This document shows positions 1-64,000 of a stretch of DNA of 64,000 bases, one piece after another. The notes beneath the pieces were generated by a model. It did no database searches. It was not told the origin of the DNA and was given only the letters and a program-made list of their open reading frames with translations. Both the position numbers and the translations under genes were made by a program. Source of the stretch: Rhodanobacter sp. C06 (GTDB lineage Bacteria > Pseudomonadota > Gammaproteobacteria > Xanthomonadales > Rhodanobacteraceae); assembly GCF_002001105.1 (NCBI RefSeq), contig NZ_MUNP01000028.1, positions 1-64,000 on the forward strand. Direction: 5' to 3'. How positions within the stretch are numbered: position 1 is the first letter of the stretch; each line of letters starts with the position of its first letter.

Positions 1-57
1 CTGTTTGCGCTGGTCAACCTATGGATGGCGCGCGGGATACTGCTGCAACCGAGATAG
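1..57 (+). CDS. C-terminal 18 residues of a protein, possibly an IS5-type transposase
   Basis: An open frame enters from the left edge and stops at a TAG ending at 57. The visible tail reads LFALVNLWMARGILLQPR. From memory, tails of this kind (L-F-x-L-x-N-L-W-M-x-R) occur at the end of some IS5-family transposases, and an element end next to an integrase island would fit. Eighteen residues cannot establish the family. Confidence 0.35.
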   Translation: MFALVNLWMARGILLQPR

Positions 58-254
58 GGTTGCTGCGTCCGCCGTGGCCTGAAAAGGCTGGCGGCGGCAC
101 GAAGAACATGGAATGGGGCTCGCGGGCGGGAGCATCTTGCCTGCCGCTGGCTCAAATACGCGCCGAGAGCATGAGGCGGTGATTGATCAGACCATCCCTA
201 GAGGCAGGGTCGATCCGTTCCTGAAAATCGTCTTCGCGCATTCATACAGATTTC
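58..254. other. Gene-free stretch left of the HTH regulator
   Basis: No convincing coding frame is present. The string GATCAGACCATCCC near 187-200, followed by TAG, could be the terminal repeat of the insertion sequence whose transposase tail ends at 57. Its partner end is outside the window, so this is a guess. Nothing else stands out. Confidence 0.3.
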
Positions 255-274
255 TATAATGAGTTAACTCATTA
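255..274 (+). promoter_or_regulatory. Promoter -10 with overlapping 18-bp palindromic operator
   Basis: TATAAT at 255-260 is a perfect -10 hexamer. It overlaps the perfect 18-bp palindrome TAATGAGTTAACTCATTA at 257-274, placing the predicted start of transcription inside the palindrome. The leader to the ATG at 290 would be only about 22 nt and contains a purine-rich AGAGAG. An operator here, directly before a small HTH protein, suggests autorepression. No good -35 hexamer is visible. Confidence 0.65.
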
Positions 275-289
275 AATAGAGAGAACCGT

Positions 290-643
290 ATGAAAAGTAA
301 AGCTGACGTTGCCAACTACATCGAACACATCCTCGCCGCCTCCGGTAAATCCAACAAAGACATCGCCAAAGAAATCGGCTATGAAGCCCCCAATATCCTG
401 TCGATGCTGAAGAGTGGCGACACCAAGGTGCCGCTGGCACGCATCCCGGCCATTGCCAAAGCAACAGGAACGGATCCGAAGGTGCTCCTGGATCTCTGCC
501 TTGAGGCGTATGACCCGGAGCTTCATCGTTTGTTGTCCGAGCTGGCACCCAGCATGTTGATCTCCCGGGAAGAGCTTCAGCTGGTGCGGTTCGTTCGACG
601 AGTATTGCGCGCTCCGGGAAGGCTTTCGTCTTGCCTAGCGTGA
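290..643 (+). CDS. Small XRE/Cro-type helix-turn-helix regulator
   Basis: This 117-aa protein has a Cro/CI-like HTH at about residues 17-60 (KDIAKEIGY, then PNILSMLKSG). The short C-terminal half has no recognisable effector domain. Its ATG follows AGAGAG and the -10/palindrome unit at 255-274, so it is probably an autoregulated repressor of the integrative element. It converges on the 533-aa unknown gene, with 48 bp between them. The family call rests on the HTH pattern. What it regulates beyond itself is unknown. Confidence 0.75.
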   Translation: MKSKADVANYIEHILAASGKSNKDIAKEIGYEAPNILSMLKSGDTKVPLARIPAIAKATGTDPKVLLDLCLEAYDPELHRLLSELAPSMLISREELQLVRFVRRVLRAPGRLSSCLA

Positions 644-691
644 TCACGAGCGACGATCCACCGCCAGAATCACACGCGCTGTTGTTGGTCT

Positions 692-2293
692 TCAGCTCGT
701 AGGCGTCGACGCTCCATTCCGGATGACCTCATACAGCTCTTTGGCAGCGCCAGCCTTAACCCCTGCGGAGTAGCAGTCAGCCACAACTTGGCCGCTTTGC
801 GCCACGAGCGCAGCAAACTGCGCAGGACTACCTTGGTAGAAGCGCATTCCCGTCACCGGATTGCGAAGATCGAACATGGAGAGAAGATATTTTCCTTCGT
901 CTATCGGAGCGACTTTACGTTTCATGTCCTGGATTACCTGCTTACGCAGTGACAGATCATCTGGATCCCAGACGAGATCCTCACGGAGTTGGTTGATCAG
1001 CCTCCTTGAGAACCAAGACGGTAACCCGAACCGCTGACGCATACCCGACCAGTGCTTGAGAATGGCCTCTCGATCTACCCGAGCGCGTTCAAGCAAGACC
1101 CCACCAGCGACTTCGCAACAGTCAGAGGACCAATAAACCGACGAAAGCAGCACAGATGGGACACGGTTAGCCCACTCGCATCGGGCAACGTCATCAACGA
1201 GCTTCGAATACTCTTCTGCCAACTGGCTGTTAAGGTCACTCAGACGCTCTTGGTGCACACGCCGTCCATCTAGAGGCAAGCCGTAACGCATGTAAGCAAG
1301 CATTTCCTGCTGCCCGTCCTCCAGCACAATCGCGTCCGCTGCGTCGCTCAGATCATTGGCGCGCATCGCGAGAAACAACGTGATCCCGCCACCATCATCC
1401 CGCCGTGTCCAGACTGCCGCCATGTCAACTGGCCCAAGGCGGTGTTCCAAGGATCGCCGCAAATGACGCTGCAGGGTGGTCACCCCATTGTCACGCGCCA
1501 AAAAGCGCTCAGCCGCCAAGGCTGGCAGGTCAATAGCAAGGAACCCGACATCAGGCTCTGGGGTCTCGTCACGCCACTGCGAGACAGAAGGACCGCTACG
1601 AGGGTCTGCTGCAAGATTGGCGAATCGAACACCGAGCACCAGCTCCCGGACTTGCCTGGACTGGCGCCCCAAGGGGCCGACCTTCTTCCATGCCGGCAGC
1701 TTGCTGAAGCAAGGATCCGGGATGCTCACCATAGAGGGAGGCTTACTGAAGCTCACTCCGGGACGAGGGATGTTGTTCCGCCCGTTCCCTTCTTCTTTCT
1801 TGTTATTACAGATAGAAGAAGAGTTACTAACATATAAGGGAAAATTGGAACAATTTCCCCCTTGGATTCCCGGATTTGAGATGGAACTCCACACCATGGA
1901 GTAGTTACGGCGCGAGAAGTCCCGGAGCAGATCCATGGCCTCAACCAAACCACGTTTCGCATGGTAGGCATGGTATGGAAGGTATTTGGGGACCGGGTCA
2001 ACTTCCATGGACAGCAGCTCGTCGACCCAGTCAGGTTCGGCAGCCGCACTCGAAGCGACGACAGGGACACCCTTGGAAGAATTTCCCTTCGGATGGGTTT
2101 GGACACTTTCCCCCAGCCCTTCTTCGTCACCGTCACTCAACAACCCCAGCCCACGAAGGTCCTCTAACCCTTCCTTCGTAAGGCGATCGATTTCATTCTC
2201 GATATCAAAAAGTAGTGGATTGTCACCAAGGTGGCCCTGCAATTCGGCAAAGTAGCCGATCCAATCTTGGTTCGCAGCGATCTGCTCCGTCAT
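692..2293 (-). CDS. Unrecognised 533-aa protein of the tRNA-Pro element
   Basis: I do not recognise the family. The protein is soluble-looking, with no signal peptide or membrane helix. It has an acidic N-terminal third, a low-complexity Ser/Asn-rich middle (around residues 130-165), and a better-ordered C-terminal half rich in Trp, Arg and Leu (about 215-530). The ATG at 2293 follows GGAGAACAGAT, a good ribosome site. Codon use is less GC-biased than in the core genes, consistent with transfer. It lies downstream of the integrase on the same strand. A cargo function such as defence or regulation is possible, but no motif supports one. Confidence 0.7.
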   Translation of the reverse strand: MTEQIAANQDWIGYFAELQGHLGDNPLLFDIENEIDRLTKEGLEDLRGLGLLSDGDEEGLGESVQTHPKGNSSKGVPVVASSAAAEPDWVDELLSMEVDPVPKYLPYHAYHAKRGLVEAMDLLRDFSRRNYSMVWSSISNPGIQGGNCSNFPLYVSNSSSICNNKKEEGNGRNNIPRPGVSFSKPPSMVSIPDPCFSKLPAWKKVGPLGRQSRQVRELVLGVRFANLAADPRSGPSVSQWRDETPEPDVGFLAIDLPALAAERFLARDNGVTTLQRHLRRSLEHRLGPVDMAAVWTRRDDGGGITLFLAMRANDLSDAADAIVLEDGQQEMLAYMRYGLPLDGRRVHQERLSDLNSQLAEEYSKLVDDVARCEWANRVPSVLLSSVYWSSDCCEVAGGVLLERARVDREAILKHWSGMRQRFGLPSWFSRRLINQLREDLVWDPDDLSLRKQVIQDMKRKVAPIDEGKYLLSMFDLRNPVTGMRFYQGSPAQFAALVAQSGQVVADCYSAGVKAGAAKELYEVIRNGASTPTS

Positions 2294-2462
2294 ATCTGTT
2301 CTCCGGGTCCATATCCCACGGACTGCCTGCCAACCCGTGTAGATATTTATCTATAGTCAGCTCTGACTTATCGCGGCTCACGCCGTTTAGCCGGATTTCA
2401 GTTTCGACTTGCATAGGTCCGCCCTGGAACGAGCCCTCGCTGCTCTTCATCGCCCGGAACAA
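2223..2462 (-). CDS. Possible small ORF between integrase and 533-aa gene
   Basis: This 79-aa frame starts at 2462, 26 nt after the integrase stop on the same strand, and overlaps the 533-aa gene by 71 bp. It is hydrophilic (KSELTIDKYLHGL in the middle) and resembles no family I know, including excisionases. The ribosome site of the downstream gene lies inside it, so translational coupling is possible. The large overlap makes it doubtful. Confidence 0.3.
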   Translation of the reverse strand: MFRAMKSSEGSFQGGPMQVETEIRLNGVSRDKSELTIDKYLHGLAGSPWDMDPENRYDGADRCEPRLDRLLCRIAGPPW

Positions 2463-2488
2463 CCTGCCGGGTAACTGTGCACTTCAGT

Positions 2489-4006
2489 TCAAACTCTGTA
2501 GGACAGCTGCGAGACCATCTCTACGCGCCGTTCCAACGTGACGCTTTGCCCAGCGCCGTAGCCGGCTGTCATACGCGCGATCTCCACGCCGTGACCGATA
2601 AGTGGCGCTATCTCGTGGTCGGGAAATCCGGCTGCACGCAGCTTGGTCACCACCGTGTGTCGGAACCGATGCATCGCACCGCGAGCGTCCTGGGCGATGT
2701 CGAGACGTGCCAGAAACTTTCGGAACCATTTCCCGATCGGGGTGGCACGGCGTCCGTACCTGTCCGGAAAGACCTCCTCGAAGAACCACTCGTGCCCCTT
2801 GTCGATGGCTTGCTGCCGGACATCAAGCAGCCCTAGCCGCACCAGCTCACTATGGATAGGTACGACGCGCCGTGAGGTTCGGGTCTTGAGCTGCTGACCC
2901 TCCCCGTCGTCGGTGATGTCGAACACCCACATCCCGTCAACAGAACGAATGTCCATGCACCGGAGCTGTGCGATTTCGCCAAGCCGCGCCCCTGTGTAGG
3001 CACAGATCAGGGGAACCCAGTAGCGCCAGTCCCGAATGCAATACGTCCCAGTTGCGGACTGGTTCTTCTCCGACTCGCACCCTGTGAAGGCTTTCGCCTG
3101 CAGGATCGCCTTGACCTCTCCATCCGTAAACGGACGCATGCGCTGGTCCGGCCGGGCATCCTTCACCAGCGTCGTTCGAAAACTCTCTGCCTTGAAGCCG
3201 GTGGTGTTGAGCTCCAGCCAGACACCGAACGCCGATAGCTGGGAGAGCTTGTTGTTGATGGTCTTGGGTGCGATCGGCTCAGCACCATCCTTCCCGGCCT
3301 GCGCGATGACCTTGGCGAAGGACATGCCGGGGTAGAGATGCTCGGCATTCTTCGGGTAACCACGCAATGCTCGTTTGAAGGCAGCGACGTGTTCGGCCGT
3401 ATAAGCCGACACCGGCAGCTCGCCCGCGGATTCGACGAAACGCCGGATGGTGGCGCGGCGATCGGTCACGGCACGGGGATTGCCCTGCGCGTGCTGTTCT
3501 TCGAAATAGCGCTCGAAGTAATCCATCAGTCGCTGGCCACGGGGAGGCTTCGCAGGTCTCGTCGACAAGCCTCCAGACACAGCCGGAGCCTCTTTGAGCG
3601 GCTCGGGCCCAACGACATCGCCCTGAGTTGTGACCAGTGGCGACAGCGTTACAACTGCAGGGAGAGAGGCCTGCGCACGCCCTCGGGCAGCTCGTGAAGG
3701 AAGGGCTGGAGGGAGAGCTGCCCCGGAAGTGAGGTCACTCCACTCCCGCTCCATCTGATCAAGCCATTCGGCCTTGGCATCGGCGGCACGCTTACGCGCC
3801 AGCCAAACCTCGGCCGTGCCAAGCGAACGCCACACCTCACACCCCACGGGAAGACCACGGGCGCGGCGAAGGCGTTGAAGCTGGGAGGGACGCGCAAGTC
3901 GCAGGTAGAAGATGCGACCGCGAAGAACGAGATGGGTTTCGTGAGCCACGAGATCTCCAGGGTTGGGAGATCCTTGGGCCCTCGTCATGTGACGTGGCAG
4001 TTCCAC
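2489..4006 (-). CDS. Tyrosine recombinase / phage-type integrase
   Basis: This 505-aa tyrosine recombinase would catalyse integration and excision of the element at tRNA-Pro. The C-terminal catalytic domain shows the Arg box (YTGARLGEIAQLR), HxxR (HRFRH, about residue 450), a GHG box (LIGHG) and the nucleophile Tyr in TAGYGAG near residue 487. A core-binding/SAM-like region (about 170-285) and an N-terminal arm-binding segment precede it. The frame opens with GTG at 4006. An ATG at 3988 (residue 7) is the alternative, and neither has a strong ribosome site. It is transcribed away from the adjacent tRNA. Confidence 0.92.
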   Translation of the reverse strand: MELPRHMTRAQGSPNPGDLVAHETHLVLRGRIFYLRLARPSQLQRLRRARGLPVGCEVWRSLGTAEVWLARKRAADAKAEWLDQMEREWSDLTSGAALPPALPSRAARGRAQASLPAVVTLSPLVTTQGDVVGPEPLKEAPAVSGGLSTRPAKPPRGQRLMDYFERYFEEQHAQGNPRAVTDRRATIRRFVESAGELPVSAYTAEHVAAFKRALRGYPKNAEHLYPGMSFAKVIAQAGKDGAEPIAPKTINNKLSQLSAFGVWLELNTTGFKAESFRTTLVKDARPDQRMRPFTDGEVKAILQAKAFTGCESEKNQSATGTYCIRDWRYWVPLICAYTGARLGEIAQLRCMDIRSVDGMWVFDITDDGEGQQLKTRTSRRVVPIHSELVRLGLLDVRQQAIDKGHEWFFEEVFPDRYGRRATPIGKWFRKFLARLDIAQDARGAMHRFRHTVVTKLRAAGFPDHEIAPLIGHGVEIARMTAGYGAGQSVTLERRVEMVSQLSYRV

Positions 4007-4026
4007 GTAGCACTTTGACGTAGCAC
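3992..4026. repeat. Three 13-bp-phased repeats at the integrase start
   Basis: ACGTGGCAG (3992), ACGTAGCAC (4005) and ACGTAGCAC (4018) recur at exactly 13-bp spacing over the integrase start region. They are candidates for integrase arm-type sites or for an operator controlling int. Confidence 0.5.
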
Positions 4027-4042
4027 CTTCGAAAAACCGGGA

Positions 4043-4057
4043 TTACGTACTACGTAA
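4043..4057. promoter_or_regulatory. Perfect palindrome between integrase and tRNA-Pro
   Basis: TTACGTACTACGTAA is a perfect palindrome around a central C, located between the integrase start and the tRNA 3' end. It shares TACGTA with the neighbouring ACGTA repeats. This position suits a recombinase or repressor binding site. Confidence 0.45.
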
Positions 4058-4081
4058 CCCCTTGTCCCACTTAGGTGTTGA

Positions 4082-4158
4082 TGGTCGGGGCGGCCGGATT
4101 CGAACCGACGACCCTTTGCCCCCCAGGCAAATGCGCTACCAGGCTGCGCTACGCCCCG
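4082..4158 (-). tRNA. tRNA-Pro (anticodon GGG)
   Basis: The 77-nt minus-strand sequence folds as a tRNA. It has a CGGGGCG/CGCCCCG acceptor stem, a D arm, an anticodon arm TTTGC-CTGGGGG-GCAAA giving anticodon GGG, a TTCGAAT T loop, discriminator A and an encoded CCA end. It is intact and follows the merR-like gene on the same strand. The integrative element begins at its 3' end. Confidence 0.95.
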
Positions 4159-4246
4159 ACTTGGACTTGAAAGGCGGCAACGTGGCCGCCTTCTGCGCTT
4201 CGCGATCATGCGATCGGAAAGCGCGAACTATAACAGAGGAATGCGC

Positions 4247-4603
4247 TCAGCGGCGCAGCAGGGCAAGGACTTCTTCCAGCTCCAGCCGCACCTGGTGCAC
4301 GATCTGGTGCGACATGCTCGCCTCGACGCGCGCCTGCGGGCCTTCCAGCCGCGCACGGGCACCAGTGATGGTGAAGCCCTCGTCGTACAGCAGCGCACGG
4401 ATCTGGCGGATCATCAGCACGTCGTGGCGCTGGTAGTAGCGGCGATTGCCGCGGCGCTTCACCGGGTTCAGCGCGGGGAACTCCTGCTCCCAGTAACGCA
4501 GCACGTGCGGCTTCACCCCGCACAGCTCGCCCACTTCACCGATGGTGAAGTAGCGCTTGGCCGGAATGGCAGGCAGCTCGGTGTTATTCCCTTGGTCCAG
4601 CAT
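4247..4603 (-). CDS. MerR-family transcriptional regulator downstream of ihfA
   Basis: This 118-aa protein has a winged-HTH of the MerR type at residues 18-88 ([24 protein letters not shown], then [19 protein letters not shown]). A short C-terminal helix (about 92-118) probably forms the dimer coiled coil. There is no cysteine-based metal site. Its start overlaps the end of ihfA by 20 bp, so it is the last protein gene of the translation operon. From general knowledge, a MerR-like gene commonly follows ihfA in Pseudomonas and Xanthomonas relatives. Its target is unknown. Confidence 0.9.
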
Positions 4604-4883
4604 AGCCCTCGACTCGCACCTTGAGTTTCTGCCCTGGCCGGAACGTCACCACCCGCCGCGCCGAGATCGGAATCTCCTCGCCGGTCTTGGGGTTGCGCCC
4701 TGGTCGCTGGTTCTTCTCGCGCAGGTCGAAATTGCCGAAACCCGACAGTTTCACCTGCTCCCCTCTTTCCAGTGCTTCGCGGACCACCTCGAAGCAAGCG
4801 TCCACGAATTCCTTGGCTTCCCGCTTGTTGAGGCCCACGTCAAGGAAAAGCCGCTCGGCCATATCCGCCTTGGTCAGCGCCAT
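4584..4883 (-). CDS. ihfA: Integration host factor subunit alpha
   Basis: At 99 aa this is the usual IhfA length. It starts [13 protein letters not shown] and contains the HU/IHF DNA-bending beta-arm signature [17 protein letters not shown] around residues 62-78. IHF alpha pairs with IHF beta to bend DNA in recombination, replication and sigma-54 transcription, the last being relevant to the sigma-54 promoter proposed at 31227. The ATG at 4883 lies one nucleotide after the pheT stop and has GAGAGG as ribosome site, so the two genes are translationally coupled. Confidence 0.97.
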
Positions 4884-4884
4884 C

Positions 4885-7263
4885 TCATCCTCTCAACTTG
4901 GCCTTGCATTCCCGCTCCAGTGCGGCGATGGCCTGCCGCACGCAACGGTCTGCGTCGTCGTCGACAAGCGTGCGGGAAGCATCCTGCAAAATCAAGCCCA
5001 TAGCGAGACTTTTTCGGCCCGCTTCGACCCCCTTGCCACTGTAGCGGTCGAACAGGCGCAGCTCCTTCAGCACGCCGCCGAGCGTGCTGCGGACGACCTC
5101 GCCGATCCGCGACCAGGTAACCTCTTCCGGCACTTCGACGGCGATGTCGCGGCGCACCGAGGGGAAACGGGCCACCGGTTGTGCCTTGGGCAGGCGGCGC
5201 GCCAGCAGCGGTTCGAGTGCCAGCTCCAGCACGTGCACGTCCGGCCCCAGGTCCAGTGCCTTGGCCAGCTGCGGGTGCAAGGCCCCCAGCCAGCCAGCCG
5301 TCTCACCGTCGCGCGAGAGGCGTGCGCCACGGCCCGGATGCAGCCAGCCCGGCAGATCGTCGGTATGCACCGACCAACGCTCCGGCTCACCGCCCCAGGC
5401 CAGCAAGGCATCCAGGTCACCCTTGAGATCGAAGAAATCCAGCGCACGGGACGGCTCGCCCCACTGCTCGGCACGGGCAGTACCGCAGGCGGCAATGGCC
5501 AGGCTGGGGGTTTCGATCGGTGGATTGCCCTCCGCAAACACGCGCGCCACTTCGAACAACCGCACCCGCTCCTGCTGGCGCGCACGGTTGTGGCGCAACG
5601 CCTCGACCAGTCCAGGCAGCAGCGAGGGGCGCATCACCGCGAGATCGGCCGACAACGGATTGGCCAGAGGCACGCCCTGCCCGGCCAGCCCCCACTGCAC
5701 CAGCAGCTCGTTGGCGACGAAGGACAGGTTCACCGCCTCGAAGTGGCCCCGCGCGGCCAGCTGCTCGCGCAGGGCCAGTTCGCCGATACGCGCCTCCGGC
5801 TCGGCCGCCAGTGCCAGCGCGCCGGCGGGCGTGGCGGTAGGGATATTGTCGTAGCCGAAGATGCGAGCGACTTCCTCGACCAGATCCTCTTCGCGCTCGA
5901 TGTCGAAACGGCTGCTGGGCGCGGTGATCTGCCAGCCATCGACCTGCGGCTCCACCTTCATGCCCAGCGCGGTGAAGATGCGTGCCACTTCGGCATCGGC
6001 CACTTCCACGCCCAGCACGCGCCGGAGGCGCGCGCGACGCAGCGCCACAGGTGCCGGCTTCGGCAAGTCGGCGAGGTTCTCCGCCACCAGCACGGGTCCG
6101 GCCTGCCCGCCGGCGATCGCCAGCAGCAGCTCGGTGGCGCGCTCCAGCGCGCGACGTGGCAACTCGGGATCGACGCCGCGCTCGAAGCGGTGCGAGGCAT
6201 CGGTGTGCAGTCCGAGCTTGCGCGCGCGGCCCATGATCGCGGCCGGCACGAAGTGCGCGGCCTCGAAGAAGATGTTGCACGTGGCGTCGGTGACGCGCGA
6301 ATCGAAGCCGCCCATCACGCCGGCCACCGCCAGCGCCTTGCTGTCGTCGGCGACCAGTACGAAGCCGGTATCGGGCTTCGCCTCGCTACCGTCGAGCAGC
6401 TTCAGCGTCTCGCCGGCGCGCGCATGACGCACCACGACGTCGCCTTCGAGCCTGTCGTTGTCGAAGGCATGCATGGGCTGGCCCAGCTCCAGCATCACGT
6501 AGTTGGTGACGTCCACCACCGCGCTGATCGGGCGCAGGCCCGCGCGACGCAGACGCTCGGCCAGCCACAGCGGCGTGCGCGCCGTAGCGTCGATGCCTTC
6601 GACGACGCGGCCGAGGTAGCGCGGCGCGTCCTTGCCGGCTTCGAGACGAATGCCGCGGCGGGCCTGACTCGTCACCGGCGCCGGCGCCTGCTCGCCGGTC
6701 TTCACGCGGCTGCCGAACAGTGCGGCCACGTCGTGCGCGAGCCCGTAGAGCCCGAGGCAGTCAGGGCGGTTCGGCGTGAGCTTCAGCTCGATGCTGGCGT
6801 CGGGCAAGCCAAGGTAGGTCGCCAACGGCTGGCCGACCGGTGCGTCCAGCGGCAGCTCCAGCAGACCCGAGGCATCGGCGTCGATGCCAAGCTCTTTCGC
6901 CGAGCACAGCATGCCGAACGACTCCACACCGCGCAGTTTCGCCGCCTTGATCGCGATGCCGCCCGGCAGGTTCGCGCCCACCGTGGCCAGCGGCACCTTG
7001 ATGCCCACGCGCGCATTCGGCGCGCCGCAGACGATCTGCAGCGGTGCGCCCTGCCCTGCGTCGACCTTGCACACCTGCAGGCGGTCCGCTTCGGGATGCT
7101 TTTCGGCACCGACGATCTCGGCCACCACCACACCGTCCAGGCCTTCGCCCAGCGGCGTGAGTTCTTCCACTTCCAGCCCGGCCATGGTCAGCGCATGCGC
7201 CAGCGTGGCGCGATTCGCCTTGATCTCGACCAGCTCGCGCAGCCAGTTTTCGGAGAATTTCAT
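4885..7263 (-). CDS. pheT: Phenylalanyl-tRNA synthetase beta subunit
   Basis: This 792-aa protein has the normal PheT length and begins [14 protein letters not shown]. It contains the N-terminal tRNA-binding (EMAP/OB) domain (about 40-150), the B3/B4 editing region, B5, and a C-terminal ferredoxin-like anticodon-binding domain (ending near 791). With PheS it forms the alpha2beta2 enzyme that charges tRNA-Phe. It is 18 bp from pheS and 1 bp from ihfA in the same operon. Confidence 0.97.
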
Positions 7264-7281
7264 CGTGTGTTCCCTGCCGGT

Positions 7282-8429
<1,148 letters not shown>

Positions 8430-8449
8430 CGAACGCAAAAAGCGCGCTA

Positions 8450-8489
8450 CCAAAACAAAGCGGGGAGAAGGCGTTGGCCTTCTCCCCGC
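8450..8489 (-). terminator. Intrinsic terminator or attenuator between rplT and pheS
   Basis: A perfect 13-bp stem (8460-8472 with 8477-8489, loop GTTG) is followed on the minus strand by TTTGTTTTG. It lies 32 bp after the rplT stop and before pheS. In E. coli an attenuator with a Phe-rich leader peptide occupies this position. No Phe-rich peptide is visible here, so this may be a plain partial terminator. Confidence 0.8.
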
Positions 8490-8521
8490 TTGATTCACAT
8501 CATATCGTCAGTGGTCGACGA

Positions 8522-8881
8522 TCAAGCGGCCAGCGCGGCCTTCGCTTTTTCGGCGATCGCGCCAAACGCCTTGATGTCGTGCACGGCGATGTCGGCCAGC
8601 ACCTTGCGGTCGACCGTGATGCCGGCCTTCAGCAGGCCGTTGATCAGGCGGCTGTAGGACAGGCCGAACTGACGGGCCGCCGCATTGATACGCACGATCC
8701 ACAGGGCACGGAACTGGCGCTTCTTCTGCTTGCGGCCGATGTACGCGTACTGGCCAGCCTTGATGACGGCCTGGTTCGCTACGCGGAAAACCTTGCGGCG
8801 GGCGTTGTAGTAGCCCTTCGCGCGGCCGATGATCTTCTTGTGACGACGACGGGCGGTAACGCCACGCTTTACACGAGCCAT
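8522..8881 (-). CDS. rplT: 50S ribosomal protein L20
   Basis: This 119-aa basic protein starts MARVKRGV and has the L20 signature in [16 protein letters not shown] around residues 51-66. It binds 23S rRNA early in 50S assembly. In E. coli it also represses translation of rpmI-rplT. The ATG at 8881 has GGAGG eight nucleotides upstream. It follows rpmI by 17 bp. Confidence 0.98.
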
Positions 8882-8898
8882 GGTCTAGTCCTCCCGTC

Positions 8899-9096
8899 TC
8901 AGAGATACGGCAACATGCGAGCCACACCCTTGGTGTCGCACGCCTTGACGTGGTTGGTGGCGCGCAGGTTGCGCTTACGCTTGGTCGACTTCTTGGTCAG
9001 GATGTGCGACTTGAAGGCGTGACCGGCCTTGAACTTGCCGGAAGCGGTCTTGCGAAAACGCTTCGCCGCCGCCCGGTTGGTCTTGATCTTGGGCAT
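8899..9096 (-). CDS. rpmI: 50S ribosomal protein L35
   Basis: The 65-aa sequence starts [14 protein letters not shown] and ends RMLPYL, as expected of L35. The frame is open much further upstream, but the ATG at 9096 with AAGGAG just before it gives exactly the family length. It sits between infC and rplT in the conserved operon. Confidence 0.97.
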
Positions 9097-9270
9097 GGTG
9101 ATGCTCCTTGATGAGGCTGCGCTCTGTGCAAGAGCAGCCCGGTTTCTGACTGATTCGGCGGCGACCGCGAGGCCGCACTTTCCATCCTGCCGACATCGGT
9201 GCACGACCCTTCCTGGCGGGTCGAACGGGCGATTATACGGGGGATGCGGGGCTGGCGCCAGCCCGTGCCC

Positions 9271-9400
9271 ACTCCTCTCCCGCCGGGGAGAGGGTCGGGG
9301 GTGAGCGGCGGATACTCGCGCGAACGCAGCCCGGAAGCGGGCTTCGACGCGGCCTTGTGGCAGGACCACCCCTTTTGCCCCCTCCCCGGTGGGGGAAGGA
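9271..9400. repeat. Second MITE-like palindromic element, between infC and rpmI
   Basis: This has the same architecture as 8294-8429. Outer CTCTCCC/GGGGAGAG-type arms lie at 9271-9308 and about 9365-9400. The central palindrome AGCCCG-GAAG-CGGGCT at 9328-9343 is again at the exact centre, and the core GAAGCGxGCTTCGA is shared with the other element. The right arm is more degenerate. It occupies most of the 370-bp gap between infC and rpmI, and nothing coding is seen there. Confidence 0.5.
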
Positions 9401-9466
9401 AACGAGCGGTGCCGGGCGGGTTCGATCCGCACGAGCGATACGGCAGCCGGAAGGCCACCGTTCGCT

Positions 9467-9994
9467 TCACTGCTTCTTCTTGGGGCCGATCATCATGACC
9501 ATCTGGCGCCCCTCCAGGCGCGGGAAGGACTCGACCTGGCCGTTCTCGCCGACGTCTTCCTGGATCTTCTTGGCCAGGTTCTGGCCGAGGTCCTGGTGCG
9601 ACATCTCGCGGCCGCGGAAGCGGATGGTGACCTTGACCTTGTCACCCTCTTCCAGGAAGCGAAGCATGTTGCGCAGCTTGATCTGGTAGTCGCCCACGTC
9701 CGTGACCGGACGGAACTTCACTTCCTTGATCTCGACCTGCTTCTGCTTCTTCTTGGCCGCCTGGGCCTTCTTCTGGGCTTCGAACTTGAACTTGCCGTAG
9801 TCCATGATGCGGCAGACCGGCGGGTCGCCGTTCGGCTGGATCTCGACCAGGTCCATCCCCGCTTCCTGCGCCAGTGCCAGCGCCTCGTCGCGGGTGAGGA
9901 TGCCCAGCTGCTCAGCATCGGCGCCGATCACGCGTACGCGTGGAACGCGGATTTCCAGGTTGCGGCGATTACCCTTGTTGTCGGTGGTAGCGAT
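9467..9994 (-). CDS. infC: Translation initiation factor IF-3, starting at ATC
   Basis: IF-3 prevents premature subunit joining and checks the start codon. The in-frame GTG at 9931 would remove part of the N-terminal domain. The frame instead extends to an ATC at 9994-9992, eight nucleotides after GGAGG, giving a 175-aa protein that begins (M)[20 protein letters not shown], as IF-3 normally does. No ATG, GTG or TTG is available in frame at that position. E. coli infC uses AUU, and this non-AUG start underlies IF-3 autoregulation there. It is followed by rpmI and preceded by thrS. Confidence 0.95.
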
Positions 9995-10039
9995 ACCACT
10001 ATCCTCCAGAAGAAGTTTCGATTAGGCCGCACAACGCCT

Positions 10040-11941
10040 TCAGCGCTGCGTCTCGGCCTGCAGTCGCCCGATGAAGTCGGCCAGCGGCATGCTGCCCAGA
10101 TCCTCACCCGAACGGGTACGCACGGAAACGGTCCCCGCTTCCTTCTCGCGGTCACCGACCACCAGAAGATAAGGGATTTTCTGCAACGTATGTTCGCGGA
10201 TTTTATAGCCGACCTTCTCGTTGCGCAAATCGGCCTCCACCCGGAAACCTTTGTCGACAAGGGCTTGCGCCACCTCGCTGGCGTATCCGGCCTGGGCGTC
10301 GGTAATGCTGAACACCACCGCCTGCACCGGCGCCAGCCAGGCCGGCAGCAGGCCGGCGTGGTGCTCGATCAGGATGCCGATGAAGCGCTCCATCGAGCCC
10401 ACGATGGCCCGGTGCAGCATCACCGGATGTTTTTTCTGCGAGTTTTCATCCACATACCCGGCGTCGAGGCGCTCGGGCATCATGAAGTCCACCTGCATGG
10501 TGCCGACCTGCCAGGCGCGACCGATCGAGTCCTTGAGATGATATTCGATCTTGGGCGCGTAGAACGCGCCCTCGCCTGGCAATTCCTCCCATTCGACGCT
10601 GGCGGCACGCAAGGCACGACGCAGCATTTCCTCGGTACGGTCCCAGAATTCGTCCGAACCGATGCGCTTCTCCGGCCGCAATGCGAGCTTGATCGCCAGA
10701 TCGGTGAAACCGAAATCGGCGTAGACCTTCATCGCCTGCAGGTGGAATGCCGTGACCTCCGCCTCGACCTGGTCCGGCGTGCAGAAGATGTGGCCGTCGT
10801 CCTGGGTGAACGCGCGCACGCGCATGATGCCGTGCAGCGCGCCGGACGGCTCGTTGCGGTGGCAGCCACCGAACTCGCCGTAGCGGATCGGCAGCTCGCG
10901 GTAGCTGTGCAGGCCGGTGTTGAACACCTGCACATGGCCCGGACAGTTCATCGGCTTCAGCGCGAAGGTGTGCTTCTCCGATTCGGTGAAGAACATGTTC
11001 TCCGCGTAGTTGTCCCAGTGCCCGGACTTCTTCCACAGCGACACGTCCAGCACCATCGGGCAGCGCACTTCCTGGTAGCCGCTGCGCTTGTACACGCCGC
11101 GCATGTACTGCTCCACCGCCTGCCAGATCGCCCAGCCGCGCGGGTGCCAGAACACCATGCCCGGGCTCTCCTCCTGCTGGTGGAACAGGTCCAGCGCCTT
11201 GCCGATCTTGCGATGGTCGCGCTTCTCGGCCTCCTCCAGCTGGTGCAGCCAGGCCTTCAGATCCTTGTCGTTCAACCACGCCGTGCCGTAGATGCGGGTC
11301 AGCATCGCGTTGTTGCTGTCGCCGCGCCAGTAGGCGCCGGCCACCTTCATCAGCTTGAACGCGCGGAGCTTGCCGGTGTTCGGCACGTGCGGGCCACGGC
11401 ACAGGTCGGTGAACTCGCCCTGCGTGTACAGCGACAGTTCCTCGTTGGCCGGGATGGATTGGATGATCTCGGCCTTGTAGTTCTCGCCGATGCCGCGGAA
11501 GAACGCCACCGCCTCGTCGCGCGACTTCACGCTGCGCGCGAGCGGCAACGCCTCCTTGACGATCTTCTCCATCTCCGCCTCGATCTTCGGCAGGTCCTCG
11601 GGCGTGAAAGGGCGCTCGTAGGCGAAGTCGTAATAGAAACCGTTGTCGATCACCGGGCCGATCGTGACCTGCGCGCCCGGATACAGCCGCTGCACCGCCT
11701 GCGCCAGCAAGTGCGCGGTGGAATGGCGCAGGATCTCCAGCGCCTCGGGGCTTTTCTCGGTGACGATCTCGAGGCGGGCGTCGTGTTCGATGGAAAAGCT
11801 TGCATCCACCAGCTTGCCGTCCACCTTGCCGGCGAGGGTGGCCTTGGCCAGCCCGGCGCCGATGGAGGCAGCCACTTCCTGCACGGACACGGGGTGGTCG
11901 AACGGGCGCTTGCTGCCGTCGGGTAGCGTGATCTCGATCAT
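10040..11941 (-). CDS. thrS: Threonyl-tRNA synthetase
   Basis: This 633-aa protein has a TGS domain (about 1-60), an editing domain with [10 protein letters not shown], a class II catalytic core ([13 protein letters not shown], then [14 protein letters not shown]) and a C-terminal anticodon-binding domain. Two ATGs lie close together. The one at 11941 (MIEITLPDG) is chosen because AGGA lies six nucleotides upstream. The ATG at 11947 follows AGGA directly, which is too close. A long leader with terminator precedes it, and infC follows. Confidence 0.97.
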
Positions 11942-12033
11942 GTTCATTCCTGCCGCGCCGTCGCGGTGGACGTCGCTTTTCTGAGAAGTCCGGCCATGGA
12001 CGGCCGGTTTTGCCGCTGTCTGCCCGGATGGCG

Positions 12034-12061
12034 GACAAAAACAAAGGCGCTCGAGCGCCTT
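12034..12061 (-). terminator. Intrinsic terminator in the thrS leader (candidate attenuator)
   Basis: The perfect 18-bp palindrome AAGGCGCTCGAGCGCCTT (12044-12061) is followed on the minus strand by TTTGTTTTTG. No minus-strand gene lies upstream (the next gene is divergent), so this terminator can only act on the leader transcript of thrS itself. That makes it an attenuator candidate. Confidence 0.7.
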
Positions 12062-12086
12062 CGTGGAGCACAAGGCGGAAGAGTCG

Positions 12087-12113
12087 TCAGCGGTGATTAC
12101 GTGTAGTTGCCAT
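12087..12113 (-). CDS. Possible thrS leader peptide MATTRNHR
   Basis: An 8-codon ORF, ATG GCA ACT ACA CGT AAT CAC CGC TGA, ends 26 nt before the leader terminator. The tandem Thr codons would let a ribosome sense charged tRNA-Thr, as in amino-acid attenuators. No good Shine-Dalgarno precedes it, and two Thr codons are few for such a system. Confidence 0.4.
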
Positions 12114-12171
12114 GTCGCACGCTCGGCCGGCGCGTTGGCGCGGGCCACCTTGTCTCTGGAATGACGGCGAA

Positions 12172-12201
12172 ACGCTAGTTTAGCCCATCGCGTGCTGTCA
12201 A
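12172..12201 (-). promoter_or_regulatory. Candidate thrS promoter
   Basis: A consensus -35 TTGACA (12196-12201) is followed after 18 bp by TAGCGT (12172-12177) on the minus strand. A start near 12165 would give a leader of about 220 nt containing the putative leader peptide and terminator. Confidence 0.5.
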
Positions 12202-12256
12202 TTCAGCGCCCCGCCACCGACAATAAGAATGCCCTATCGCCACCAAGGCCTTGCCC

Positions 12257-13279
12257 ATGCGCATCCTCGTCACCGGCACCGCCGGCTTCATCGGCGCCGC
12301 CCTGGCCGAACGCCTGCTGGCGCGCGGCGACGAAGTGCTGGGCATCGACAACCACAACGACTACTACGACCCGGCGCTGAAGGAAGCCCGCCTCGCGCGT
12401 TTCGCCGAGCACCCCGGCTACATCCACGTGCGCGCCGACCTCGCCGACGCCCCGGCAGTAAACGCCGCCTTCGCGGGTTTCAAGCCGCAGCGCGTGGCGA
12501 ACCTGGCCGCGCAGGCCGGCGTACGCTATTCGCTGCAGAACCCGCAGGCCTACGTGCAGAGCAACCTGGTCGGCTTCGGCAACATCCTCGAAGCGTGCCG
12601 TCACGGCGGCGTCGAGCACCTGGTCTACGCGTCCTCCAGCTCGGTCTATGGCGCCAACCGCAAGCTGCCGTTCGCGGTCGAGGACGCGGTGGACCATCCG
12701 GTCAGCCTGTACGCCGCCACCAAGAAGGCCAACGAGCTGATGGCGCACAGCTACAGCCACCTGTACGGACTGCCCACCACCGGGCTGCGCTTCTTCACGG
12801 TGTACGGGCCATGGGGACGGCCGGACATGTCGCCCATGCTGTTCGCCGATCGCATCAGCCGCGGCGAGGCGATCGACGTGTTCAACCACGGCAACCACAG
12901 CCGTGACTTCACCTACGTCGACGACATCGTGGAAGGCGTGATCCGCACCCTCGACCATCCGGCCGCACCCGATCCGGCCTACGACGCACAGTCGCCGAAC
13001 CCCGGCAGCTCGAATGCGCCGTATCGCGTCTACAACATCGGCAACGACCGGCCGGTGCAGCTGCTGCACTTCATCGAGCTGCTGGAGCAGCACCTGGGCC
13101 GCACGGTGGAAAAGAACCTGCTGCCCATGCAGCCCGGCGACGTGCCCGACACTTGGGCCGATGTGTCGGCGCTGCGCCGCGAGGTGGGCTATGCGCCAAG
13201 CACCTCCATCGAGGACGGCGTGGCGCGTTTCGTGGCGTGGTATCGGGACTATTTCCGTCGGTCGCAGGAGCGGCTTTAG
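12257..13279 (+). CDS. NAD-dependent sugar epimerase, UDP-glucuronate 4-epimerase-like
   Basis: This 340-aa extended SDR has the NAD-binding motif GTAGFIG (residues 7-13), a Ser in YASSSSVYG, and the YxxxK pair in SLYAATKKANELM (about 150-162). GIDNHNDYYDPALKEARL after the Rossmann start is typical of UDP-glucuronate 4-epimerases and their capsule-cluster relatives. It probably interconverts UDP-glucuronate and UDP-galacturonate for surface polysaccharide. The ATG at 12257 is preferred, though a TTG lies two codons upstream. It is a single gene divergent from thrS, and its 3' end is formed by a REP sequence. Confidence 0.85.
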   Translation: MRILVTGTAGFIGAALAERLLARGDEVLGIDNHNDYYDPALKEARLARFAEHPGYIHVRADLADAPAVNAAFAGFKPQRVANLAAQAGVRYSLQNPQAYVQSNLVGFGNILEACRHGGVEHLVYASSSSVYGANRKLPFAVEDAVDHPVSLYAATKKANELMAHSYSHLYGLPTTGLRFFTVYGPWGRPDMSPMLFADRISRGEAIDVFNHGNHSRDFTYVDDIVEGVIRTLDHPAAPDPAYDAQSPNPGSSNAPYRVYNIGNDRPVQLLHFIELLEQHLGRTVEKNLLPMQPGDVPDTWADVSALRREVGYAPSTSIEDGVARFVAWYRDYFRRSQERL

Positions 13280-13318
13280 CCGCGATTCGCGCCGGTCGCG
13301 GCTGAAGCCGCTCCTACG
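13258..13318. repeat. Inverted pair of GTAGGAGCGGC-type REP sequences
   Basis: The core GCAGGAGCGGCTTTAGCCGCGAT faces an inverted copy ending GGCTGAAGCCGCTCCTACG. Cores of this type are widespread REP sequences in Pseudomonas and Stenotrophomonas relatives. The left copy encodes the last residues of the epimerase, and the pair lies between convergent genes. Confidence 0.75.
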
Positions 13319-13327
13319 CACGACCCA

Positions 13328-13777
13328 TCAGAACGGCTTGGCCAGCACCAGGAAGATCACGCCCAGCAGCAACAGCACCGGCAGTTCGTTGAGCCAGCGC
13401 AGCGCTTTCGACGACGGCAGCGCGCCGCCCTTCTCGCAACGCTTGACCATCCGCCCCGCCCACACGAAATAGATCAGCAGCAGCGCCACCAGGGTCAGCT
13501 TGGCGTCGATCCAGTGCATGCCGGCTACCACGTTCGGCAGCTTCGCGGGAAACAGTCGCCAGCCTTGCCACAGCACCAGGCCGAACAGGAAGGCGATGCC
13601 GAACATGTTGTGGCCGAACTTGTACAGCCGTCGCCCCATCAGCAACAACCGCGCCTTCACTGCCGGCTCGTCGCCCGCCTCGGCGAGGTTGACGAGGATG
13701 CGCGGCAGGTAGAAGACGGTGGCCATCCAGGCGATCACGAACAGCACGTGGAAGCTCTTGACCCACAGATAGACCAT
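13328..13777 (-). CDS. hemJ: HemJ/CopD-family membrane protein (putative protoporphyrinogen oxidase)
   Basis: This 149-aa integral membrane protein has about four helices. It begins MVYLWVKSFHVLFVIAWMATVFYLPRILV, resembling HemJ proteins with a conserved His in the first helix and an Arg after it (FYLPR). HemJ oxidises protoporphyrinogen IX in haem synthesis. The same fold is used by CopD-like proteins, so HemJ is the likelier but not certain name. The ATG at 13777 follows GCGGAGCG. The longer upstream frame runs into a terminator and tRNA scar and is not expected to be coding. It is convergent with the epimerase. Confidence 0.78.
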   Translation of the reverse strand: MVYLWVKSFHVLFVIAWMATVFYLPRILVNLAEAGDEPAVKARLLLMGRRLYKFGHNMFGIAFLFGLVLWQGWRLFPAKLPNVVAGMHWIDAKLTLVALLLIYFVWAGRMVKRCEKGGALPSSKALRWLNELPVLLLLGVIFLVLAKPF

Positions 13778-13790
13778 CGCAACGCTCCGC

Positions 13791-13829
13791 CCGGAAAAAG
13801 AAACGGCACGAACCGGAGTTCGCGCCGTT
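13791..13829 (-). terminator. Intrinsic terminator following the tRNA-Val fragment
   Basis: A 12-bp stem with one G-U pair (13802-13813 with 13818-13829, loop CGGA) is followed by TTTCTTTTTCC on the minus strand. It lies 10 bp after the CCA of the tRNA-Val fragment, so it is most simply the original tRNA terminator. It also ends 13 bp before the hemJ start codon. Confidence 0.8.
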
Positions 13830-13839
13830 GCATGGTATC

Positions 13840-13886
13840 TGGTGGGCGGTACAAGGGCCGAACTTGTGACCCCTGCCATGTCAAGG
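13840..13886 (-). pseudogene. 3' fragment of tRNA-Val(GAC), probable attachment-site scar
   Basis: The minus strand reads from the anticodon loop (TTGACAT, anticodon GAC) through the 3' anticodon stem, variable loop, T arm (ACAAG/CTTGT) and acceptor strand ACCGCCC to A-CCA. The 5' half (acceptor strand, D arm, 5' anticodon stem) is absent. The T loop has G where A58 is expected. A 47-nt 3' remnant ending in CCA plus terminator is what remains at one end of an element that integrated into a tRNA. Confidence 0.75.
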
Positions 13887-14112
13887 TCGCGAAAGATCAA
13901 GGCAATCAAGACCTGATGCGATCACCAGAACTCATGCTCGACCGCATGGCATCGGGCTTTGCGCGAGGTGTCGGGGTCAGTGCGGGGTCAGTCGGAGACC
14001 GGCCACCACGGCCACCTTCCTTCTACCCCCTGATGACTTGGCCCGATCACGACCATCTTCTTTCTCGGCCGCCGATGTCTACCTCACTTGGAATCAAGAT
14101 CATGGTGACGCG
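13887..14112. other. Gene-free gap between tRNA-Val fragment and modC
   Basis: No coding frame is convincing in these 226 bp. A short direct repetition of GGGGTCAGT near 13973-13992 is visible. If the tRNA fragment is an attachment scar, this is the edge of the inserted DNA. Confidence 0.4.
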
Positions 14113-15093
14113 TCAGGCTGGCCAGCAGCGAATCGACGACCATGGCAGACTCAGTCGCACGGTCTCGGCCGCATGGCACGATGGCAAGTCGGCCCACAGC
14201 CGCGCCTGTCCACAGCGCAGGCCGGCATATTGGCCGTATGCACTCCGTTGCGGCAGTTCGACACCGGCCACGATGGTATCGGCGGGCACGGTGCCCCCGT
14301 GCTGCAACCTGATCGCTTCCGGCGCAACGTGCCAATCCACGGCTGTGCCGTCCGCGAGCGTCGTTTTCACGAGCAGCGACACTCCCGCCTCCGGCCATAT
14401 CAAATGCTGCGAGCCTGCAGTACCCGTCAGCCGGCCACAAAACACATTGCGCAGACCAAGCAGGCGTGCAACAGCGCCACTGGCCGGGTGCGCGTGCACG
14501 TCCAGTGGCCTGCCCGTCTGCACGATGCGCCGGCCGTGCATCAGCACCAGCCGGTCTGCCATCGCGGCCAATGCGGGATCATGGCTCACCGCCAACGCGG
14601 GGATCCCGACGGCGTGCACTTCGGCGACGAGTTCCGCCAGCACGTCGTCGCGGGTGGCGGGGTCCAACGCCGAAGTGGGCTCATCCAACAGCAGCAGTTG
14701 CGGCCGGCGGGCCAGCGCACGCGCCAACGCCACGCGCTGCTGCTGACCACCGGAAAGCTGTGCGGGCCAGCGTTCGGCAAGATCTACCAAGCCCACGCGC
14801 TGCAGCCACGCCATCGCCTCATCGCGGCGGTGCGGGCCACTGAGCGCAAAGGCCACGTTCTGCCATGCGCGCAGATGCGGAAACAGCGCAGGCCCCTGCG
14901 GCAGATAACCCACAGCGCGTCGCTGCGGTGGCAGGCCGCCGTAGGGCTCGCCCTGCGCAGGAAGCAACCCGGCGATGGCGCGCAGCAGCAGCGACTTGCC
15001 CTCGCCGCTGGCGCCCAGCAGCACGGTGAAACCCTCCACCTCGAAACTCGCGGACAGCTCGATGGGCCGCGCGATGCGGTAGTCGATGCGCAT
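14113..15093 (-). CDS. modC: Molybdate ABC transporter ATP-binding protein
   Basis: This 326-aa protein has an ABC ATPase domain with Walker A GASGEGKS (about 31-38), signature LSGGQQQR, Walker B LLLLDEP and the switch His in SHD. A C-terminal TOBE/MOP-like domain (about 235-326) fits molybdate transporters. It powers import through ModB. The start codon shares one base with the modB stop (TGATG). It is the last gene of the 16-gene nitrate/molybdenum operon. Confidence 0.93.
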
Positions 15094-15851
15094 CAGGCCA
15101 GCCTCCGGCGCACCGCCAAGCCCAGCGCGAGCGGCAATGGCAGCGCCACCAGGAAGAACACCCACAACAGCGGATACACGGCGGACAGGCCGATGTCCTG
15201 CAGGTTGGTCCACAGCTTCACCGGGATGCCCTGCGGGTAATAGGCCACGATCAGCACCACGCCGAACTCGCCCAGCGCACGTACCCAGGCCAGCGCCACC
15301 GCGGCGGCCAGGCCGAGCTTGGCCAGCGGCAGGCTGACCCGAAAGAAACAGCGCGCGGGCGAGTGGCCAAGCGTCAGAGCGATCTGCTCCAGCTCGCGCG
15401 GCACCCCTTCGAAGGCGGCGCGCGCGGCCAGCACGTAGTACGGCAGTGCGGCGTAGAGCTGCGCCATCACGAAGGCCGGCGCGGAGTTGGTGAGCACCAG
15501 CCCGGCGCGCTCCAGCAGGCTGCCGGCCGGGCCGTAGGGACCGTACATGGCGGCGAGCAGGAGGCCCATCGCCAGCGGCGGCGTGAGCAGGGCCAGCAGC
15601 AGCAACGCGTCGATCAGCCACTGCCCGCGTACGCGATGGCGCGCCAGCCACCAGGCCAGCGGCGTGCCCAGCGCCACGATCAGCAGCAGCGCGACCAGGC
15701 TCAGACCCAACGACACCGCCACCGCGCCGCCATCGCCGTGGGCGAAGCCGAAATGGCGCCAGTCGGTGGCGAGCACCAGCCCCGCGAACGGCGTGGCGAG
15801 CAGCAGCAGGGCGAGCGCCGCCAAGCCCGCTGCGAATCGCGATCGACTCAC
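15093..15851 (-). CDS. modB: Molybdate ABC transporter permease
   Basis: This 252-aa permease has about six membrane helices and the EAA-type cytoplasmic loop with the conserved Gly ([23 protein letters not shown]). The GTG start at 15851 overlaps the modA stop (GTGA). The frame upstream overlaps modA and is not the start. It forms the channel for the ModC ATPase and receives oxyanion from the ModA-like protein. Confidence 0.92.
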
Positions 15852-16849
15852 AGCGCTTCGCCGTGCGGCGGGCCGTAGCCGCGCTCGCGCAGCGCCTGCT
15901 GCCCCGCTGCGCTCCTGAGCAATTCCACGAAGGCGCGGCCCAGCACCGGCTGTTCCGCGTTCGCCGGCACGGCCGCATAGAACACCAGCGGCCGTGCCTC
16001 CAAGTGCTTGCCGCAGGGCAGGGTGAAACTGGCCTTGGCATACCAGCTTGCCTGCAAGGCCGGTTGCGCCAGATCGATCTCGGCAGGCAAGGCGATGGTG
16101 GGCAGGTGGTGCGAGAACGCCGCGCTGGCGTAGCCGAGGGTGGCGTCGATCTGGCCGGCTTCCAGGCGCGACATCAGCGATGTTTCGGCAAATATCTGCT
16201 GCGGGTTCTGCAATTCGCCCGCCACCTCTTCCAGCAGCTTGGGCTGGTGGTAGTAGCGCGCGGCGAGCTGCAGGGTGAGCAGCGCATTCGCGCCTTGCGG
16301 ATCGACCGCCGGATCGGTGCGGCCCAGGCGCAGGCCCGGTTCGCGCAACACGTCGTACCAGGCCTTCTTGCCCTCTGCGGCCGCCTTGAAATCCACCGCG
16401 AAACGGCTCTTGGGGCTGTAGACCACCACCATGCGCGTGCTGGCCACCGGCACCGCGTGCGCGACCAGGCCGGCCTTTTTCAGCACCTCCATCGGCCCCG
16501 ACGTGATGCCGACGAAGGCATCGGCAACAAGCTGCTTGCCGGCGATCAGCCGCGCCAGCGCGTAGGAGCCCTGACCGATGCCCTGGTACTGCGCACCATG
16601 CGCCTTGGCGAAGGTGGGGCCGAGATCCTGATCCATCACCACGCCCATCGAGCCGGCATAGGCCACGCGCACGACAGGTGTTTCGGCGGCCTGCACGGCA
16701 TGGGCAAACAGCAGCAGGGCGAGGCCGACGAGCAGGCGCCGGCTCTTCCGAGCCCGGTAGGAGCGCACCCTGTGCGCGATGAGGTCGTTCGTGAAGAACA
16801 GCAACCGCGCACAAGGTGCGCGATTGCCGGTAGACGGTGGCGCGCTCAT
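15848..16849 (-). CDS. modA: Molybdate/tungstate-type periplasmic binding protein
   Basis: The 333-aa frame encodes a solute-binding protein of the ModA/WtpA type ([24 protein letters not shown], then [21 protein letters not shown]). Its Sec signal peptide is [16 protein letters not shown]. The ATG at 16849 overlaps the preceding stop (ATGA), but the 35 residues before the hydrophobic core translate an inverted REP pair (16755-16835). A GTG at 16768 would give a more normal signal peptide. The archaeal WtpA-like sequence leaves molybdate versus tungstate open, but the surrounding Moco genes favour molybdate. Confidence 0.88.
16755..16835. repeat. REP pair inside the 5' end of modA
   Basis: GTAGGAGCGCACCCTGTGCG (from about 16757) faces GCGCACAAGGTGCGCG (about 16805-16832) in inverted order. 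They resemble the REP pair at 13258-13318. Both lie within the modA reading frame, before the signal peptide. Confidence 0.65.
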
Positions 16850-17172
16850 GCCCTGCCCTCCTTCATCCGGCGCGCGCTGTCGCGCACGTCCACATCGAAG
16901 GTGACGTCGACACCTTCCAGCGCCAGTTCCAGCCCGTCGCGGCTGGGCAGGCGCGCGGCCAGCGTGCGCACCGCATCGCTCGCCAGCACCACCCGCCAGC
17001 CGTCATCCACGCGCTGCCAGCCGGGTGCGGTGGCCAGCGCCAGTTGCTGGCGTTCGACGCGGCCATCGGGCCAGCGCATGGCGTTTTCCACCACCTCGCC
17101 GGACAGCAGCCGCGCCAGTTCCGCTTCGTCGATGCGCAGGCGCAGCGACTGTTGCCGTTGTTGCACTCTCAT
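16846..17172 (-). CDS. Small protein of unknown function in the molybdenum operon
   Basis: This 108-aa protein starts MRVQQRQQSLRLRIDEAELARLL and has no signal peptide, membrane segment or cysteine. The LRLRIDEAELARLLSGEVVEN opening resembles a small family I recall as DUF7009, found near molybdate genes, but I could not verify this. The ATG at 17172 overlaps the mobA stop and its own stop overlaps the modA ATG, so it is translated as part of the chain. A role in molybdate handling is inferred from position alone. Confidence 0.75.
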   Translation of the reverse strand: MRVQQRQQSLRLRIDEAELARLLSGEVVENAMRWPDGRVERQQLALATAPGWQRVDDGWRVVLASDAVRTLAARLPSRDGLELALEGVDVTFDVDVRDSARRMKEGRA

Positions 17173-17750
17173 CGGCTCATCTCGTTCCAAAGTTCGGGCG
17201 TATTGCAATCCACGAGTTGCGTCGCCTCGTCCTTCGACAAGGCCAGCGCTTCGGTTTCCATCGCCGCCTCCAGCGCGCGCAGCGATCGCGCGCGCGGCGC
17301 GGCCGACGAAGCCAGTGCAAGCAGCAAGGCGCGGCTGGCGGCGTCCAGGCGAAAGCGCCACGGCAACACGTATTCGGCAAACGCCAGGCTGCGCGCCTGC
17401 CAGCGCTCCACGCGCAACCGCTGCAGCAGCGCGCCGGACAAGCGCGGCATGTCCACCGGGATCACCAGCAGCTCCACCTCGCCGGTCACGCTGGCGGCCA
17501 CGCTCATGAGGCCACCGACCGGGCCGAGCTGCGAGGCGAGATCGGCCACGCCGTGATGCGAGGGGTGCTCTCCGCTCACCCGCAGCGCATCGACGCCCGC
17601 CGCGCGCAACGTGGCCAGTTGATGCTCGATCAGCGGCTGGCCGTGCCAGTCCAGCAGCGCCTTGTCACGCCCCATGCGGCTGGACTGGCCGCCGGCCAAC
17701 AGCACGCCGAGGCAGGGGCGATACTCAGCGATCGTGGCCATGCGCGGCAT
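17169..17750 (-). CDS. mobA: Molybdenum cofactor guanylyltransferase
   Basis: This 193-aa nucleotidyltransferase has the GTP-binding signature LLAGGQSSRMGRDKALL (about 17-33) and the metal-binding Asp in VIPVDMPRL. MobA attaches GMP to molybdopterin to form the bis-MGD cofactor that nitrate reductase needs. It overlaps moaE by 26 bp. An alternative ATG lies three codons in, at 17741, and neither start has a clear ribosome site. Confidence 0.93.
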   Translation of the reverse strand: MPRMATIAEYRPCLGVLLAGGQSSRMGRDKALLDWHGQPLIEHQLATLRAAGVDALRVSGEHPSHHGVADLASQLGPVGGLMSVAASVTGEVELLVIPVDMPRLSGALLQRLRVERWQARSLAFAEYVLPWRFRLDAASRALLLALASSAAPRARSLRALEAAMETEALALSKDEATQLVDCNTPELWNEMSR

Positions 17751-18225
17751 GCGAATGGGCGTGGGTGAACTGGCGATCGTCCTCGCACAGCGAGCAGCCT
17801 TCGCTCCAGGCGCTGTCGCCGTCGATGTAGTGTTCCTGCTTCCAGATCGGCGACTCGTGCTTCACCGCCTCGATGGCCAACCGGCAGGCGCGGAAGGCCT
17901 CGTCGCGGTGCGGCGTGCCGGCAGCCACCACCACGGCGAGATCGCCGATGGCGAGATCCCCTTTCGCATGCGCGATCCACAGCTTGAGCGGCGCGCCCAC
18001 CTCGGCCAGCGCGCGCTCGGCGATGGCACGGAACTGGTTCAGCGCCAGCGGCACGAACAAGTCGTAGCTGATGCTGGTGACGCTGCGTCCCACGTTGTGG
18101 TCGCGCACCCGGCCGATGAAGCTGGCGATGCCGCCGAAGCGCGGATCGGCCACGAAATCCAGCGCCAAGGCCACGTCCAGCGTGGCCACGCGACGTTCCA
18201 CCACGGCGACATGCAAGCCGTCCAT
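17725..18225 (-). CDS. moaE: Molybdopterin synthase catalytic subunit MoaE
   Basis: This 166-aa protein has FIGRVRDHNVGRSV and the catalytic-Lys region VKHESPIWKQEHYIDG near residues 128-143. With MoaD it inserts the dithiolene sulfurs into precursor Z. The frame opens at a GTG at 18237, but the ATG at 18225 is chosen because GGAGG lies five bases before it. The stop of moaD is one base upstream. The tail after WSEGCSLCEDD is rich in His (HAHSHAAHGHD), an unusual possible metal-binding extension. Confidence 0.94.
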   Translation of the reverse strand: MDGLHVAVVERRVATLDVALALDFVADPRFGGIASFIGRVRDHNVGRSVTSISYDLFVPLALNQFRAIAERALAEVGAPLKLWIAHAKGDLAIGDLAVVVAAGTPHRDEAFRACRLAIEAVKHESPIWKQEHYIDGDSAWSEGCSLCEDDRQFTHAHSHAAHGHDR

Positions 18226-18226
18226 T

Positions 18227-18487
18227 TCAGCCTCCACTCACCGGCGGCAGCACGGCCAGCGCCACGCCGGCCGGCACTTTGCGGTGGTTGTGCAGGATTT
18301 CCTCGTCGGTGGCGAAAGCGCAGCGCCGCACCAGGCCGGCGGACACCTGCGGCGCCTGCGCAGCAAGGTGCGCGACCAGCAATTCGCGCAGCTCGGCCAT
18401 TGTGCTGCCAGCGGGTACGTCCAGCTCCACCGCGCCACTGGCATCGGCCTCGCGCAGCGCGCCGAACAGGACAATCGACGTCTTCAT
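18227..18487 (-). CDS. moaD: Molybdopterin synthase sulfur carrier MoaD
   Basis: This 86-aa ubiquitin-fold protein ends in Gly-Gly (PPVSGG), which carries the thiocarboxylate donated to MoaE. The ATG at 18487 overlaps the moeA stop (ATGA). Confidence 0.94.
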   Translation of the reverse strand: MKTSIVLFGALREADASGAVELDVPAGSTMAELRELLVAHLAAQAPQVSAGLVRRCAFATDEEILHNHRKVPAGVALAVLPPVSGG

Positions 18488-19737
18488 GCGTGGCTCCCCC
18501 CGAAATCAGGACTGTGCAAATGGCTGGGGCCGTAGACCTCGATCAGGCTTCCGGCCGGAAGCAGGCTCGCCTCCAGAGGAATCACCGCCCAGGCATTGGC
18601 CTGCGCCAGCGAGCGGATGCGGTAGGACTCCTGCCCTTCCAGCACCTGTGCCGTGAGGCCGCCTTGCGCATCCATCGCCACGCGCGCCTTCAGGTGAAAG
18701 CGCAGGCGCGGCTTCTTGGTGCAACCGGTGGCCAGCGGCACACGCCACGGCATTTCGCGCGGCAGGCCCAGCATGGCGCGCAGCGCGGGCTCGACGAAGA
18801 AGCGCAACCCCACCGCCACCGCGACGGGGTTGCCCGGCAGGCCAAAGAACAGCGTGCCGTCGGGCAAGCGCGCGAACAGCACCGGCTTGCCGGGACGGAT
18901 CGCCACTTTGTGGAAGATCGCGGTGGCGCCGAGCTGCTGCAATGCCTCGGGCACGAAGTCGTAGCGGCCCATCGATACCGCGCCGGTGGAGATCACCACG
19001 CGCGCACCGGCGTCGCGGACACGCGCGAAGGCGGCGAGGAAGGCCTCTACATCGTCGCCCACGGTTTCGCGATGCACCAGCTCGGCGCCCGCGCGCGGCA
19101 AAGCCGCGGCGAGATACGGCCCGTTGGAATTGCGGATCTGCCCCGACGCGAGCACGGCCTCGGCGTCATCCACCAGCTCGCGGCCGGTGCACAAGACGGC
19201 CACGCGCGGACGCGTCGCCACCCGCACTCCCGCCACGCCCAAGGCGGCCAGCAGCATCAAGTGATTGGGCGCAAGCAAGGTGCCGGCGGCGAGCACGGCC
19301 ACGCCCTGCGCCACGTCGGAACCGGCGCGGCGCAGGTTGTCGCCCGCCGCCACGGCGGCTTTCAGGCGCACGCGCGGCGGCGCGTTCAGGCGTTCGGTCT
19401 GCTCCACCGCGATCACGCGGTCGAGGCCGTCGGGCACGCGCGCACCGGTCATGATTTCCCAGGCGCCACGCCGCGCACGGCTGGCGCCGTCGCCCGCGGC
19501 CTGCTCGCCTTCGATCAGCCACTCGCTGCCGGCCGGCAAGGGCTCGCTACCGCCGGCGAGCGCGTAGCCGTCCATCGCCGAGTTGTCGAAGGGCGGCAAG
19601 GCCTCGGGCGCGATCACTGCTTCGGCCAGCACGCGGCCCAGCGCGTCATCGAGCTCGCAGTCCTCGGCGGGCAACGGCGTGCAAACGTCGAGGATCAGGT
19701 GCAATGCCTCGGTTGGGTCGAGCAAATCGTGGCTCAT
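18484..19737 (-). CDS. moeA: Molybdopterin molybdenumtransferase MoeA
   Basis: This 417-aa protein has PPFDNSAMDGYAL (about 48-60), the MoCF-binding loop GAVSMGRYDFVPEAL and the GLPGNPVAVAV motif. MoeA inserts molybdate into adenylylated molybdopterin. The ATG at 19737 overlaps the stop of moaCB, and the longer open frame upstream is a shadow. It fits the operon's aim of supplying Mo cofactor to nitrate reductase. Confidence 0.95.
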   Translation of the reverse strand: MSHDLLDPTEALHLILDVCTPLPAEDCELDDALGRVLAEAVIAPEALPPFDNSAMDGYALAGGSEPLPAGSEWLIEGEQAAGDGASRARRGAWEIMTGARVPDGLDRVIAVEQTERLNAPPRVRLKAAVAAGDNLRRAGSDVAQGVAVLAAGTLLAPNHLMLLAALGVAGVRVATRPRVAVLCTGRELVDDAEAVLASGQIRNSNGPYLAAALPRAGAELVHRETVGDDVEAFLAAFARVRDAGARVVISTGAVSMGRYDFVPEALQQLGATAIFHKVAIRPGKPVLFARLPDGTLFFGLPGNPVAVAVGLRFFVEPALRAMLGLPREMPWRVPLATGCTKKPRLRFHLKARVAMDAQGGLTAQVLEGQESYRIRSLAQANAWAVIPLEASLLPAGSLIEVYGPSHLHSPDFGGSHA

Positions 19738-20726
19738 GCGTGGCCCTCGCCCGCAACCATCGCCAGCGCATGCGCGAGGATGGGCGCGAGGATCTCCATG
19801 CCTTGCGCCGCCGCCTTGCTGCTGCCGGGCAACGCGATCACCAGCATGGAACCCACCAGCACCGCATCGGCGCGACTCAACCAGGCCAGTGGGGTGTGCT
19901 GGCTGCTTTCGCTGCGGAACATTTCCGCGATGCCGGGCACACGGCGCTCGCCCACCAGAGCCAACGCCTCGGGCGTGACATCGCGCGGCGAAAGGCCGGT
20001 GCCACCGGTACACAGCGCGAGACGGATGCCGGCAGCGGCCAGCTCGCGCAGGCGCGCAGCCAGCGGCGCGGCCGCGTCGGCGCGCACTTCGGCCGGCCCA
20101 AGCTCGGCGCCCAGCGCGCGCAGGCGTTCCACCAGCAGCGGGCCGGAGGCGTCCTCGTAATCGCCGCGGCTGGCGCGATCGCTGAGCGTGATCACGGCGG
20201 CGGGTACGCCGTCCAGCTTCGGCAAGCCGCGTGGGTGGTAGTGCTCGCGCTCGGCATCCGTCATGCCGTCGGGATGGAACCACAACCCCTTCTTGCCGCC
20301 CTCCTTGAACAGCAGCCGCACGCCGCCGATGGCCAGCGCGGGTTCCACCGGCTTGCTGAGGTCGTACAGCGTGAGCAGGGCCGCGCTGGCGCCTGCGAGC
20401 GCCTCCATCTCCACGCCGGTGCGGGCGATGGCGGCGGCCTCGCAATAGACCCGGATCGCGCGCCGTTCGGGCACCGGCACGCAGCGCAGCTCGGCGTATT
20501 CCAGCGCCAGCGGGTGGCACAGCGGCATCAGTTGCGCGGCGTTCTTCGCGCCTTGCAGGCCGGCCACTTCGGCCATGCCCATGGCATCGCCCTTGGGCAG
20601 GCGGCGCTCCACGATGGCGTCGAAGGCACTCCCGGCCAGGAGTTCGCCCACCGCCACGGCACGGCGCGCGGTGATGCGCTTGGCGCGCACGTCGGCCATG
20701 TGGAAGGCGGCGCTGCGTTCGCTCAT
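19734..20726 (-). CDS. moaCB: Bifunctional MoaC/MoaB molybdenum cofactor protein
   Basis: This 330-aa protein is a fusion. The MoaC half (about 1-155) has MPLCHPL and the GVEMEAL and MTLYDL-like motif (LTLYDLSKPVEP). The MoaB/Mog half (about 165-330) has AVITLSDRASRGDYEDASG, CTGGTGLSPRDVTPEA and ALPGSSKAA. It would make cyclic pyranopterin monophosphate with MoaA and adenylylate molybdopterin. Such fusions are known in other bacteria. It lies 3 bp after moaA and overlaps moeA. Confidence 0.94.
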   Translation of the reverse strand: MSERSAAFHMADVRAKRITARRAVAVGELLAGSAFDAIVERRLPKGDAMGMAEVAGLQGAKNAAQLMPLCHPLALEYAELRCVPVPERRAIRVYCEAAAIARTGVEMEALAGASAALLTLYDLSKPVEPALAIGGVRLLFKEGGKKGLWFHPDGMTDAEREHYHPRGLPKLDGVPAAVITLSDRASRGDYEDASGPLLVERLRALGAELGPAEVRADAAAPLAARLRELAAAGIRLALCTGGTGLSPRDVTPEALALVGERRVPGIAEMFRSESSQHTPLAWLSRADAVLVGSMLVIALPGSSKAAAQGMEILAPILAHALAMVAGEGHA

Positions 20727-20729
20727 GGA

Positions 20730-21761
20730 TCAACCTCCGGTGGATGCGAGATGCGGGGTGATGCCGGTGCGGCCCTGGTGCAGGAAGTGGCCCTGCTCCT
20801 TGCGGCCGATCTGGCCGCCGATGGCGCGCACCAGGTCCGGCAACTGGTCGTCGCGCGCCAGGTATTTGCGCAAGGGGATGCCGAATTCGCCGAACAGGCA
20901 CAGGCGCAGATCGCCGGTGGCGGTGACGCGCAGGCGGTTGCAGCCGGCGCAGAAATCCTTCGCGTACGGCGCGATGATGCCGATGCGTCCGGCGTAGTCG
21001 GGGTGGGTGTACTCGCGCGCGGGACCGTCGTCGAGGGCACGCGGCAAGGCCTGCCAGCCGCGTTCGCGAAGTTCGCCGGCCAGTGCCTCCGCGCGCACAT
21101 GATGGTCGCGGAAGAAGGCCAGGTTGTCGCCGGTCTGCATCAGCTCGATGAAGCGCAGGCCCACGGCGTGGTCGCGCAGGTAGTCCAGCCAGCGCGGCAG
21201 CTCGTTGTCGTTGACACCGCGCAGCAGCACGGCGTTGAGCTTCACCGCCGGCAACTCCGCGTCCAGCGCCATGTCCACGCCGTGCAGGATGTCGTCCAGC
21301 CGGTCGTGTCCGGTGATGCGCGCGAAGGCCGCGCGGTCCAGGCTGTCCACGCTGACGTTGATCGCGTTGAGCCCCGCGTCCATCCACGCGTGCAGGCGTC
21401 TGGACAACAGCGTGCCGTTGGTCGTCATCGCCAGTTTTTTCAGGCCGGGCGCGGCGGCGGCGGTGCGCAACACCTCGACGAGGTCGCGACGCACGCCGGG
21501 TTCGCCGCCGGTGATGCGCAGTTTCTGCATGCCCAGCTCGGCAAAGCCGCGCAGCAGGCGCGCGATCTCGTCCAGCGTCAGCGGCCCGGCCGAGCCGGCT
21601 TCGGCGTGGTAGCCATGCGGCAGGCAGTAGCGGCAGCGGAAGTTGCAGGCTGGCGTGATGGACAAGCGCAGGTAGGGAAAGCGGCGACCATGACGGTCGG
21701 CCAGCGGGGGCACGGCCGTGCTCCCTTCCGGTACGGGACGAGGATGCAGTGTCGGATACAT
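20730..21761 (-). CDS. moaA: GTP 3',8-cyclase MoaA
   Basis: This 343-aa radical-SAM protein has CNFRCRYC (CxxxCxxC cluster) near residues 39-46. A second C-terminal 4Fe-4S site includes CAGCNRLRVTATGDLRLCLF, and the functional Gly-Gly terminus is present (STGG). It rearranges GTP in the first step of Moco synthesis. The frame can start at 21800 inside the preceding gene. The ATG at 21761 fits the family length better, although its ribosome site is poor. Confidence 0.94.
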   Translation of the reverse strand: MYPTLHPRPVPEGSTAVPPLADRHGRRFPYLRLSITPACNFRCRYCLPHGYHAEAGSAGPLTLDEIARLLRGFAELGMQKLRITGGEPGVRRDLVEVLRTAAAAPGLKKLAMTTNGTLLSRRLHAWMDAGLNAINVSVDSLDRAAFARITGHDRLDDILHGVDMALDAELPAVKLNAVLLRGVNDNELPRWLDYLRDHAVGLRFIELMQTGDNLAFFRDHHVRAEALAGELRERGWQALPRALDDGPAREYTHPDYAGRIGIIAPYAKDFCAGCNRLRVTATGDLRLCLFGEFGIPLRKYLARDDQLPDLVRAIGGQIGRKEQGHFLHQGRTGITPHLASTGG

Positions 21762-21783
21762 TTCCACGGAACCTGACCCTCGC

Positions 21784-22623
21784 TCAGATCGACAAGGCAT
21801 CGATCAACGCCTGCACCAGCGGCTTCAGGTGATAGCGATCGACCGGAACCACCGTGACCGCCACGCCGCGTCGCGACAGCGCCTCGGCGACGACCGGCCC
21901 GACGGCGGCCACGACCGTTCGCCGCAAAGCCTCATGCAGCACCTCGCCCTGCCCCTGGCCGTTCGCAAGCCGGAACAGGCGCTCCACCTGCTGGAGACTG
22001 GTGAACGCGATCGCGTCGACTCCACCCTGCTGCACGCGCCGCACCAGGGCGAGCACATCGGCGTCGCCGGCGGCGTCGGCATAGCGATAGGGGGCGACCG
22101 GCAAGGCCTGCGCTCCCGCCTCGGCAAGGAAGTCCATCAACGGGATATTGGGTTCGCTGCCATACAGCTGCACGCCGACGCGGCGGCCACGCAAGTCGAA
22201 CCCGCGCAGGCAGGCGATCATGCCCGGCGTGGTGGCCGGTTCGGCGATCCGCTCCGGGCGCAGCCCCAGTTCGCGCAGCACGCGTGCCGGCTTCGGGCCG
22301 CGCACCACGATGCGCACTTGCGCCAGCCGCGCAATGAAGTAGACCCGCTCGGCGGGCGCATGCCGGTCGAGCACGTCGAGCAGGCGGCTCAGCCCCTCAC
22401 CGGTGAACAGCAGCAAGTCGTCGCAATCGCCCGCGTTGAACCGGCGCAACCAATCCAGCACCGGTGCGGGATCGGGCGCGTCGAGGATGTCCACCAGCGG
22501 GCAACGCAGCACGCTGGCGCCGCGCCGTTCGAGCAGGGTCGCGAACACGTCCAGCTCGCGCGACTCGGGCACCGCGATGCACTTGCCCGCCAGCGGCAAC
22601 CCGAATTCGCCGCCGACGCTCAT
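21784..22623 (-). CDS. Uroporphyrinogen-III synthase-like protein
   Basis: This 279-aa protein has the two-lobed HemD pattern: KCIAVPESRELDVFATLLERRGASVLRCPL at the N-terminus, TSLQQVERLF in the middle and AAVGPVVAEALSRRGV near the C-terminus. It would close the tetrapyrrole ring for siroheme, the cofactor made by the neighbouring CysG for nitrite reductase. HemD-like proteins in nitrate clusters can alternatively be regulatory. No DNA-binding domain is attached here, so enzyme is favoured. Confidence 0.85.
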   Translation of the reverse strand: MSVGGEFGLPLAGKCIAVPESRELDVFATLLERRGASVLRCPLVDILDAPDPAPVLDWLRRFNAGDCDDLLLFTGEGLSRLLDVLDRHAPAERVYFIARLAQVRIVVRGPKPARVLRELGLRPERIAEPATTPGMIACLRGFDLRGRRVGVQLYGSEPNIPLMDFLAEAGAQALPVAPYRYADAAGDADVLALVRRVQQGGVDAIAFTSLQQVERLFRLANGQGQGEVLHEALRRTVVAAVGPVVAEALSRRGVAVTVVPVDRYHLKPLVQALIDALSI

Positions 22624-22657
22624 CGCGATGCTCCGTGGCTGACCGGCGACGCGTCCA

Positions 22658-24127
22658 TCAGGCCAGCTCCGCCATCGGTTCGGCGACAGGCTGCCCGGCG
22701 CGGGCGTCGACCAGTTCGCCGAACCATGCCTGCGAAGTCGCGCAGGCCGCGACCTCGCCGACGATCAGCAGCGCCGGCGAGCCCACCGCGTGTTCCCGCA
22801 CCAGCCGCGGCAACTCGGCCAGCACGCCGGCGATCACGCGCTGCTGCGGCAGGCTGCCGTTCTCGACGATGGCCACCGGCGTGTCCGTGGCGCGACCGTG
22901 CGCAAGCAGCCGCGCCGTGAGTGCGTCGGCCCGCTCGACGCCCATGTAGATGGCCAGGGTCTGCCCGGGCCGACCCAGCGCCTGCACGTCCGGCATGTCG
23001 CTGCCCGCCTTGCCGTGCGCGGTCAGCAGGCAGACCGACTGTGCCTGCCCGCGCTGCGTCAGCGGGATGCCGGCAAAGGCGGCGCAGGCCACAGCCGCGG
23101 TGACGCCCGGCACCACCGCACAGGCGACGCCGTGGCGACGCAGGAACGCCATCTCCTCGCCACCGCGGCCGAACACGAACGGATCGCCGCCCTTCAGGCG
23201 CACCACGCGCCGGCCCTCGCGCGCATGCGCCAGCATCAGCCGATGGATCTGCTCCTGCGCCACCTGGCGGCCGCCGCAGCGTTTGCCCACGTCGATGCGT
23301 TCGGCATCGCGCCGCACCATCGCGAGGATCGCGTCGCCCACGAGCTGGTCGTGCAGCACCACGTCCGCCTCGTTGAGCGCGCGCAGCGCCTGCAAGGTGA
23401 GCAGGCCCGGATGCCCGGGGCCGGCGCCGACCAGCGTCACCGAACCCTTGCGCGGCGGCGGCCCGTCGCCTTGCAGGGCGGCGAGTAGCACCTGCTCGGC
23501 CTCCTGCCCGCGCGCCGCGCGCAGCAGCGGCAGCACCGGGCCATCGTGCAGCCAATCGTAGAAGGCGCGACGGTCGGCAAGGTTTTCGTGCCGGCGCACG
23601 ATGCGCGCACGCTGGCGCTGTGCCAGCGCCACCAGCGCGCCCAGTCCATGGTCCAGCACGCGTTCCAGCGTCTCGCGCACGCGCCGCGCCAGCGCCGGTG
23701 CCGCACCGGCGGTGGAGACGGCCACCACCAGCGGCGAGCGATCCACCACCGCGGGCACGTGAAAGCGCGAATGCGCGGCATCGTCGACCACGTTGGCGAA
23801 GAGGCGCCGCTCGCTCGCGGCGGCGGCCACCGCGGCGTTCAATCCGCGCTCGTCGGTGGCGGCAATCACCAGCCACATGCCGTCGAGCCAGCCGGGCACG
23901 AATTCGCCACGCTGCCAGCGGATCGTCCCTGCCCCGGCCCAGGCGGCGAGTTCCGCGTCCAGTCGCGGCGCGCCCACCGTGACCTGCGCACCGGCGCCGA
24001 GCAGGGCCTCGGCCTTGCGTCGCGCCACGCCGCCGCCGCCGACCACCAGCACCGGCAAGCCATGCAAATCCGCGAACAGGGGATACAGCTTCATCGTCGC
24101 GCTCCGGTTTGCCGTGATGTCGTTCAT
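22658..24127 (-). CDS. cysG: Siroheme synthase CysG
   Basis: This 489-aa trifunctional enzyme has an N-terminal dehydrogenase/ferrochelatase with [16 protein letters not shown] (about 27-42). Its C-terminal SUMT methyltransferase has [17 protein letters not shown] and [16 protein letters not shown]. It supplies siroheme to NirB. The ATG at 24127 overlaps the nitrate reductase stop (ATGA) and has GGAG seven bases before. A second ATG at 24094 ([10 protein letters not shown], the commoner family start) also has GGAG at the same spacing. The frame is open far upstream, but that is a shadow of the nitrate reductase. Confidence 0.94.
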
Positions 24128-26826
24128 GCCGCGCTCCAGGCGTGCGCTTCGGCGATCAGTCGGCGGATTTCCGGGATGCATGAGCCGCAGTTGCCGCCCG
24201 CGCGCAGCGCGGCCGTCACGCCGGCTGGCGTATCCAGGCTCTTCTCGCGGATCGACGTGCAGATCGTGTTGCGGCCGACGCCGAAGCAGGCGCACACCAC
24301 CGGCCCGGGATCGCCGCCCGCATCCGGCGATTCGCCGGCAAGCAGGCCGGCGCGGTCGGCATCCTCCAGCCGCGGCTTGCCGAACAGCTGCGCCAGCCAC
24401 TGGCGCGACGGCAAGTCGGGGCGCGGCGAAAGGAACACGCAGGCTTCGAGTCGATCCTCGCGCACCAGCGCGGCGCGATAGATCCCGGCATCGGCGTCCT
24501 CGTATTCCAGCCACTCGGCAGCGGCGGCGGCGTCCAGCCAGGCCCTGGCCCACGTGCCGCAGTCGCCCGGCCGTTCGCGGTGCGCGATCTCGTAGCGCCA
24601 GAACTGCTCGCCGCGGATCAGCGCCCAGTAACTCAGCCCTGCCGTCGGCAACTGGCGGCGTCCGAACGCGAAGCCATGCCAGCGCACCGGAAACGGCTCC
24701 ACCTGCACCGGCGTGTGCTTGAACTCCGGCTGGCCGGAGACCGGATCGATCTCCGGGCTCACCAGCGCGCCCACGCGTGCATCGGAGGCGAACTGGTCGT
24801 TCCAGTGGATCGGCACGAACACCTGGCCGGCCTGGATGCCGCCGCCATGGCGCACCCGCGCCACCATCGTTCCCCAACGCGAGACCACACGCGCCAGTTC
24901 GCCCTCGCGCACGCCGCTGCGCAAGGCATCGTGCGGGTGCATGTCGACAAACGGCTCGCTGAGATGGCCGGCGAGCCTCGGCGATTTGCCGGTGCGCGTC
25001 ATGGTGTGCCACTGGTCGCGGATGCGGCCGGTATTGAGCAGCAGCGGATACTCTCGGTCCGGCGCGTGGGCGGGCGCGCGTCCGGGCGTGGCGACGAAAC
25101 GCGCCCGGCCGTCGGCGTGCGCGTAGCGGCCATCCTCGAACAGGCGCGCCGTACCGCTGCCGTCTTCGCGCACCGGCCACTGCACCGGCGCCAACGCGTC
25201 GTAGCCCGGTGCGTCGAGCGCGGCCAGTCCGCCCAGATGCAGGTGCCGTCGCGCCGCCGTCCCGCCGTCGGCGCCGGACTCGTGGTTGCGGAACGCGGTG
25301 AGCCGCGCGTGTTCGACGAAGATCTCGTGCGGCCCGGCGTAGTCGAAGGCTTCGGCGAAGCCCAGGCGTTTTGCCACCTCGCAGACGATGCGCCAGTCGG
25401 CCCGCGCCTCGCCCGGTGCCGGCAGGAAAGGTCGCTGGCGCGAGATGCGCCGCTCCGAACTCGTCACCGTGCCGTTCTTCTCGCCCCAGCCCAGCGCCGG
25501 CAGGCGCACATGCGCATGCACACTGGTATCGGTGCGCTCGACGATGTCGGAGCACACCACCAGTTCGCAAGCCTGCAGCGCCTGTCGCACCCGGTCGGCG
25601 TCGGGCAGGCTGACCACCGGGTTGGTGCCCATGATCCACAGCGCCTTGACCCGCCCTTCCAATACGGCATCGAACAGCGCCACCGCCTTCAGCCCCGGCT
25701 CGGCGGCGATGTGCGGCGACGCCCAGAACGCCTGCACGATCTGCCGGTGCGTCGGCTCGTGCAGATCCATGTGCGCCGCCAGCATGTTGGCCATGCCGCC
25801 GACCTCGCGCCCGCCCATCGCGTTCGGCTGCCCGGTGATCGAGAACGGTCCCGCGCCCGGCTTGCCGATGCGCCCGGACAGCAGGTGGCAGTTGATGAGG
25901 CTGTTGGCCTTGTCGGTGCCGCTGGTGGACTGGTTCACGCCCTGCGAGAACAGGCTGACCACGCGTTCGTGCCGCGCGAACAGCCGGTAGAACGCCAGCA
26001 GGTCGGCTGGCTGCACCCCGCACATGCGCGCCACCGCCTCCGGGTCGCCGGCCTCGGCGCTGGCCACCGCCAGCGCGGCGTTCATGCCGTCCGTATGCGC
26101 GTCGACGAAGCCCACGTCCATCACCCCATGCCGGAACAGGAAGGCGAGCAGGCCGTTGAACAGCCACACGTCGGTGCCCGGCTTGATGGGCAGATGCAGA
26201 TCGGCCGACTCGCAGGTGGCGGTGAAGCGCGGATCGATCACCACGAGCTTCGCCCCCGCCTCCTTCGCCTGCGCGATGCGCTGGAAGGCCACCGGGTGGC
26301 ACCACGCGGTGTTGGAGCCCACCAGCACCACCAGTTCGGCCTGCGCCAGATCTTCGTAGCAGGCCGGCACCAGGTCTTCGCCAAAGGCCCGCTTGTGGGC
26401 GGCGACCGCCGAGGACATGCACAGGCGCGAATTGGTGTCGATGTTCGCCGTGCCCAGGTAGCCCTTGGCCAGCTTGTTGACGACGTAGTAGTCCTCGGTG
26501 AGCAATTGCCCTGACACGTAGAACGCCACGGCATCGGGGCCGTGCTGCTCGACCGCGCGGCGGAAACCATCGGCCACGCGGTCGAGCGCCGCGTCCCAAC
26601 CGACGCGGTGAAAGCTGCCGTCCGCCTCGCGTACCTGCGGATGCAAGAGGCGACCGTGCAGGTCCGTCGTCTCACCCAGCGCCGCGCCTTTCACGCACAG
26701 GCGGCCGAAGTTGGACGCATGCGAGGGATCGCCTTCAACGCTCACCGTGCCCGCGGCATCTGCCCGCGCCAACACGCCGCAGCCGACACCGCAGTACGGA
26801 CAGGTGGTGGCCACCGCCTTGCTCAT
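24124..26826 (-). CDS. nasA: Assimilatory nitrate reductase catalytic subunit
   Basis: This 900-aa molybdopterin oxidoreductase starts [18 protein letters not shown]. It has an N-terminal 4Fe-4S site (CxxCxxxC, then LCVKG), bis-MGD domains including [13 protein letters not shown], and a C-terminal BFD-like [2Fe-2S] domain ([13 protein letters not shown], then [15 protein letters not shown], about 830-885). There is no Tat signal, so it is cytoplasmic. It reduces nitrate to nitrite for NirBD. It lies 40 bp after nirD and overlaps cysG. Confidence 0.95.
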
Positions 26827-26866
26827 GCGGCGACTCCATGCTTGGCCATGGCGGGCCGTGCGCGGC

Positions 26867-27217
26867 TCATCGTTCCCCGCGACGGATCAGCACGTGTTCG
26901 CCATCGCGGCGTATCTGCCACGCATGCACGTGCAGCGCCGCATCCTCCAGGCACTCGCCGGTACGCAGGTCGTAGTGCTGCTTGTGGATCGGCGAGGCCA
27001 CCACCACGCGCTCGCCGAGACTGCCCACCAGGCCACGCGACAGCACTGCCGCACCCGATTCGGGATCGATGTTGTCGACCGCGTGCAGCGTGTCGCCGGC
27101 GAGGCGGAACACCGCCACCTGCTCGCCCGCCACCAGCGCGCACACGCCGGTATCGGGCACGATCTCGCCTATCCGGCACACGCAGGTCCAGCCGTCCGTT
27201 GTAGCGTTGCTGTTCAT
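26867..27217 (-). CDS. nirD: Nitrite reductase small subunit
   Basis: This 116-aa NirD has a Rieske-like fold. The cluster ligands of true Rieske proteins are not conserved here (HKQHYDLRTGECLED in place of a full CxH/CxxH set), as is usual in NirD. It partners NirB. Its ATG is 4 bp after the nirB stop, and nasA follows after 40 bp. Confidence 0.93.
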   Translation of the reverse strand: MNSNATTDGWTCVCRIGEIVPDTGVCALVAGEQVAVFRLAGDTLHAVDNIDPESGAAVLSRGLVGSLGERVVVASPIHKQHYDLRTGECLEDAALHVHAWQIRRDGEHVLIRRGER

Positions 27218-27221
27218 CGGT

Positions 27222-29792
27222 TCACTCCGTCTCGACCACGACCGGGATGCGCTCCAGCCGACTGCGTTTTTCTTCCCGCGTAGCGGGTCGGAGCTGTCCG
27301 CGCTCGGGTACGAAAGCCACGTTGTCGTCGGCTGCCTCGCTGTTGACGAAGTGGCGGAAGCGACGGCGCACCTGCGGGTCGCTCACGGCCTTCTTCCACT
27401 CGCATGCGTAGTTGTCGATCACCCGTTTCATTTCCGCCTCCAGCTCGGCGGCAATGCCCAGCGTGTCGTCGATGACCACCGCGCGCAGGTAATCCATGCC
27501 GCCTTCCAGGTTGTCGCGCCACACGCTGGTGCGCTGCAGGCGGTCGGCGGTGCGGATGTAGAACATCAGGAAGCGGTCGACGTAGCGGACCAGGGTGGCC
27601 GTATCGAGGTCGCCGGCCAGCAGCTCCGCGTGCCGCGGCTTCATGCCGCCGTTGCCGCAGACGTAGAGGTTCCAGCCCTTTTCGGTGGCGATCACGCCGA
27701 CGTCCTTGCTCTGCGCCTCGGCGCATTCGCGCGTGCAGCCGGAGACGGCGAACTTCAGCTTGTGCGGCGAGCGCAGCCCCTTGTAGCGGTGCTCCAGGTC
27801 GATCGCCTGGCGCACCGAATCCTGCACGCCGTAGCGGCACCAGGTGGAGCCCACGCAGGACTTCACCGTGCGCACGGACTTGCCGTAGGCATGGCCGGAT
27901 TCGAAGCCCGCCGCGATCAGCTCTTCCCAGACCAGCGGCAACTGCTCCAGCCGGGCGCCGAACATGTCCACGCGCTGGCCACCGGTGAGCTTGGTGTACA
28001 GGCCGTACTTGCGTGCGATCTGGCCGATCGCGATCAGTCCGTCGGGCGTGACTTCGCCGCCGGCCATGCGCGGCACCACCGAATAGCTGCCATCCTTCTG
28101 GATGTTGGCGAGGAAGTAGTCGTTGGAGTCCTGCAACGAAGCGTGTTCCTGCTGCAGCACGAACTCGTTCCAGCAGGAGGCCAGGATGCTGGCCACCACG
28201 GGCTTGCAGATGTCGCAGCCCAGGCCGTGGCCATGGCGCGCCAGCAACTCGTCGAAGCGGCGGATGCGCTCCACGCGAACCAGGTGGTAGAGCTCCTGCC
28301 GCGAGTACGCGAAGTGCTCGCACAGGTGGTTGTTCACCGCGACGCCGGCGCGCGCCAGTTCCGCCTTCATGATCTGCGTGACCAGCGGCACGCAACCGCC
28401 GCAACTGGTGCCGGCCCGCGTCGCCTGCTTGAGTGCGTCGAGCGAGGTGGCGCCGGCCGCCACTGCCTCGCACAGCTGCCCCTTGCTGACGTTGTTGCAC
28501 GAGCACACCTGCGCCGACGCCGGCAAGGCATCGACCGCCAGGCCCGGCTTGGGCTTGCCCTCGCCTGACGGCAGGATCAAGGTCTCCGGCGACTCCGGCA
28601 ATTCCATGCCGTTGAGCATCATCTGCAGCAGCGAACCGTAGTCGGCCGCGTCGCCCACCAGCACGCTGCCGAGCAGGCGCTTGCCGTCCTCGGACACGAC
28701 CAGCTTCTTGTAGACCTGCCGGCGCCCGTCGCTGAACTGGTAGCTGAAGCTGCCCGGGGTGGCACCGTGCGCGTCGCCGATGCTGGCCACGTCGACGCCC
28801 ATCAGCTTGAGCTTGGTGGACATGTCCGCGCCGGCGAATTCCGGCAAGTCGGGCGCCGGGCGCCGGGCCTGCAGCGCATAAATGTGCTTGGCCACCACCC
28901 GCGCCATGTCGTAACCCGGTGCCACCAGGCCGAACACCTTGCCGCCCCACTGTGCGCACTCGCCGATGGCGTAGACGTCGCGGTCGCGCGTGCGGCAGAA
29001 GTTGTCGACCATGATGCCGCCGCGCTGGCCTACGCCCAGCTCGCTCTGCCGGGCCAGCTCGTCGCGCGGGCGGATGCCGGCGGAGAACACGATGAGGTCG
29101 GTTTCCAGATGGCTGCCGTCGGCGAACTCCATGCGATGGCGCCGCGCGGCGCCGTCGACGATCCGCTGGGTGTTCCGGCCGGTGTGCACCACCAGGCCCA
29201 GATCCTCGATCGCCTTGCGCAGCATCTGCCCGCCGCTGTCGTCCACCTGCACCGCCATCAGGCGCGCGGCGAATTCCACCACGTGCGTCTCCAGCCCCGT
29301 GTCGCGCAAGGCCTTGGCGCATTCCAGCCCGAGCAGACCGCCGCCGACCACCACGCCGTGCTTCGACCGGCCGCCCCACTCCGACAACGCATCCAGGTCG
29401 TCCAGCGTGCGGTAGGTCAGGCAGCCGGCGCGGTCGCTGCCCGGAATCGACGGCACGAAGGGCGAAGAACCAGTGGCGATCACCAGCTTGTCGTAGGGCA
29501 GTTCGTTGCCATCGGCGGTCGTCACGCGCTTCCGCGCGCGATCGATGCCGGTGGCGCAGGTCGCCAGCCGCAAGCGGATTCCCGCCTGTTCGAAGAAGCC
29601 GGGCGCCACCAGCGACAGCTCCGCCGCCGTCTTGCCGGAGAAAAACTCCGACAAGTGCACCCGATCGTAGGCCGGCCGCGTTTCCTCGCCGAGCACGGTG
29701 ATCTCCAGATCCGGCGGCTGCAGGGTCGCCAGCTCTTCCAGCAACCGGTGCCCCACCATGCCGTTGCCCACCACGACCAGTCGCGTCGTCAT
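27222..29792 (-). CDS. nirB: NAD(P)H nitrite reductase large subunit
   Basis: This 856-aa protein begins MTTRLVVVGNGMVGHRLLEEL, an FAD-binding fold. A second dinucleotide fold is VVVGGGLLGLE. Two BFD-type [2Fe-2S] motifs follow (CSCNNVSKGQLC and TSCGGC; CDICKP). The siroheme/4Fe-4S motif is CVGSTWC, then CTRECAEAQSKDVGV (about 640-690). It reduces nitrite to ammonium. The ATG at 29792 overlaps the transporter stop (ATGA). An open frame continues upstream to 31544 but overlaps the transporter and is not coding. Confidence 0.95.
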   Translation of the reverse strand: MTTRLVVVGNGMVGHRLLEELATLQPPDLEITVLGEETRPAYDRVHLSEFFSGKTAAELSLVAPGFFEQAGIRLRLATCATGIDRARKRVTTADGNELPYDKLVIATGSSPFVPSIPGSDRAGCLTYRTLDDLDALSEWGGRSKHGVVVGGGLLGLECAKALRDTGLETHVVEFAARLMAVQVDDSGGQMLRKAIEDLGLVVHTGRNTQRIVDGAARRHRMEFADGSHLETDLIVFSAGIRPRDELARQSELGVGQRGGIMVDNFCRTRDRDVYAIGECAQWGGKVFGLVAPGYDMARVVAKHIYALQARRPAPDLPEFAGADMSTKLKLMGVDVASIGDAHGATPGSFSYQFSDGRRQVYKKLVVSEDGKRLLGSVLVGDAADYGSLLQMMLNGMELPESPETLILPSGEGKPKPGLAVDALPASAQVCSCNNVSKGQLCEAVAAGATSLDALKQATRAGTSCGGCVPLVTQIMKAELARAGVAVNNHLCEHFAYSRQELYHLVRVERIRRFDELLARHGHGLGCDICKPVVASILASCWNEFVLQQEHASLQDSNDYFLANIQKDGSYSVVPRMAGGEVTPDGLIAIGQIARKYGLYTKLTGGQRVDMFGARLEQLPLVWEELIAAGFESGHAYGKSVRTVKSCVGSTWCRYGVQDSVRQAIDLEHRYKGLRSPHKLKFAVSGCTRECAEAQSKDVGVIATEKGWNLYVCGNGGMKPRHAELLAGDLDTATLVRYVDRFLMFYIRTADRLQRTSVWRDNLEGGMDYLRAVVIDDTLGIAAELEAEMKRVIDNYACEWKKAVSDPQVRRRFRHFVNSEAADDNVAFVPERGQLRPATREEKRSRLERIPVVVETE

Positions 29793-31144
29793 ATCGATGC
29801 ACTCCCCGTGGAATCCGCCGATGGCCCTCGCACTTGCCGCAGAACGTCCTGCCGCAAGGCCTCCTGGTACAGCTGTTCCTCGCTGGCCACGTGCTCGTGG
29901 CTGAAGCGCACAGCGAGCGCGCACAGCGAGCCGGCGATCACGAAGCCGCCGAGCGCCGCGAAGGTGTGCTGCACCGAGCCGATGTATTTCTGCAGGAACC
30001 CGGCCGCAACGGCGCCGACGTTGCCGCCGGCACCGATGATGCCCGCCACGCCACCCAGCGCCTTGCGATCGACGAAGGGCATCAGCGCATAGGTCGCCCC
30101 GCAGGCCATGTGCATGAACAGGCCGAAAGCCAGCATCGCCGCCACCGCCATGGCCACGCCTTGCGCGTTCGAGAAGCACAGCAGCCCGACGCCTTCGCAC
30201 AACATCAGCGCGCACAGGAGTCGCACGCGGGACAGCAGGCCTCGCCTGCGCGCCAGCCGGTCGGACGCCATGCCGCCCATCGCCCGCGCGAACAAGGCCA
30301 GCAGACCGAAGCCGCCGACGGCCAGGCCCGCGCCACGCAGGCTCAACCCGTAGTGGTCGACGTAGTAGGAAGCCGCCACGCCATGCACGAAAAGTTCGAC
30401 GCCGAAGCAGCCCGCGTAAGTGACGAACAGCATCCACACTCGGTAGTTGCCGGCTGCCTGGCGAAACGCCATCCAGCCACCCGGCTTGCCCCGGCCGGCG
30501 GCATCCTGTCCGCGGCCATCGCCTTCCGGACCGTCCTGGGTGAACTTCCAGTACAGGACACCCACGATCACCATCAGCACGCCGGGCAGCAGCATGACGA
30601 GACGCCATGCGAGACGGTCTCCCACGCCAAACGCGAGCACACCCGCCAGCGCCAACGGTATTGCCGCCTGCGCCACGCCACCGCCTGCGTTGCCCCAGCC
30701 GGCGGCGGTTGCGTTTGCGGTGCCCACCACGTTGGGCGCGAACATCACCGAGGTGTGGTACTGCGTGATCACGAAGCCCGCGCCGACCGCACCGATCGCC
30801 AGGCGCACGATCAGGAACGACACATAACCTTGCACGAACATCATCCCGAACACCGGAATCGAACCCAGCAGCAAGAGGCCCGCATAGGTGCGTCGCGGCC
30901 CCAGCCGGTCGCACAGCGGGCCGACAAGCAGGCGCCCGAGGATGGTCATCGCGACGGCGGCGATGGTGACGTTCGCCACCTGGTCGGGACTGAGCCGGAG
31001 CTCTGCCCGCAGCAGTGGCATCAGCGGCGCCACCGCGAACCACGCGAAGAAACACACGAAGAACGCCAGCCAGCTCAGATGGAACGCACGCATCTGCGGC
31101 GTGCGCCACTGGAACAGCTCGATCCGCGTCGCCTTGCCCGACAT
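29789..31144 (-). CDS. narK: Nitrate/nitrite MFS transporter
   Basis: This 451-aa major facilitator of the nitrate/nitrite porter family has 12 predicted helices. AWFAVAPLMPLLRAELRLSPDQVANV follows the first helix, and the family's glycine-rich signature is around AAGWGNAGGGVAQ. It is the entry step of the pathway. The ATG at 31144 (MSGKATRIELF) follows GGCGGAGATGCT. It is the first gene of the operon, about 72 nt after the predicted sigma-54 start. By role it could equally be called nasA/nrtP-type. Confidence 0.93.
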   Translation of the reverse strand: MSGKATRIELFQWRTPQMRAFHLSWLAFFVCFFAWFAVAPLMPLLRAELRLSPDQVANVTIAAVAMTILGRLLVGPLCDRLGPRRTYAGLLLLGSIPVFGMMFVQGYVSFLIVRLAIGAVGAGFVITQYHTSVMFAPNVVGTANATAAGWGNAGGGVAQAAIPLALAGVLAFGVGDRLAWRLVMLLPGVLMVIVGVLYWKFTQDGPEGDGRGQDAAGRGKPGGWMAFRQAAGNYRVWMLFVTYAGCFGVELFVHGVAASYYVDHYGLSLRGAGLAVGGFGLLALFARAMGGMASDRLARRRGLLSRVRLLCALMLCEGVGLLCFSNAQGVAMAVAAMLAFGLFMHMACGATYALMPFVDRKALGGVAGIIGAGGNVGAVAAGFLQKYIGSVQHTFAALGGFVIAGSLCALAVRFSHEHVASEEQLYQEALRQDVLRQVRGPSADSTGSASI

Positions 31145-31226
31145 AGCATCTCCGCCCGAAGATGACGAATCGCCTCCTGCACCCGGCCGCGCAGCGACAC
31201 ATCCCTGTCCGCCTGGATTGTTGCGT

Positions 31227-31242
31227 AGCAACACGCATGCCA
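31227..31242 (-). promoter_or_regulatory. Sigma-54 promoter of the nitrate/molybdenum operon
   Basis: TGGCATGCGTGTTGCT on the minus strand matches the sigma-54 consensus TGGCAC-N5-TTGCW, with the invariant GG (31240-31241) and GC (31228-31229) separated by exactly 10 bp. The predicted start near 31216 leaves a leader of about 72 nt to the narK ATG. Confidence 0.75.
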
Positions 31243-31305
31243 GCGCTAGCGCCACCATGAAAACAGGGGATTGGCGGATTTTTTGGAGCTGCCTGGGCAG
31301 CAGAG

Positions 31306-31353
31306 TGCACCCGCTTTGGTGCGGCTTTCTTCGGCTTGCACCATTGCCGTGCA
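31306..31353 (-). promoter_or_regulatory. Tandem NtrC-type binding sites
   Basis: TGCACGGCAATGGTGCA (31337-31353) fits the NtrC dyad TGCAC-N7-GTGCA exactly. GCACCAAAGCGGGTGC (31307-31322) is a second dyad with one extra central base. Their centres are about 30 bp apart, three helical turns. They lie about 98 and 129 bp upstream of the predicted sigma-54 start, close to the layout of the E. coli glnA enhancer. Confidence 0.7.
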
Positions 31354-31698
31354 GCCGACACCACGCGAGAAATCGGTTGGCACCGACCGTCTTCGTTGTC
31401 GAACCGCCAGGCAAGACCTCGGATATTTCCCTGCGGCGTGGCGCGATCAGAGTCGAGCTCGTGCGCGGAGAGGGTCTTCAGCCACGCGCGATGATGCTGA
31501 CGCTGTTCCCGCCAGCCCGCCTGTGGGTGTGCAGCGAATGCCATCCTCCGTTGCGGGAGCGGCGACCTGCGTACTCAAAAGAGATTTATTTCCAGGCCAC
31601 CGGCGTACTGGCCGAGCGACTTTGGGCGGTCTTCAACACGCCCATAGGGATGGCTGCTGCAGTTGAAATCGATCGGGACAAGGCTGATCCCAATGTCT
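31354..31698. other. Gene-free stretch between the sugar transporter stop and the NtrC sites
   Basis: No frame with a plausible start, ribosome site and stop is seen. A frame beginning at 31544 is open but runs into the narK and nirB region and looks like a shadow. No strong terminator for the upstream xylose operon is recognisable. Confidence 0.5.
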
Positions 31699-33132
31699 TT
31701 ACATCTGCTCCAGTTCCTTGCCCCGCGTTTCCTTGACATAGCGGAGCACGAACACCGTCGACAACGCTGCCGCCACCGCATAGATGCCGTAGGTGGGCGC
31801 AAGCCCGATGCCGACCAACAGCAGCGGGAAGCTGATGGTGATGGCGAAGTTGGCGATCCACTGCGCGGCGCCGGACACCGCCAGGCTGGAGCCGCGAATC
31901 TGGTTCGGGAACATCTCGCCCAGCATCACCCACATCACCGGCCCCCACGACATGTTGAAGAACACGACGTAGACGTTGGCCGCGACCAGCGCCAGCGTGC
32001 CCATCGGTGACGGCAGCCCGAGTTTGCCGCTGGCATCCATGTGCGCATGCGCGAACGCCCAAGCCACCAGTGTCAGCGCCACCGCCATGCCCAGCGAACC
32101 GATCCACAGCAGCGGCTTGCGGCCGATCCGGTCCACCAGCGCCACGGTCACCAGGCAGGCGGCGATGCTGAGGCCGCCGGAAACCACGTTGATCAGCAGC
32201 GCATCGCTCTCGGAAAAGCCCACGGCCTGCCACAGCACGGCGCCGTAGTAGAACACCACGTTGATACCCACCAGTTGCTGCAACACCGCCAGCCCTATGC
32301 CCACCCACACGATCGGGCGAACCCGGTTCGTGGCCTTGTCCATCAGGTCGGACAGTCTGGGGCGGTGCCTGTCCTGCGCCAGTGAAGTGCCGATCTCGCC
32401 CAGCTTCGCGCGAGCGATATCGTGACCGTACAGGCGAACCAACACGACTTCCGCTTCCGCTTCGCGCTTGCGCATCACCAGGAAGCGCGGGCTCTCGGGA
32501 ATGAACACCAGCGAGACCAGGAACAGCGACGATGGTAGTACCTGCATCCAGAACATCCACCGCCATGCGTCTTGGCCCAGCCACAGCGCCTCGGTGGACG
32601 CACCCGCCGCCCTGGCCAGCAGGTAGTTGCTGAGGAAGGCGCAGAACAGGCCGCTGATGATGGCCACCTGCTGCATCGTGGCGAGGCGCCCGCGGTAGCG
32701 CGCGGGTGCCACCTCGGCGATGTAGGCCGGCGCGATCACACTGGCTGCACCGACTGCAAAACCGCCGGTGAGGCGCGCGAGGACGAAGAACGCCACGTCG
32801 TGTGCGGCGCCGGCGCCCAGCGCCGAGAACAGGAACAGGATAGCCGCGGCAATCAACACCGTGCGGCGCCCCTGGTAGTCGGCCGCGCGTCCGGCGAAGA
32901 ACGCGCCCACGGCGCAGCCCAGCAGCATCGAGGCCACCTCGAAACCGATCTCGGCGGCATTGGAGTGGAAGGCCAGCTTCAGGCCGTCCACCGTGCCGTT
33001 GATCACGCCGCTGTCGAAGCCGAACAGGAATCCACCCAAGGTGGCCACGCAGCTGATCTGCACGATCAGCCGCGTGTTTTCTGTCCGCTCCAGCGGTCCG
33101 GTGGCATCAAGCGTTGCGCTGTACATGTCCAC
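31699..33132 (-). CDS. Sugar/H+ symporter of the MFS (xylose-type)
   Basis: This 477-aa sugar porter has 12 helices and the family signatures GRAADYQGRRTVLI, PESPRFLVMRKRE, QQLVGINVVFYYG and VDRIGRKPLL. The position after xylA suggests xylose import. Most family members carry monosaccharides, so other sugars remain possible. A GTG at 33132 is preferred because GGGGAG sits six bases upstream. The ATG two codons later (33126) is the alternative. It follows xylA by 68 bp in the xylB-xylA-transporter operon. Confidence 0.88.
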   Translation of the reverse strand: MDMYSATLDATGPLERTENTRLIVQISCVATLGGFLFGFDSGVINGTVDGLKLAFHSNAAEIGFEVASMLLGCAVGAFFAGRAADYQGRRTVLIAAAILFLFSALGAGAAHDVAFFVLARLTGGFAVGAASVIAPAYIAEVAPARYRGRLATMQQVAIISGLFCAFLSNYLLARAAGASTEALWLGQDAWRWMFWMQVLPSSLFLVSLVFIPESPRFLVMRKREAEAEVVLVRLYGHDIARAKLGEIGTSLAQDRHRPRLSDLMDKATNRVRPIVWVGIGLAVLQQLVGINVVFYYGAVLWQAVGFSESDALLINVVSGGLSIAACLVTVALVDRIGRKPLLWIGSLGMAVALTLVAWAFAHAHMDASGKLGLPSPMGTLALVAANVYVVFFNMSWGPVMWVMLGEMFPNQIRGSSLAVSGAAQWIANFAITISFPLLLVGIGLAPTYGIYAVAAALSTVFVLRYVKETRGKELEQM

Positions 33133-33200
33133 GTCTGGCTCCCCTTTGGTCGGCTCGCAGGTTTCCCGATACCGCGACCCGCCGCGTGTGAAATGCGCGG

Positions 33201-34541
33201 TCAGGCGCGCACCAGGAACTGATTGATCAGGTTCTCGTAGCGCTCCTGCTTGCCGCTTCGCTGTGACGGCTCGCCGTGCGCAAGCGCGTGGGCGCGCAAG
33301 TCTTCCATGCCGAGCCGGCCGTCGGCAAACGCCCGGCCGTTGCCTTCGTCGAAACTGGCATAGCGATCCGCGCGCCACCGCTCCAGCGGCGAGCGCGTCA
33401 GCAGCGCATGCGCCACTTCCAGGCCCCGCGCAAAGGAATCCATGCCGCCGATGTGGGCGATGAACAAATCCTCGCCGTCGGTCGATTCGCGGCGTGCCTT
33501 GGCATCGAAGTTCAGGCCGCCGGGCGCCAACCCGCCCTGGCGCAGCACCACCAGCATAGCGCCCACGGTGTCGTAGAGGTCGCTGGGGAACTGGTCGGTA
33601 TCCCAGCCATTCTGCGGATTGCCGCGGTTGGCGTCGATGCTGCCGAGCAGGCCGTGGTCGGCGGAGACCTGCAGATCGTGCTCGAAGCTGTGGCCTGCCA
33701 GTGTGGCGTGGTTTGCCTCGATGTTGAGCTTGAAGTCCCGATCCAGGTCATGCTCCTTCAGAAAACCGGCGACCGTGGATGCATCGAAGTCGTACTGGTG
33801 CTTCATGGGCTCCATCGGCTTGGGCTCGATCAGGAAGTTGCCCTTGAAGCCGATGCTGCGGCCATAGTCACGTGCCATGGCGAGGAAGCGCGCGAAGTGT
33901 CCCAGCTCGCGCTTCATCTGTGTGTTGTGCAGCGAGGCGTAACCCTCACGACCGCCCCAGAACACGTAGTTGCTGCCGCCCAACTCCACCGTCGCGTCCA
34001 GCGCGGCCTTGACCTGCACCGCCGCGCGCGCCACCACCGCGAAGTCGGGGTTGGTGGCCGCACCGTTCATGTAGCGCGGATGGCTGAACAGGTTGGCGGT
34101 GCCCCATAGCAACTTCATGCCGGTGGCCTGCTGGCGCTCCTTCGCCAGCGCCACCATATGCCGCAGGTTCTGCTCGTACTGGGCCACGTCGTCGGCGTCG
34201 GGTGCCATGTCGATGTCGTGGAAGCAGTAGTACGGCACGCCCAGCTTGGTGAAGAACTCGAAGGCGGCGTCCATGCGCGCCTCGGCGCGGGCCATCGGCG
34301 CGTCGCCGGCATCCCAAGGGTAGTGCCGCGTTCCCGGCCCGAACGGATCATGGCCCGCATTGCAGAAGCTGTGCCAGTAGCACACCGCGAAGCGCAGGTG
34401 TTCGGCCATGGTCTTGTCGCCGATCTTCCGGTTCGCGTCGTAGTGCTTGAACGCCAGCGGGTTGTCCGAATCGCGCCCCTCGTAGGGGATGCGGCCGATG
34501 CCGCCGAAATATTCGCGCTTGCCGACGAAGGGAGTATTCAT
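33201..34541 (-). CDS. xylA: Xylose isomerase
   Basis: This 446-aa enzyme has the family signatures [15 protein letters not shown] (metal site) and FDAKARR, plus the catalytic His region CFHDID. It converts D-xylose to D-xylulose for XylB. The ATG at 34541 ([16 protein letters not shown]) matches the usual family length. An upstream ATG at 34571 overlaps the xylB stop (ATGA) and would add 10 residues, so coupled translation from there is possible. Confidence 0.96.
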
Positions 34542-34567
34542 GGAATGCGTTGCCTCTGCGGGTTGCT

Positions 34568-36094
34568 TCATTGGGGAAGTTCGGGGGGAGCGTTGCCGGC
34601 GATCCGGCCATGGGTATGCCGCTCGACCTTCAGCAGTGCGAGGAACTGCCGGTAAGGCTCCTGGTACGCGGCCACGTTCGCCGCCCGTGGCTGCACCGCG
34701 CGCGAACCGTCCAGCGCCACGTGTTCGTGTACGAGCTCGGCGATGGAAACCTGGTCTCCGCCACTGCAGCGCCATGCCCACAACGCCTGCAAGGCGGCGC
34801 CAAAGGCGGCGCCCTCGGTTTCCGCGGGTATCTCCACCGGCAGCTCGAACACGTCGGCCAGCAGTTGCCGCCACGGCGCACTGTTCGCTCCGCCGCCGGT
34901 CAGGCGGATCGTCCCGAAATCCAGGCCGGCGGTGCGCAAGGCGTCCAGGCCGTGGCGCAACGCGTAGGTCGCGCCCTCCATCGCCGCGCGATAGGCATTC
35001 GCGCGGGTGAAGTTGCCCGGTGTCATGCCATGCAGGCTGGCGCGTGCGGTGGGCAGGTCGGGCGTGCGCTCGCCATTGAAGAACGGCAGCATCAGCAAGC
35101 CGTCCGCGCCTGGCGCCGTGCGCTCGACCAGTGCATCGCCCTCCCCGGCCTCGAAGCCGAAGGCAGCGGCAACGCGCGCCGTGGCCACGGTGCAGTTCAT
35201 CGTGCAGACCAGCGGCAGCCAACCGCCGGTGGACGAACAGAACGCCGCCCAGAGCCCCTCCGCATCCACCACCGGACGATCGGCGCTGGCGAACAGCGTG
35301 CCCGAGGTGCCCAGGCTCACGCTGAGCACGCCCGGCTGCACGTTGCCGGTGCCGATCGCCGCCATCATGTTGTCGCCGCCGCCGGCCGACACGCGCACCG
35401 CATGCGGCAGGCCCAGTTCGTCGGCGGTGGCGGGTGCGATGGGCGCACTGAAATGCGCGTCGACCAGCGGCGGCAGGCAGCGCGACAGGTCGCGCTCCGC
35501 ATCGGTGGCCGCCAGCATCGCCGAGGACCAGCGGCGCCTGCGCACGTCCAGCCAGCCTGTGCCCGAGGCGTCGCCGCATTCCATCCAGCGTTCGCCGGTG
35601 AGCCACGCATTGATGTAGTCATGCGGCAGCAGGATGCCCGCGAGCCGGCGATAGACGTCCGGACGATGCTTGCGCGTCCACGGCAGCTTGGAAGCCGTGT
35701 AGCCCGCCAAGATGGGATTGCCCGCCAGCGCGATGCACTGCCGGTAACCGCCCGCCGCGGCCATGATCTCGTCGCACTCGCGCCAGCTGCTGGTGTCGCA
35801 CCACAGCTTGGCCGGTGCCAGCACCTCGCCCGCCGCGTCCAGCGGGACGAAACCGTGCTGCTGGCCGGAAACCCCGATCGCCACGACGCGTGCACGCAGG
35901 GTGGCATCGAGATCCGCGAAACATTGCCGGACCGCCTCAAGCCACCATTGGGGATGCTGCTCGCGGCTGCCGTCGGGGCCCTCGACCAGCGCCAGCGGCC
36001 GGCTGCGAACCGCAAGCATGCGGCGACGATCGGCGTCGTAGACAAGCAGCTTGACGCTCTGGGTGCCGATGTCGAGGCCGACAACAACGCTCAC
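34568..36094 (-). CDS. xylB: Xylulokinase
   Basis: This 508-aa FGGY kinase begins [18 protein letters not shown] (N-terminal ATPase motif) and has ISGQQHG-like [11 protein letters not shown] and the C-terminal [12 protein letters not shown] (about 400-411). It phosphorylates D-xylulose into the pentose phosphate pathway. A GTG at 36094 is the start. The frame is open upstream without a better start. It is first in the xylB-xylA-transporter operon, divergent from xylR. Confidence 0.94.
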
Positions 36095-36442
36095 GCCGCT
36101 GCCTGCCTTTGGCCCTCTGCGGCATCGCGGCTGGCCGGCGCCGCATTCCTCGTCGAAGCTTTCAAGATACCCACCCTTTTCAGGAATCCGGATCCAGACC
36201 GGTCGTGGTCGTGCCGGCAATCACTCGTCGCACGATCCGTGACGGCGCGGCAGACGGCCACGTCCGCGGCGATCGCGCTGCGCCTCGACTGCGATGCTGC
36301 GTTCGACGTTGCGGCGCCGCAATTGCGAAATCCGTCATCGCGCAGGTCATTTTCCGTGCCGCATTGCCGCATGTACGCAGTCGACCCAGCAGGTATCGTC
36401 GATCCAATCCGGTAGATGCCGTCCCAGCAGATCGTGGTATCC
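36095..36442. promoter_or_regulatory. Divergent xylB/xylR control region
   Basis: These 348 bp hold no credible gene and separate divergent xylB and xylR. CAATTGCGAAATC at 36320-36332 is identical to part of the longer motif upstream of the fucosidase gene and of the GH27 remnant/receptor. No clear -35/-10 pair was identified. Confidence 0.55.
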
Positions 36443-37669
36443 ATGCCATCCCCTCACCGCATCGCCCTGCTCTTCAACGCGAACAAGGTCTACGACCGTC
36501 ACGTCCTCACGGGCATCGGGCAATACCTGACGTCCACGCGCGTCGAGTGGGACCTGTTCATGGAAGAGGATTTCCGCTGCCGTACCGTGGGCATCCACCA
36601 CTGGCGCGGCGACGGCATCATCGCGGACTTCGACGACCCCATCGTGGGCGAGACGCTGTGCGGCCTGCCCTTGCCGGTGGTCGCGGTGGGCGGCTCCTAC
36701 GCCGACCCGGCGAACTATCCGGAAGGCATTCCCTACGTGGCCACGGACAACGCCAAGCTCGTTCGCCTGGCCTACGATCACCTCATCGACCAGGGGCTGC
36801 AGCGCTTCGCCTTCTACGGCCTGCCGCCCACGCCGAGCAACCGCTGGGCGCTTGAACGCGAGCAGGCGTTCCTCGGCATGACCCGCGTGGACAACCTCGA
36901 AGGCCAGGTGTTCCGCGGCTCGCCCACCAGTGCGGGCGGTTGGGGCATCGCCCAGGAAGCGATCGCGGACTGGGTGCGTTCGCTGCCCAAGCCCATCGGC
37001 ATCATCGCGGTCACCGACGCGCGCGCGCGCCACCTGCTGCAGGCCTGCATCGTGGCCGACGTGCCCGTGCCGGCCGAGATCGCGGTGGTGGGCATCGACA
37101 ACGATCCCATCGCGCAACTGCTCAGCCGCATCCCGCTGACGTCGGTGATCCAGGGCGCCGAGGAAATGGGCCATACCGCCGCCCGGCTGCTGCACCAGAT
37201 GCTGCACGGCGGACGGCTGGCCGAGCAGCGCATCGTCGTGCCGCCCAAGGGCATCAACGTGCAGGCAAGCAGCCGGCACGAACCGATGAACAACCAGTAC
37301 GTGATGCGGGCACTGCACTACATCCGCCAATACGCCTGCCTCGGCATCAAGACCGACCAGGTCGCCGACTATGTCGGTGTGTCGCGCACCCTGCTGGAGG
37401 AGCACTTCAAGCGCGAACTCAAGCTGACCGTCCACCAGGCCATCCTGCGCCACAAGCTGCAGACCGCGCGGCGGATGCTGGTCGACTCCGCCGTGCCGCT
37501 GGCCGACGTGGCCGTGCGCAGCGGCTTTACTTCGCTGCAGTACATGTATGCGGTATTTCGCCGCGAGCTCGGCTGCACGCCGCGCCAGTACGCCGAAGGG
37601 CTGCAAGGCGGCGAAGGAGCTCCCGACGATGTGGAGGGGCTGGCCGTGGTGGACGACACGGCACCGTAA
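36443..37669 (+). CDS. xylR: Xylose operon regulator XylR
   Basis: This 408-aa activator has a LacI/periplasmic-binding-like sensor domain (about 5-275), with ALLFNANKVYDRHVLTGIG and IIAVTDARARHLLQAC closely resembling E. coli XylR. A C-terminal AraC-type double HTH follows (about 290-390; DYVGVSRTLLEEHFKREL and VAVRSGFTSLQYMYAVFRRELGCTPRQY). It should activate xylose genes when xylose is bound. The ATG at 36443 is chosen by alignment with that start. An in-frame ATG at 36416 is the alternative. Confidence 0.94.
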   Translation: MPSPHRIALLFNANKVYDRHVLTGIGQYLTSTRVEWDLFMEEDFRCRTVGIHHWRGDGIIADFDDPIVGETLCGLPLPVVAVGGSYADPANYPEGIPYVATDNAKLVRLAYDHLIDQGLQRFAFYGLPPTPSNRWALEREQAFLGMTRVDNLEGQVFRGSPTSAGGWGIAQEAIADWVRSLPKPIGIIAVTDARARHLLQACIVADVPVPAEIAVVGIDNDPIAQLLSRIPLTSVIQGAEEMGHTAARLLHQMLHGGRLAEQRIVVPPKGINVQASSRHEPMNNQYVMRALHYIRQYACLGIKTDQVADYVGVSRTLLEEHFKRELKLTVHQAILRHKLQTARRMLVDSAVPLADVAVRSGFTSLQYMYAVFRRELGCTPRQYAEGLQGGEGAPDDVEGLAVVDDTAP

Positions 37670-37781
37670 CAAGCACCACCCGGGTGCCTGGGTGGCACGC
37701 GCCCGTCGCACCTGCGGAGCATTCGCCTCCCGCAGACGCTGGCATGCCGTGCCGCCACCTGGTTCGACGCGACCCGATGAA

Positions 37782-37824
37782 CAAAAAAGCATCGGCACGT
37801 GCGGGGGTGACGCATGTGCCGATG
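37782..37824 (-). terminator. Orphan leftward intrinsic terminator
   Basis: A 14-bp stem with one G-U pair (37790-37803 with 37811-37824, loop GGGGTGA on the plus strand) is followed on the minus strand by C and six Ts. No minus-strand gene precedes it for several kilobases. It may end a small RNA starting near 37850-37990. Confidence 0.7.
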
Positions 37825-37951
37825 GGAACCGGCGTGCGCGGGGAGGACGCACAAACCGACGAAAACACTGACATGGCGTGTCGAACCGATTGCAGCGGAC
37901 GTCGTGGAAGCCCGCTTGCTTGAGCGGATCGTGAAATGGCGTCGCCGAGGC

Positions 37952-37990
37952 GACAATTGCGAAATCAGCAGCAGACGCTAACGTTTCTTC
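37952..37990 (+). promoter_or_regulatory. Shared 39-bp upstream motif, fucosidase operon copy
   Basis: GACAATTGCGAAATCA, an 8-bp variable spacer, then CGCTAACGTTTCT-T-C. It is identical at 32 of 39 positions to 56752-56790. It lies 76 bp before the GH29 ATG. TTGCGA and TAACGT, 16 bp apart in both copies, could be the promoter core, or the whole may be an operator. Confidence 0.6.
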
Positions 37991-38066
37991 GTATGCGTTC
38001 GCACATCCGGCCTCGCTGGCGTGTGCTTGCTGCTAGCGTCTGACGACCCCTTCGCCAAGACATTCC

Positions 38067-39734
38067 ATGTCGCTCTTCCCGCACGCCAGGTTTCCACGCA
38101 GACTGCATCCTGCCCTGCTTCGCGGATGCCTGCTGTCCGCATGCGTCGTGGCGGGCTCGGCGGCATGGGCCGCACAGCCAGACAGCCAATCCGACGCTCC
38201 CACTGCGAAGACACTCAGACCGGCGCAGATGGATCAGGCCTGGCAGCGCGCCACGGCGCGCTACGCACCCGAGCGCAAGGCACTGCTGGCCGAAGTCGCG
38301 CAAGGCGATGCCATCGGGCCGTTCTGCCCCGACTGGATCTCCCTCGCGCAATACCGGGCACCGACCTGGTTCGGTGCCGCGAAGTTCGGCATCTTCATCC
38401 ACTGGGGCGTCTACGCCGTGCCGGCGTTCGCGAACGAGTGGTACCCGCGCAACATGTACGACGGCACGACACGCGAGCACGCCCACCAGCTCGACACCCT
38501 TGGCCCATTGACGCACCGCGGCTACAAGGATTTCATCGCCGGCTTCAAGGCACGGCACTGGGATCCCGCGGCGTGGGCCCGATTGTTCAAGCAGGCCGGC
38601 GCGCGCTATGTCGTGCAGGTGGCCGAGCATTCGGACGGCTTCGCCATGTACGACTCGCGGCTGTCGCGCTGGACTGCCGCGCTGATGGGGCCGAAGCGCG
38701 ACGTGGTGGCGGCGCTGGAACGAGCCGTGCGTGCCGAAGGCCTGCGCTTTGGTCTGTCCTCGCATCGCGCCGAACACGACTGGTTCTTCGACCACGGCCG
38801 CGAGCTCGCCTCCGACGTGAACGATCCAGCCGATGCCGACTTCTACGGCCCCGCCGTGCCGCACTTCGCGCAGGATGGCGACCAGGACCTGCAACAGGAC
38901 TGGACCTACGTCTCGCCCACTTACGTGGACGACTGGCTGGCACGCACGGCAGAACTGGAAGCCTATTACCGGCCCGATCTGATCTACCTCGACTGGTGGG
39001 TGGGCCACCCTGCATTCCGCGGCGCGCTAGCCGAGTTCCTCGCCTACTACTACAACCGCGGTGCGCAACGCGACGGCGTGGTGCTCAACTACAAGTTGCA
39101 TGCGCTGCCCGCCGGGAGTGCGGTCCTCGACGTGGAGCGCGGCCAGCTGGGCGATATCCGCCCCACGCCGTGGCAGACCGACACCACCATCAGCAACGGC
39201 TCATGGGGCTACGTGGAGCACGACATCTACCGTTCGGCCACCTCGATCATCCAGCTGCTGGCCGACGTGGTGAGCAAGAACGGCAACCTGTTGCTGGATG
39301 TCGGTCCGCGACCGGACGGAACCATCGTGCCGCAGGAACAGGCCGTGCTGCTGGAAATCGGCCGATGGCTGGCTACCAATGGAGCGGCGATCTACGGCAG
39401 CCATCCGTGGCGCGTGTCCGGTGAAGGCCCCACCGCGCCGACCACCGGCGCCTTCAAGGAACAACTGGCCAGGCCCTGGACCACCGACGATTTCCGCTTC
39501 ACCCGCAACAAGGACCTGCTGTACGCCATCGAGTTCGGCTGGCCAGCCGACGGCACGACCGTCATCCGCAGCATCAAGCCGGCCGACCGCGTGCGGGACG
39601 TGCGCCTGCTGGGTTCGTCCACGCCGGTGCACTGGGAAAACACCGGGCAAGGACTGGTGCTCCATGTCGGTTCGCGTCCCGCCGGCCCCGCAGCCTTCGT
39701 CTACGCCATTCGCACCGCGACGGATACGCCATGA
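38067..39734 (+). CDS. Secreted GH29 alpha-L-fucosidase
   Basis: This 555-aa protein has a signal peptide (LLSACVVAGSAAWA, about 20-36) and the GH29 features FGIFIHWGVYAVPAFANEWYPRNMY and the nucleophile Asp in DLIYLDWW. A C-terminal beta-sandwich follows. It removes terminal fucose, and fucosylated xyloglucan side chains are the likely substrate in this setting. Other xyloglucan loci often use GH95 instead. The next gene overlaps it by 4 bp, and the conserved motif lies upstream. Confidence 0.92.
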   Translation: MSLFPHARFPRRLHPALLRGCLLSACVVAGSAAWAAQPDSQSDAPTAKTLRPAQMDQAWQRATARYAPERKALLAEVAQGDAIGPFCPDWISLAQYRAPTWFGAAKFGIFIHWGVYAVPAFANEWYPRNMYDGTTREHAHQLDTLGPLTHRGYKDFIAGFKARHWDPAAWARLFKQAGARYVVQVAEHSDGFAMYDSRLSRWTAALMGPKRDVVAALERAVRAEGLRFGLSSHRAEHDWFFDHGRELASDVNDPADADFYGPAVPHFAQDGDQDLQQDWTYVSPTYVDDWLARTAELEAYYRPDLIYLDWWVGHPAFRGALAEFLAYYYNRGAQRDGVVLNYKLHALPAGSAVLDVERGQLGDIRPTPWQTDTTISNGSWGYVEHDIYRSATSIIQLLADVVSKNGNLLLDVGPRPDGTIVPQEQAVLLEIGRWLATNGAAIYGSHPWRVSGEGPTAPTTGAFKEQLARPWTTDDFRFTRNKDLLYAIEFGWPADGTTVIRSIKPADRVRDVRLLGSSTPVHWENTGQGLVLHVGSRPAGPAAFVYAIRTATDTP

Positions 39735-41425
39735 AGAAACCCACCAACCACCTCGACGCGGCAAGCGATGGCACGCTTCCGACCACCGCCGTCGCGCCGA
39801 ACCTTGCGCGCAGAAATCTGTTCAAGGCCATGGCGACGGGCGCGATCGCCGCACCACTGGCCCGGATGGCGAAGGCCGATCCCGGCCAGCGATGCGCCGA
39901 CTCCGGTCCGCACTGGGACAAAGGCATCGAGGGCCAGCGCATGGCCGTTCTCGGCGACGGCAGTTACCGCAATCCCATCGTGTCCGGCGATCACCCCGAT
40001 CCTGCCGTGCTCAAGGACGGCGACGATTACTACATGACGTTCACGCCCTTCACTGCTTCACCGGGGCTGGCGATCTGGCACTCGACCGACCTGGTCGGCT
40101 GGACGCCGATCGCGACCGCCCTGTGCAAGCCGATGGGCAACGTCTTCGCGGTCAACCTCTGCAAGCACGGCAACCGTTACTACATCTACCTGCCGGCGCA
40201 ACGGCCCGGCGGCGACTGGTCCATCTTCGTGATTGCGGCGGAACGCATCACCGGCCCATGGAGCGAGCCGGTCGACCTCGGCATCCCAGGCTGCATCGAC
40301 CCCGCGCATGTGGTCGGCGAGGACGGCAGGCGCTATCTGTTCGTCAACGGCATCCGCATGATCCGCCTGCGCGACGACGGCCTGGCCACCGACGGAAAAC
40401 TCGTGCATGCCTACACGCCATGGCAATATCCGCAGGACTGGATCGTCGAGGACTTCGCGCCGGAAGGCCCAAAGCTGTTGCGGCGAAACGAGTGGTTCTA
40501 CCTGGTCAGCGCCGTGGGCGGCACAGCTGGGCCGCCCACCAGCCACATGGTGATCGTGGCGCGCTCGCGCTCGGTGCATGGGCCGTGGGAGAACTGCCCG
40601 CACAACCCCATCGTGCGTACGCAGTCGGCCGCCGAACCGTGGTGGTCGCGCGGGCATGCCACCTTCGTCGAGGGGCCGGCCGGCGACTGGTGGATGGTCT
40701 ACCACGGCTACGAGAACGGCTTTCGCACGCTGGGCCGCCAGACCCTCCTGGAACCGATGGCATGGACGGCGGACGGCTGGCCGGTGGCCACCGGAGGCGA
40801 TCTGTCGCGACCTCTGCGCAAACCCTCGGGCGGCAAGGCAAGCCCGGCCGGCTTCGCGCTGTCGGACGACTTTTCCAGCGACAAGTTCGGCACCCAGTGG
40901 TCCTTCCACGATCCGCGCCCGGACGAAATGCGGCGGGTCCGCCGTGCCGGCGGCGGCATGGAGCTGGCCGGTGCTGGCACGTCGCCGGCGGACAGCTCGC
41001 CGATGGTCTGCGGCGTGGGCGACCGTGCCTACGTGGCGGAGCTCACACTGGAGCCTTCCGCCGATGCAGAGGCGGGACTGCTGCTGTTCTACAACCACAA
41101 GGCCTTCGTGGGCGTCGGCTTCACGCCGGACACGATCAAGACCTTCGAATACGCGCAGGAGCTGGACTGGGCCCGCATCCAGCGGCCGAACCGCCGCGTG
41201 CGCGTGCGCCTCACCAACGACCACAACGTGGTGACGTTCGAGTACTCGCACGACGACGGCCGCAGCTGGCAATTGCACACCTTGCGCATGGAAGTATCCG
41301 GCATCCACCACAACGTGTTCGGCGATTTCCTGAGCCTGAAGCTCGGCATCTACTGCGCCGGCAAGGGGACGGCACGGTTGGGCGACTTCAGCTACCGCGC
41401 GATCGATGGCAATCCGCTGGCATGA
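39731..41425 (+). CDS. Tat-exported GH43 glycoside hydrolase
   Basis: This 564-aa five-bladed GH43 hydrolase has the catalytic acids visible: base Asp in DHPDPAVLKDGDDYY, modulator Asp in GCIDPAHV, and acid Glu in FAPEGPKLL. A C-terminal concanavalin-like domain (about 370-560) resembles that of beta-xylosidases. A twin-arginine signal is present (RRNLFKAMATG, residues 27-37). It should act on xylosyl or arabinosyl decorations. Its ATG overlaps the fucosidase stop (ATGA). It converges on the GntR gene. Confidence 0.9.
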   Translation: MKKPTNHLDAASDGTLPTTAVAPNLARRNLFKAMATGAIAAPLARMAKADPGQRCADSGPHWDKGIEGQRMAVLGDGSYRNPIVSGDHPDPAVLKDGDDYYMTFTPFTASPGLAIWHSTDLVGWTPIATALCKPMGNVFAVNLCKHGNRYYIYLPAQRPGGDWSIFVIAAERITGPWSEPVDLGIPGCIDPAHVVGEDGRRYLFVNGIRMIRLRDDGLATDGKLVHAYTPWQYPQDWIVEDFAPEGPKLLRRNEWFYLVSAVGGTAGPPTSHMVIVARSRSVHGPWENCPHNPIVRTQSAAEPWWSRGHATFVEGPAGDWWMVYHGYENGFRTLGRQTLLEPMAWTADGWPVATGGDLSRPLRKPSGGKASPAGFALSDDFSSDKFGTQWSFHDPRPDEMRRVRRAGGGMELAGAGTSPADSSPMVCGVGDRAYVAELTLEPSADAEAGLLLFYNHKAFVGVGFTPDTIKTFEYAQELDWARIQRPNRRVRVRLTNDHNVVTFEYSHDDGRSWQLHTLRMEVSGIHHNVFGDFLSLKLGIYCAGKGTARLGDFSYRAIDGNPLA

Positions 41426-41506
41426 GCCGCGCAGCGCGACTCGCGCACCAGCGGCGAGCACGAACGGGCCGGTATGCGGCGTACCGCCCGACCCGCTCAT
41501 GCCGCT

Positions 41507-42169
41507 TCAGCCGCGCGGCTCGGCCAGCATCTCCTGCATCGCCCGGCGCGCCGCTTCCGGCTGGCGACGACGGATCGCGCCCAGCAGCTTCCGGCGCCGC
41601 GGCAGCGCAAGCCGGACATCGCCGGCGGTGTGCACGGCGGATGCGCGGCAAGCGGACAGCGCGTTCCCGATCACCGCGAACATGGAGATCATCAGTTCGT
41701 TGCCGGTGGCGTGCAGCACGGCCTCGTGGAAGGCCAGGTCCGCGCTGGCCATGGTGGCAGGATCGGCCGCCGCGGCCATCGCATCGCATGCGGCCTCGAT
41801 GCGTCTCAGCTGTTCGTCGCCGTGCCGCTGCGCGGCGGCGACAGCGGCGGCGAGTTCGATGGCCTCACGCATCTCCAGCAGCTTCTCGACGAAATCCCCT
41901 GCGGGCAGCAAGGCACAGCGCCAGGCCAGCACGTCGGCGTCGAACTGATTCCAGCGCCTGGCGTCGCGCACGCGGGCACCGGTCCGCTGGCGCGATTCGA
42001 TCAGGCCCTTGGCCGACAGCACCTTCATCGCCTCGCGCAGCACGGTGCGACTCACCTTCATGCGCCCGGCCAGCACCTCTTCGCGCGGCAGGTGGCCGCC
42101 GACGACCAGACGCCCCAACTCCTGTACCACCTGTTCGTGCAGGTTGCGCACAACGATCGGCCCGATCAT
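41507..42169 (-). CDS. GntR-family (FadR subgroup) transcriptional regulator
   Basis: This 220-aa protein has an N-terminal winged HTH (about 5-70; LPREEVLAGRMKVSRTVLREAMKVLSAKGLIESRQRTG) and an all-helical FCD effector domain (DLAFHEAVLHATGN). FCD regulators usually sense organic acids or sugars. The ATG at 42169 is chosen over a GTG at 42232. It is the last gene of the receptor/hydrolase operon, 90 bp after GH31, so it probably controls this locus. Confidence 0.9.
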   Translation of the reverse strand: MIGPIVVRNLHEQVVQELGRLVVGGHLPREEVLAGRMKVSRTVLREAMKVLSAKGLIESRQRTGARVRDARRWNQFDADVLAWRCALLPAGDFVEKLLEMREAIELAAAVAAAQRHGDEQLRRIEAACDAMAAAADPATMASADLAFHEAVLHATGNELMISMFAVIGNALSACRASAVHTAGDVRLALPRRRKLLGAIRRRQPEAARRAMQEMLAEPRG

Positions 42170-42259
42170 GGCGCCACCGCCAGGGTTGCCGGGTCGGGGG
42201 CGGTGGGTGGTAGGTGCGTCATCGGTCCGCACCCGTCAGGCAACGGACGCATGCATGGC

Positions 42260-45115
42260 TCACAGCCGCACCTTCCGCTCGCCGCCGTCGTAATCCATGC
42301 GCACGTCGTGGCCGGCACCGGCGGCATACGGGTCTGGATGTGTCGCGCCGACGCGACGCACGATGAACTCGCGCCTGACCGGCGCACCGTTGCCGTCACC
42401 CTCGCGCTTGCCGAGGGTCAGCACGCCGGTGGCGTCGTCGTAGTCCAGCGGGATACGCGAGTAGTGGCCGTGCTCGTAGCCGTAATCGATGCCGTCATCC
42501 TCGTAAAGCGAGAAGTGGCCGTTGGCGCCGGCGTAGACCAGCACGGTGATCGGCGCGGCGAGCTTTTCGTTGGTGTACTGCTCCGCCGGTCCGCTGGGCA
42601 CGATGGCGCCGGCGCGCACGAACAGCGGCATGCGCGCTAGCGGCGCCGGTGCCTGCACGGTCTGTCCGCCGGCGTAGCGCTTGCCGGTGTTGAAGTCGTA
42701 CCAGTCGCTGCCGGCCGGCAGGTACACGTCGCGATTGCGCGCCTGGTAGCGCGTCACCGGCGCGACGAGGAAGGCCGGCCCGAACATGTACTCGTCATTG
42801 ATGCTGCGCACCTTGGCGTCGTGCGGGAAGTCCATCGGCAGGCCGCGCATGATGGTGCCGTCGTGCCACCAGGTGTCCGCCGCCAGCGTGTAGATGTACG
42901 GCATCAGCCGGTAGCGCAAGTGGTCGTACCAGGCCAGCGCGTCGTACACCGGCGTTCCGGGCGGCGAGATGTTGTAGATCTCGCGCGGCACGCCCTGGCC
43001 GTGCGAGCGGAAAATCGGACTGAACGCACCGAACTGGAACCAGCGCAGGTTGAGCTCGCGCCACTCCGCGAGGTTCTTCGCGTCCGGCTTCATGTAGCGG
43101 TCTTCGATCGCGTAGCCGCCGATGTCGGTGGTCCAGTTCGGGATGCCCGACAGCGAGAAGTTGATGCCGGCGGAGATCTGGTCGCGCAGGTTGCTCCAGC
43201 GCGCCACCACGTCACCGCTCCAGCTCGCGGCGGCGTTGCGCTGCTGGCCGGCGAAGGCCGAGCGGGTGAGGATGAACACCCGCTTGTCCGGGTAGGACTG
43301 GCGACTGCCCTGGTACACCGCGGTGGTGGTCATCAGCGGGTAGCTGTTGAAGAACGCCGCACCCGGGCCCAGCGCCGTCGGCCCCATCAGCATCTTGCGT
43401 TCGGCGATGCTGGTGTTGGAGTTGATGTCCGGCTCGGTGGCGTCCAGCCACCAGGCATCGACGCCGAGGTCGCCCAGGTTCTCGCGGATCTGCCGCCAGT
43501 AGATCTTCCGTGCCGCGGCCGAGTACGGGTCGTAGAACGAGCTGAGGTAGCCCGGTCCCACCCAGTCCTTGACGCCCTCCTCGATGTTGCGCTGGTAGAT
43601 GTGGCCGCCCGCCGCCAGCTCCTTGTAGTTCTGCGTGGCGGGGTAGAACTTCGGCCACACCGAGATCATGAAGTGCGCGTGCTCGTCGTGCACCTTGGCG
43701 ATCATGCCCTTGGGATCGGGGTAGCGCGTCGCGTCGAACTGGTGCGAGCCCCAGGCGTCGTCCTTCCAGTAGCGCCAGTCCTGCACGATGTTGTCCAGCG
43801 GCAGGCCCAGCCGGCGGTAACGCGCCACGGTGTCCAGCAATTGTTCCTGCGTCTCGTAGTGGTCGCGGCTCTGCCAGTAGCCGTAGGCCCAACGCGGCAG
43901 CATCACCGACTTGCCGGTGACCTCGCGGTAGCCGGCGATCACGTCGTCGAGGTTGTTGCCGGCGATGAAGTAGTAGTCGACCGCGTGTCCCAGCTCGGAG
44001 TACAGCGACAGCTCGCCCTGCTCTGCCGCCGGCAGCGGATCGAGGTGGTCGAGCGCGATGTAGCCGGACTGCGGCGTCCACTCGAGGCGGATGGCGTGCT
44101 TCTCGCCGGGCCTCATCGCCACGGTGAAATCGCGATACCACGGGTTCCAGTTCTGCCGCCAGTCGTCCAGCACGAGCTTGCCGTCGATATAGAGCTTGAA
44201 GTAGCCGCTGGCGTAAAGGCGGAACTTGTGCGTTCCGGCCACGTCGCTGGCCAACGCGCCCTTCCATTCCACCGTCTGGCCCGGGCCGCCGGTGACGCCC
44301 TTTGCGTCGGTCAGCGCAGAGGGCCAGCGCTTCAGGTCGTCGAGGTACTGGTAGTCGACGCCGGCTTCATCGCGGCGCAGCTTCAGCTTGCCGTCCACGG
44401 AGTAGCTGGCGGTGAGGGCGCCGGGCTTGCCGTCGGCATCGAACAGCTTGAGCCCGTGGTCGATCGGCTGGTAGGGACGTGGATCGCCGAACCGGGTGAT
44501 CGAGTTGTTGTCCCACAACACGCCGTAGTTGCGCGAAGACACGACGAACGGAATGCCGATGTCCATGTTGTGCTGGGCCAGTTCGACGTCCTTGCCCTTG
44601 TAGTCCAGCACGCCTTCCTGGTGCTGGCCCAGTCCGTAGAACGCTTCGTCGGATGGCGAGGCGAACTGCTGCCGGATCGCGTAGAACGACTTCCCGTCCA
44701 CCATTACCGGCGTGAAGCTGCGGCCATGCGGCTGCTCGGCCAGGATGGGCTTGCCGTCATGGCCATAGAAGCTGACCGCGCCGTCGCGCAGCGACACGCG
44801 GGCCTCGATCGCCGGCGTGTCGAGGGTCACCGTGCCGTCGTGCTCGCCCACGTTGAAATGACCGTCGCCGCCGGTCTTCAGCGCTATCAGGCTGGGCGGC
44901 AGGTCGAAGCCACCCTTCGGCACCGCGGTAACGTGGATGATGCGGTCGGACACCACTTGCAAGCGCAGCCTTTGCGGCGAACCGTCGAAGCTGATGGCGG
45001 CGCCGTCGGCCAGCCGTTGGACGTGGCTGGCCGGCACTGCCGATGCGGCCCGTGCACCACCGGCGCACAGGCCGAAGGCAAGCAGGCATGCCAAGGACAG
45101 GTGGACACGGCTCAT
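42260..45115 (-). CDS. GH31 alpha-xylosidase-like hydrolase with PA14 insert
   Basis: This 951-aa secreted protein has a signal peptide (LSLACLLAFGLCAGGARA). The GH31 nucleophile Asp is in WWLDATEPD and the acid/base Asp in SGDVVARW. A PA14-like insert lies about residues 225-325 (HKFRLYASGYFKLYIDGKLVLDDWRQ). From memory, a PA14 insertion is the mark of Cellvibrio Xyl31A, an alpha-xylosidase for xyloglucan oligosaccharides, hence the substrate assignment. Alpha-glucosidase activity is the alternative. The ATG overlaps the GH3 stop (ATGA). Confidence 0.9.
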   Translation of the reverse strand: MSRVHLSLACLLAFGLCAGGARAASAVPASHVQRLADGAAISFDGSPQRLRLQVVSDRIIHVTAVPKGGFDLPPSLIALKTGGDGHFNVGEHDGTVTLDTPAIEARVSLRDGAVSFYGHDGKPILAEQPHGRSFTPVMVDGKSFYAIRQQFASPSDEAFYGLGQHQEGVLDYKGKDVELAQHNMDIGIPFVVSSRNYGVLWDNNSITRFGDPRPYQPIDHGLKLFDADGKPGALTASYSVDGKLKLRRDEAGVDYQYLDDLKRWPSALTDAKGVTGGPGQTVEWKGALASDVAGTHKFRLYASGYFKLYIDGKLVLDDWRQNWNPWYRDFTVAMRPGEKHAIRLEWTPQSGYIALDHLDPLPAAEQGELSLYSELGHAVDYYFIAGNNLDDVIAGYREVTGKSVMLPRWAYGYWQSRDHYETQEQLLDTVARYRRLGLPLDNIVQDWRYWKDDAWGSHQFDATRYPDPKGMIAKVHDEHAHFMISVWPKFYPATQNYKELAAGGHIYQRNIEEGVKDWVGPGYLSSFYDPYSAAARKIYWRQIRENLGDLGVDAWWLDATEPDINSNTSIAERKMLMGPTALGPGAAFFNSYPLMTTTAVYQGSRQSYPDKRVFILTRSAFAGQQRNAAASWSGDVVARWSNLRDQISAGINFSLSGIPNWTTDIGGYAIEDRYMKPDAKNLAEWRELNLRWFQFGAFSPIFRSHGQGVPREIYNISPPGTPVYDALAWYDHLRYRLMPYIYTLAADTWWHDGTIMRGLPMDFPHDAKVRSINDEYMFGPAFLVAPVTRYQARNRDVYLPAGSDWYDFNTGKRYAGGQTVQAPAPLARMPLFVRAGAIVPSGPAEQYTNEKLAAPITVLVYAGANGHFSLYEDDGIDYGYEHGHYSRIPLDYDDATGVLTLGKREGDGNGAPVRREFIVRRVGATHPDPYAAGAGHDVRMDYDGGERKVRL

Positions 45116-47637
45116 GGTGTTTTCTCCATCGTGAGGTCGGCGGTCAACGGTGTGTGGTCGGAGGCATCGCCCACGCTGATCACGAAGCGGCCCGGGTCGA
45201 TCTTCCAGTCGTTGAGTTCGGGGTCGTAATAGGCGAACGCGCGCCGGTCGAGCGTGAGGGTGACGCGCCGGCTCTGTCCCGGCGCCAGGCCCAGCTTCTC
45301 GAACGCCTTCAGTTCGCGTTCCGGCCGCTCGACGCTGGCCGATGGATCGCTCACGTAGACCTGCGCGACTTCCGCGCCCGCGCGCTTGCCCGTGTTGCGG
45401 ACCACGAACGACACCTGCACCGGCTCGCCGTCGCGCGCCGCCGCCGGCTTCACCTCGAGACCGGAGAACGCGAACGTGGTGTACGACAGGCCGTAGCCGA
45501 ACGGGAACAGCGGTTGCGGCTTGTCGGGGTGGCTGGTGTACCAGCGGTAGCCCACGAACAGGCCTTCGCCATAGCGCACCGTGGGGTGCGCGCCCGGCGC
45601 ATGCGGCGGCGCGTAGTAATAGTCGTGTGTGGGGTTGTCCTGCGGCTGGCGCTCGAAGCTGATCGGCAGCTTGCCTTCCGGCGAGCGCGCACCGAACAGC
45701 ACCTCGGCCACCGCGCGGCCGCCCTCCTGCCCCGGATACCAGTTCTGCAGCAGCGCCGGCACCCGACCCAGCCAGTCCGCCGTGGCATAGCCGCCGCCCG
45801 AGGTCACCGTCACCACGGTCTTCGGGTTCGCCTTCGCCACCGCCTGGATCAGCGCCTCCTGGCCCCACGGCAGCGCGAAGGTGCGGTCGTAGGCTTCGCT
45901 CTCCGAAGTCGGGTCGAAACCCACTGCCACTACCACGGCATCGGCCATCGCCGCCATCTTCAGGGCGGCCGGCGAGATCAACTCATCGACCGGCACCACG
46001 CCCAGGCCCATCCGGCTGTAATCCACGTCCGGCATGTAGTCCAGGCGCACCTGCACCGCCTGCCCCGCCTTGAGATCCAGTGCAGCGTACAGCGGTGCCT
46101 GGCCCTCGCGCTTGGGCTGCGCGATCACCGCCTTACCGTCTATGTAGAGCGTATAGCTGTCGGCGCTCGCCGCCGCCGTCAGGAACAGGTAGCGCCCCGC
46201 ATGCGGCGCCACGTAGCGGCCGCTCCAGCGGAGGCTGCGGCGCTGCGCGGCCGGCGTGGTCCACAGCTCCGGCTTCCACTGGTCGACGTGGGCGTCCACA
46301 CCGGTCGCGGTCGGCGTGCCACGGAAATCGGGATTGTCGAAAGTCTCGCGGCGCAGGCCGGGCTGGCCGTCGGTGGTGGCGAAGCCGTCGCGCTTGAACA
46401 CCGTATCGGGCGACGGCAGGCCGCGGTCGTACAGCACACGCACGTGCTGGCCGAGGTAGTCGACGATCCCTCCGAGGATGCTTTCAGTGCGGAAGGTGTC
46501 GATGTGCGAGCTGCCGCCGGCGGTGGCATAACCGGGGTAGGCGTCGGGGCCGATCACCGCGATGGTGCGGATCGCGCCGGCGTCGAGCGGCAGCACGTGG
46601 TTCGCGTTCTTCAGCAGCACCAGCGACTCGCGCGCCGAGTCCAGCGCCACCTGGTCGTTGGCGAGGTCGAACAACGGTTGCGCCAGATCCTGCTGCGGCC
46701 GGTCGAGCAAGCCGAAGCGCACCGTGGTGCGCAGGATGCGCCGCACCTTGTCGTCCAGCTCGGCCCTGGACAGCGTGCCGTCGCGCAAGCCGGACAGCAG
46801 CAGCGCGGGCTGCATCTTGTCGGCTGCAGGCATCTCCAGGTCGAGGCCGGCCTTGAACGCCTTGAGCCCGTCGTCCACCGCGCCCCAGTCGGACATGAAG
46901 AGGCCGTCGAAGCCCCAATCGTGCTTGAGGATGCCGCTCACCAGCTCGCGGTTCTCGGCGGTGTACTCGCCGTCGAGCTGGTTGTAGCTGCTCATCACCG
47001 CGCCGACGTGGCCTTGCTTCACCGCCATCTCGAACGCGCGCAGGTAGATCTCGTGCAGCGGCCGCGGCGCGATGACGGAATTGAGCTGGCGACGGTCGTA
47101 CTCGGCATTGTTGGCGGCGAAGTGCTTGATCGTTGCCACAACGCCCTGGCTCTGGATGCCGTCGATCAGGCCGACGGCGGTGCGGCCGGCCAGATACGGA
47201 TCCTCGCCGTAGTACTCCATGTTGCGGCCGTTCTGCGGCGCGCGGTAGATGTTCACGCCTGGCCCGAGCAGGAAGCTGATGCCGCGGGCGCGCGCATCGC
47301 GCCCCATCGCCGTGCCGACGCGCTGGGCCAGCGCCGGATCCCAGCTCGCCGCCAGCGCGATGCCGGCGGCGTAGGCCGTAGAGCTGCCGCCCATGCGCAC
47401 GCCGTAGGGTCCGTCCGACATCGCCAGCGCCGGCAGGCCGATCGACGGTTCCGCGCGGATGTCGAAGCCGTCGGTGCCGCCGACCAGCGCGACCTCCTGC
47501 TCCAGCGTGAGCTTGTGCAGTAGCTCGTCGACGCGATGTTCGACCGCGGGCGAATCAGGCTGCGGCCCGGAGGCCAGCGCCGGCAGGGCAACGCCGGCGA
47601 GCAGCAAGGCAACGGAAAGCGTTTTCCAGCGGATCAT
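45112..47637 (-). CDS. Secreted GH3 beta-glucosidase with PA14 domain
   Basis: This 841-aa protein has a signal peptide (TLSVALLLAGVALPALA) and a GH3 barrel with the nucleophile Asp in GLFMSDWGAV (about 262). The second GH3 domain is interrupted by a PA14 domain (about 430-545), and a C-terminal Fn3-like domain follows. It would cleave the glucan backbone of de-branched oligosaccharides. The ATG at 47637 (MIRWKTLSV) has AAGGA seven bases before it. It lies 11 bp after GH35 and overlaps GH31. Confidence 0.93.
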   Translation of the reverse strand: MIRWKTLSVALLLAGVALPALASGPQPDSPAVEHRVDELLHKLTLEQEVALVGGTDGFDIRAEPSIGLPALAMSDGPYGVRMGGSSTAYAAGIALAASWDPALAQRVGTAMGRDARARGISFLLGPGVNIYRAPQNGRNMEYYGEDPYLAGRTAVGLIDGIQSQGVVATIKHFAANNAEYDRRQLNSVIAPRPLHEIYLRAFEMAVKQGHVGAVMSSYNQLDGEYTAENRELVSGILKHDWGFDGLFMSDWGAVDDGLKAFKAGLDLEMPAADKMQPALLLSGLRDGTLSRAELDDKVRRILRTTVRFGLLDRPQQDLAQPLFDLANDQVALDSARESLVLLKNANHVLPLDAGAIRTIAVIGPDAYPGYATAGGSSHIDTFRTESILGGIVDYLGQHVRVLYDRGLPSPDTVFKRDGFATTDGQPGLRRETFDNPDFRGTPTATGVDAHVDQWKPELWTTPAAQRRSLRWSGRYVAPHAGRYLFLTAAASADSYTLYIDGKAVIAQPKREGQAPLYAALDLKAGQAVQVRLDYMPDVDYSRMGLGVVPVDELISPAALKMAAMADAVVVAVGFDPTSESEAYDRTFALPWGQEALIQAVAKANPKTVVTVTSGGGYATADWLGRVPALLQNWYPGQEGGRAVAEVLFGARSPEGKLPISFERQPQDNPTHDYYYAPPHAPGAHPTVRYGEGLFVGYRWYTSHPDKPQPLFPFGYGLSYTTFAFSGLEVKPAAARDGEPVQVSFVVRNTGKRAGAEVAQVYVSDPSASVERPERELKAFEKLGLAPGQSRRVTLTLDRRAFAYYDPELNDWKIDPGRFVISVGDASDHTPLTADLTMEKTP

Positions 47638-47648
47638 GCAGACATCCT

Positions 47649-49283
47649 TCAGTACGTGGCCAGCTTCACGCGCAGCCACTGCGGTTCACTGGTGAGATTG
47701 AGGCCCCAGTCGGTCTGGTCGCCGTTCCACACGCGCAGGAACTGCCATTGGCCGTCGACGTAGCGGCCCTCCTCCACGCGCTCGAACAACGCATGTTTGC
47801 CAGCGTTGCGGCCGGCCGGCTGGAAGCTCACACGCGCGTGGCAGCCGGCCACCAGGTATTCGTCGCGGCCGATCTGCACGATCAGCACGCCACCCTGCGG
47901 CGTGGGATTGCCCTTGGCCTCGGGCATGCCGAACTGCGGCAGACCGTAGCCGACCTGCGCCTGCCAGGCGCCCAGGTCGATCTGCTGGGTATGCGTCTGC
48001 TCGGGTTCGGATACACCCCACAGCTTGCCCTCGAAGCCGGCCTTGGCGACCAGCGAGGCAATCGGACGCAGCAGCTCGTAGTCCAGCGCGAAAGGCTTGA
48101 GCGTATCGGCGTCGATCTTGCGTGCGCCCAGCGGCCAGTTGGAGTAGCCGGTGAAATCCATGCCGAACGGCGAGAAGCCGATGGCGCCATGCCCCAGCGC
48201 CGCGAACACGTAGCGCGCATACGGCGCCGCGCTGCCTGTTTCGGCAATGAACAGCGGATTGTCGGAGCGGCTGTAGCGGTCCAGCACGGCGGTGTACTTC
48301 GCGTACTCCGGCAGGTAGATGTCCGGTGCGATCAGGTCGAGCGCGGGCGCCGCCGCGCGCCAGATGCCGAGCACGTTGTCGGTGGGACCGCCGCTGGCGT
48401 AGCCGCCTGGCGGGCCCGGATGGAACGGATCGCGCAGCGCGACATTGGCGTACATCGGCAAGTCGTAGACGGCCTTGCCGGCGGCGGCGACCTGGTCGAT
48501 GTAGTGCGCGATGGCCCAGGCGTAGGAGAACTCCGCCGCGTCCTTGCCGAACACGGCCGTCCAGCTGCCGGCCTTGCGCCCGGTTTTCGCCAGCACCGCC
48601 GCGGGCACCGGCGATTGCAGCAGCCTGTCTCCGGCGGTGGAGTAGTCGCGGTCCGTACCGTAGGTGCCCGACTCGTTTTCCACCTGCACCATGATCACGG
48701 TATGGCGTTCGCCGTCGATGGCGCGCAGGTGCTTCATCAAGGCCGTGAAGGCGGCGCGGTCGGCGTCCAGCGTGGATGCCGCGAACGGCGACAGCGAGTC
48801 AAGCGTGTCGCCGTCCTTCTTCAGCACGCGGGGGAAGCGCTTGTTGTCCAGCTTCACCCAGGCCGGCGCATAGGCGGGACCGTTGTTCTTCCAGGTGGCG
48901 AACCACAACAGCGCCAGGCGCACGTGATGCTCGCGCGCCTGGCTCAGCAAGGTGTCGAGGAAGCTGAAATCGAAATGCCCCTCGCTGGGCTCGATCTGCT
49001 CCCAGGCGATCGGCACCTGCACGGTGTTCACGTGCAGCGCATCCATCGCCGGCCATACCTCGGGCAGCATCGCCGGCCACGCGCTGGAGTTGTTCACCTG
49101 CGCGCCCAGCATCAGCCAGGGCTGGCCGTCCACCAGCAACATGTGGCGGCCGTGGGCGCTGACCAGGCGCGGCAGCGGAGTGGCGGCGATGGCGGGCAAC
49201 GCCGTGGCGAGGCAGGCTGCCGCAGCGAGCAGCAGCGACCACCTGCCCATGCGGCGGAATCGATGGTTCGAGTGCGGCTTCAT
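47649..49283 (-). CDS. GH35 beta-galactosidase (DUF5597-type)
   Basis: This 544-aa secreted protein has a signal peptide (LLLAAAACLATALPAIA), a GH35 barrel with acid/base Glu in QVENESGTYG and nucleophile Glu in FIAETGSA, and a C-terminal domain of the DUF5597 kind. Cellvibrio Bgl35A of the xyloglucan locus has this layout. It would remove galactose from xyloglucan side chains. It lies between the esterase (3-bp gap) and GH3. Confidence 0.9.
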   Translation of the reverse strand: MKPHSNHRFRRMGRWSLLLAAAACLATALPAIAATPLPRLVSAHGRHMLLVDGQPWLMLGAQVNNSSAWPAMLPEVWPAMDALHVNTVQVPIAWEQIEPSEGHFDFSFLDTLLSQAREHHVRLALLWFATWKNNGPAYAPAWVKLDNKRFPRVLKKDGDTLDSLSPFAASTLDADRAAFTALMKHLRAIDGERHTVIMVQVENESGTYGTDRDYSTAGDRLLQSPVPAAVLAKTGRKAGSWTAVFGKDAAEFSYAWAIAHYIDQVAAAGKAVYDLPMYANVALRDPFHPGPPGGYASGGPTDNVLGIWRAAAPALDLIAPDIYLPEYAKYTAVLDRYSRSDNPLFIAETGSAAPYARYVFAALGHGAIGFSPFGMDFTGYSNWPLGARKIDADTLKPFALDYELLRPIASLVAKAGFEGKLWGVSEPEQTHTQQIDLGAWQAQVGYGLPQFGMPEAKGNPTPQGGVLIVQIGRDEYLVAGCHARVSFQPAGRNAGKHALFERVEEGRYVDGQWQFLRVWNGDQTDWGLNLTSEPQWLRVKLATY

Positions 49284-49286
49284 CGT

Positions 49287-51224
49287 CTACCGCTCCCGGC
49301 TGCGGAACGGCGCCGCTGGCAGGCCATCGCGATTGACGAGATTGGCCGCGACCGGGTCCTCGCTCCACGCATAGCGCACCGATGCCGGGTGCCCGACCGC
49401 GTTGCTCACCGCCACCACGGTGGTGCCTTCGATGCGCGCTTGCGCAGGGTGGTAGCGGCCGTTCGCGCCGGCCAGCTCGAAACCATGCACGTCCTGGCCG
49501 CCACCGCGCACCGCCAACGGCTCGCCCTGGGTGTCGAACGACAGCACGGCGTGGCTGCCATCCACGCGCATGCCGCGATACAGCGGGCCGGCGTCGACCA
49601 ACTTGTCGCCGAAAGTCACGCGGCGCGCGACCAGCGCCAGCCGGTGGCCGACGTCCTGCTTGTCGGTGGGATGGATGTTGTCGCTTTCGCCGAGATCGAT
49701 GATGACGGCCTGCCCAGTGTGCGGCAGCGACAGGGCGGCGGCCTGCGACTCGCGCAGCTCGGCCCACGGACTTTCCGTGGCGGTGTCCTCGCCCGCTTTG
49801 AAATTGGGCAGCTGCACCCAGAAGAAGGGCAAATCCGGCCGTCCCCACTGCGCGCGCCAGGATTCGATCAGCGCCTTGAACTGGCCGCGGTAGCGCAGCG
49901 CATTGCTCGCGCTCGCGTTGGTTTCGCCCTGGTACCAGACGACGCCGCGCAATGGATAGCCGATCAGCGGATGCAGCATCGCGTTGTAGAGCAGGGTCGG
50001 CGTGAGTTGATCCTGGCTGGTGGGTACCACCGTCACCGCGGCGGGGCGGAAACGCCACTGGCCCACCAGCGAGCGACGCGTGCCGTCGGCCAGTTGCAGG
50101 TAGACCTCGTCGGGCTTGCCGGCCATGCCGCCACCGCCGCCAAGATCGTCCACGCGCACGGCGATGCTGTTGTTGCCGGCGTGCAAGTCGGCCGCGGGCA
50201 CCTTGTAGATGCGTGGCGTATTCCACGCGAGATCCATGTGGCCCACCGGATGGCCATTCACGAAGCTCTGGTCGGAATCGTCGATGCGGCCCAGGCCCAG
50301 CGTCACTCCCTGCGCGGCCTCGGCGGCGCTGAGCGTGAACTGCCTCCGATACCACGCGACGCCGTCCATGTCGTAGTAACCGACCGGTTCCCAGTCGGAT
50401 GGCACCGGCAGGCTGTCCCAGTCGGAGACATCGAGTTTTTCTGCCGCCCAGGCCAGCGAGCCATCGGCGGCTTTGACATCGGCGTGCAGCGCGGGCCAGT
50501 GCGCGATGCGCTTGTAGGTCCGTGCATTCCCCACCGCATCGGCTGCATCGTCGGCCTGCTTCTTCGCCGCCACCGCCGCCACGTCGAAATGGCCGGTCTG
50601 CGCGTCCGTCCATGCCTCGATGGCACTGCCGCCCCAGCTGCTGTTGATGAGCCCCTGCGGCACGTGCGTGCGCGCCTGCATGTCGCGCGCGAAGAACCAG
50701 CACACAGCGGAGAACTGGCCCACCGTGGACGGATTTGCCGCCACCCAGTTGCCGCCCTGCAATTGCCGCTGCGGCCTGATGGCAGAGCTGTGCGGGATCT
50801 TGAACTGGCGGATGGACGGATCGTCGCCGCGCGCCTGCTCCGCCTCGGCATCGCGCCCCTGCGACACCATGAACTCCATGTTCGACTGGCCGGAACACAG
50901 CCATACGTCACCCACCAGCACGTCGCCGATGCGGCGATGCTCGTGGCCGTCGTCGACCTCCAGCACATACGGTCCACCGGCCGCATGCGCCGGCAGCGTC
51001 GCCTGCCAGCGCCCCTGCGCGTCGGTCACCGCGTTTGCCTGCTTGCCGTCGAAATCCAGCCTCACCTTTGTGCCGGGGGTGTCCCAGCCCCATACGTGGA
51101 TCGGCCGTTCGCGCTGCAACACGGCGCCCCGGGAGTACAGCAGCGGCAAGTCGAGCGTGGCCTGTGCGACGCCCGGCAACAACGAAGCCAACGCCAGCGC
51201 CGCAGAGAGAGAAAGCATTTTCAT
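49287..51224 (-). CDS. SGNH acetylesterase, CE20-like
   Basis: This 645-aa secreted protein of the sialate O-acetylesterase/SGNH type has the Ser block GQSNMEF, Gly in SSWGGSAIEAW, Asn in WYQGETNAS, and the Asp-His pair in DNIHPTDK. A beta-sandwich (about 255-370) is inserted in the hydrolase fold. As I recall, this is the layout of CE20, founded on a Xanthomonas xyloglucan acetylesterase. The ATG overlaps the GH74 stop (ATGA), so esterase and endoglucanase are coupled. Deacetylation would expose the backbone or galactose to the neighbouring enzymes. Confidence 0.88.
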   Translation of the reverse strand: MKMLSLSAALALASLLPGVAQATLDLPLLYSRGAVLQRERPIHVWGWDTPGTKVRLDFDGKQANAVTDAQGRWQATLPAHAAGGPYVLEVDDGHEHRRIGDVLVGDVWLCSGQSNMEFMVSQGRDAEAEQARGDDPSIRQFKIPHSSAIRPQRQLQGGNWVAANPSTVGQFSAVCWFFARDMQARTHVPQGLINSSWGGSAIEAWTDAQTGHFDVAAVAAKKQADDAADAVGNARTYKRIAHWPALHADVKAADGSLAWAAEKLDVSDWDSLPVPSDWEPVGYYDMDGVAWYRRQFTLSAAEAAQGVTLGLGRIDDSDQSFVNGHPVGHMDLAWNTPRIYKVPAADLHAGNNSIAVRVDDLGGGGGMAGKPDEVYLQLADGTRRSLVGQWRFRPAAVTVVPTSQDQLTPTLLYNAMLHPLIGYPLRGVVWYQGETNASASNALRYRGQFKALIESWRAQWGRPDLPFFWVQLPNFKAGEDTATESPWAELRESQAAALSLPHTGQAVIIDLGESDNIHPTDKQDVGHRLALVARRVTFGDKLVDAGPLYRGMRVDGSHAVLSFDTQGEPLAVRGGGQDVHGFELAGANGRYHPAQARIEGTTVVAVSNAVGHPASVRYAWSEDPVAANLVNRDGLPAAPFRSRER

Positions 51225-53455
51225 GGAGTGGATTCCTCGGGATCGCCATAGACGATGCCGCGCCCGCTGGTGGCCAGATACACGCGACCAAATACGCGCG
51301 GGTCGCCAGTGAGATGGGTGATGCGGCCGTACTGGTGGGCGTTGTCGTCGATGCGCCGCCAGTGCCGGCCGCCATCGTCCGAACGGTAGATCCCCTGCTG
51401 TCCGTCCAGGCGCCCGGCCACGAACAGCGTGGACTGGTGGCCCCCCGGAGCCGACTTGCCGAAGCCGAAGGCGTCGACGCCGTCGATCCCGGGCAAGGTC
51501 GCCTGCAGCTTGCCGCCGTCTTCGCCGCGCAGCAGCAGCAGGTCGCGCGCAGCGAGGTAGAGTTCGCCAGCCGCATCGGGCGAGGCCCGCAGTTGCACAT
51601 GGTCATGGCCGCGCGCGGCGGCGCCCAAGGCGCCGGCCAGCGGCGCGAAGCTGGCGCCGCCGTCGTGGCTGACGAACAGCGCACCACTCTTCGCGTCGAA
51701 GGCGTAGCAACGCTGCGCATCGAAACGGTCGCCGAGCACGTTCACGCCGCCCGGCAAGCCCGCCGCCACCTGCCAGTGATGGCCGAAGTCGCGCGTGAGC
51801 CAAACATGCTTCGCGTTGCGCGGTGCCCACAGCACGCCGCTGCCATCAGCCGTCAGCGCGATGCTGCCGGCGCCCTCGCCTTCCGGTGGTTCGCTGGCGA
51901 ATGCCTGCCAGCGCCGTCCCCCGTCATCGGACCAGGACGCGCGCACCGCCGGCCCGAACGGCTCGCGCAGGTAGCCGCTGCGCACGATCCGCTCCGGCCG
52001 CTGCCCCGCGTAGTCGATGGCTTCGCTGTTGGCGTAGCGCGGCGGCGCCTGGAACTGCAGCGGCGCCACACCGAGATCGTCGTGGCGGTAGCCATCCAGA
52101 TCGCCCAGCGCGCTCAGCAGGTGCGCGCCCTGCGGCGGGCTGATCAGGCCCAGCGGAACGGTTTCCTCCAGCCCGCGATCCACGAACGTCCAGTGCACCT
52201 CACCGCCCGCATCGAGCCGGCCCATGTCGCGCGTGGACCACAGGCCGTAGCCGGTGACGAAGATCACGTGGCCGGGATCGAACGGATCGATGGCCACGGT
52301 GGTCATCCAGTGCGGCGTGTGCTCGACCGTCCAGGGCGCCTCGCGGCGGTCGAACACCGAATGCGCGAACACCTCGACCCAGTGCGCGCCGCGGTCGGTG
52401 CTGCGGAACAGCAGGTCGTGCGGTGTGTAGCGATGATGCGTGCTGGCAACCAGCACCGCCGGATCGGAGGGCGCCACCGCGACGTCGCCCCAGCCGAAGC
52501 CCGCGGGCTTGCCGCGGCCGGGCCGGCTTTGATCGGGTATCGGCGTGATGTCGGTCCAACGGCTGCTGGCCGGCTGCCAGCGCCAGAGGGCGCCGTCGTC
52601 CATGGTGTCCGGACCGGGCTCGTCGCCGTAGCTCAGGTAATAGTCGCCGTCGCTGGCGCGGTGCATGTGGCTTGGCCGCAGGCCCACGGGCTGGCCCGGC
52701 ACGGCGCTCCAGCTGCGGCCGCCGTCGGCGGAACGGAACAGGCTGGCCTGCCGGGTGGACACGCCGGCGTAGATCACCGGTGTCGGCTGGCCGCGCCGGC
52801 CGCTGGCCGGATCGAACACCACGAACACGATGCCGATGGGTTGCGTGCGCCAGGCATTGCTTGCGCTGGACGATGGCGAGGTGGCCACGGCGGGGAAACC
52901 GTCCACCTTCGCCCAGTGCGCGCCATGGTCGGCACTGCGCCACAAGCCAGCATCGCGCGAGCCGAGGAACAGCACGCGGCCGTCGTTCGGGTCCACCGCC
53001 AGCCGCTCGCCGTTGCCGCGCCCCAGCTCGTTGCCGCCGAGCTTGAACGGCAGATCCGCGCGCCGGAAGCTGCGCCCCCGGTCGTGCGAACGCAGGATCG
53101 CGGCATCGCCTGCCTGGGGTGTGGTGTACATGCCCGCGGCGAGATACAGCCACTGCGGATCGGACGGATCGATCGCGAGGCTGTCGATGCCGAGCAGGTT
53201 GGCGTCCTTCGCCGCGATCCAGTCGGTCAGCGGCTGCCAACGTTCGTGTTCCTGATCCCAGCGATAAGCGCCACCCACGTCGGTGCGCGCGTAATACAGG
53301 CCGCGCACCGAGGGGTGAAAGAGCAGACCGGAGACATAGCCACCGCCACCGATGCGTACGTTGGTGAAGTGGTAGGGAGTGGCGGCGGGTTGGCTGGCGT
53401 GGACACTCAGCGCGAAGAACAAAGAGCAGGCCATGGCGCCGATGGTTCTGAACAT
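51221..53455 (-). CDS. GH74 endo-xyloglucanase
   Basis: This 744-aa secreted protein is made of two seven-bladed propellers. It shows repeated sialidase-type motifs (RSADGGRSW, RSTDRGAHW, SWSDDGGRRW) and the GH74 catalytic Asp positions in YARTDVGGAYRW and FGWGDVAVAP. GH74 enzymes are largely specific for xyloglucan, which makes this the key diagnostic gene of the locus. The ATG at 53455 precedes a signal peptide (MACSLFFALSVHA). It lies downstream of the receptor. Confidence 0.93.
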   Translation of the reverse strand: MFRTIGAMACSLFFALSVHASQPAATPYHFTNVRIGGGGYVSGLLFHPSVRGLYYARTDVGGAYRWDQEHERWQPLTDWIAAKDANLLGIDSLAIDPSDPQWLYLAAGMYTTPQAGDAAILRSHDRGRSFRRADLPFKLGGNELGRGNGERLAVDPNDGRVLFLGSRDAGLWRSADHGAHWAKVDGFPAVATSPSSSASNAWRTQPIGIVFVVFDPASGRRGQPTPVIYAGVSTRQASLFRSADGGRSWSAVPGQPVGLRPSHMHRASDGDYYLSYGDEPGPDTMDDGALWRWQPASSRWTDITPIPDQSRPGRGKPAGFGWGDVAVAPSDPAVLVASTHHRYTPHDLLFRSTDRGAHWVEVFAHSVFDRREAPWTVEHTPHWMTTVAIDPFDPGHVIFVTGYGLWSTRDMGRLDAGGEVHWTFVDRGLEETVPLGLISPPQGAHLLSALGDLDGYRHDDLGVAPLQFQAPPRYANSEAIDYAGQRPERIVRSGYLREPFGPAVRASWSDDGGRRWQAFASEPPEGEGAGSIALTADGSGVLWAPRNAKHVWLTRDFGHHWQVAAGLPGGVNVLGDRFDAQRCYAFDAKSGALFVSHDGGASFAPLAGALGAAARGHDHVQLRASPDAAGELYLAARDLLLLRGEDGGKLQATLPGIDGVDAFGFGKSAPGGHQSTLFVAGRLDGQQGIYRSDDGGRHWRRIDDNAHQYGRITHLTGDPRVFGRVYLATSGRGIVYGDPEESTP

Positions 53456-53609
53456 GTCGAAGAAACTCTCTCTCACCTTGTCGTCATCCCGGCCTCCGCG
53501 CTTAACATGCCGGAACGTGGTGAGGTTTTTCAGGCGCCCGGCAAGGCACCCGACGCCGGATGCCCTGCTCCATGCCGGAACCCTCATGGCCTGCGCAGGC
53601 ACTGCACGA

Positions 53610-56609
53610 TCAGAACGCCACGCGCAGCGTCAGCGCATAACGGGTGTCGTTCACGTACCAGGAAGTGACGTGCTTGCCGGATGCGTTCTGATCCATGATC
53701 GTGCGCTGTTCGGCATTGTTGAGGTTGTTCATTTCCAGGCCGAGCTTCACGTGCTCGTTGAACGCGTAGAAGACCGAACCGTCCAACTGTCCGTAGGCAT
53801 CGGCGAATACCGGCAGCTTCCACGGAATGTTGTTGTCGGTGCCGTTGTAGCCATTCGGGCCGATCGACAGCAGATACTGACTGCGCCAGTTGTAGGCCAG
53901 CCGGATCTGCCACGGACCGTGCTCGTAGAAGCCGGCGACATTGAGGGAGTTCCTCGACAGGCCATCTGCCGGGAGGCTGCCGTAGGTGGAGCCATCCGTA
54001 TCGATCGGCACCGCCGTGGTGTCGTTCGGCACATGGGTCCTGCTCCGGATGTAGGTGTAGTTCACCGACATGCCGAAGCCCTTGACCGGCAGGAAATCGA
54101 AGAACTGGTTCCAGCCGATTTCCGCGCCATCGATCGTCGCCTTGCCGACGTTCACCGGACGGGTGATCAGATACTGGTAGTTGTTGCCGTCGACACCCGG
54201 ATACGCCACGAACTGCGACTCGTTGCGGAAATAGTCGCTGATCCCCTTGTGGAACAGGTTGACCCAGGCCATGCCGCCGCGGTCCTGGTCGAAATACCAC
54301 TCCAGCGACAGATCGAACTGGTTGGCCTTCATCGGCGTCAGGTACGGATTGCTGTTGGAGCTACCGGTCAAGGTCAGCTTGTCGAGTGGCAGGGTGGTTG
54401 TGCCGGCCGGCGGCGTATAGCCCGACAGCACCCCGGCATTGAGAATCTGATAGGCCTGCATCTGGCTGAAATCCGGCCGCGCAATCGCCTTGGAGAAGGC
54501 AAAGCGCGTGATCCAGTTCGGAGCGAACTCCCACTTCACGTTCAAGCTGGGCAGGACGTCGGTGTACTCGTTGCGCGCATTGATGGGGGAAGACTGGCCC
54601 GTGCCCAGATAAGGCGCCAACGCCTGGTTTGGATACACCACAAAGCCATCGGCGGCGTTCCTGGTCTTCACCGCGCGTACGCCGATGTTGCCGCTCAGGC
54701 CGACCTCATCCACCCCGAAGTCGAGCATGGCGTACGCCGCATAGGTCTTTTCGTGCTGAAGGTTGGTGTACGCGGCATCGAGCAGCGTGGGCTGGTACGG
54801 GACGTTGTAGCCGCCACCGATGTAATACGGAATGGCGGCGTCGTGGATGGCCGCGTAGCTGCCCGGATAGCCCAGCGCAGTCGACAGCACCGGTGCATAG
54901 AACGCACCCGGCGTGCCCGCGCCGCCCCGGTAGAAGTTGCTGAACGTGTCCAGGTGCACCAGGTTGCTATTGACCGTGCCGTTCAAGTCCAAGCCGGGTA
55001 ATGCGCCGGCAGGCATCGCCCAGCCCTGCATCCAGGTCTGGAACACAGGTATCCAGTGGTAGCCGGTATCGATGTTGTTGGCGTAGCGGTTGGTCAGGCG
55101 CACGCCCGCCTTCACCCCCTGCACGAACCCGTCGACGAAGCTGTGGTCGATGTCGGCACGCCAGGCCAGTTCTTTCGCGTAGTTCTGGTCCTGGTGGTCC
55201 TGGGTGAATCCCCAGTAGTAGTTGGCAGGGTCCCCGGTGAAGCTGGAATCGACACCGATGCGCGGCGGGCTGTTGCCGTTCAGGGCGACGTCGATGTAGG
55301 GCACGTTGGTGCCCAGGGCCACCGTGGAATCCAGGCTGCTTGTAGTGGCCTTGACGAACTGCAACGAGCTCGTGAGTTCGGTGCTTGTGCCCAGCCGCCA
55401 CTTCATCCCGGTGGAGAAATTCGTGGTTTTGGAGTGGCTGTTGGACGCCTGGATGTCGGTGCCCATCGGCACGCCGCCGTTCTGCGTGAGGCGACCGGAC
55501 TGGAACACGCCACCATTGACCACGCTCGGCTGGCTTGCGTCCACCATCACCTGCGTCGGGTCGTTGCTCACGAAGATCGCATCCTCGTTCCAGACCTCGT
55601 GGTATTTGCTCTGGAACGCGGTGGCGTAAAGGTCGACGTCGTCGTTGGGGCGCCACTGGAAGGCCAGATAGGCGCCATCGCGTTTGCGGTCGTAGCGCAG
55701 GGTGCGCCAGTCGGCGCCGCGCGGCACCCAGATGCCGCCCGCGTTCTTGAAGAACGGACGCACGAACAGGCCATCGGTACGCGTGGCCAGGCGGGAATCG
55801 GCGACATCGACGAGGAAACCCATTTCGCCGAGGCTGGTTTGCCAGCGGTTGCTGTAGAGCACCGAGGCGGACGGCTTGTACTTCTCGGCAAAGTTGCCGT
55901 AGTTCTCGCTGGCCGAAGCGGCGATCTTCTGGCCCTGGAAGTCGAAGGGCATGAAGGTGCGCAGGTTCACCGTGCCACCCAGGCCGCCCTCGATCATCTC
56001 GGCCGTCTGGTTCTTGTAGACGTCGACGCCGGACATCAATTCCGATGGCACGTCCTGGAAGCTGAGGGCGCGCCCGCCGTTGGCGGAAAAACTGTCGCCG
56101 CCATTCAATTCGGAACGCACCTGCGTGAGGCCGCGCACCTGCACGCCATTGCCTTCGGCAGAGAAGTGTTCCGGATCGCCTTGCGAGAGGAAATGGTCGA
56201 TGGTGACGCCGGGAATGCGCGACAGGGTTTCAGTGACGCTGCGATCCGGCAGCGCGCCGATGTCCGTGGCGGACAACGAATCGACGAAGGTGTCGGCGTC
56301 GCGCTTGATGTCCTGCGCCTTCTCGACTGATGCGCGGATGCCGGTCACCACGACGGCAGAGAGGTCCTTGGTCTGCTTGGCGCCCGCCTTCTCGGCCTTT
56401 TTCTTCGATGGCTTCGCGCTGGTTGCAGCTGCCTGCGACGCCTCCTGGTCCTGCGGCTGCCCCTGCGGCGCCCATGCGGCCGGCTGCGCATGCAGCGCCA
56501 GCGGCCCACAGCACAGCAGTCCGAAGGCGATTGCGCTGGACAAACGCGCCATCGGGAGCTTCCTCGCCGCGTAACGGCGTCCGGCATCAAACGTGGTGTT
56601 GCCCATCAT
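53610..56609 (-). CDS. TonB-dependent receptor, Xanthomonas type
   Basis: This 999-aa outer-membrane receptor has a signal peptide (about 25-43), a Lys/Ala-rich linker, a TonB-box-like LSAVVVTG and a plug domain (ALPDRSVTETLSRIPGV, then QVRGL). A 22-strand barrel follows, ending in an aromatic residue (LRVAF). The ATG at 56609 has GGAG eight bases upstream. It should import oligosaccharides released by GH74. It is the first gene of the operon with GH74-CE20-GH35-GH3-GH31-GntR. A 154-bp gap containing a small hairpin separates it from GH74. Confidence 0.95.
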   Translation of the reverse strand: MMGNTTFDAGRRYAARKLPMARLSSAIAFGLLCCGPLALHAQPAAWAPQGQPQDQEASQAAATSAKPSKKKAEKAGAKQTKDLSAVVVTGIRASVEKAQDIKRDADTFVDSLSATDIGALPDRSVTETLSRIPGVTIDHFLSQGDPEHFSAEGNGVQVRGLTQVRSELNGGDSFSANGGRALSFQDVPSELMSGVDVYKNQTAEMIEGGLGGTVNLRTFMPFDFQGQKIAASASENYGNFAEKYKPSASVLYSNRWQTSLGEMGFLVDVADSRLATRTDGLFVRPFFKNAGGIWVPRGADWRTLRYDRKRDGAYLAFQWRPNDDVDLYATAFQSKYHEVWNEDAIFVSNDPTQVMVDASQPSVVNGGVFQSGRLTQNGGVPMGTDIQASNSHSKTTNFSTGMKWRLGTSTELTSSLQFVKATTSSLDSTVALGTNVPYIDVALNGNSPPRIGVDSSFTGDPANYYWGFTQDHQDQNYAKELAWRADIDHSFVDGFVQGVKAGVRLTNRYANNIDTGYHWIPVFQTWMQGWAMPAGALPGLDLNGTVNSNLVHLDTFSNFYRGGAGTPGAFYAPVLSTALGYPGSYAAIHDAAIPYYIGGGYNVPYQPTLLDAAYTNLQHEKTYAAYAMLDFGVDEVGLSGNIGVRAVKTRNAADGFVVYPNQALAPYLGTGQSSPINARNEYTDVLPSLNVKWEFAPNWITRFAFSKAIARPDFSQMQAYQILNAGVLSGYTPPAGTTTLPLDKLTLTGSSNSNPYLTPMKANQFDLSLEWYFDQDRGGMAWVNLFHKGISDYFRNESQFVAYPGVDGNNYQYLITRPVNVGKATIDGAEIGWNQFFDFLPVKGFGMSVNYTYIRSRTHVPNDTTAVPIDTDGSTYGSLPADGLSRNSLNVAGFYEHGPWQIRLAYNWRSQYLLSIGPNGYNGTDNNIPWKLPVFADAYGQLDGSVFYAFNEHVKLGLEMNNLNNAEQRTIMDQNASGKHVTSWYVNDTRYALTLRVAF

Positions 56610-56973
56610 GTTGGTCTCTCCCCAAGATTTGACATGGCCGACCATTTCGACAGTCCGTCGGCTCCCCCGCGAGATGCGCAACCAGCCCGAGCCCGTTCGC
56701 AAGCTCATCGCTTCAGCGCATGTTGGATGCTGTCGCGCCGCACTAAAATCGGACAATTGCGAAATCAAAAGTCCGCGCTAACGTTTCTCCATGTGCGTCT
56801 GCAGCATGCCCAGTGCCGGAGTTGCTCCCCAGCTGGCTTTGACCTCGCGCAGCCTGGTCAGCCGAGGCCACTTCCACGCCACTGCATGACGGGAACGCGT
56901 GTTTTGCCCGTGCTGTTGCGGCCGAGACAGTGCGCAGTTCATTGCCGCGCCACCCACCAGCGGAGCACGCTGC
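56610..56973. promoter_or_regulatory. Divergent region between the receptor gene and the GH27 remnant
   Basis: This 364-bp region has no gene. It carries the second long copy of the shared motif at 56752-56790. The motif lies 142 bp upstream of the receptor (in reverse orientation) and 183 bp upstream of the GH27 remnant (same orientation as at the fucosidase). Confidence 0.6.
56752..56790 (+). promoter_or_regulatory. Shared 39-bp upstream motif, receptor/GH27 copy
   Basis: The two blocks are the same as at 37952-37990 (GACAATTGCGAAATCA and CGCTAACGTTTCT), with identical spacing and only 7 mismatches in 39 positions. Confidence 0.6.
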
Positions 56974-57234
56974 ATGCGTTCGCTCGTTCTCTCGCTCGCC
57001 CAGGCCACCATGTTCATCACCGCACCGGTGACGGCCGAAACGCACGTGGCCGCCGTCCCGCCGATGGGCTGGCACGGCTGGAACCATTTCGCGCGGAAAG
57101 TCACCGGCACCGATGTGCGGGCGGCGGCCGATGCCATCGTTTTCAGTGGCAAGCGCGACGCCAGCTGCGTCTACATCAACATCGACGACCCCAGGCAGGG
57201 CAAGCACGGCCCGGACTCGGCGCCCTTGCCAGTC
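56974..57234 (+). pseudogene. Truncated GH27 alpha-galactosidase
   Basis: The gene keeps a ribosome site (GGAG eight bases before ATG), a signal peptide (ITAPVTA) and the start of a GH27 barrel (PPMGWHGWNHFARKV, then DAIVFSGKRDASCVYINIDD). After about 85 residues, homology ends and the frame continues with unrelated sequence to 57405. The catalytic Asp region is missing. It is probably a remnant of an alpha-galactosidase once part of this locus. Confidence 0.75.
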
Positions 57235-57317
57235 GCAACTCCATGGCTGGCTCGAGACGAACAGAGTGACCACGACAGCACGAGTCAAACATTCTTTGGC
57301 CAGCAAAGGAACCTGCG

Positions 57318-58697
57318 TTACACAGGGTTCTGCTCGCGCTCGTCGCTGGCGGGCAGCTCGAACACCACGCGCAGGCCCCTGCCGTCTGCGCGCGGCTCGG
57401 CATAGATTCGTCCATTGTGCAATTGGATGATGCTGCGACAGATGGCCAAGCCCAAGCCGCTGCCGCGATCCTCCTCGCCACTTTGATGGAAGCGCACGAA
57501 GCGGTCGAAGGCCCGCTCGCACTGATCCATGGTCAAGCCCGGTCCCTCGTCCTCAACACTGACCCTCCAGTAACGAGGCACGAACTCCGAGCGCAGCGTG
57601 ATCAGGCCGCCGGGCGGCGAGGCTCGCAAGGCATTCGTGAGGATGTTCAGGACGACTTGTCGAAGCCAGCGTTCCTCGAAAGCCACCACGCCCTCGCCGC
57701 GGTGCGTGTAGCGCAGGCGCCGTCCCTGGTGCTCGGCCAAGGCGCGGACATCCTGCTCGAAGTTCTGCAGGAAGCGATGTGGATCCTGCGGCACCAGGCT
57801 CATGCGGACGCCCTGTGCCTCGGCACGCGACAGAAACAGCAGTTCATCCACCATGTGGTTGACGCGGGCCAGTTCCTCCAGTTGCACCAGTACGGCCTCC
57901 TCCTGTGTCGGATCCAGGTTGCCGTCGGCGAGCAGCTTCTCGGCATGCAGCCGCACCAGCGACAGCGGGGTCTTGAGCTCGTGCGATACCTCGGCGCTGA
58001 ACTGGCGTACCTGGGTGAACGAGGATTCGAGTCGATCGAACATCTGGTTCAACAAGCGTGCTAAATCGGAGATCTCGTCGTCGACTCCGGTGACGCCGAT
58101 GCGTTCGGTGAGATTGTCGGAGCGAATGCGGTTGGCCGTTTCGCCAATCAGTCGAACCGGTCGCAGCATCAGGCGGGAAAGGCCCAGGCCGATCACGATG
58201 CTGGCCAGGATCATGCTCAGCAGCAGCGCGAGGCTGACTTCGGAATAAGCCACCATGGCGCGGCGCATCTGGCCCACCGGCGTGCCGATGCTGACATCGA
58301 ACGGTGGCAGCACGAACTCGGCGATGCGCAGCTCGCCGATGCCGGGAATGGTGCCGTTGAAGACCCGCTTGCCTTTGACGTCGGGCAGCGGATTGCCGGC
58401 CAGGTTCTTCGAGCGGAACAGGTTGCCCTGTTTGGGCGAGTCGATGCTGATATAGAAAAGCACCGAGGCGTATTCGGTGGTCTGGCGGATGCGTTCGTTG
58501 ATGATCGCGCCATTCAGCGTCGGATAGTCCGAGCCAAGGCGCGCCTTGATCTGCCCGAATTCCGTGGCATTGAGCAGGTCCAGGTCGTGGATCACGTAGT
58601 TCTTCAGCAGCTGGTGGCCGGCGACGAACAAGCAGGCCAGGGTAAGCGTGACACTCAGTACGAACCAGAACGTGATGCGCGCGCCGATCGATTTCAT
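57318..58697 (-). CDS. Sensor histidine kinase
   Basis: This 459-aa membrane kinase has TM1 about 10-30, a periplasmic sensor loop about 31-150, TM2 about 153-177 and HAMP about 178-232. The phospho-acceptor His is in FSAEVSHELKTPLSL (near 240), followed by the ATPase N, G1 and G2 boxes (NILTNALRASPP, EDEGPGL, GSGLGLAICRSI). It pairs with the response regulator whose stop overlaps its ATG. The periplasmic signal is unknown, but the divergent secreted proteins with sensor-like domains are candidates. Confidence 0.94.
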   Translation of the reverse strand: MKSIGARITFWFVLSVTLTLACLFVAGHQLLKNYVIHDLDLLNATEFGQIKARLGSDYPTLNGAIINERIRQTTEYASVLFYISIDSPKQGNLFRSKNLAGNPLPDVKGKRVFNGTIPGIGELRIAEFVLPPFDVSIGTPVGQMRRAMVAYSEVSLALLLSMILASIVIGLGLSRLMLRPVRLIGETANRIRSDNLTERIGVTGVDDEISDLARLLNQMFDRLESSFTQVRQFSAEVSHELKTPLSLVRLHAEKLLADGNLDPTQEEAVLVQLEELARVNHMVDELLFLSRAEAQGVRMSLVPQDPHRFLQNFEQDVRALAEHQGRRLRYTHRGEGVVAFEERWLRQVVLNILTNALRASPPGGLITLRSEFVPRYWRVSVEDEGPGLTMDQCERAFDRFVRFHQSGEEDRGSGLGLAICRSIIQLHNGRIYAEPRADGRGLRVVFELPASDEREQNPV

Positions 58698-59353
58698 ACC
58701 AGCTGATAGCCGATCCCGCGCAGCGTCTTGAACAGCGGTTCGGTCGGATTGGACTCGAGTTTGGTGCGCAGGCGGCTCATGTAGACGTCCAGCAGATTGT
58801 TGTCCGTCAGACCGGGCCAGATTCTTTCCGAGATGTACGAGCGGGTCAGGGTGCGCCCCGCGTTCTGCATGAAGATTTCGAGCAGCGCGAATTCCCGGCT
58901 GGTGAGATCGACGTTCTGGTCCTTCAGCTTGACCGTATGACTCAACAGATCCATGCGTACGCAGCGATGGGTGATCACGGTCTGCTTCACCGCCGACTGG
59001 CGCCGCAGCAGGGAACGCACGTGGGCGAGCAGCTCATCGAAGCTGAAGGGCTTGGGCAGGTAATCGTCGGCGCCGAGGTCGAGACCCTTGATGCGGTCCT
59101 CCACCGCGTCGCGGGCGCTGAGGATGAGCACGGATTCGTTGAAGCCGGCGCGGCGCCATTCCGAGAGCAGGTGCAGGCCGTCGCCGTCGGGCAGGCTGAG
59201 GTCGAGAATGATCACGTCGTAGTTGGTCTCGGCGAGCGCATCGCGCGCGTCCTCGCAGGTGCCAACCCAGCACACCGTGTAGGCACATTCGCTGAGCCCT
59301 TGCTTGAGAAACTGGCCGAGACGCTGCTGGTCTTCGACGACGAGGATCTTCAT
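58694..59353 (-). CDS. OmpR-family response regulator
   Basis: This 219-aa regulator has a receiver domain (MKILVVEDQQRLG; phospho-acceptor Asp in VIILDLSLPDGDG; Lys in DYLPKPFSF) and a C-terminal winged helix ending LRTKLESNPTEPLFKTLRGIGYQLV. The ATG at 59353 is chosen, since the residues upstream to 59398 are not family-like. It is translationally coupled to the kinase and divergent from the beta-propeller genes. Confidence 0.95.
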   Translation of the reverse strand: MKILVVEDQQRLGQFLKQGLSECAYTVCWVGTCEDARDALAETNYDVIILDLSLPDGDGLHLLSEWRRAGFNESVLILSARDAVEDRIKGLDLGADDYLPKPFSFDELLAHVRSLLRRQSAVKQTVITHRCVRMDLLSHTVKLKDQNVDLTSREFALLEIFMQNAGRTLTRSYISERIWPGLTDNNLLDVYMSRLRTKLESNPTEPLFKTLRGIGYQLV

Positions 59354-59625
59354 GGTGCACCTGTCAGGCGACATTGCGTGGCGAGTGTAGGCCAGCATTG
59401 CGTGTAGCCGGTGACGCGTCGCACAACGCGTTCAAACCTGACGATTTCTTAAGAATGTCTACAGGTTGCCGTCAGGCCGATGACCTACGGTGTGCGCCAC
59501 GCGACGGTGCGAACCGGCCGCCAGGGGACCATCGTGGATTCGAATTCATTGCCGTCGGTCTTGGGCGCTTTCCGCTGCCGTACGAGCATCCCACTTCATT
59601 CGTTTCGTCAGTCAAGGGAACATCG
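59354..59625 (+). promoter_or_regulatory. Divergent control region with TTAAGAAT-N2-CTACAG box
   Basis: TTAAGAATGTCTACAG at 59449-59464 lies 96 bp from the response regulator start and 161 bp before the first propeller gene. The same 16-bp pattern recurs at 61210-61225. No gene is present in these 272 bp. Confidence 0.55.
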
Positions 59626-61083
59626 ATGATGCGTTACACAATGCTTCTGGCGACCGCCTTGCTGGCCTCCCCGCTACTCGCGCAGGAACCGACCCAGACC
59701 AACGCCCAGCATCTGGTGGACCAGACGCTCGCCGCACATCCCGACATCACCATCGTGGCGATGCACCTGACGCCGCCGAAGCAGTCGGACAACGTCATCT
59801 TCGCGTCCAACATCGGGCGCATCGGCAAGAAGGCCGACTCCGACGACATGAACGTCGTCAATAACGGCAAGACCAATCTGGAGGTCACCAAGGCCGGCGA
59901 CCACTTCGCGGTCGAACTGCCCTTGCTCGATGCCGGCCACCAACGCCTGGGCGCATTGAGCCTCATGTATCCCTACAAGGCGGGCGACGACCAGGCAGCG
60001 CTGGCCAGGCGTGCCGAGGATGTGCGCGACCAGCTGAGCCGGCAGATCCCCAGTCTCGCCGAGCTGGTCCGGCCCTACCGGGGCAGCACGACACCGCCCG
60101 CGGCCGCGGCGGATCCCAACCCGCCCGCCACGCTGGTCGGACGCAGCACCAACTGGCACCCGGGCTATTCCGGCGACCTCGACCACTTCGGCGTCGACGT
60201 CAAGGGCAACCGGCTGTTTCTGGCGGCGGAGGATCACGGCTCGGTGGAACTGTTCAACCTGAGGACTGGCCAGCATGAGCGCACCCTCGGCGGCATCGGT
60301 ATCCAGATCCCGCATGCCTTCGTCTATCTGCCCAGGCACAACCGCCTGATCATCGTCGACGGCGGCACGAGCGGGCCGAAGATCCTGGATACCACCGACT
60401 ACAAGGTCGTGGGCCACATCAAGCTGACCGCGCCCGGTGCGGATTCAGTCGAGTACGACGCCTCGACGGGTCATCTGTACATCGTCACCGGCGGCCACGA
60501 CATGAACATGAAGGATTGCTTCCTCAATGACGTGGACCCGCTCACCGGGCACGTCTACGCCACGCTGCGCTTCGATTCGAATCAAACCCAGGCGGTCAAG
60601 GCCGAGCAGCACGGGAGCCGGCTGTTCGTGAACGTGGCCGACCACGGCTACGTGGCGGTGGTGGACAAGAAGACGCTGAAGGTGATGGCTCGCTGGCCGA
60701 TCCATGGCGCCAAGACCAATCTGACGATGGCGCTGGACGAAGCCGACCACCGCCTGTTCGTCGGCAGCCGCAATCCCAGCAAGCTGTTCGTGCTCAATAC
60801 CGACACGGGTGCCACGGTGGCGATGCTGGATGCGCCGGCGACGTCGGATGGATTGTTCTGGGACAGCGCCCGCAAGCGCGTCTATGTACCCGGCGGCGAC
60901 GGCTACCTTGGCGTGTTCCAGCAGGTCACCCCCGATCTCTACGCAGCACGTCCACGCATTCCCAGCGCGATCGGCGCGAAGTCGGGCATCGTGGTCCCTG
61001 AACTGAATCGCCTGTACCTGGCCGTTTCGCCCGGCGCACACCGCAAGGGCGGCGAGATCCTCTGGTTCAAGCTGGGCGAGTAG
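59626..61083 (+). CDS. Secreted beta-propeller protein with one N-terminal sensor-like domain
   Basis: This 485-aa protein has a signal peptide (MLLATALLASPLLAQ). One copy of an unnamed domain (about 24-145) contains LVDQTLAAHPDITIVAMHLTPP, NIGRIGKKADSDDM and GALSLMYPYKAGDD. A YVTN/YncE-like propeller follows (about 165-485; VDKKTLKVMARWPI and FVLNTDTGATVAML). The alternating pattern of the N-terminal domain suggests a PAS/Cache-type fold, which is inference. The ATG at 59626 has AGGGA six bases upstream. It is divergent from the two-component system, and its paralogue follows. Confidence 0.85.
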   Translation: MMRYTMLLATALLASPLLAQEPTQTNAQHLVDQTLAAHPDITIVAMHLTPPKQSDNVIFASNIGRIGKKADSDDMNVVNNGKTNLEVTKAGDHFAVELPLLDAGHQRLGALSLMYPYKAGDDQAALARRAEDVRDQLSRQIPSLAELVRPYRGSTTPPAAAADPNPPATLVGRSTNWHPGYSGDLDHFGVDVKGNRLFLAAEDHGSVELFNLRTGQHERTLGGIGIQIPHAFVYLPRHNRLIIVDGGTSGPKILDTTDYKVVGHIKLTAPGADSVEYDASTGHLYIVTGGHDMNMKDCFLNDVDPLTGHVYATLRFDSNQTQAVKAEQHGSRLFVNVADHGYVAVVDKKTLKVMARWPIHGAKTNLTMALDEADHRLFVGSRNPSKLFVLNTDTGATVAMLDAPATSDGLFWDSARKRVYVPGGDGYLGVFQQVTPDLYAARPRIPSAIGAKSGIVVPELNRLYLAVSPGAHRKGGEILWFKLGE

Positions 61084-61319
61084 CTGTCGAGGATGCGCCC
61101 GGAACGTCAGCCAAGGCGACGTGGTCGTGCCGCCGGATTGCGGTGCCAGTTGCAACGACCTGGATGCCCGCCGTGACCGCCGAGACGCCAGGCATCAGCT
61201 TAATTTCTTTTAAGAATCGCTACAGATATCCGCAAGGTGCAGCTCGCAGAATGCAGCAACGCTCCGATCCAGCGCACCCGCATTTCCAACCCGCCATCCC
61301 ACCACTGAGGCAATCTTCC
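61084..61319 (+). promoter_or_regulatory. Intergenic region with second TTAAGAAT-N2-CTACAG box
   Basis: TTAAGAATCGCTACAG at 61210-61225 repeats the box at 59449-59464. It lies 95 bp before the next ATG, suggesting an independent, similarly regulated promoter. There is no gene in the gap. Confidence 0.55.
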
Positions 61320-63155
61320 ATGCGCCGTACCGCCCTGTTCCTGGCAACAGCCTTGCTGGCATCACCGCTGCTGGCCCAGACCCCGACCAAAACCTATGCC
61401 CAGGAGCTGGTCGACGAGACACTCGCCGCGCATCCGGACATCGCGATCATGGCGCTGCACGTGACGCCGCCGAAGCAGGCCGACAACATCATCATCGCCT
61501 CCAATATCGGGCGCATCGGCAAGAAGGCCGACTCCGACGATATGGGTGTCGTCAACACCGGCAAGCCGGCCATGGCCGTGAACGCGGAAGGTGACCACTT
61601 CGAAGTCGAGTTGCCGCTGCAGGACGTCACCCACGACACCGTGGGTGCGGTGAGCATCGTCTACCCGTACAAGGCAGGCGATGACAAGGCAGCGCTGGCG
61701 AAAAATGCGGAGGCAGTGCGCGACGAGTTGCGCCGCAAGATCTCCAACGTCGGCAACCTTACCCAGGCCTACCAGTTCGATCCGGCCATCCCGACGCATA
61801 CCTATGCGCAGCAGTTGGTCGATCAGACCATGGCCGCGCATCCCAGGCTGCTGATCCTGATGCTGCATATCGTGCCGCCGGGCAAATCGACCAACGTGGT
61901 GGTGGGTACCAGCATCGGCCGTTTCGGCAAGCCGGCCGACGACGATGACATGCGCGCCATCAATACCGGCATTCCCAACCTCGAGGTCAACGGCCGTCGC
62001 TTCGAGGTCGAGACGCGCCTGCTCGACGCCAGCGGGAAGACCCTTGGCGCGGTGGGCATCGTGCTTCCGTACAAGCCTGGCGACGACAAGAAGGCACTTG
62101 AGCGCGAAGGCTTCGCCATCCGCGACGAGTTGCGCGCGAAGATCCCCGACTTGGCCAAGCTGATGGAGCCGGTCGCCCCGGTGGCTGTCGCCGATCCCAA
62201 TCCAACGGCGACGCTGATCGGACGCAGCACCGATTGGCACCCCGGCTATTCCGGCGACTTCGACCACTTCGGCGTCGACGTCCAGGGCAACCGGCTGTTC
62301 CTGGCGGCGGAGGATCACGGCTCCGTGGAGCTGTTCAACCTGAGGACCGGCGCGCACGAGCGCACGCTCCACGGTGTCGAGACGCCACACGCCTTCGTCT
62401 ACCTGCCCGAGCACAACCGGCTGATCGTCACCGACAGCGGCAAGGGCATGACCAAGATCCTGGATGCCACCAGCTTGAAGGTCGTGGGCCACATCACGCT
62501 GGCGCCGGGTGCCGACTCGGCCGAATACGATCCCTCGACCGGCCACCTGTACATCGTCACCGGCGGCAAGGATGTCGGCATGAAGGACTGCTTCCTCAAC
62601 GAGGTGGATCCGCTCACCGGCCATGTGTACGCCAAGCTGAGGTTCGACTCGGACCACGTCGAGGCCGTGAAGGCCGAGCAGCATGGCGGTCGGTTGTTCG
62701 TGAACGTGGCCGACCAGAACTATGTGGCCGTGGTCGACAAGAAGACGCTCAAGGTGATTGCGCACTGGCCGCTCAGCGGCGCCCAGACCAACCTGACGAT
62801 GGCGCTGGACGAGGCGGACCATCGCCTGTTCGTCGGCACCCGCAACCCCAGCAAGCTGTTCGTGCTCAATACGGACACCGGCGCCACGGTGGCGATGCTG
62901 GATGCGCCGGCGACTTCGGACGGGCTGTTCTGGGACAGCGCCCGCAAGCGCGTCTATGTACCCGGCGGCGACGGCCATCTCGGCGTGTTCCAGCAGGTCA
63001 CGCCCAACCTCTACGCCGCGCGGCCGTGGATCGCCAGCGCCACCGGTGCCAAGTCGGGCATCGTCGTTCCGCAGCTGGATCGCCTGTACCTGGCCGCTTC
63101 GCCAGGTGAGCACGGCAAGGGCGGCGAGATCCTCTGGTTCAAGCTGGGCAACTAG
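61320..63155 (+). CDS. Secreted beta-propeller protein with two N-terminal sensor-like domains
   Basis: This 611-aa paralogue of the preceding protein has a signal peptide (ALFLATALLASPLLAQ). Two tandem copies of the unnamed domain lie at about 24-145 (LVDETLAAHPDIAIMALHVTPP) and about 158-280 (LVDQTMAAHPRLLILMLHIVPP). The propeller (about 290-611) is nearly identical to that of its neighbour. The near-identity of the propellers points to recent duplication. Role unknown; periplasmic or secreted location is inferred from the signal peptide. Confidence 0.85.
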   Translation: MRRTALFLATALLASPLLAQTPTKTYAQELVDETLAAHPDIAIMALHVTPPKQADNIIIASNIGRIGKKADSDDMGVVNTGKPAMAVNAEGDHFEVELPLQDVTHDTVGAVSIVYPYKAGDDKAALAKNAEAVRDELRRKISNVGNLTQAYQFDPAIPTHTYAQQLVDQTMAAHPRLLILMLHIVPPGKSTNVVVGTSIGRFGKPADDDDMRAINTGIPNLEVNGRRFEVETRLLDASGKTLGAVGIVLPYKPGDDKKALEREGFAIRDELRAKIPDLAKLMEPVAPVAVADPNPTATLIGRSTDWHPGYSGDFDHFGVDVQGNRLFLAAEDHGSVELFNLRTGAHERTLHGVETPHAFVYLPEHNRLIVTDSGKGMTKILDATSLKVVGHITLAPGADSAEYDPSTGHLYIVTGGKDVGMKDCFLNEVDPLTGHVYAKLRFDSDHVEAVKAEQHGGRLFVNVADQNYVAVVDKKTLKVIAHWPLSGAQTNLTMALDEADHRLFVGTRNPSKLFVLNTDTGATVAMLDAPATSDGLFWDSARKRVYVPGGDGHLGVFQQVTPNLYAARPWIASATGAKSGIVVPQLDRLYLAASPGEHGKGGEILWFKLGN

Positions 63156-63164
63156 GAGCGGATG

Positions 63165-64000
63165 ATGCGCCCGGACCGACAGCGAAAAGCGATGCCGTCA
63201 CGCAGCCGATTGGTGGCGCCGCTCGCCTTGCTCTGCTTCGCGCTGCTGCCGGTACCGGGGCGCGCCACGAACTTCTACCATCTCGGTTCCGCGGTGGCGT
63301 TGCCGGGCAAGGCACCGGGGTGGGATTACCTGACCTATGACGCCGCACGGTCGCACCTGTTCATCGGCCGCCGGCACGACGGCGTCACTGTCTTCGACGT
63401 GACCACGCACAAGGTGGTTGCCACGATTGCCGGCAGCAAAGGCGCGAACAAGGCGATCCTGGTGCCTCGGCTCGATCGCGGGTTCAGCGTGAACTCCGAT
63501 GGCACGAGCACCGAGTTCGCGCTGTCGTCGCTGAAAACCATCCGCCATATCCACTTCGGGCAGAGCGCCGACGCCGGCAGCTACGAGCCGGTGACCGGGC
63601 AACTGCTCTTCACCATGGGCGACAGCCACAAGGTGGCGTTCGTCGATGCCAGCAGCGGCAAGCTCGTCGCCACGTTGCCGCTGGACAGCGGCAACATCGA
63701 GGCATCGGCGCCGGACGGACATGGCAATATCTTCGTCGCCGAGCGCGACCGCGACAAGGTGGTGCGCATCGATGCCCGCACGCATGCCGTGACCGCCAGT
63801 TGGTCGACCGCGCCGTGCCACCAGCCTGTCGGGCTGGACTATGACGCCGGCGATCAACGCATCTTCGTCGGCTGCCGCAGCGACCGGCCAGTGCTGGCGG
63901 TGCTCAACGCGGCAAGCGGAGCCATGGTAGCCACGCTCCCGATCGGTCGCGGCAACGACGGCGTCATCTACGACCAGGCGACCCATCGCATCTACACGGC
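63165..64000 (+). CDS. Secreted YncE-like beta-propeller protein, cut by window end
   Basis: The frame is open from 63165 to the window end (278 codons). The protein has a signal peptide (LALLCFALLPVPGRA) and propeller repeats (TYDAARSHLFIGRRHDGVTVFDV, VDASSGKLVATLPL, IDARTHAVTASW) of the YncE/YVTN type, without the N-terminal domain of its neighbours. ATG at 63165 is preferred to ATG at 63162 because AGGAG is then six bases away. It lies 9 bp after the previous gene, so they are co-transcribed. Confidence 0.85.
   Translation, partial: MRPDRQRKAMPSRSRLVAPLALLCFALLPVPGRATNFYHLGSAVALPGKAPGWDYLTYDAARSHLFIGRRHDGVTVFDVTTHKVVATIAGSKGANKAILVPRLDRGFSVNSDGTSTEFALSSLKTIRHIHFGQSADAGSYEPVTGQLLFTMGDSHKVAFVDASSGKLVATLPLDSGNIEASAPDGHGNIFVAERDRDKVVRIDARTHAVTASWSTAPCHQPVGLDYDAGDQRIFVGCRSDRPVLAVLNAASGAMVATLPIGRGNDGVIYDQATHRIYT

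Follow-up and report, generated by a model that had tools for sequence, protein, structure and literature searches.

A Xanthomonas-type xyloglucan utilisation locus, probably wired to an AraC-type XylR, in a Rhodanobacter-like bacterium

The stretch of Rhodanobacter sp. C06 DNA analysed here (64,000 nucleotides; the window) probably carries a Xanthomonas-type xyloglucan utilisation locus (XyGUL) that is wired to an AraC-type regulator, XylR; the host is Rhodanobacter-like. Gene content and synteny place the locus beside those of other members of the order; its GH29 retains the catalytic residues of the family, and a conserved 13-bp box lies in its promoters. Two features appear new, the conserved box at the locus promoters and, judged from alignments, a clade of GH29 proteins with an altered active site.

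All the genes named in an earlier note on this DNA (GH74, PA14-bearing GH31, DUF5597-type GH35, GH3, GH29, GH43, a CE20-like esterase, a receptor and a xylose set) were found at positions 31699-56766 by Pfam, NCBIfam and PDB matches; they are given below together with the box sites, the gene starts being start codons chosen in this analysis.

31699..33126, minus strand: XylE-like sugar porter (MFS), predicted inner-membrane xylose/sugar uptake; Pfam Sugar_tr 5.7e-106, NCBIfam XylE model 369 bits, under its cut-off of 608
33201..34541, minus strand: xylA, xylose isomerase; TIGR02630 680 bits, over the cut-off of 533
34568..36094, minus strand: xylB, xylulokinase; TIGR01312 519 bits, over the cut-off of 380
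36320..36332, plus strand: box 1, CAATTGCGAAATC, xylB/xylR intergenic; exact match, one of three in the genome
36416..37669, plus strand: XylR, LacI/GalR-like sensor domain and AraC DNA-binding domain; PF22177 1.1e-43, HTH_18 5e-20, PDB 4fe4/4fe7 (xylose operon regulatory protein) E 1e-117
37954..37966, plus strand: box 2, CAATTGCGAAATC, 113 bp upstream of the GH29 start; exact match
38067..39734, plus strand: GH29, predicted alpha-L-fucosidase; PF01120 315 bits, cut-off 25.2; H189S, F308L and N411D relative to nearest kin in alignments
39731..41425, plus strand: GH43, predicted alpha-L-arabinofuranosidase or xylosidase; Pfam 1.1e-86, PDB matches including BoGH43A/B of the Bacteroides ovatus XyGUL
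41507..42169, minus strand: GntR-family regulator with FCD domain; Pfam
42260..45115, minus strand: GH31, predicted alpha-xylosidase with inserted PA14; PDB 7kmp (XacXyl31) best, then 2xvg (Cellvibrio Xyl31A)
45112..47637, minus strand: GH3, predicted beta-glucosidase, PA14 also present; Pfam, PDB
47649..49283, minus strand: GH35, predicted beta-galactosidase, DUF5597 type; NF051902 516 bits, cut-off 500; PDB 8fa4 best, 7kmn (XacGalD) second
49287..51224, minus strand: CE20, predicted xyloglucan acetylesterase; best PDB 7kmm (XacXaeA, the CE20 founder), E 9e-212, aligned residues 15-642
51221..53455, minus strand: GH74, predicted endo-xyloglucanase; best PDB 7kn8 (XccXeg74), E 3e-251
53610..56609, minus strand: TonB-dependent receptor, predicted oligosaccharide uptake; TIGR01782 623 bits, Pfam
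56754..56766, plus strand: box 3, CAATTGCGAAATC, 145 bp upstream of the receptor start; exact match

Pfam gave just weak BNR/sortilin matches for the GH74, the identity of which rests on PDB 7kn8, and no PDB relative of the receptor was found at E 0.01. By inspection the GH43 protein begins with RRNLFKAM, which we take to be a twin-arginine-like (Tat) motif. The xylR gene, assigned to the xylose operon in the earlier note, is instead a single gene that lies outside this operon and diverges from it. A scan of positions 36000-42400 for sigma-70-like promoters and terminators returned no promoter-like and two terminator-like sites, with no excess over shuffled sequences.

The proposal that xyloglucan is the target proved to be well supported, by enzyme homology and synteny. 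Solved Xanthomonas XyGUL enzymes rank first or second among the PDB matches of the GH74, CE20, GH35 and GH31 proteins, and the gene clustering is not due to chance, because homologues of these genes surround GH74 in relatives; 'complete' xyloglucan utilisation, as claimed in the earlier note, is something we infer from this gene set. Seven XyGULs from another family of the order share the core order of the window; theirs runs receptor-receptor-GH74-CE20-GH35-GH31-GH95-(xylB-xylA)-xylT, with xylB and xylA present in four of the seven. According to Vieira et al. 2021 (PMC8245568), the X. citri XyGUL comprises XAC1768-XAC1774, is induced by xyloglucan oligosaccharides and is adjoined by D-xylulokinase, xylose isomerase and MFS transporter genes (XAC1775-1777); the window likewise combines GH74, CE20, GH35, GH31 and TonB-dependent transport with these three neighbours. 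The linked xylose genes were therefore rejected as a novelty, having already been published for Xanthomonas, and of the linked xylR operon that the earlier note regarded as distinctive it is the AraC-type regulator that differs. Relative to the X. citri locus as described there, the window locus has GH29 where Xanthomonas has GH95, includes GH3 and GH43 genes that in Xanthomonas lie outside, adds the AraC-type XylR and a GntR gene, and has one TonB-dependent receptor in the examined stretch (26-62 kb) rather than two. The next TonB-dependent receptors on this contig (C2) are at 65.8 and 78.4 kb, beyond that stretch.

The XyGUL of Cellvibrio japonicus (Larsbrink et al. 2014, as described in PMC8245568 and by PDB names) has a PA14-bearing GH31 and a GH35 of the same types as the window, but its syntenic GH31, GH35 and GH95 genes are described as unlinked to the endoxyloglucanase and esterase genes. 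In the Bacteroides ovatus XyGUL, to which the same source refers, BoGH31A, BoGH43A/B and BoGH3B are weaker relatives of the window GH31, GH43 and GH3; the gene order differs, and a Sus-type transporter was not called in the Pfam scans of the window. Among the 31 Rhodanobacteraceae XyGUL stretches, only 11 contain a CE20 with more than 50% identity; this counts against the overall reading, as do the stretches without a GH29 and the lost first-shell His of the window GH29 (both below). The GntR gene, singled out earlier as a terminal gene, is terminal only in that it closes the receptor-GH74-CE20-GH35-GH3-GH31 run; its sporadic occurrence (4/31 stretches) means that it does not define the locus.

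In the slot held by GH95 in the other-family XyGULs, the window has an xylR-GH29-GH43 block, which raises the question of how one fucosidase family comes to be exchanged for another in a locus that is collinear apart from this slot. GH95 occurs in all seven XyGULs of the other family versus 1 of the 31 of Rhodanobacteraceae, and is absent from the 36-kb stretch around the window locus. The earlier statement that GH29 is used rather than GH95 thus holds inside the locus but not for the genome, which has a GH95 over the Pfam cut-off on contig C32, clustered with GH27, GH35, GH89 and a second GH29; simple substitution of a missing GH95 by the GH29 was set aside on this account. Of the 31 Rhodanobacteraceae XyGULs, 14 have a GH29 in the examined stretch and 17 have none; 9 of the 14 proteins form one clade in a tree of 72 rows (55 with the His described below, 9 with Ser/Thr and 8 distant ones whose motif could not be read; rows under 470 aa omitted). 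When 274 genomes of the class were searched at E 1e-60 for kin of the GH29 outside the order, the window's own genome was the single one to match.

The predicted nucleophile and acid/base of the window GH29, Asp309 and Glu357, align with Asp226 and Glu288 of FgFCO1, a xyloglucan-active GH29 of Fusarium graminearum, as numbered in PMC7711723. Table 1 of that paper lists a first-shell His-His pair as highly conserved in GH29; the pair is His126-His127 in FgFCO1 versus His188-Ser189 in the window protein, and the second His is Ser or Thr in 9/9 members of the clade. Across the 64 rows in which the motif could be read, this His is kept in all 55 relatives, and two more conserved residues are altered in the clade, Phe to Leu before the nucleophile and Asn to Asp. 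These substitutions raise the question of whether a GH29 lacking the conserved first-shell His is still working, and on which sugar. We consider it improbable that the clade is catalytically impaired, with the GH95 of contig C32 doing the job instead: the lost His and the existence of that GH95 would fit, but the window gene has an open frame and a signal-like start, nucleophile and acid/base are retained, the substitution pattern is conserved across nine sequences, and the company of the C32 GH95 points to a different glycan.

Somewhat less improbable, although still quite unlikely, is that the protein is no fucosidase and removes another L-sugar, such as the alpha-L-galactose of xyloglucan. 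The joint alteration of three conserved active-site positions would agree with such a change, whereas fucose is the commoner sugar of the xyloglucan cap. Among solved structures, 7snk and 7ljj stand nearest, and 7ljj bears the name exo-alpha-L-galactosidase (BpGH29; PMC11189522). Both retain the His and Asn lost by the clade, which makes closeness to them a poor guide to the sugar of the clade. Nor do we expect, with similarly low probability, that the GH29 is a passenger for another glycan, for example plant N-glycans with their alpha-1,3-fucose, on which NixE of Xanthomonas acts. In X. campestris, NixE is classed as a GH29A (PMC10154630). GH29s of the same subgroup do occur elsewhere in genomes of the family, some adjoining a different GH3 (G182 and G237); against this, all nine members of the Ser/Thr clade come from contigs that bear a GH74 (in a search that disregarded identical proteins and tblastn pieces scoring below 80 bits), eight of them being within 16 kb of GH74 and that of G184 at a distance of 20 kb to a GH74 paralogue and 43 kb to the main copy, and the window GH29 promoter carries the box.

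The box occurs exactly three times in the 4.14-Mb genome, each time in a promoter of the locus, and its reversed control not at all. Allowing up to two mismatches, it was found upstream of the receptor in 29/31 Rhodanobacteraceae XyGULs (mean of 60 letter-permuted patterns, 0.13), of xylR in 19 of 23 XyGUL stretches (0.10) and of GH29 in 10 of 14 (0.05); the receptors of G046 and G053 had no box upstream, nor did those of the other family of the order (0/7). The exact degenerate box is present in 31 of 32 GH74 genomes versus 26 of 115 others, although the box counts are partly circular, as some of the counted loci had been used to define it.

We read the box as a putative operator of the AraC-type XylR, with part of the data against, and on this reading xylose would be the likely signal. 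XylR is related to 4fe4/4fe7 over its full length and has a PBP1_XylR sensor and an AraC DNA-binding domain; it has the same two-domain make-up as E. coli XylR (residues 13-394), but the presumed box in the window also precedes a polysaccharide uptake operon. The Xanthomonas xylan loci have a LacI-type XylR, as reported in PMC13282271, and it becomes a question whether an AraC-type XylR took over xyloglucan uptake in soil Rhodanobacteraceae. The alternative, in which XylR is just a neighbour and a different regulator owns the box (one of LacI or GntR type, or a general activator), seems unlikely. Such an owner would account for the boxes that 25 of 101 genomes hold despite having no XylR match, including G123, whose XyGUL receptor is preceded by one, for 32 boxes in 23 genomes having neither XylR nor GH74, and for the lack of an exact degenerate box in the 300 bp upstream of 22 of 48 xylR genes of the family; a second element, CGCTAACGTTTC, is also common to the window receptor and GH29 promoters and absent from the xylB/xylR site. 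On the other hand, the upstream region of xylR itself holds the exact box in the remaining 26 of 48, in addition to the 19 of 23 above. GntR was set aside as owner of the box or of CGCTAACGTTTC, because it is so rare in these stretches and because the receptor promoters of G137, G150 and G123 carry both elements with no GntR nearby.

With XylR as the preferred reader of the box, the following working is proposed, in which we infer enzyme activities, compartment, XylR binding and the inducer. GH74 would cleave xyloglucan, and the TonB-dependent receptor would carry the oligosaccharides into the periplasm. CE20 may take off acetyl groups, GH29 alpha-L-fucose, GH43 arabinofuranose (or xylose) and GH35 galactose, with GH31 and GH3 removing xylose and glucose in alternation; the MFS porter, XylA and XylB would then feed xylose to the pentose phosphate pathway. 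Xylose-bound XylR might act through the three boxes (36320, 37954 and 56754) on xylBAT, xylR itself, GH29-GH43 and the receptor operon, so that the released xylose would turn on the enzymes that free it. A bolder version, possible but in our view doubtful, holds that in Rhodanobacteraceae an ancestral XyGUL GH95 was replaced by a GH29 clade with a rebuilt -1 subsite, a solution without precedent among characterised GH29s that is tuned to a xyloglucan side chain and perhaps has a new sugar specificity, and that the whole locus would be a single-input regulon, with XylR reading xyloglucan by xylose alone and its operator nowhere else in the genome.

The box also offers a sequence handle for finding further target genes. 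Seven of the 52 sites outside GH74/XylR neighbourhoods were inspected; at six of them no xylose or xyloglucan gene was found among the frames scanned, which were a part of those present, and off-locus boxes were accordingly not taken as further XylR targets. The seventh, in G168, coincides with the start of a frame for a GH5 cellulase.

Profile and structure-sequence searches confirmed 13 genes between 31699 and 56609 of the window, recovering the genes that an earlier note had named from sequence reading. The minus strand carries receptor-GH74-CE20-GH35-GH3-GH31-GntR followed by xylB-xylA-MFS, and the plus strand carries xylR followed by GH29-GH43; the 4-base overlaps between gene coordinates at GH74/CE20, GH3/GH31 and GH29/GH43 resemble the arrangement in operons. 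The source genome is a 4.14-Mb draft of 82 contigs. Features of the window are as follows:

14113-31544, genes for a molybdopterin oxidoreductase, nitrite/sulphite reductase, MoeA, ABC transporter ATPase and solute-binding protein, a set that looks like nitrate assimilation
36320, promoter box 1
36416-37669, plus strand, AraC-type regulator XylR
37954, promoter box 2
37976-37987, second element
38067-39734, plus strand, GH29
56754, promoter box 3
56776-56787, second element
57318-59353, histidine kinase and OmpR-type response regulator, immediately upstream of the receptor (a pair that adjoins the receptor in genome G184 too)

The best PDB matches were 7kn8 for GH74 (E 3e-251), 7kmm for the CE20 acetylesterase (E 9e-212) and 7kmp for GH31 (E 0), while GH35 matched 8fa4 first and 7kmn second; Vieira et al. 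(PMC8245568) identify 7KN8, 7KMM, 7KMP and 7KMN as XccXeg74, XacXaeA, XacXyl31 and XacGalD, respectively. GH43 broadly matched GH43 enzymes, BoGH43A/B of the B. ovatus xyloglucan utilisation locus (XyGUL) being included but not first, GH3 matched numerous beta-glucosidases, and the PDB search with the TonB-dependent receptor gave no solved relative at E 0.01. We conclude that the locus is a real XyGUL, a variant of the Xanthomonas kind. The linked xylose genes, which the earlier note counted, as a linked xylR operon, among the differences from the Cellvibrio and Xanthomonas loci, are no departure from Xanthomonas: according to PMC8245568, a xylulokinase, a xylose isomerase and an MFS transporter adjoin the Xanthomonas XyGUL and are induced by xyloglucan oligosaccharides, so the linkage to xylose catabolism was already known. 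The accessible text of that paper makes no mention of an AraC-type XylR, and Xanthomonas XylR is described in PMC13282271 as a LacI-type repressor of xylan loci.

GH74 was matched in 32 of 147 genomes of the window's family, the Rhodanobacteraceae (E 1e-30). XyGULs were mapped in 31 of the 32, all but G243 (GH74 match 37%), and in seven genomes from another family of the order, from stretches of 17-58 kb in which gene presence was scored by tblastn (E 1e-25). In the other family, GH95 and CE20 were present in 7/7 XyGULs and xylB with xylA in 4/7, and GH29, GH3, GH43 and an AraC-type XylR were each found in 0/7 stretches at that threshold. The 31 stretches from the window's family contained XylR in 24, GH29 in 14, GH3 in 21 and GH43 in 10 (both >60% identity), CE20 in 11 (>50% identity), GntR in 4 and GH95 in one, G191. 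The block xylB-xylR-GH29-GH43 occupies the other family's GH95 place in the window, G184, G137 and G150, bearing out, inside the locus, the earlier note's statement that GH29 is used rather than GH95.

Gene content also varied within the family. A GH31 of about 40% identity replaces the 951-aa PA14 alpha-xylosidase in G137, G150, G123 and G184, and CE20 was not found in the mapped XyGUL stretches of these four. Identity to the window's receptor divides the locus receptors into one group at 76-90% and another at 36-42%, and G157 carries a member of each. In G184, a near relative whose GH29 is 95% identical to the window's, GntR and GH3 are separated by a long insertion that contains a second GH74 (39%), additional GH29s and other GH31 genes. 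GH74 of G239, a MAG grouped with the window's genome at genus level, is split into two overlapping pieces in different frames, through either a frameshift or an assembly error.

Judged from sequence, the most interesting parts of the locus would be an altered GH29 clade and a three-site promoter box. Among the open-licence papers listed for xyloglucan in Rhodanobacter/Dyella, XylR/TonB regulons, GH29/GH95 and Xanthomonadales XylR, none had a title or abstract describing the locus. The window GH29 matched 49/147 family genomes (E 1e-30). In a quick-method tree of 72 GH29s from the retrieved stretches, the nine whose motif reads EH(S/T)DGF formed one clade (SH-aLRT 99); EHHDGF was present in 55, and in eight distant rows the motif could not be read. 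According to Table 1 of PMC7711723, the second His of the motif (FgFCO1 H127, TmFuc H129, BiAfcB H86) is a conserved first-shell residue. Eight positions distinguish the two sets among the 64 readable rows, three of them within conserved motifs: position 189 is Ser in eight and Thr in one clade member versus His in 55 others, position 308, directly preceding the nucleophile, is Leu in nine versus Phe in 55 (Asn in FgFCO1), and position 411 is Asp in nine versus Asn in 55.

All nine clade members lie on a GH74-bearing contig, eight of them within 16 kb of GH74; in G184 the distance is 20 kb to a GH74 paralogue and 43 kb to the main copy. In G229, G226, G157, G239 and G122 the Ser/Thr-type gene is found on the far side of the receptor, encoded on the other strand. 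The substitution is not required for XyGUL position, because His-type GH29s also adjoin GH74 in G120 and G191 and lie 18-32 kb from it in G182, G183 and G237. The nearest solved relatives of the window GH29 are BpGH29 entries, one named exo-alpha-L-galactosidase (PMC11189522).

Comparison of upstream regions yielded a common 13-mer, CAATTGCGAAATC, with three exact copies in the whole genome (boxes 1 to 3) and one more at one mismatch; the reversed pattern had zero genome matches. A 14-base version gave three window matches at ≤2 mismatches versus 0.18 expected. Among the family XyGULs, some of which had served to define the box, it occurred at ≤2 mismatches before 29/31 receptors (eight at ≤1 mismatch), 19/23 xylR, 10/14 GH29 and 9/20 xylB genes, compared with means of 0.13, 0.10, 0.05 and 0.02, respectively, for 60 letter-permuted patterns. 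It was nearly absent upstream of GH74 (1/31), GH31 (0/22) and GH43 (0/10), and absent at ≤2 mismatches before the seven receptors of the other family. The degenerate box CAATTRCGAAATY had 110 matches in 57/147 family genomes (reversed control, 3), covering 31/32 genomes with GH74 versus 26/115 others.

XylR is quite probably the reader of the box, though not certainly so. The degenerate box lies ≤300 bp upstream of 26/48 xylR genes, and a longer pattern is common to the receptor sites, with another conserved half some 21-45 bases later, which would fit an AraC-type protein on two half-sites. The assignment is held uncertain because boxes occur without XylR, xylR genes and receptors occur without a box, and the discovery loci were partly shared: the box is present in 25 of 101 family genomes lacking an XylR match, among them G123 and G185, the latter with five; the exact degenerate box is missing upstream of 22/48 xylR genes; and the receptors of G046 and G053 have no box. 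Of the 110 degenerate boxes, 52 are neither within 25 kb of GH74 nor ahead of xylR. The second element, CGCTAACGTTTC, follows boxes 2 and 3 by nine bases (two window copies versus 0.20 expected).

An off-locus box copy lies at the frame start of a GH5 cellulase (G168:C5:136000-145000, site 4278), possibly a further target of the same regulator. Elsewhere in the window's genome, a second glycan cluster (G000:C32:16000-35999) contains GH27, GH35, GH89, GH95, a purple acid phosphatase and another GH29, and looks to be aimed at a different glycan.
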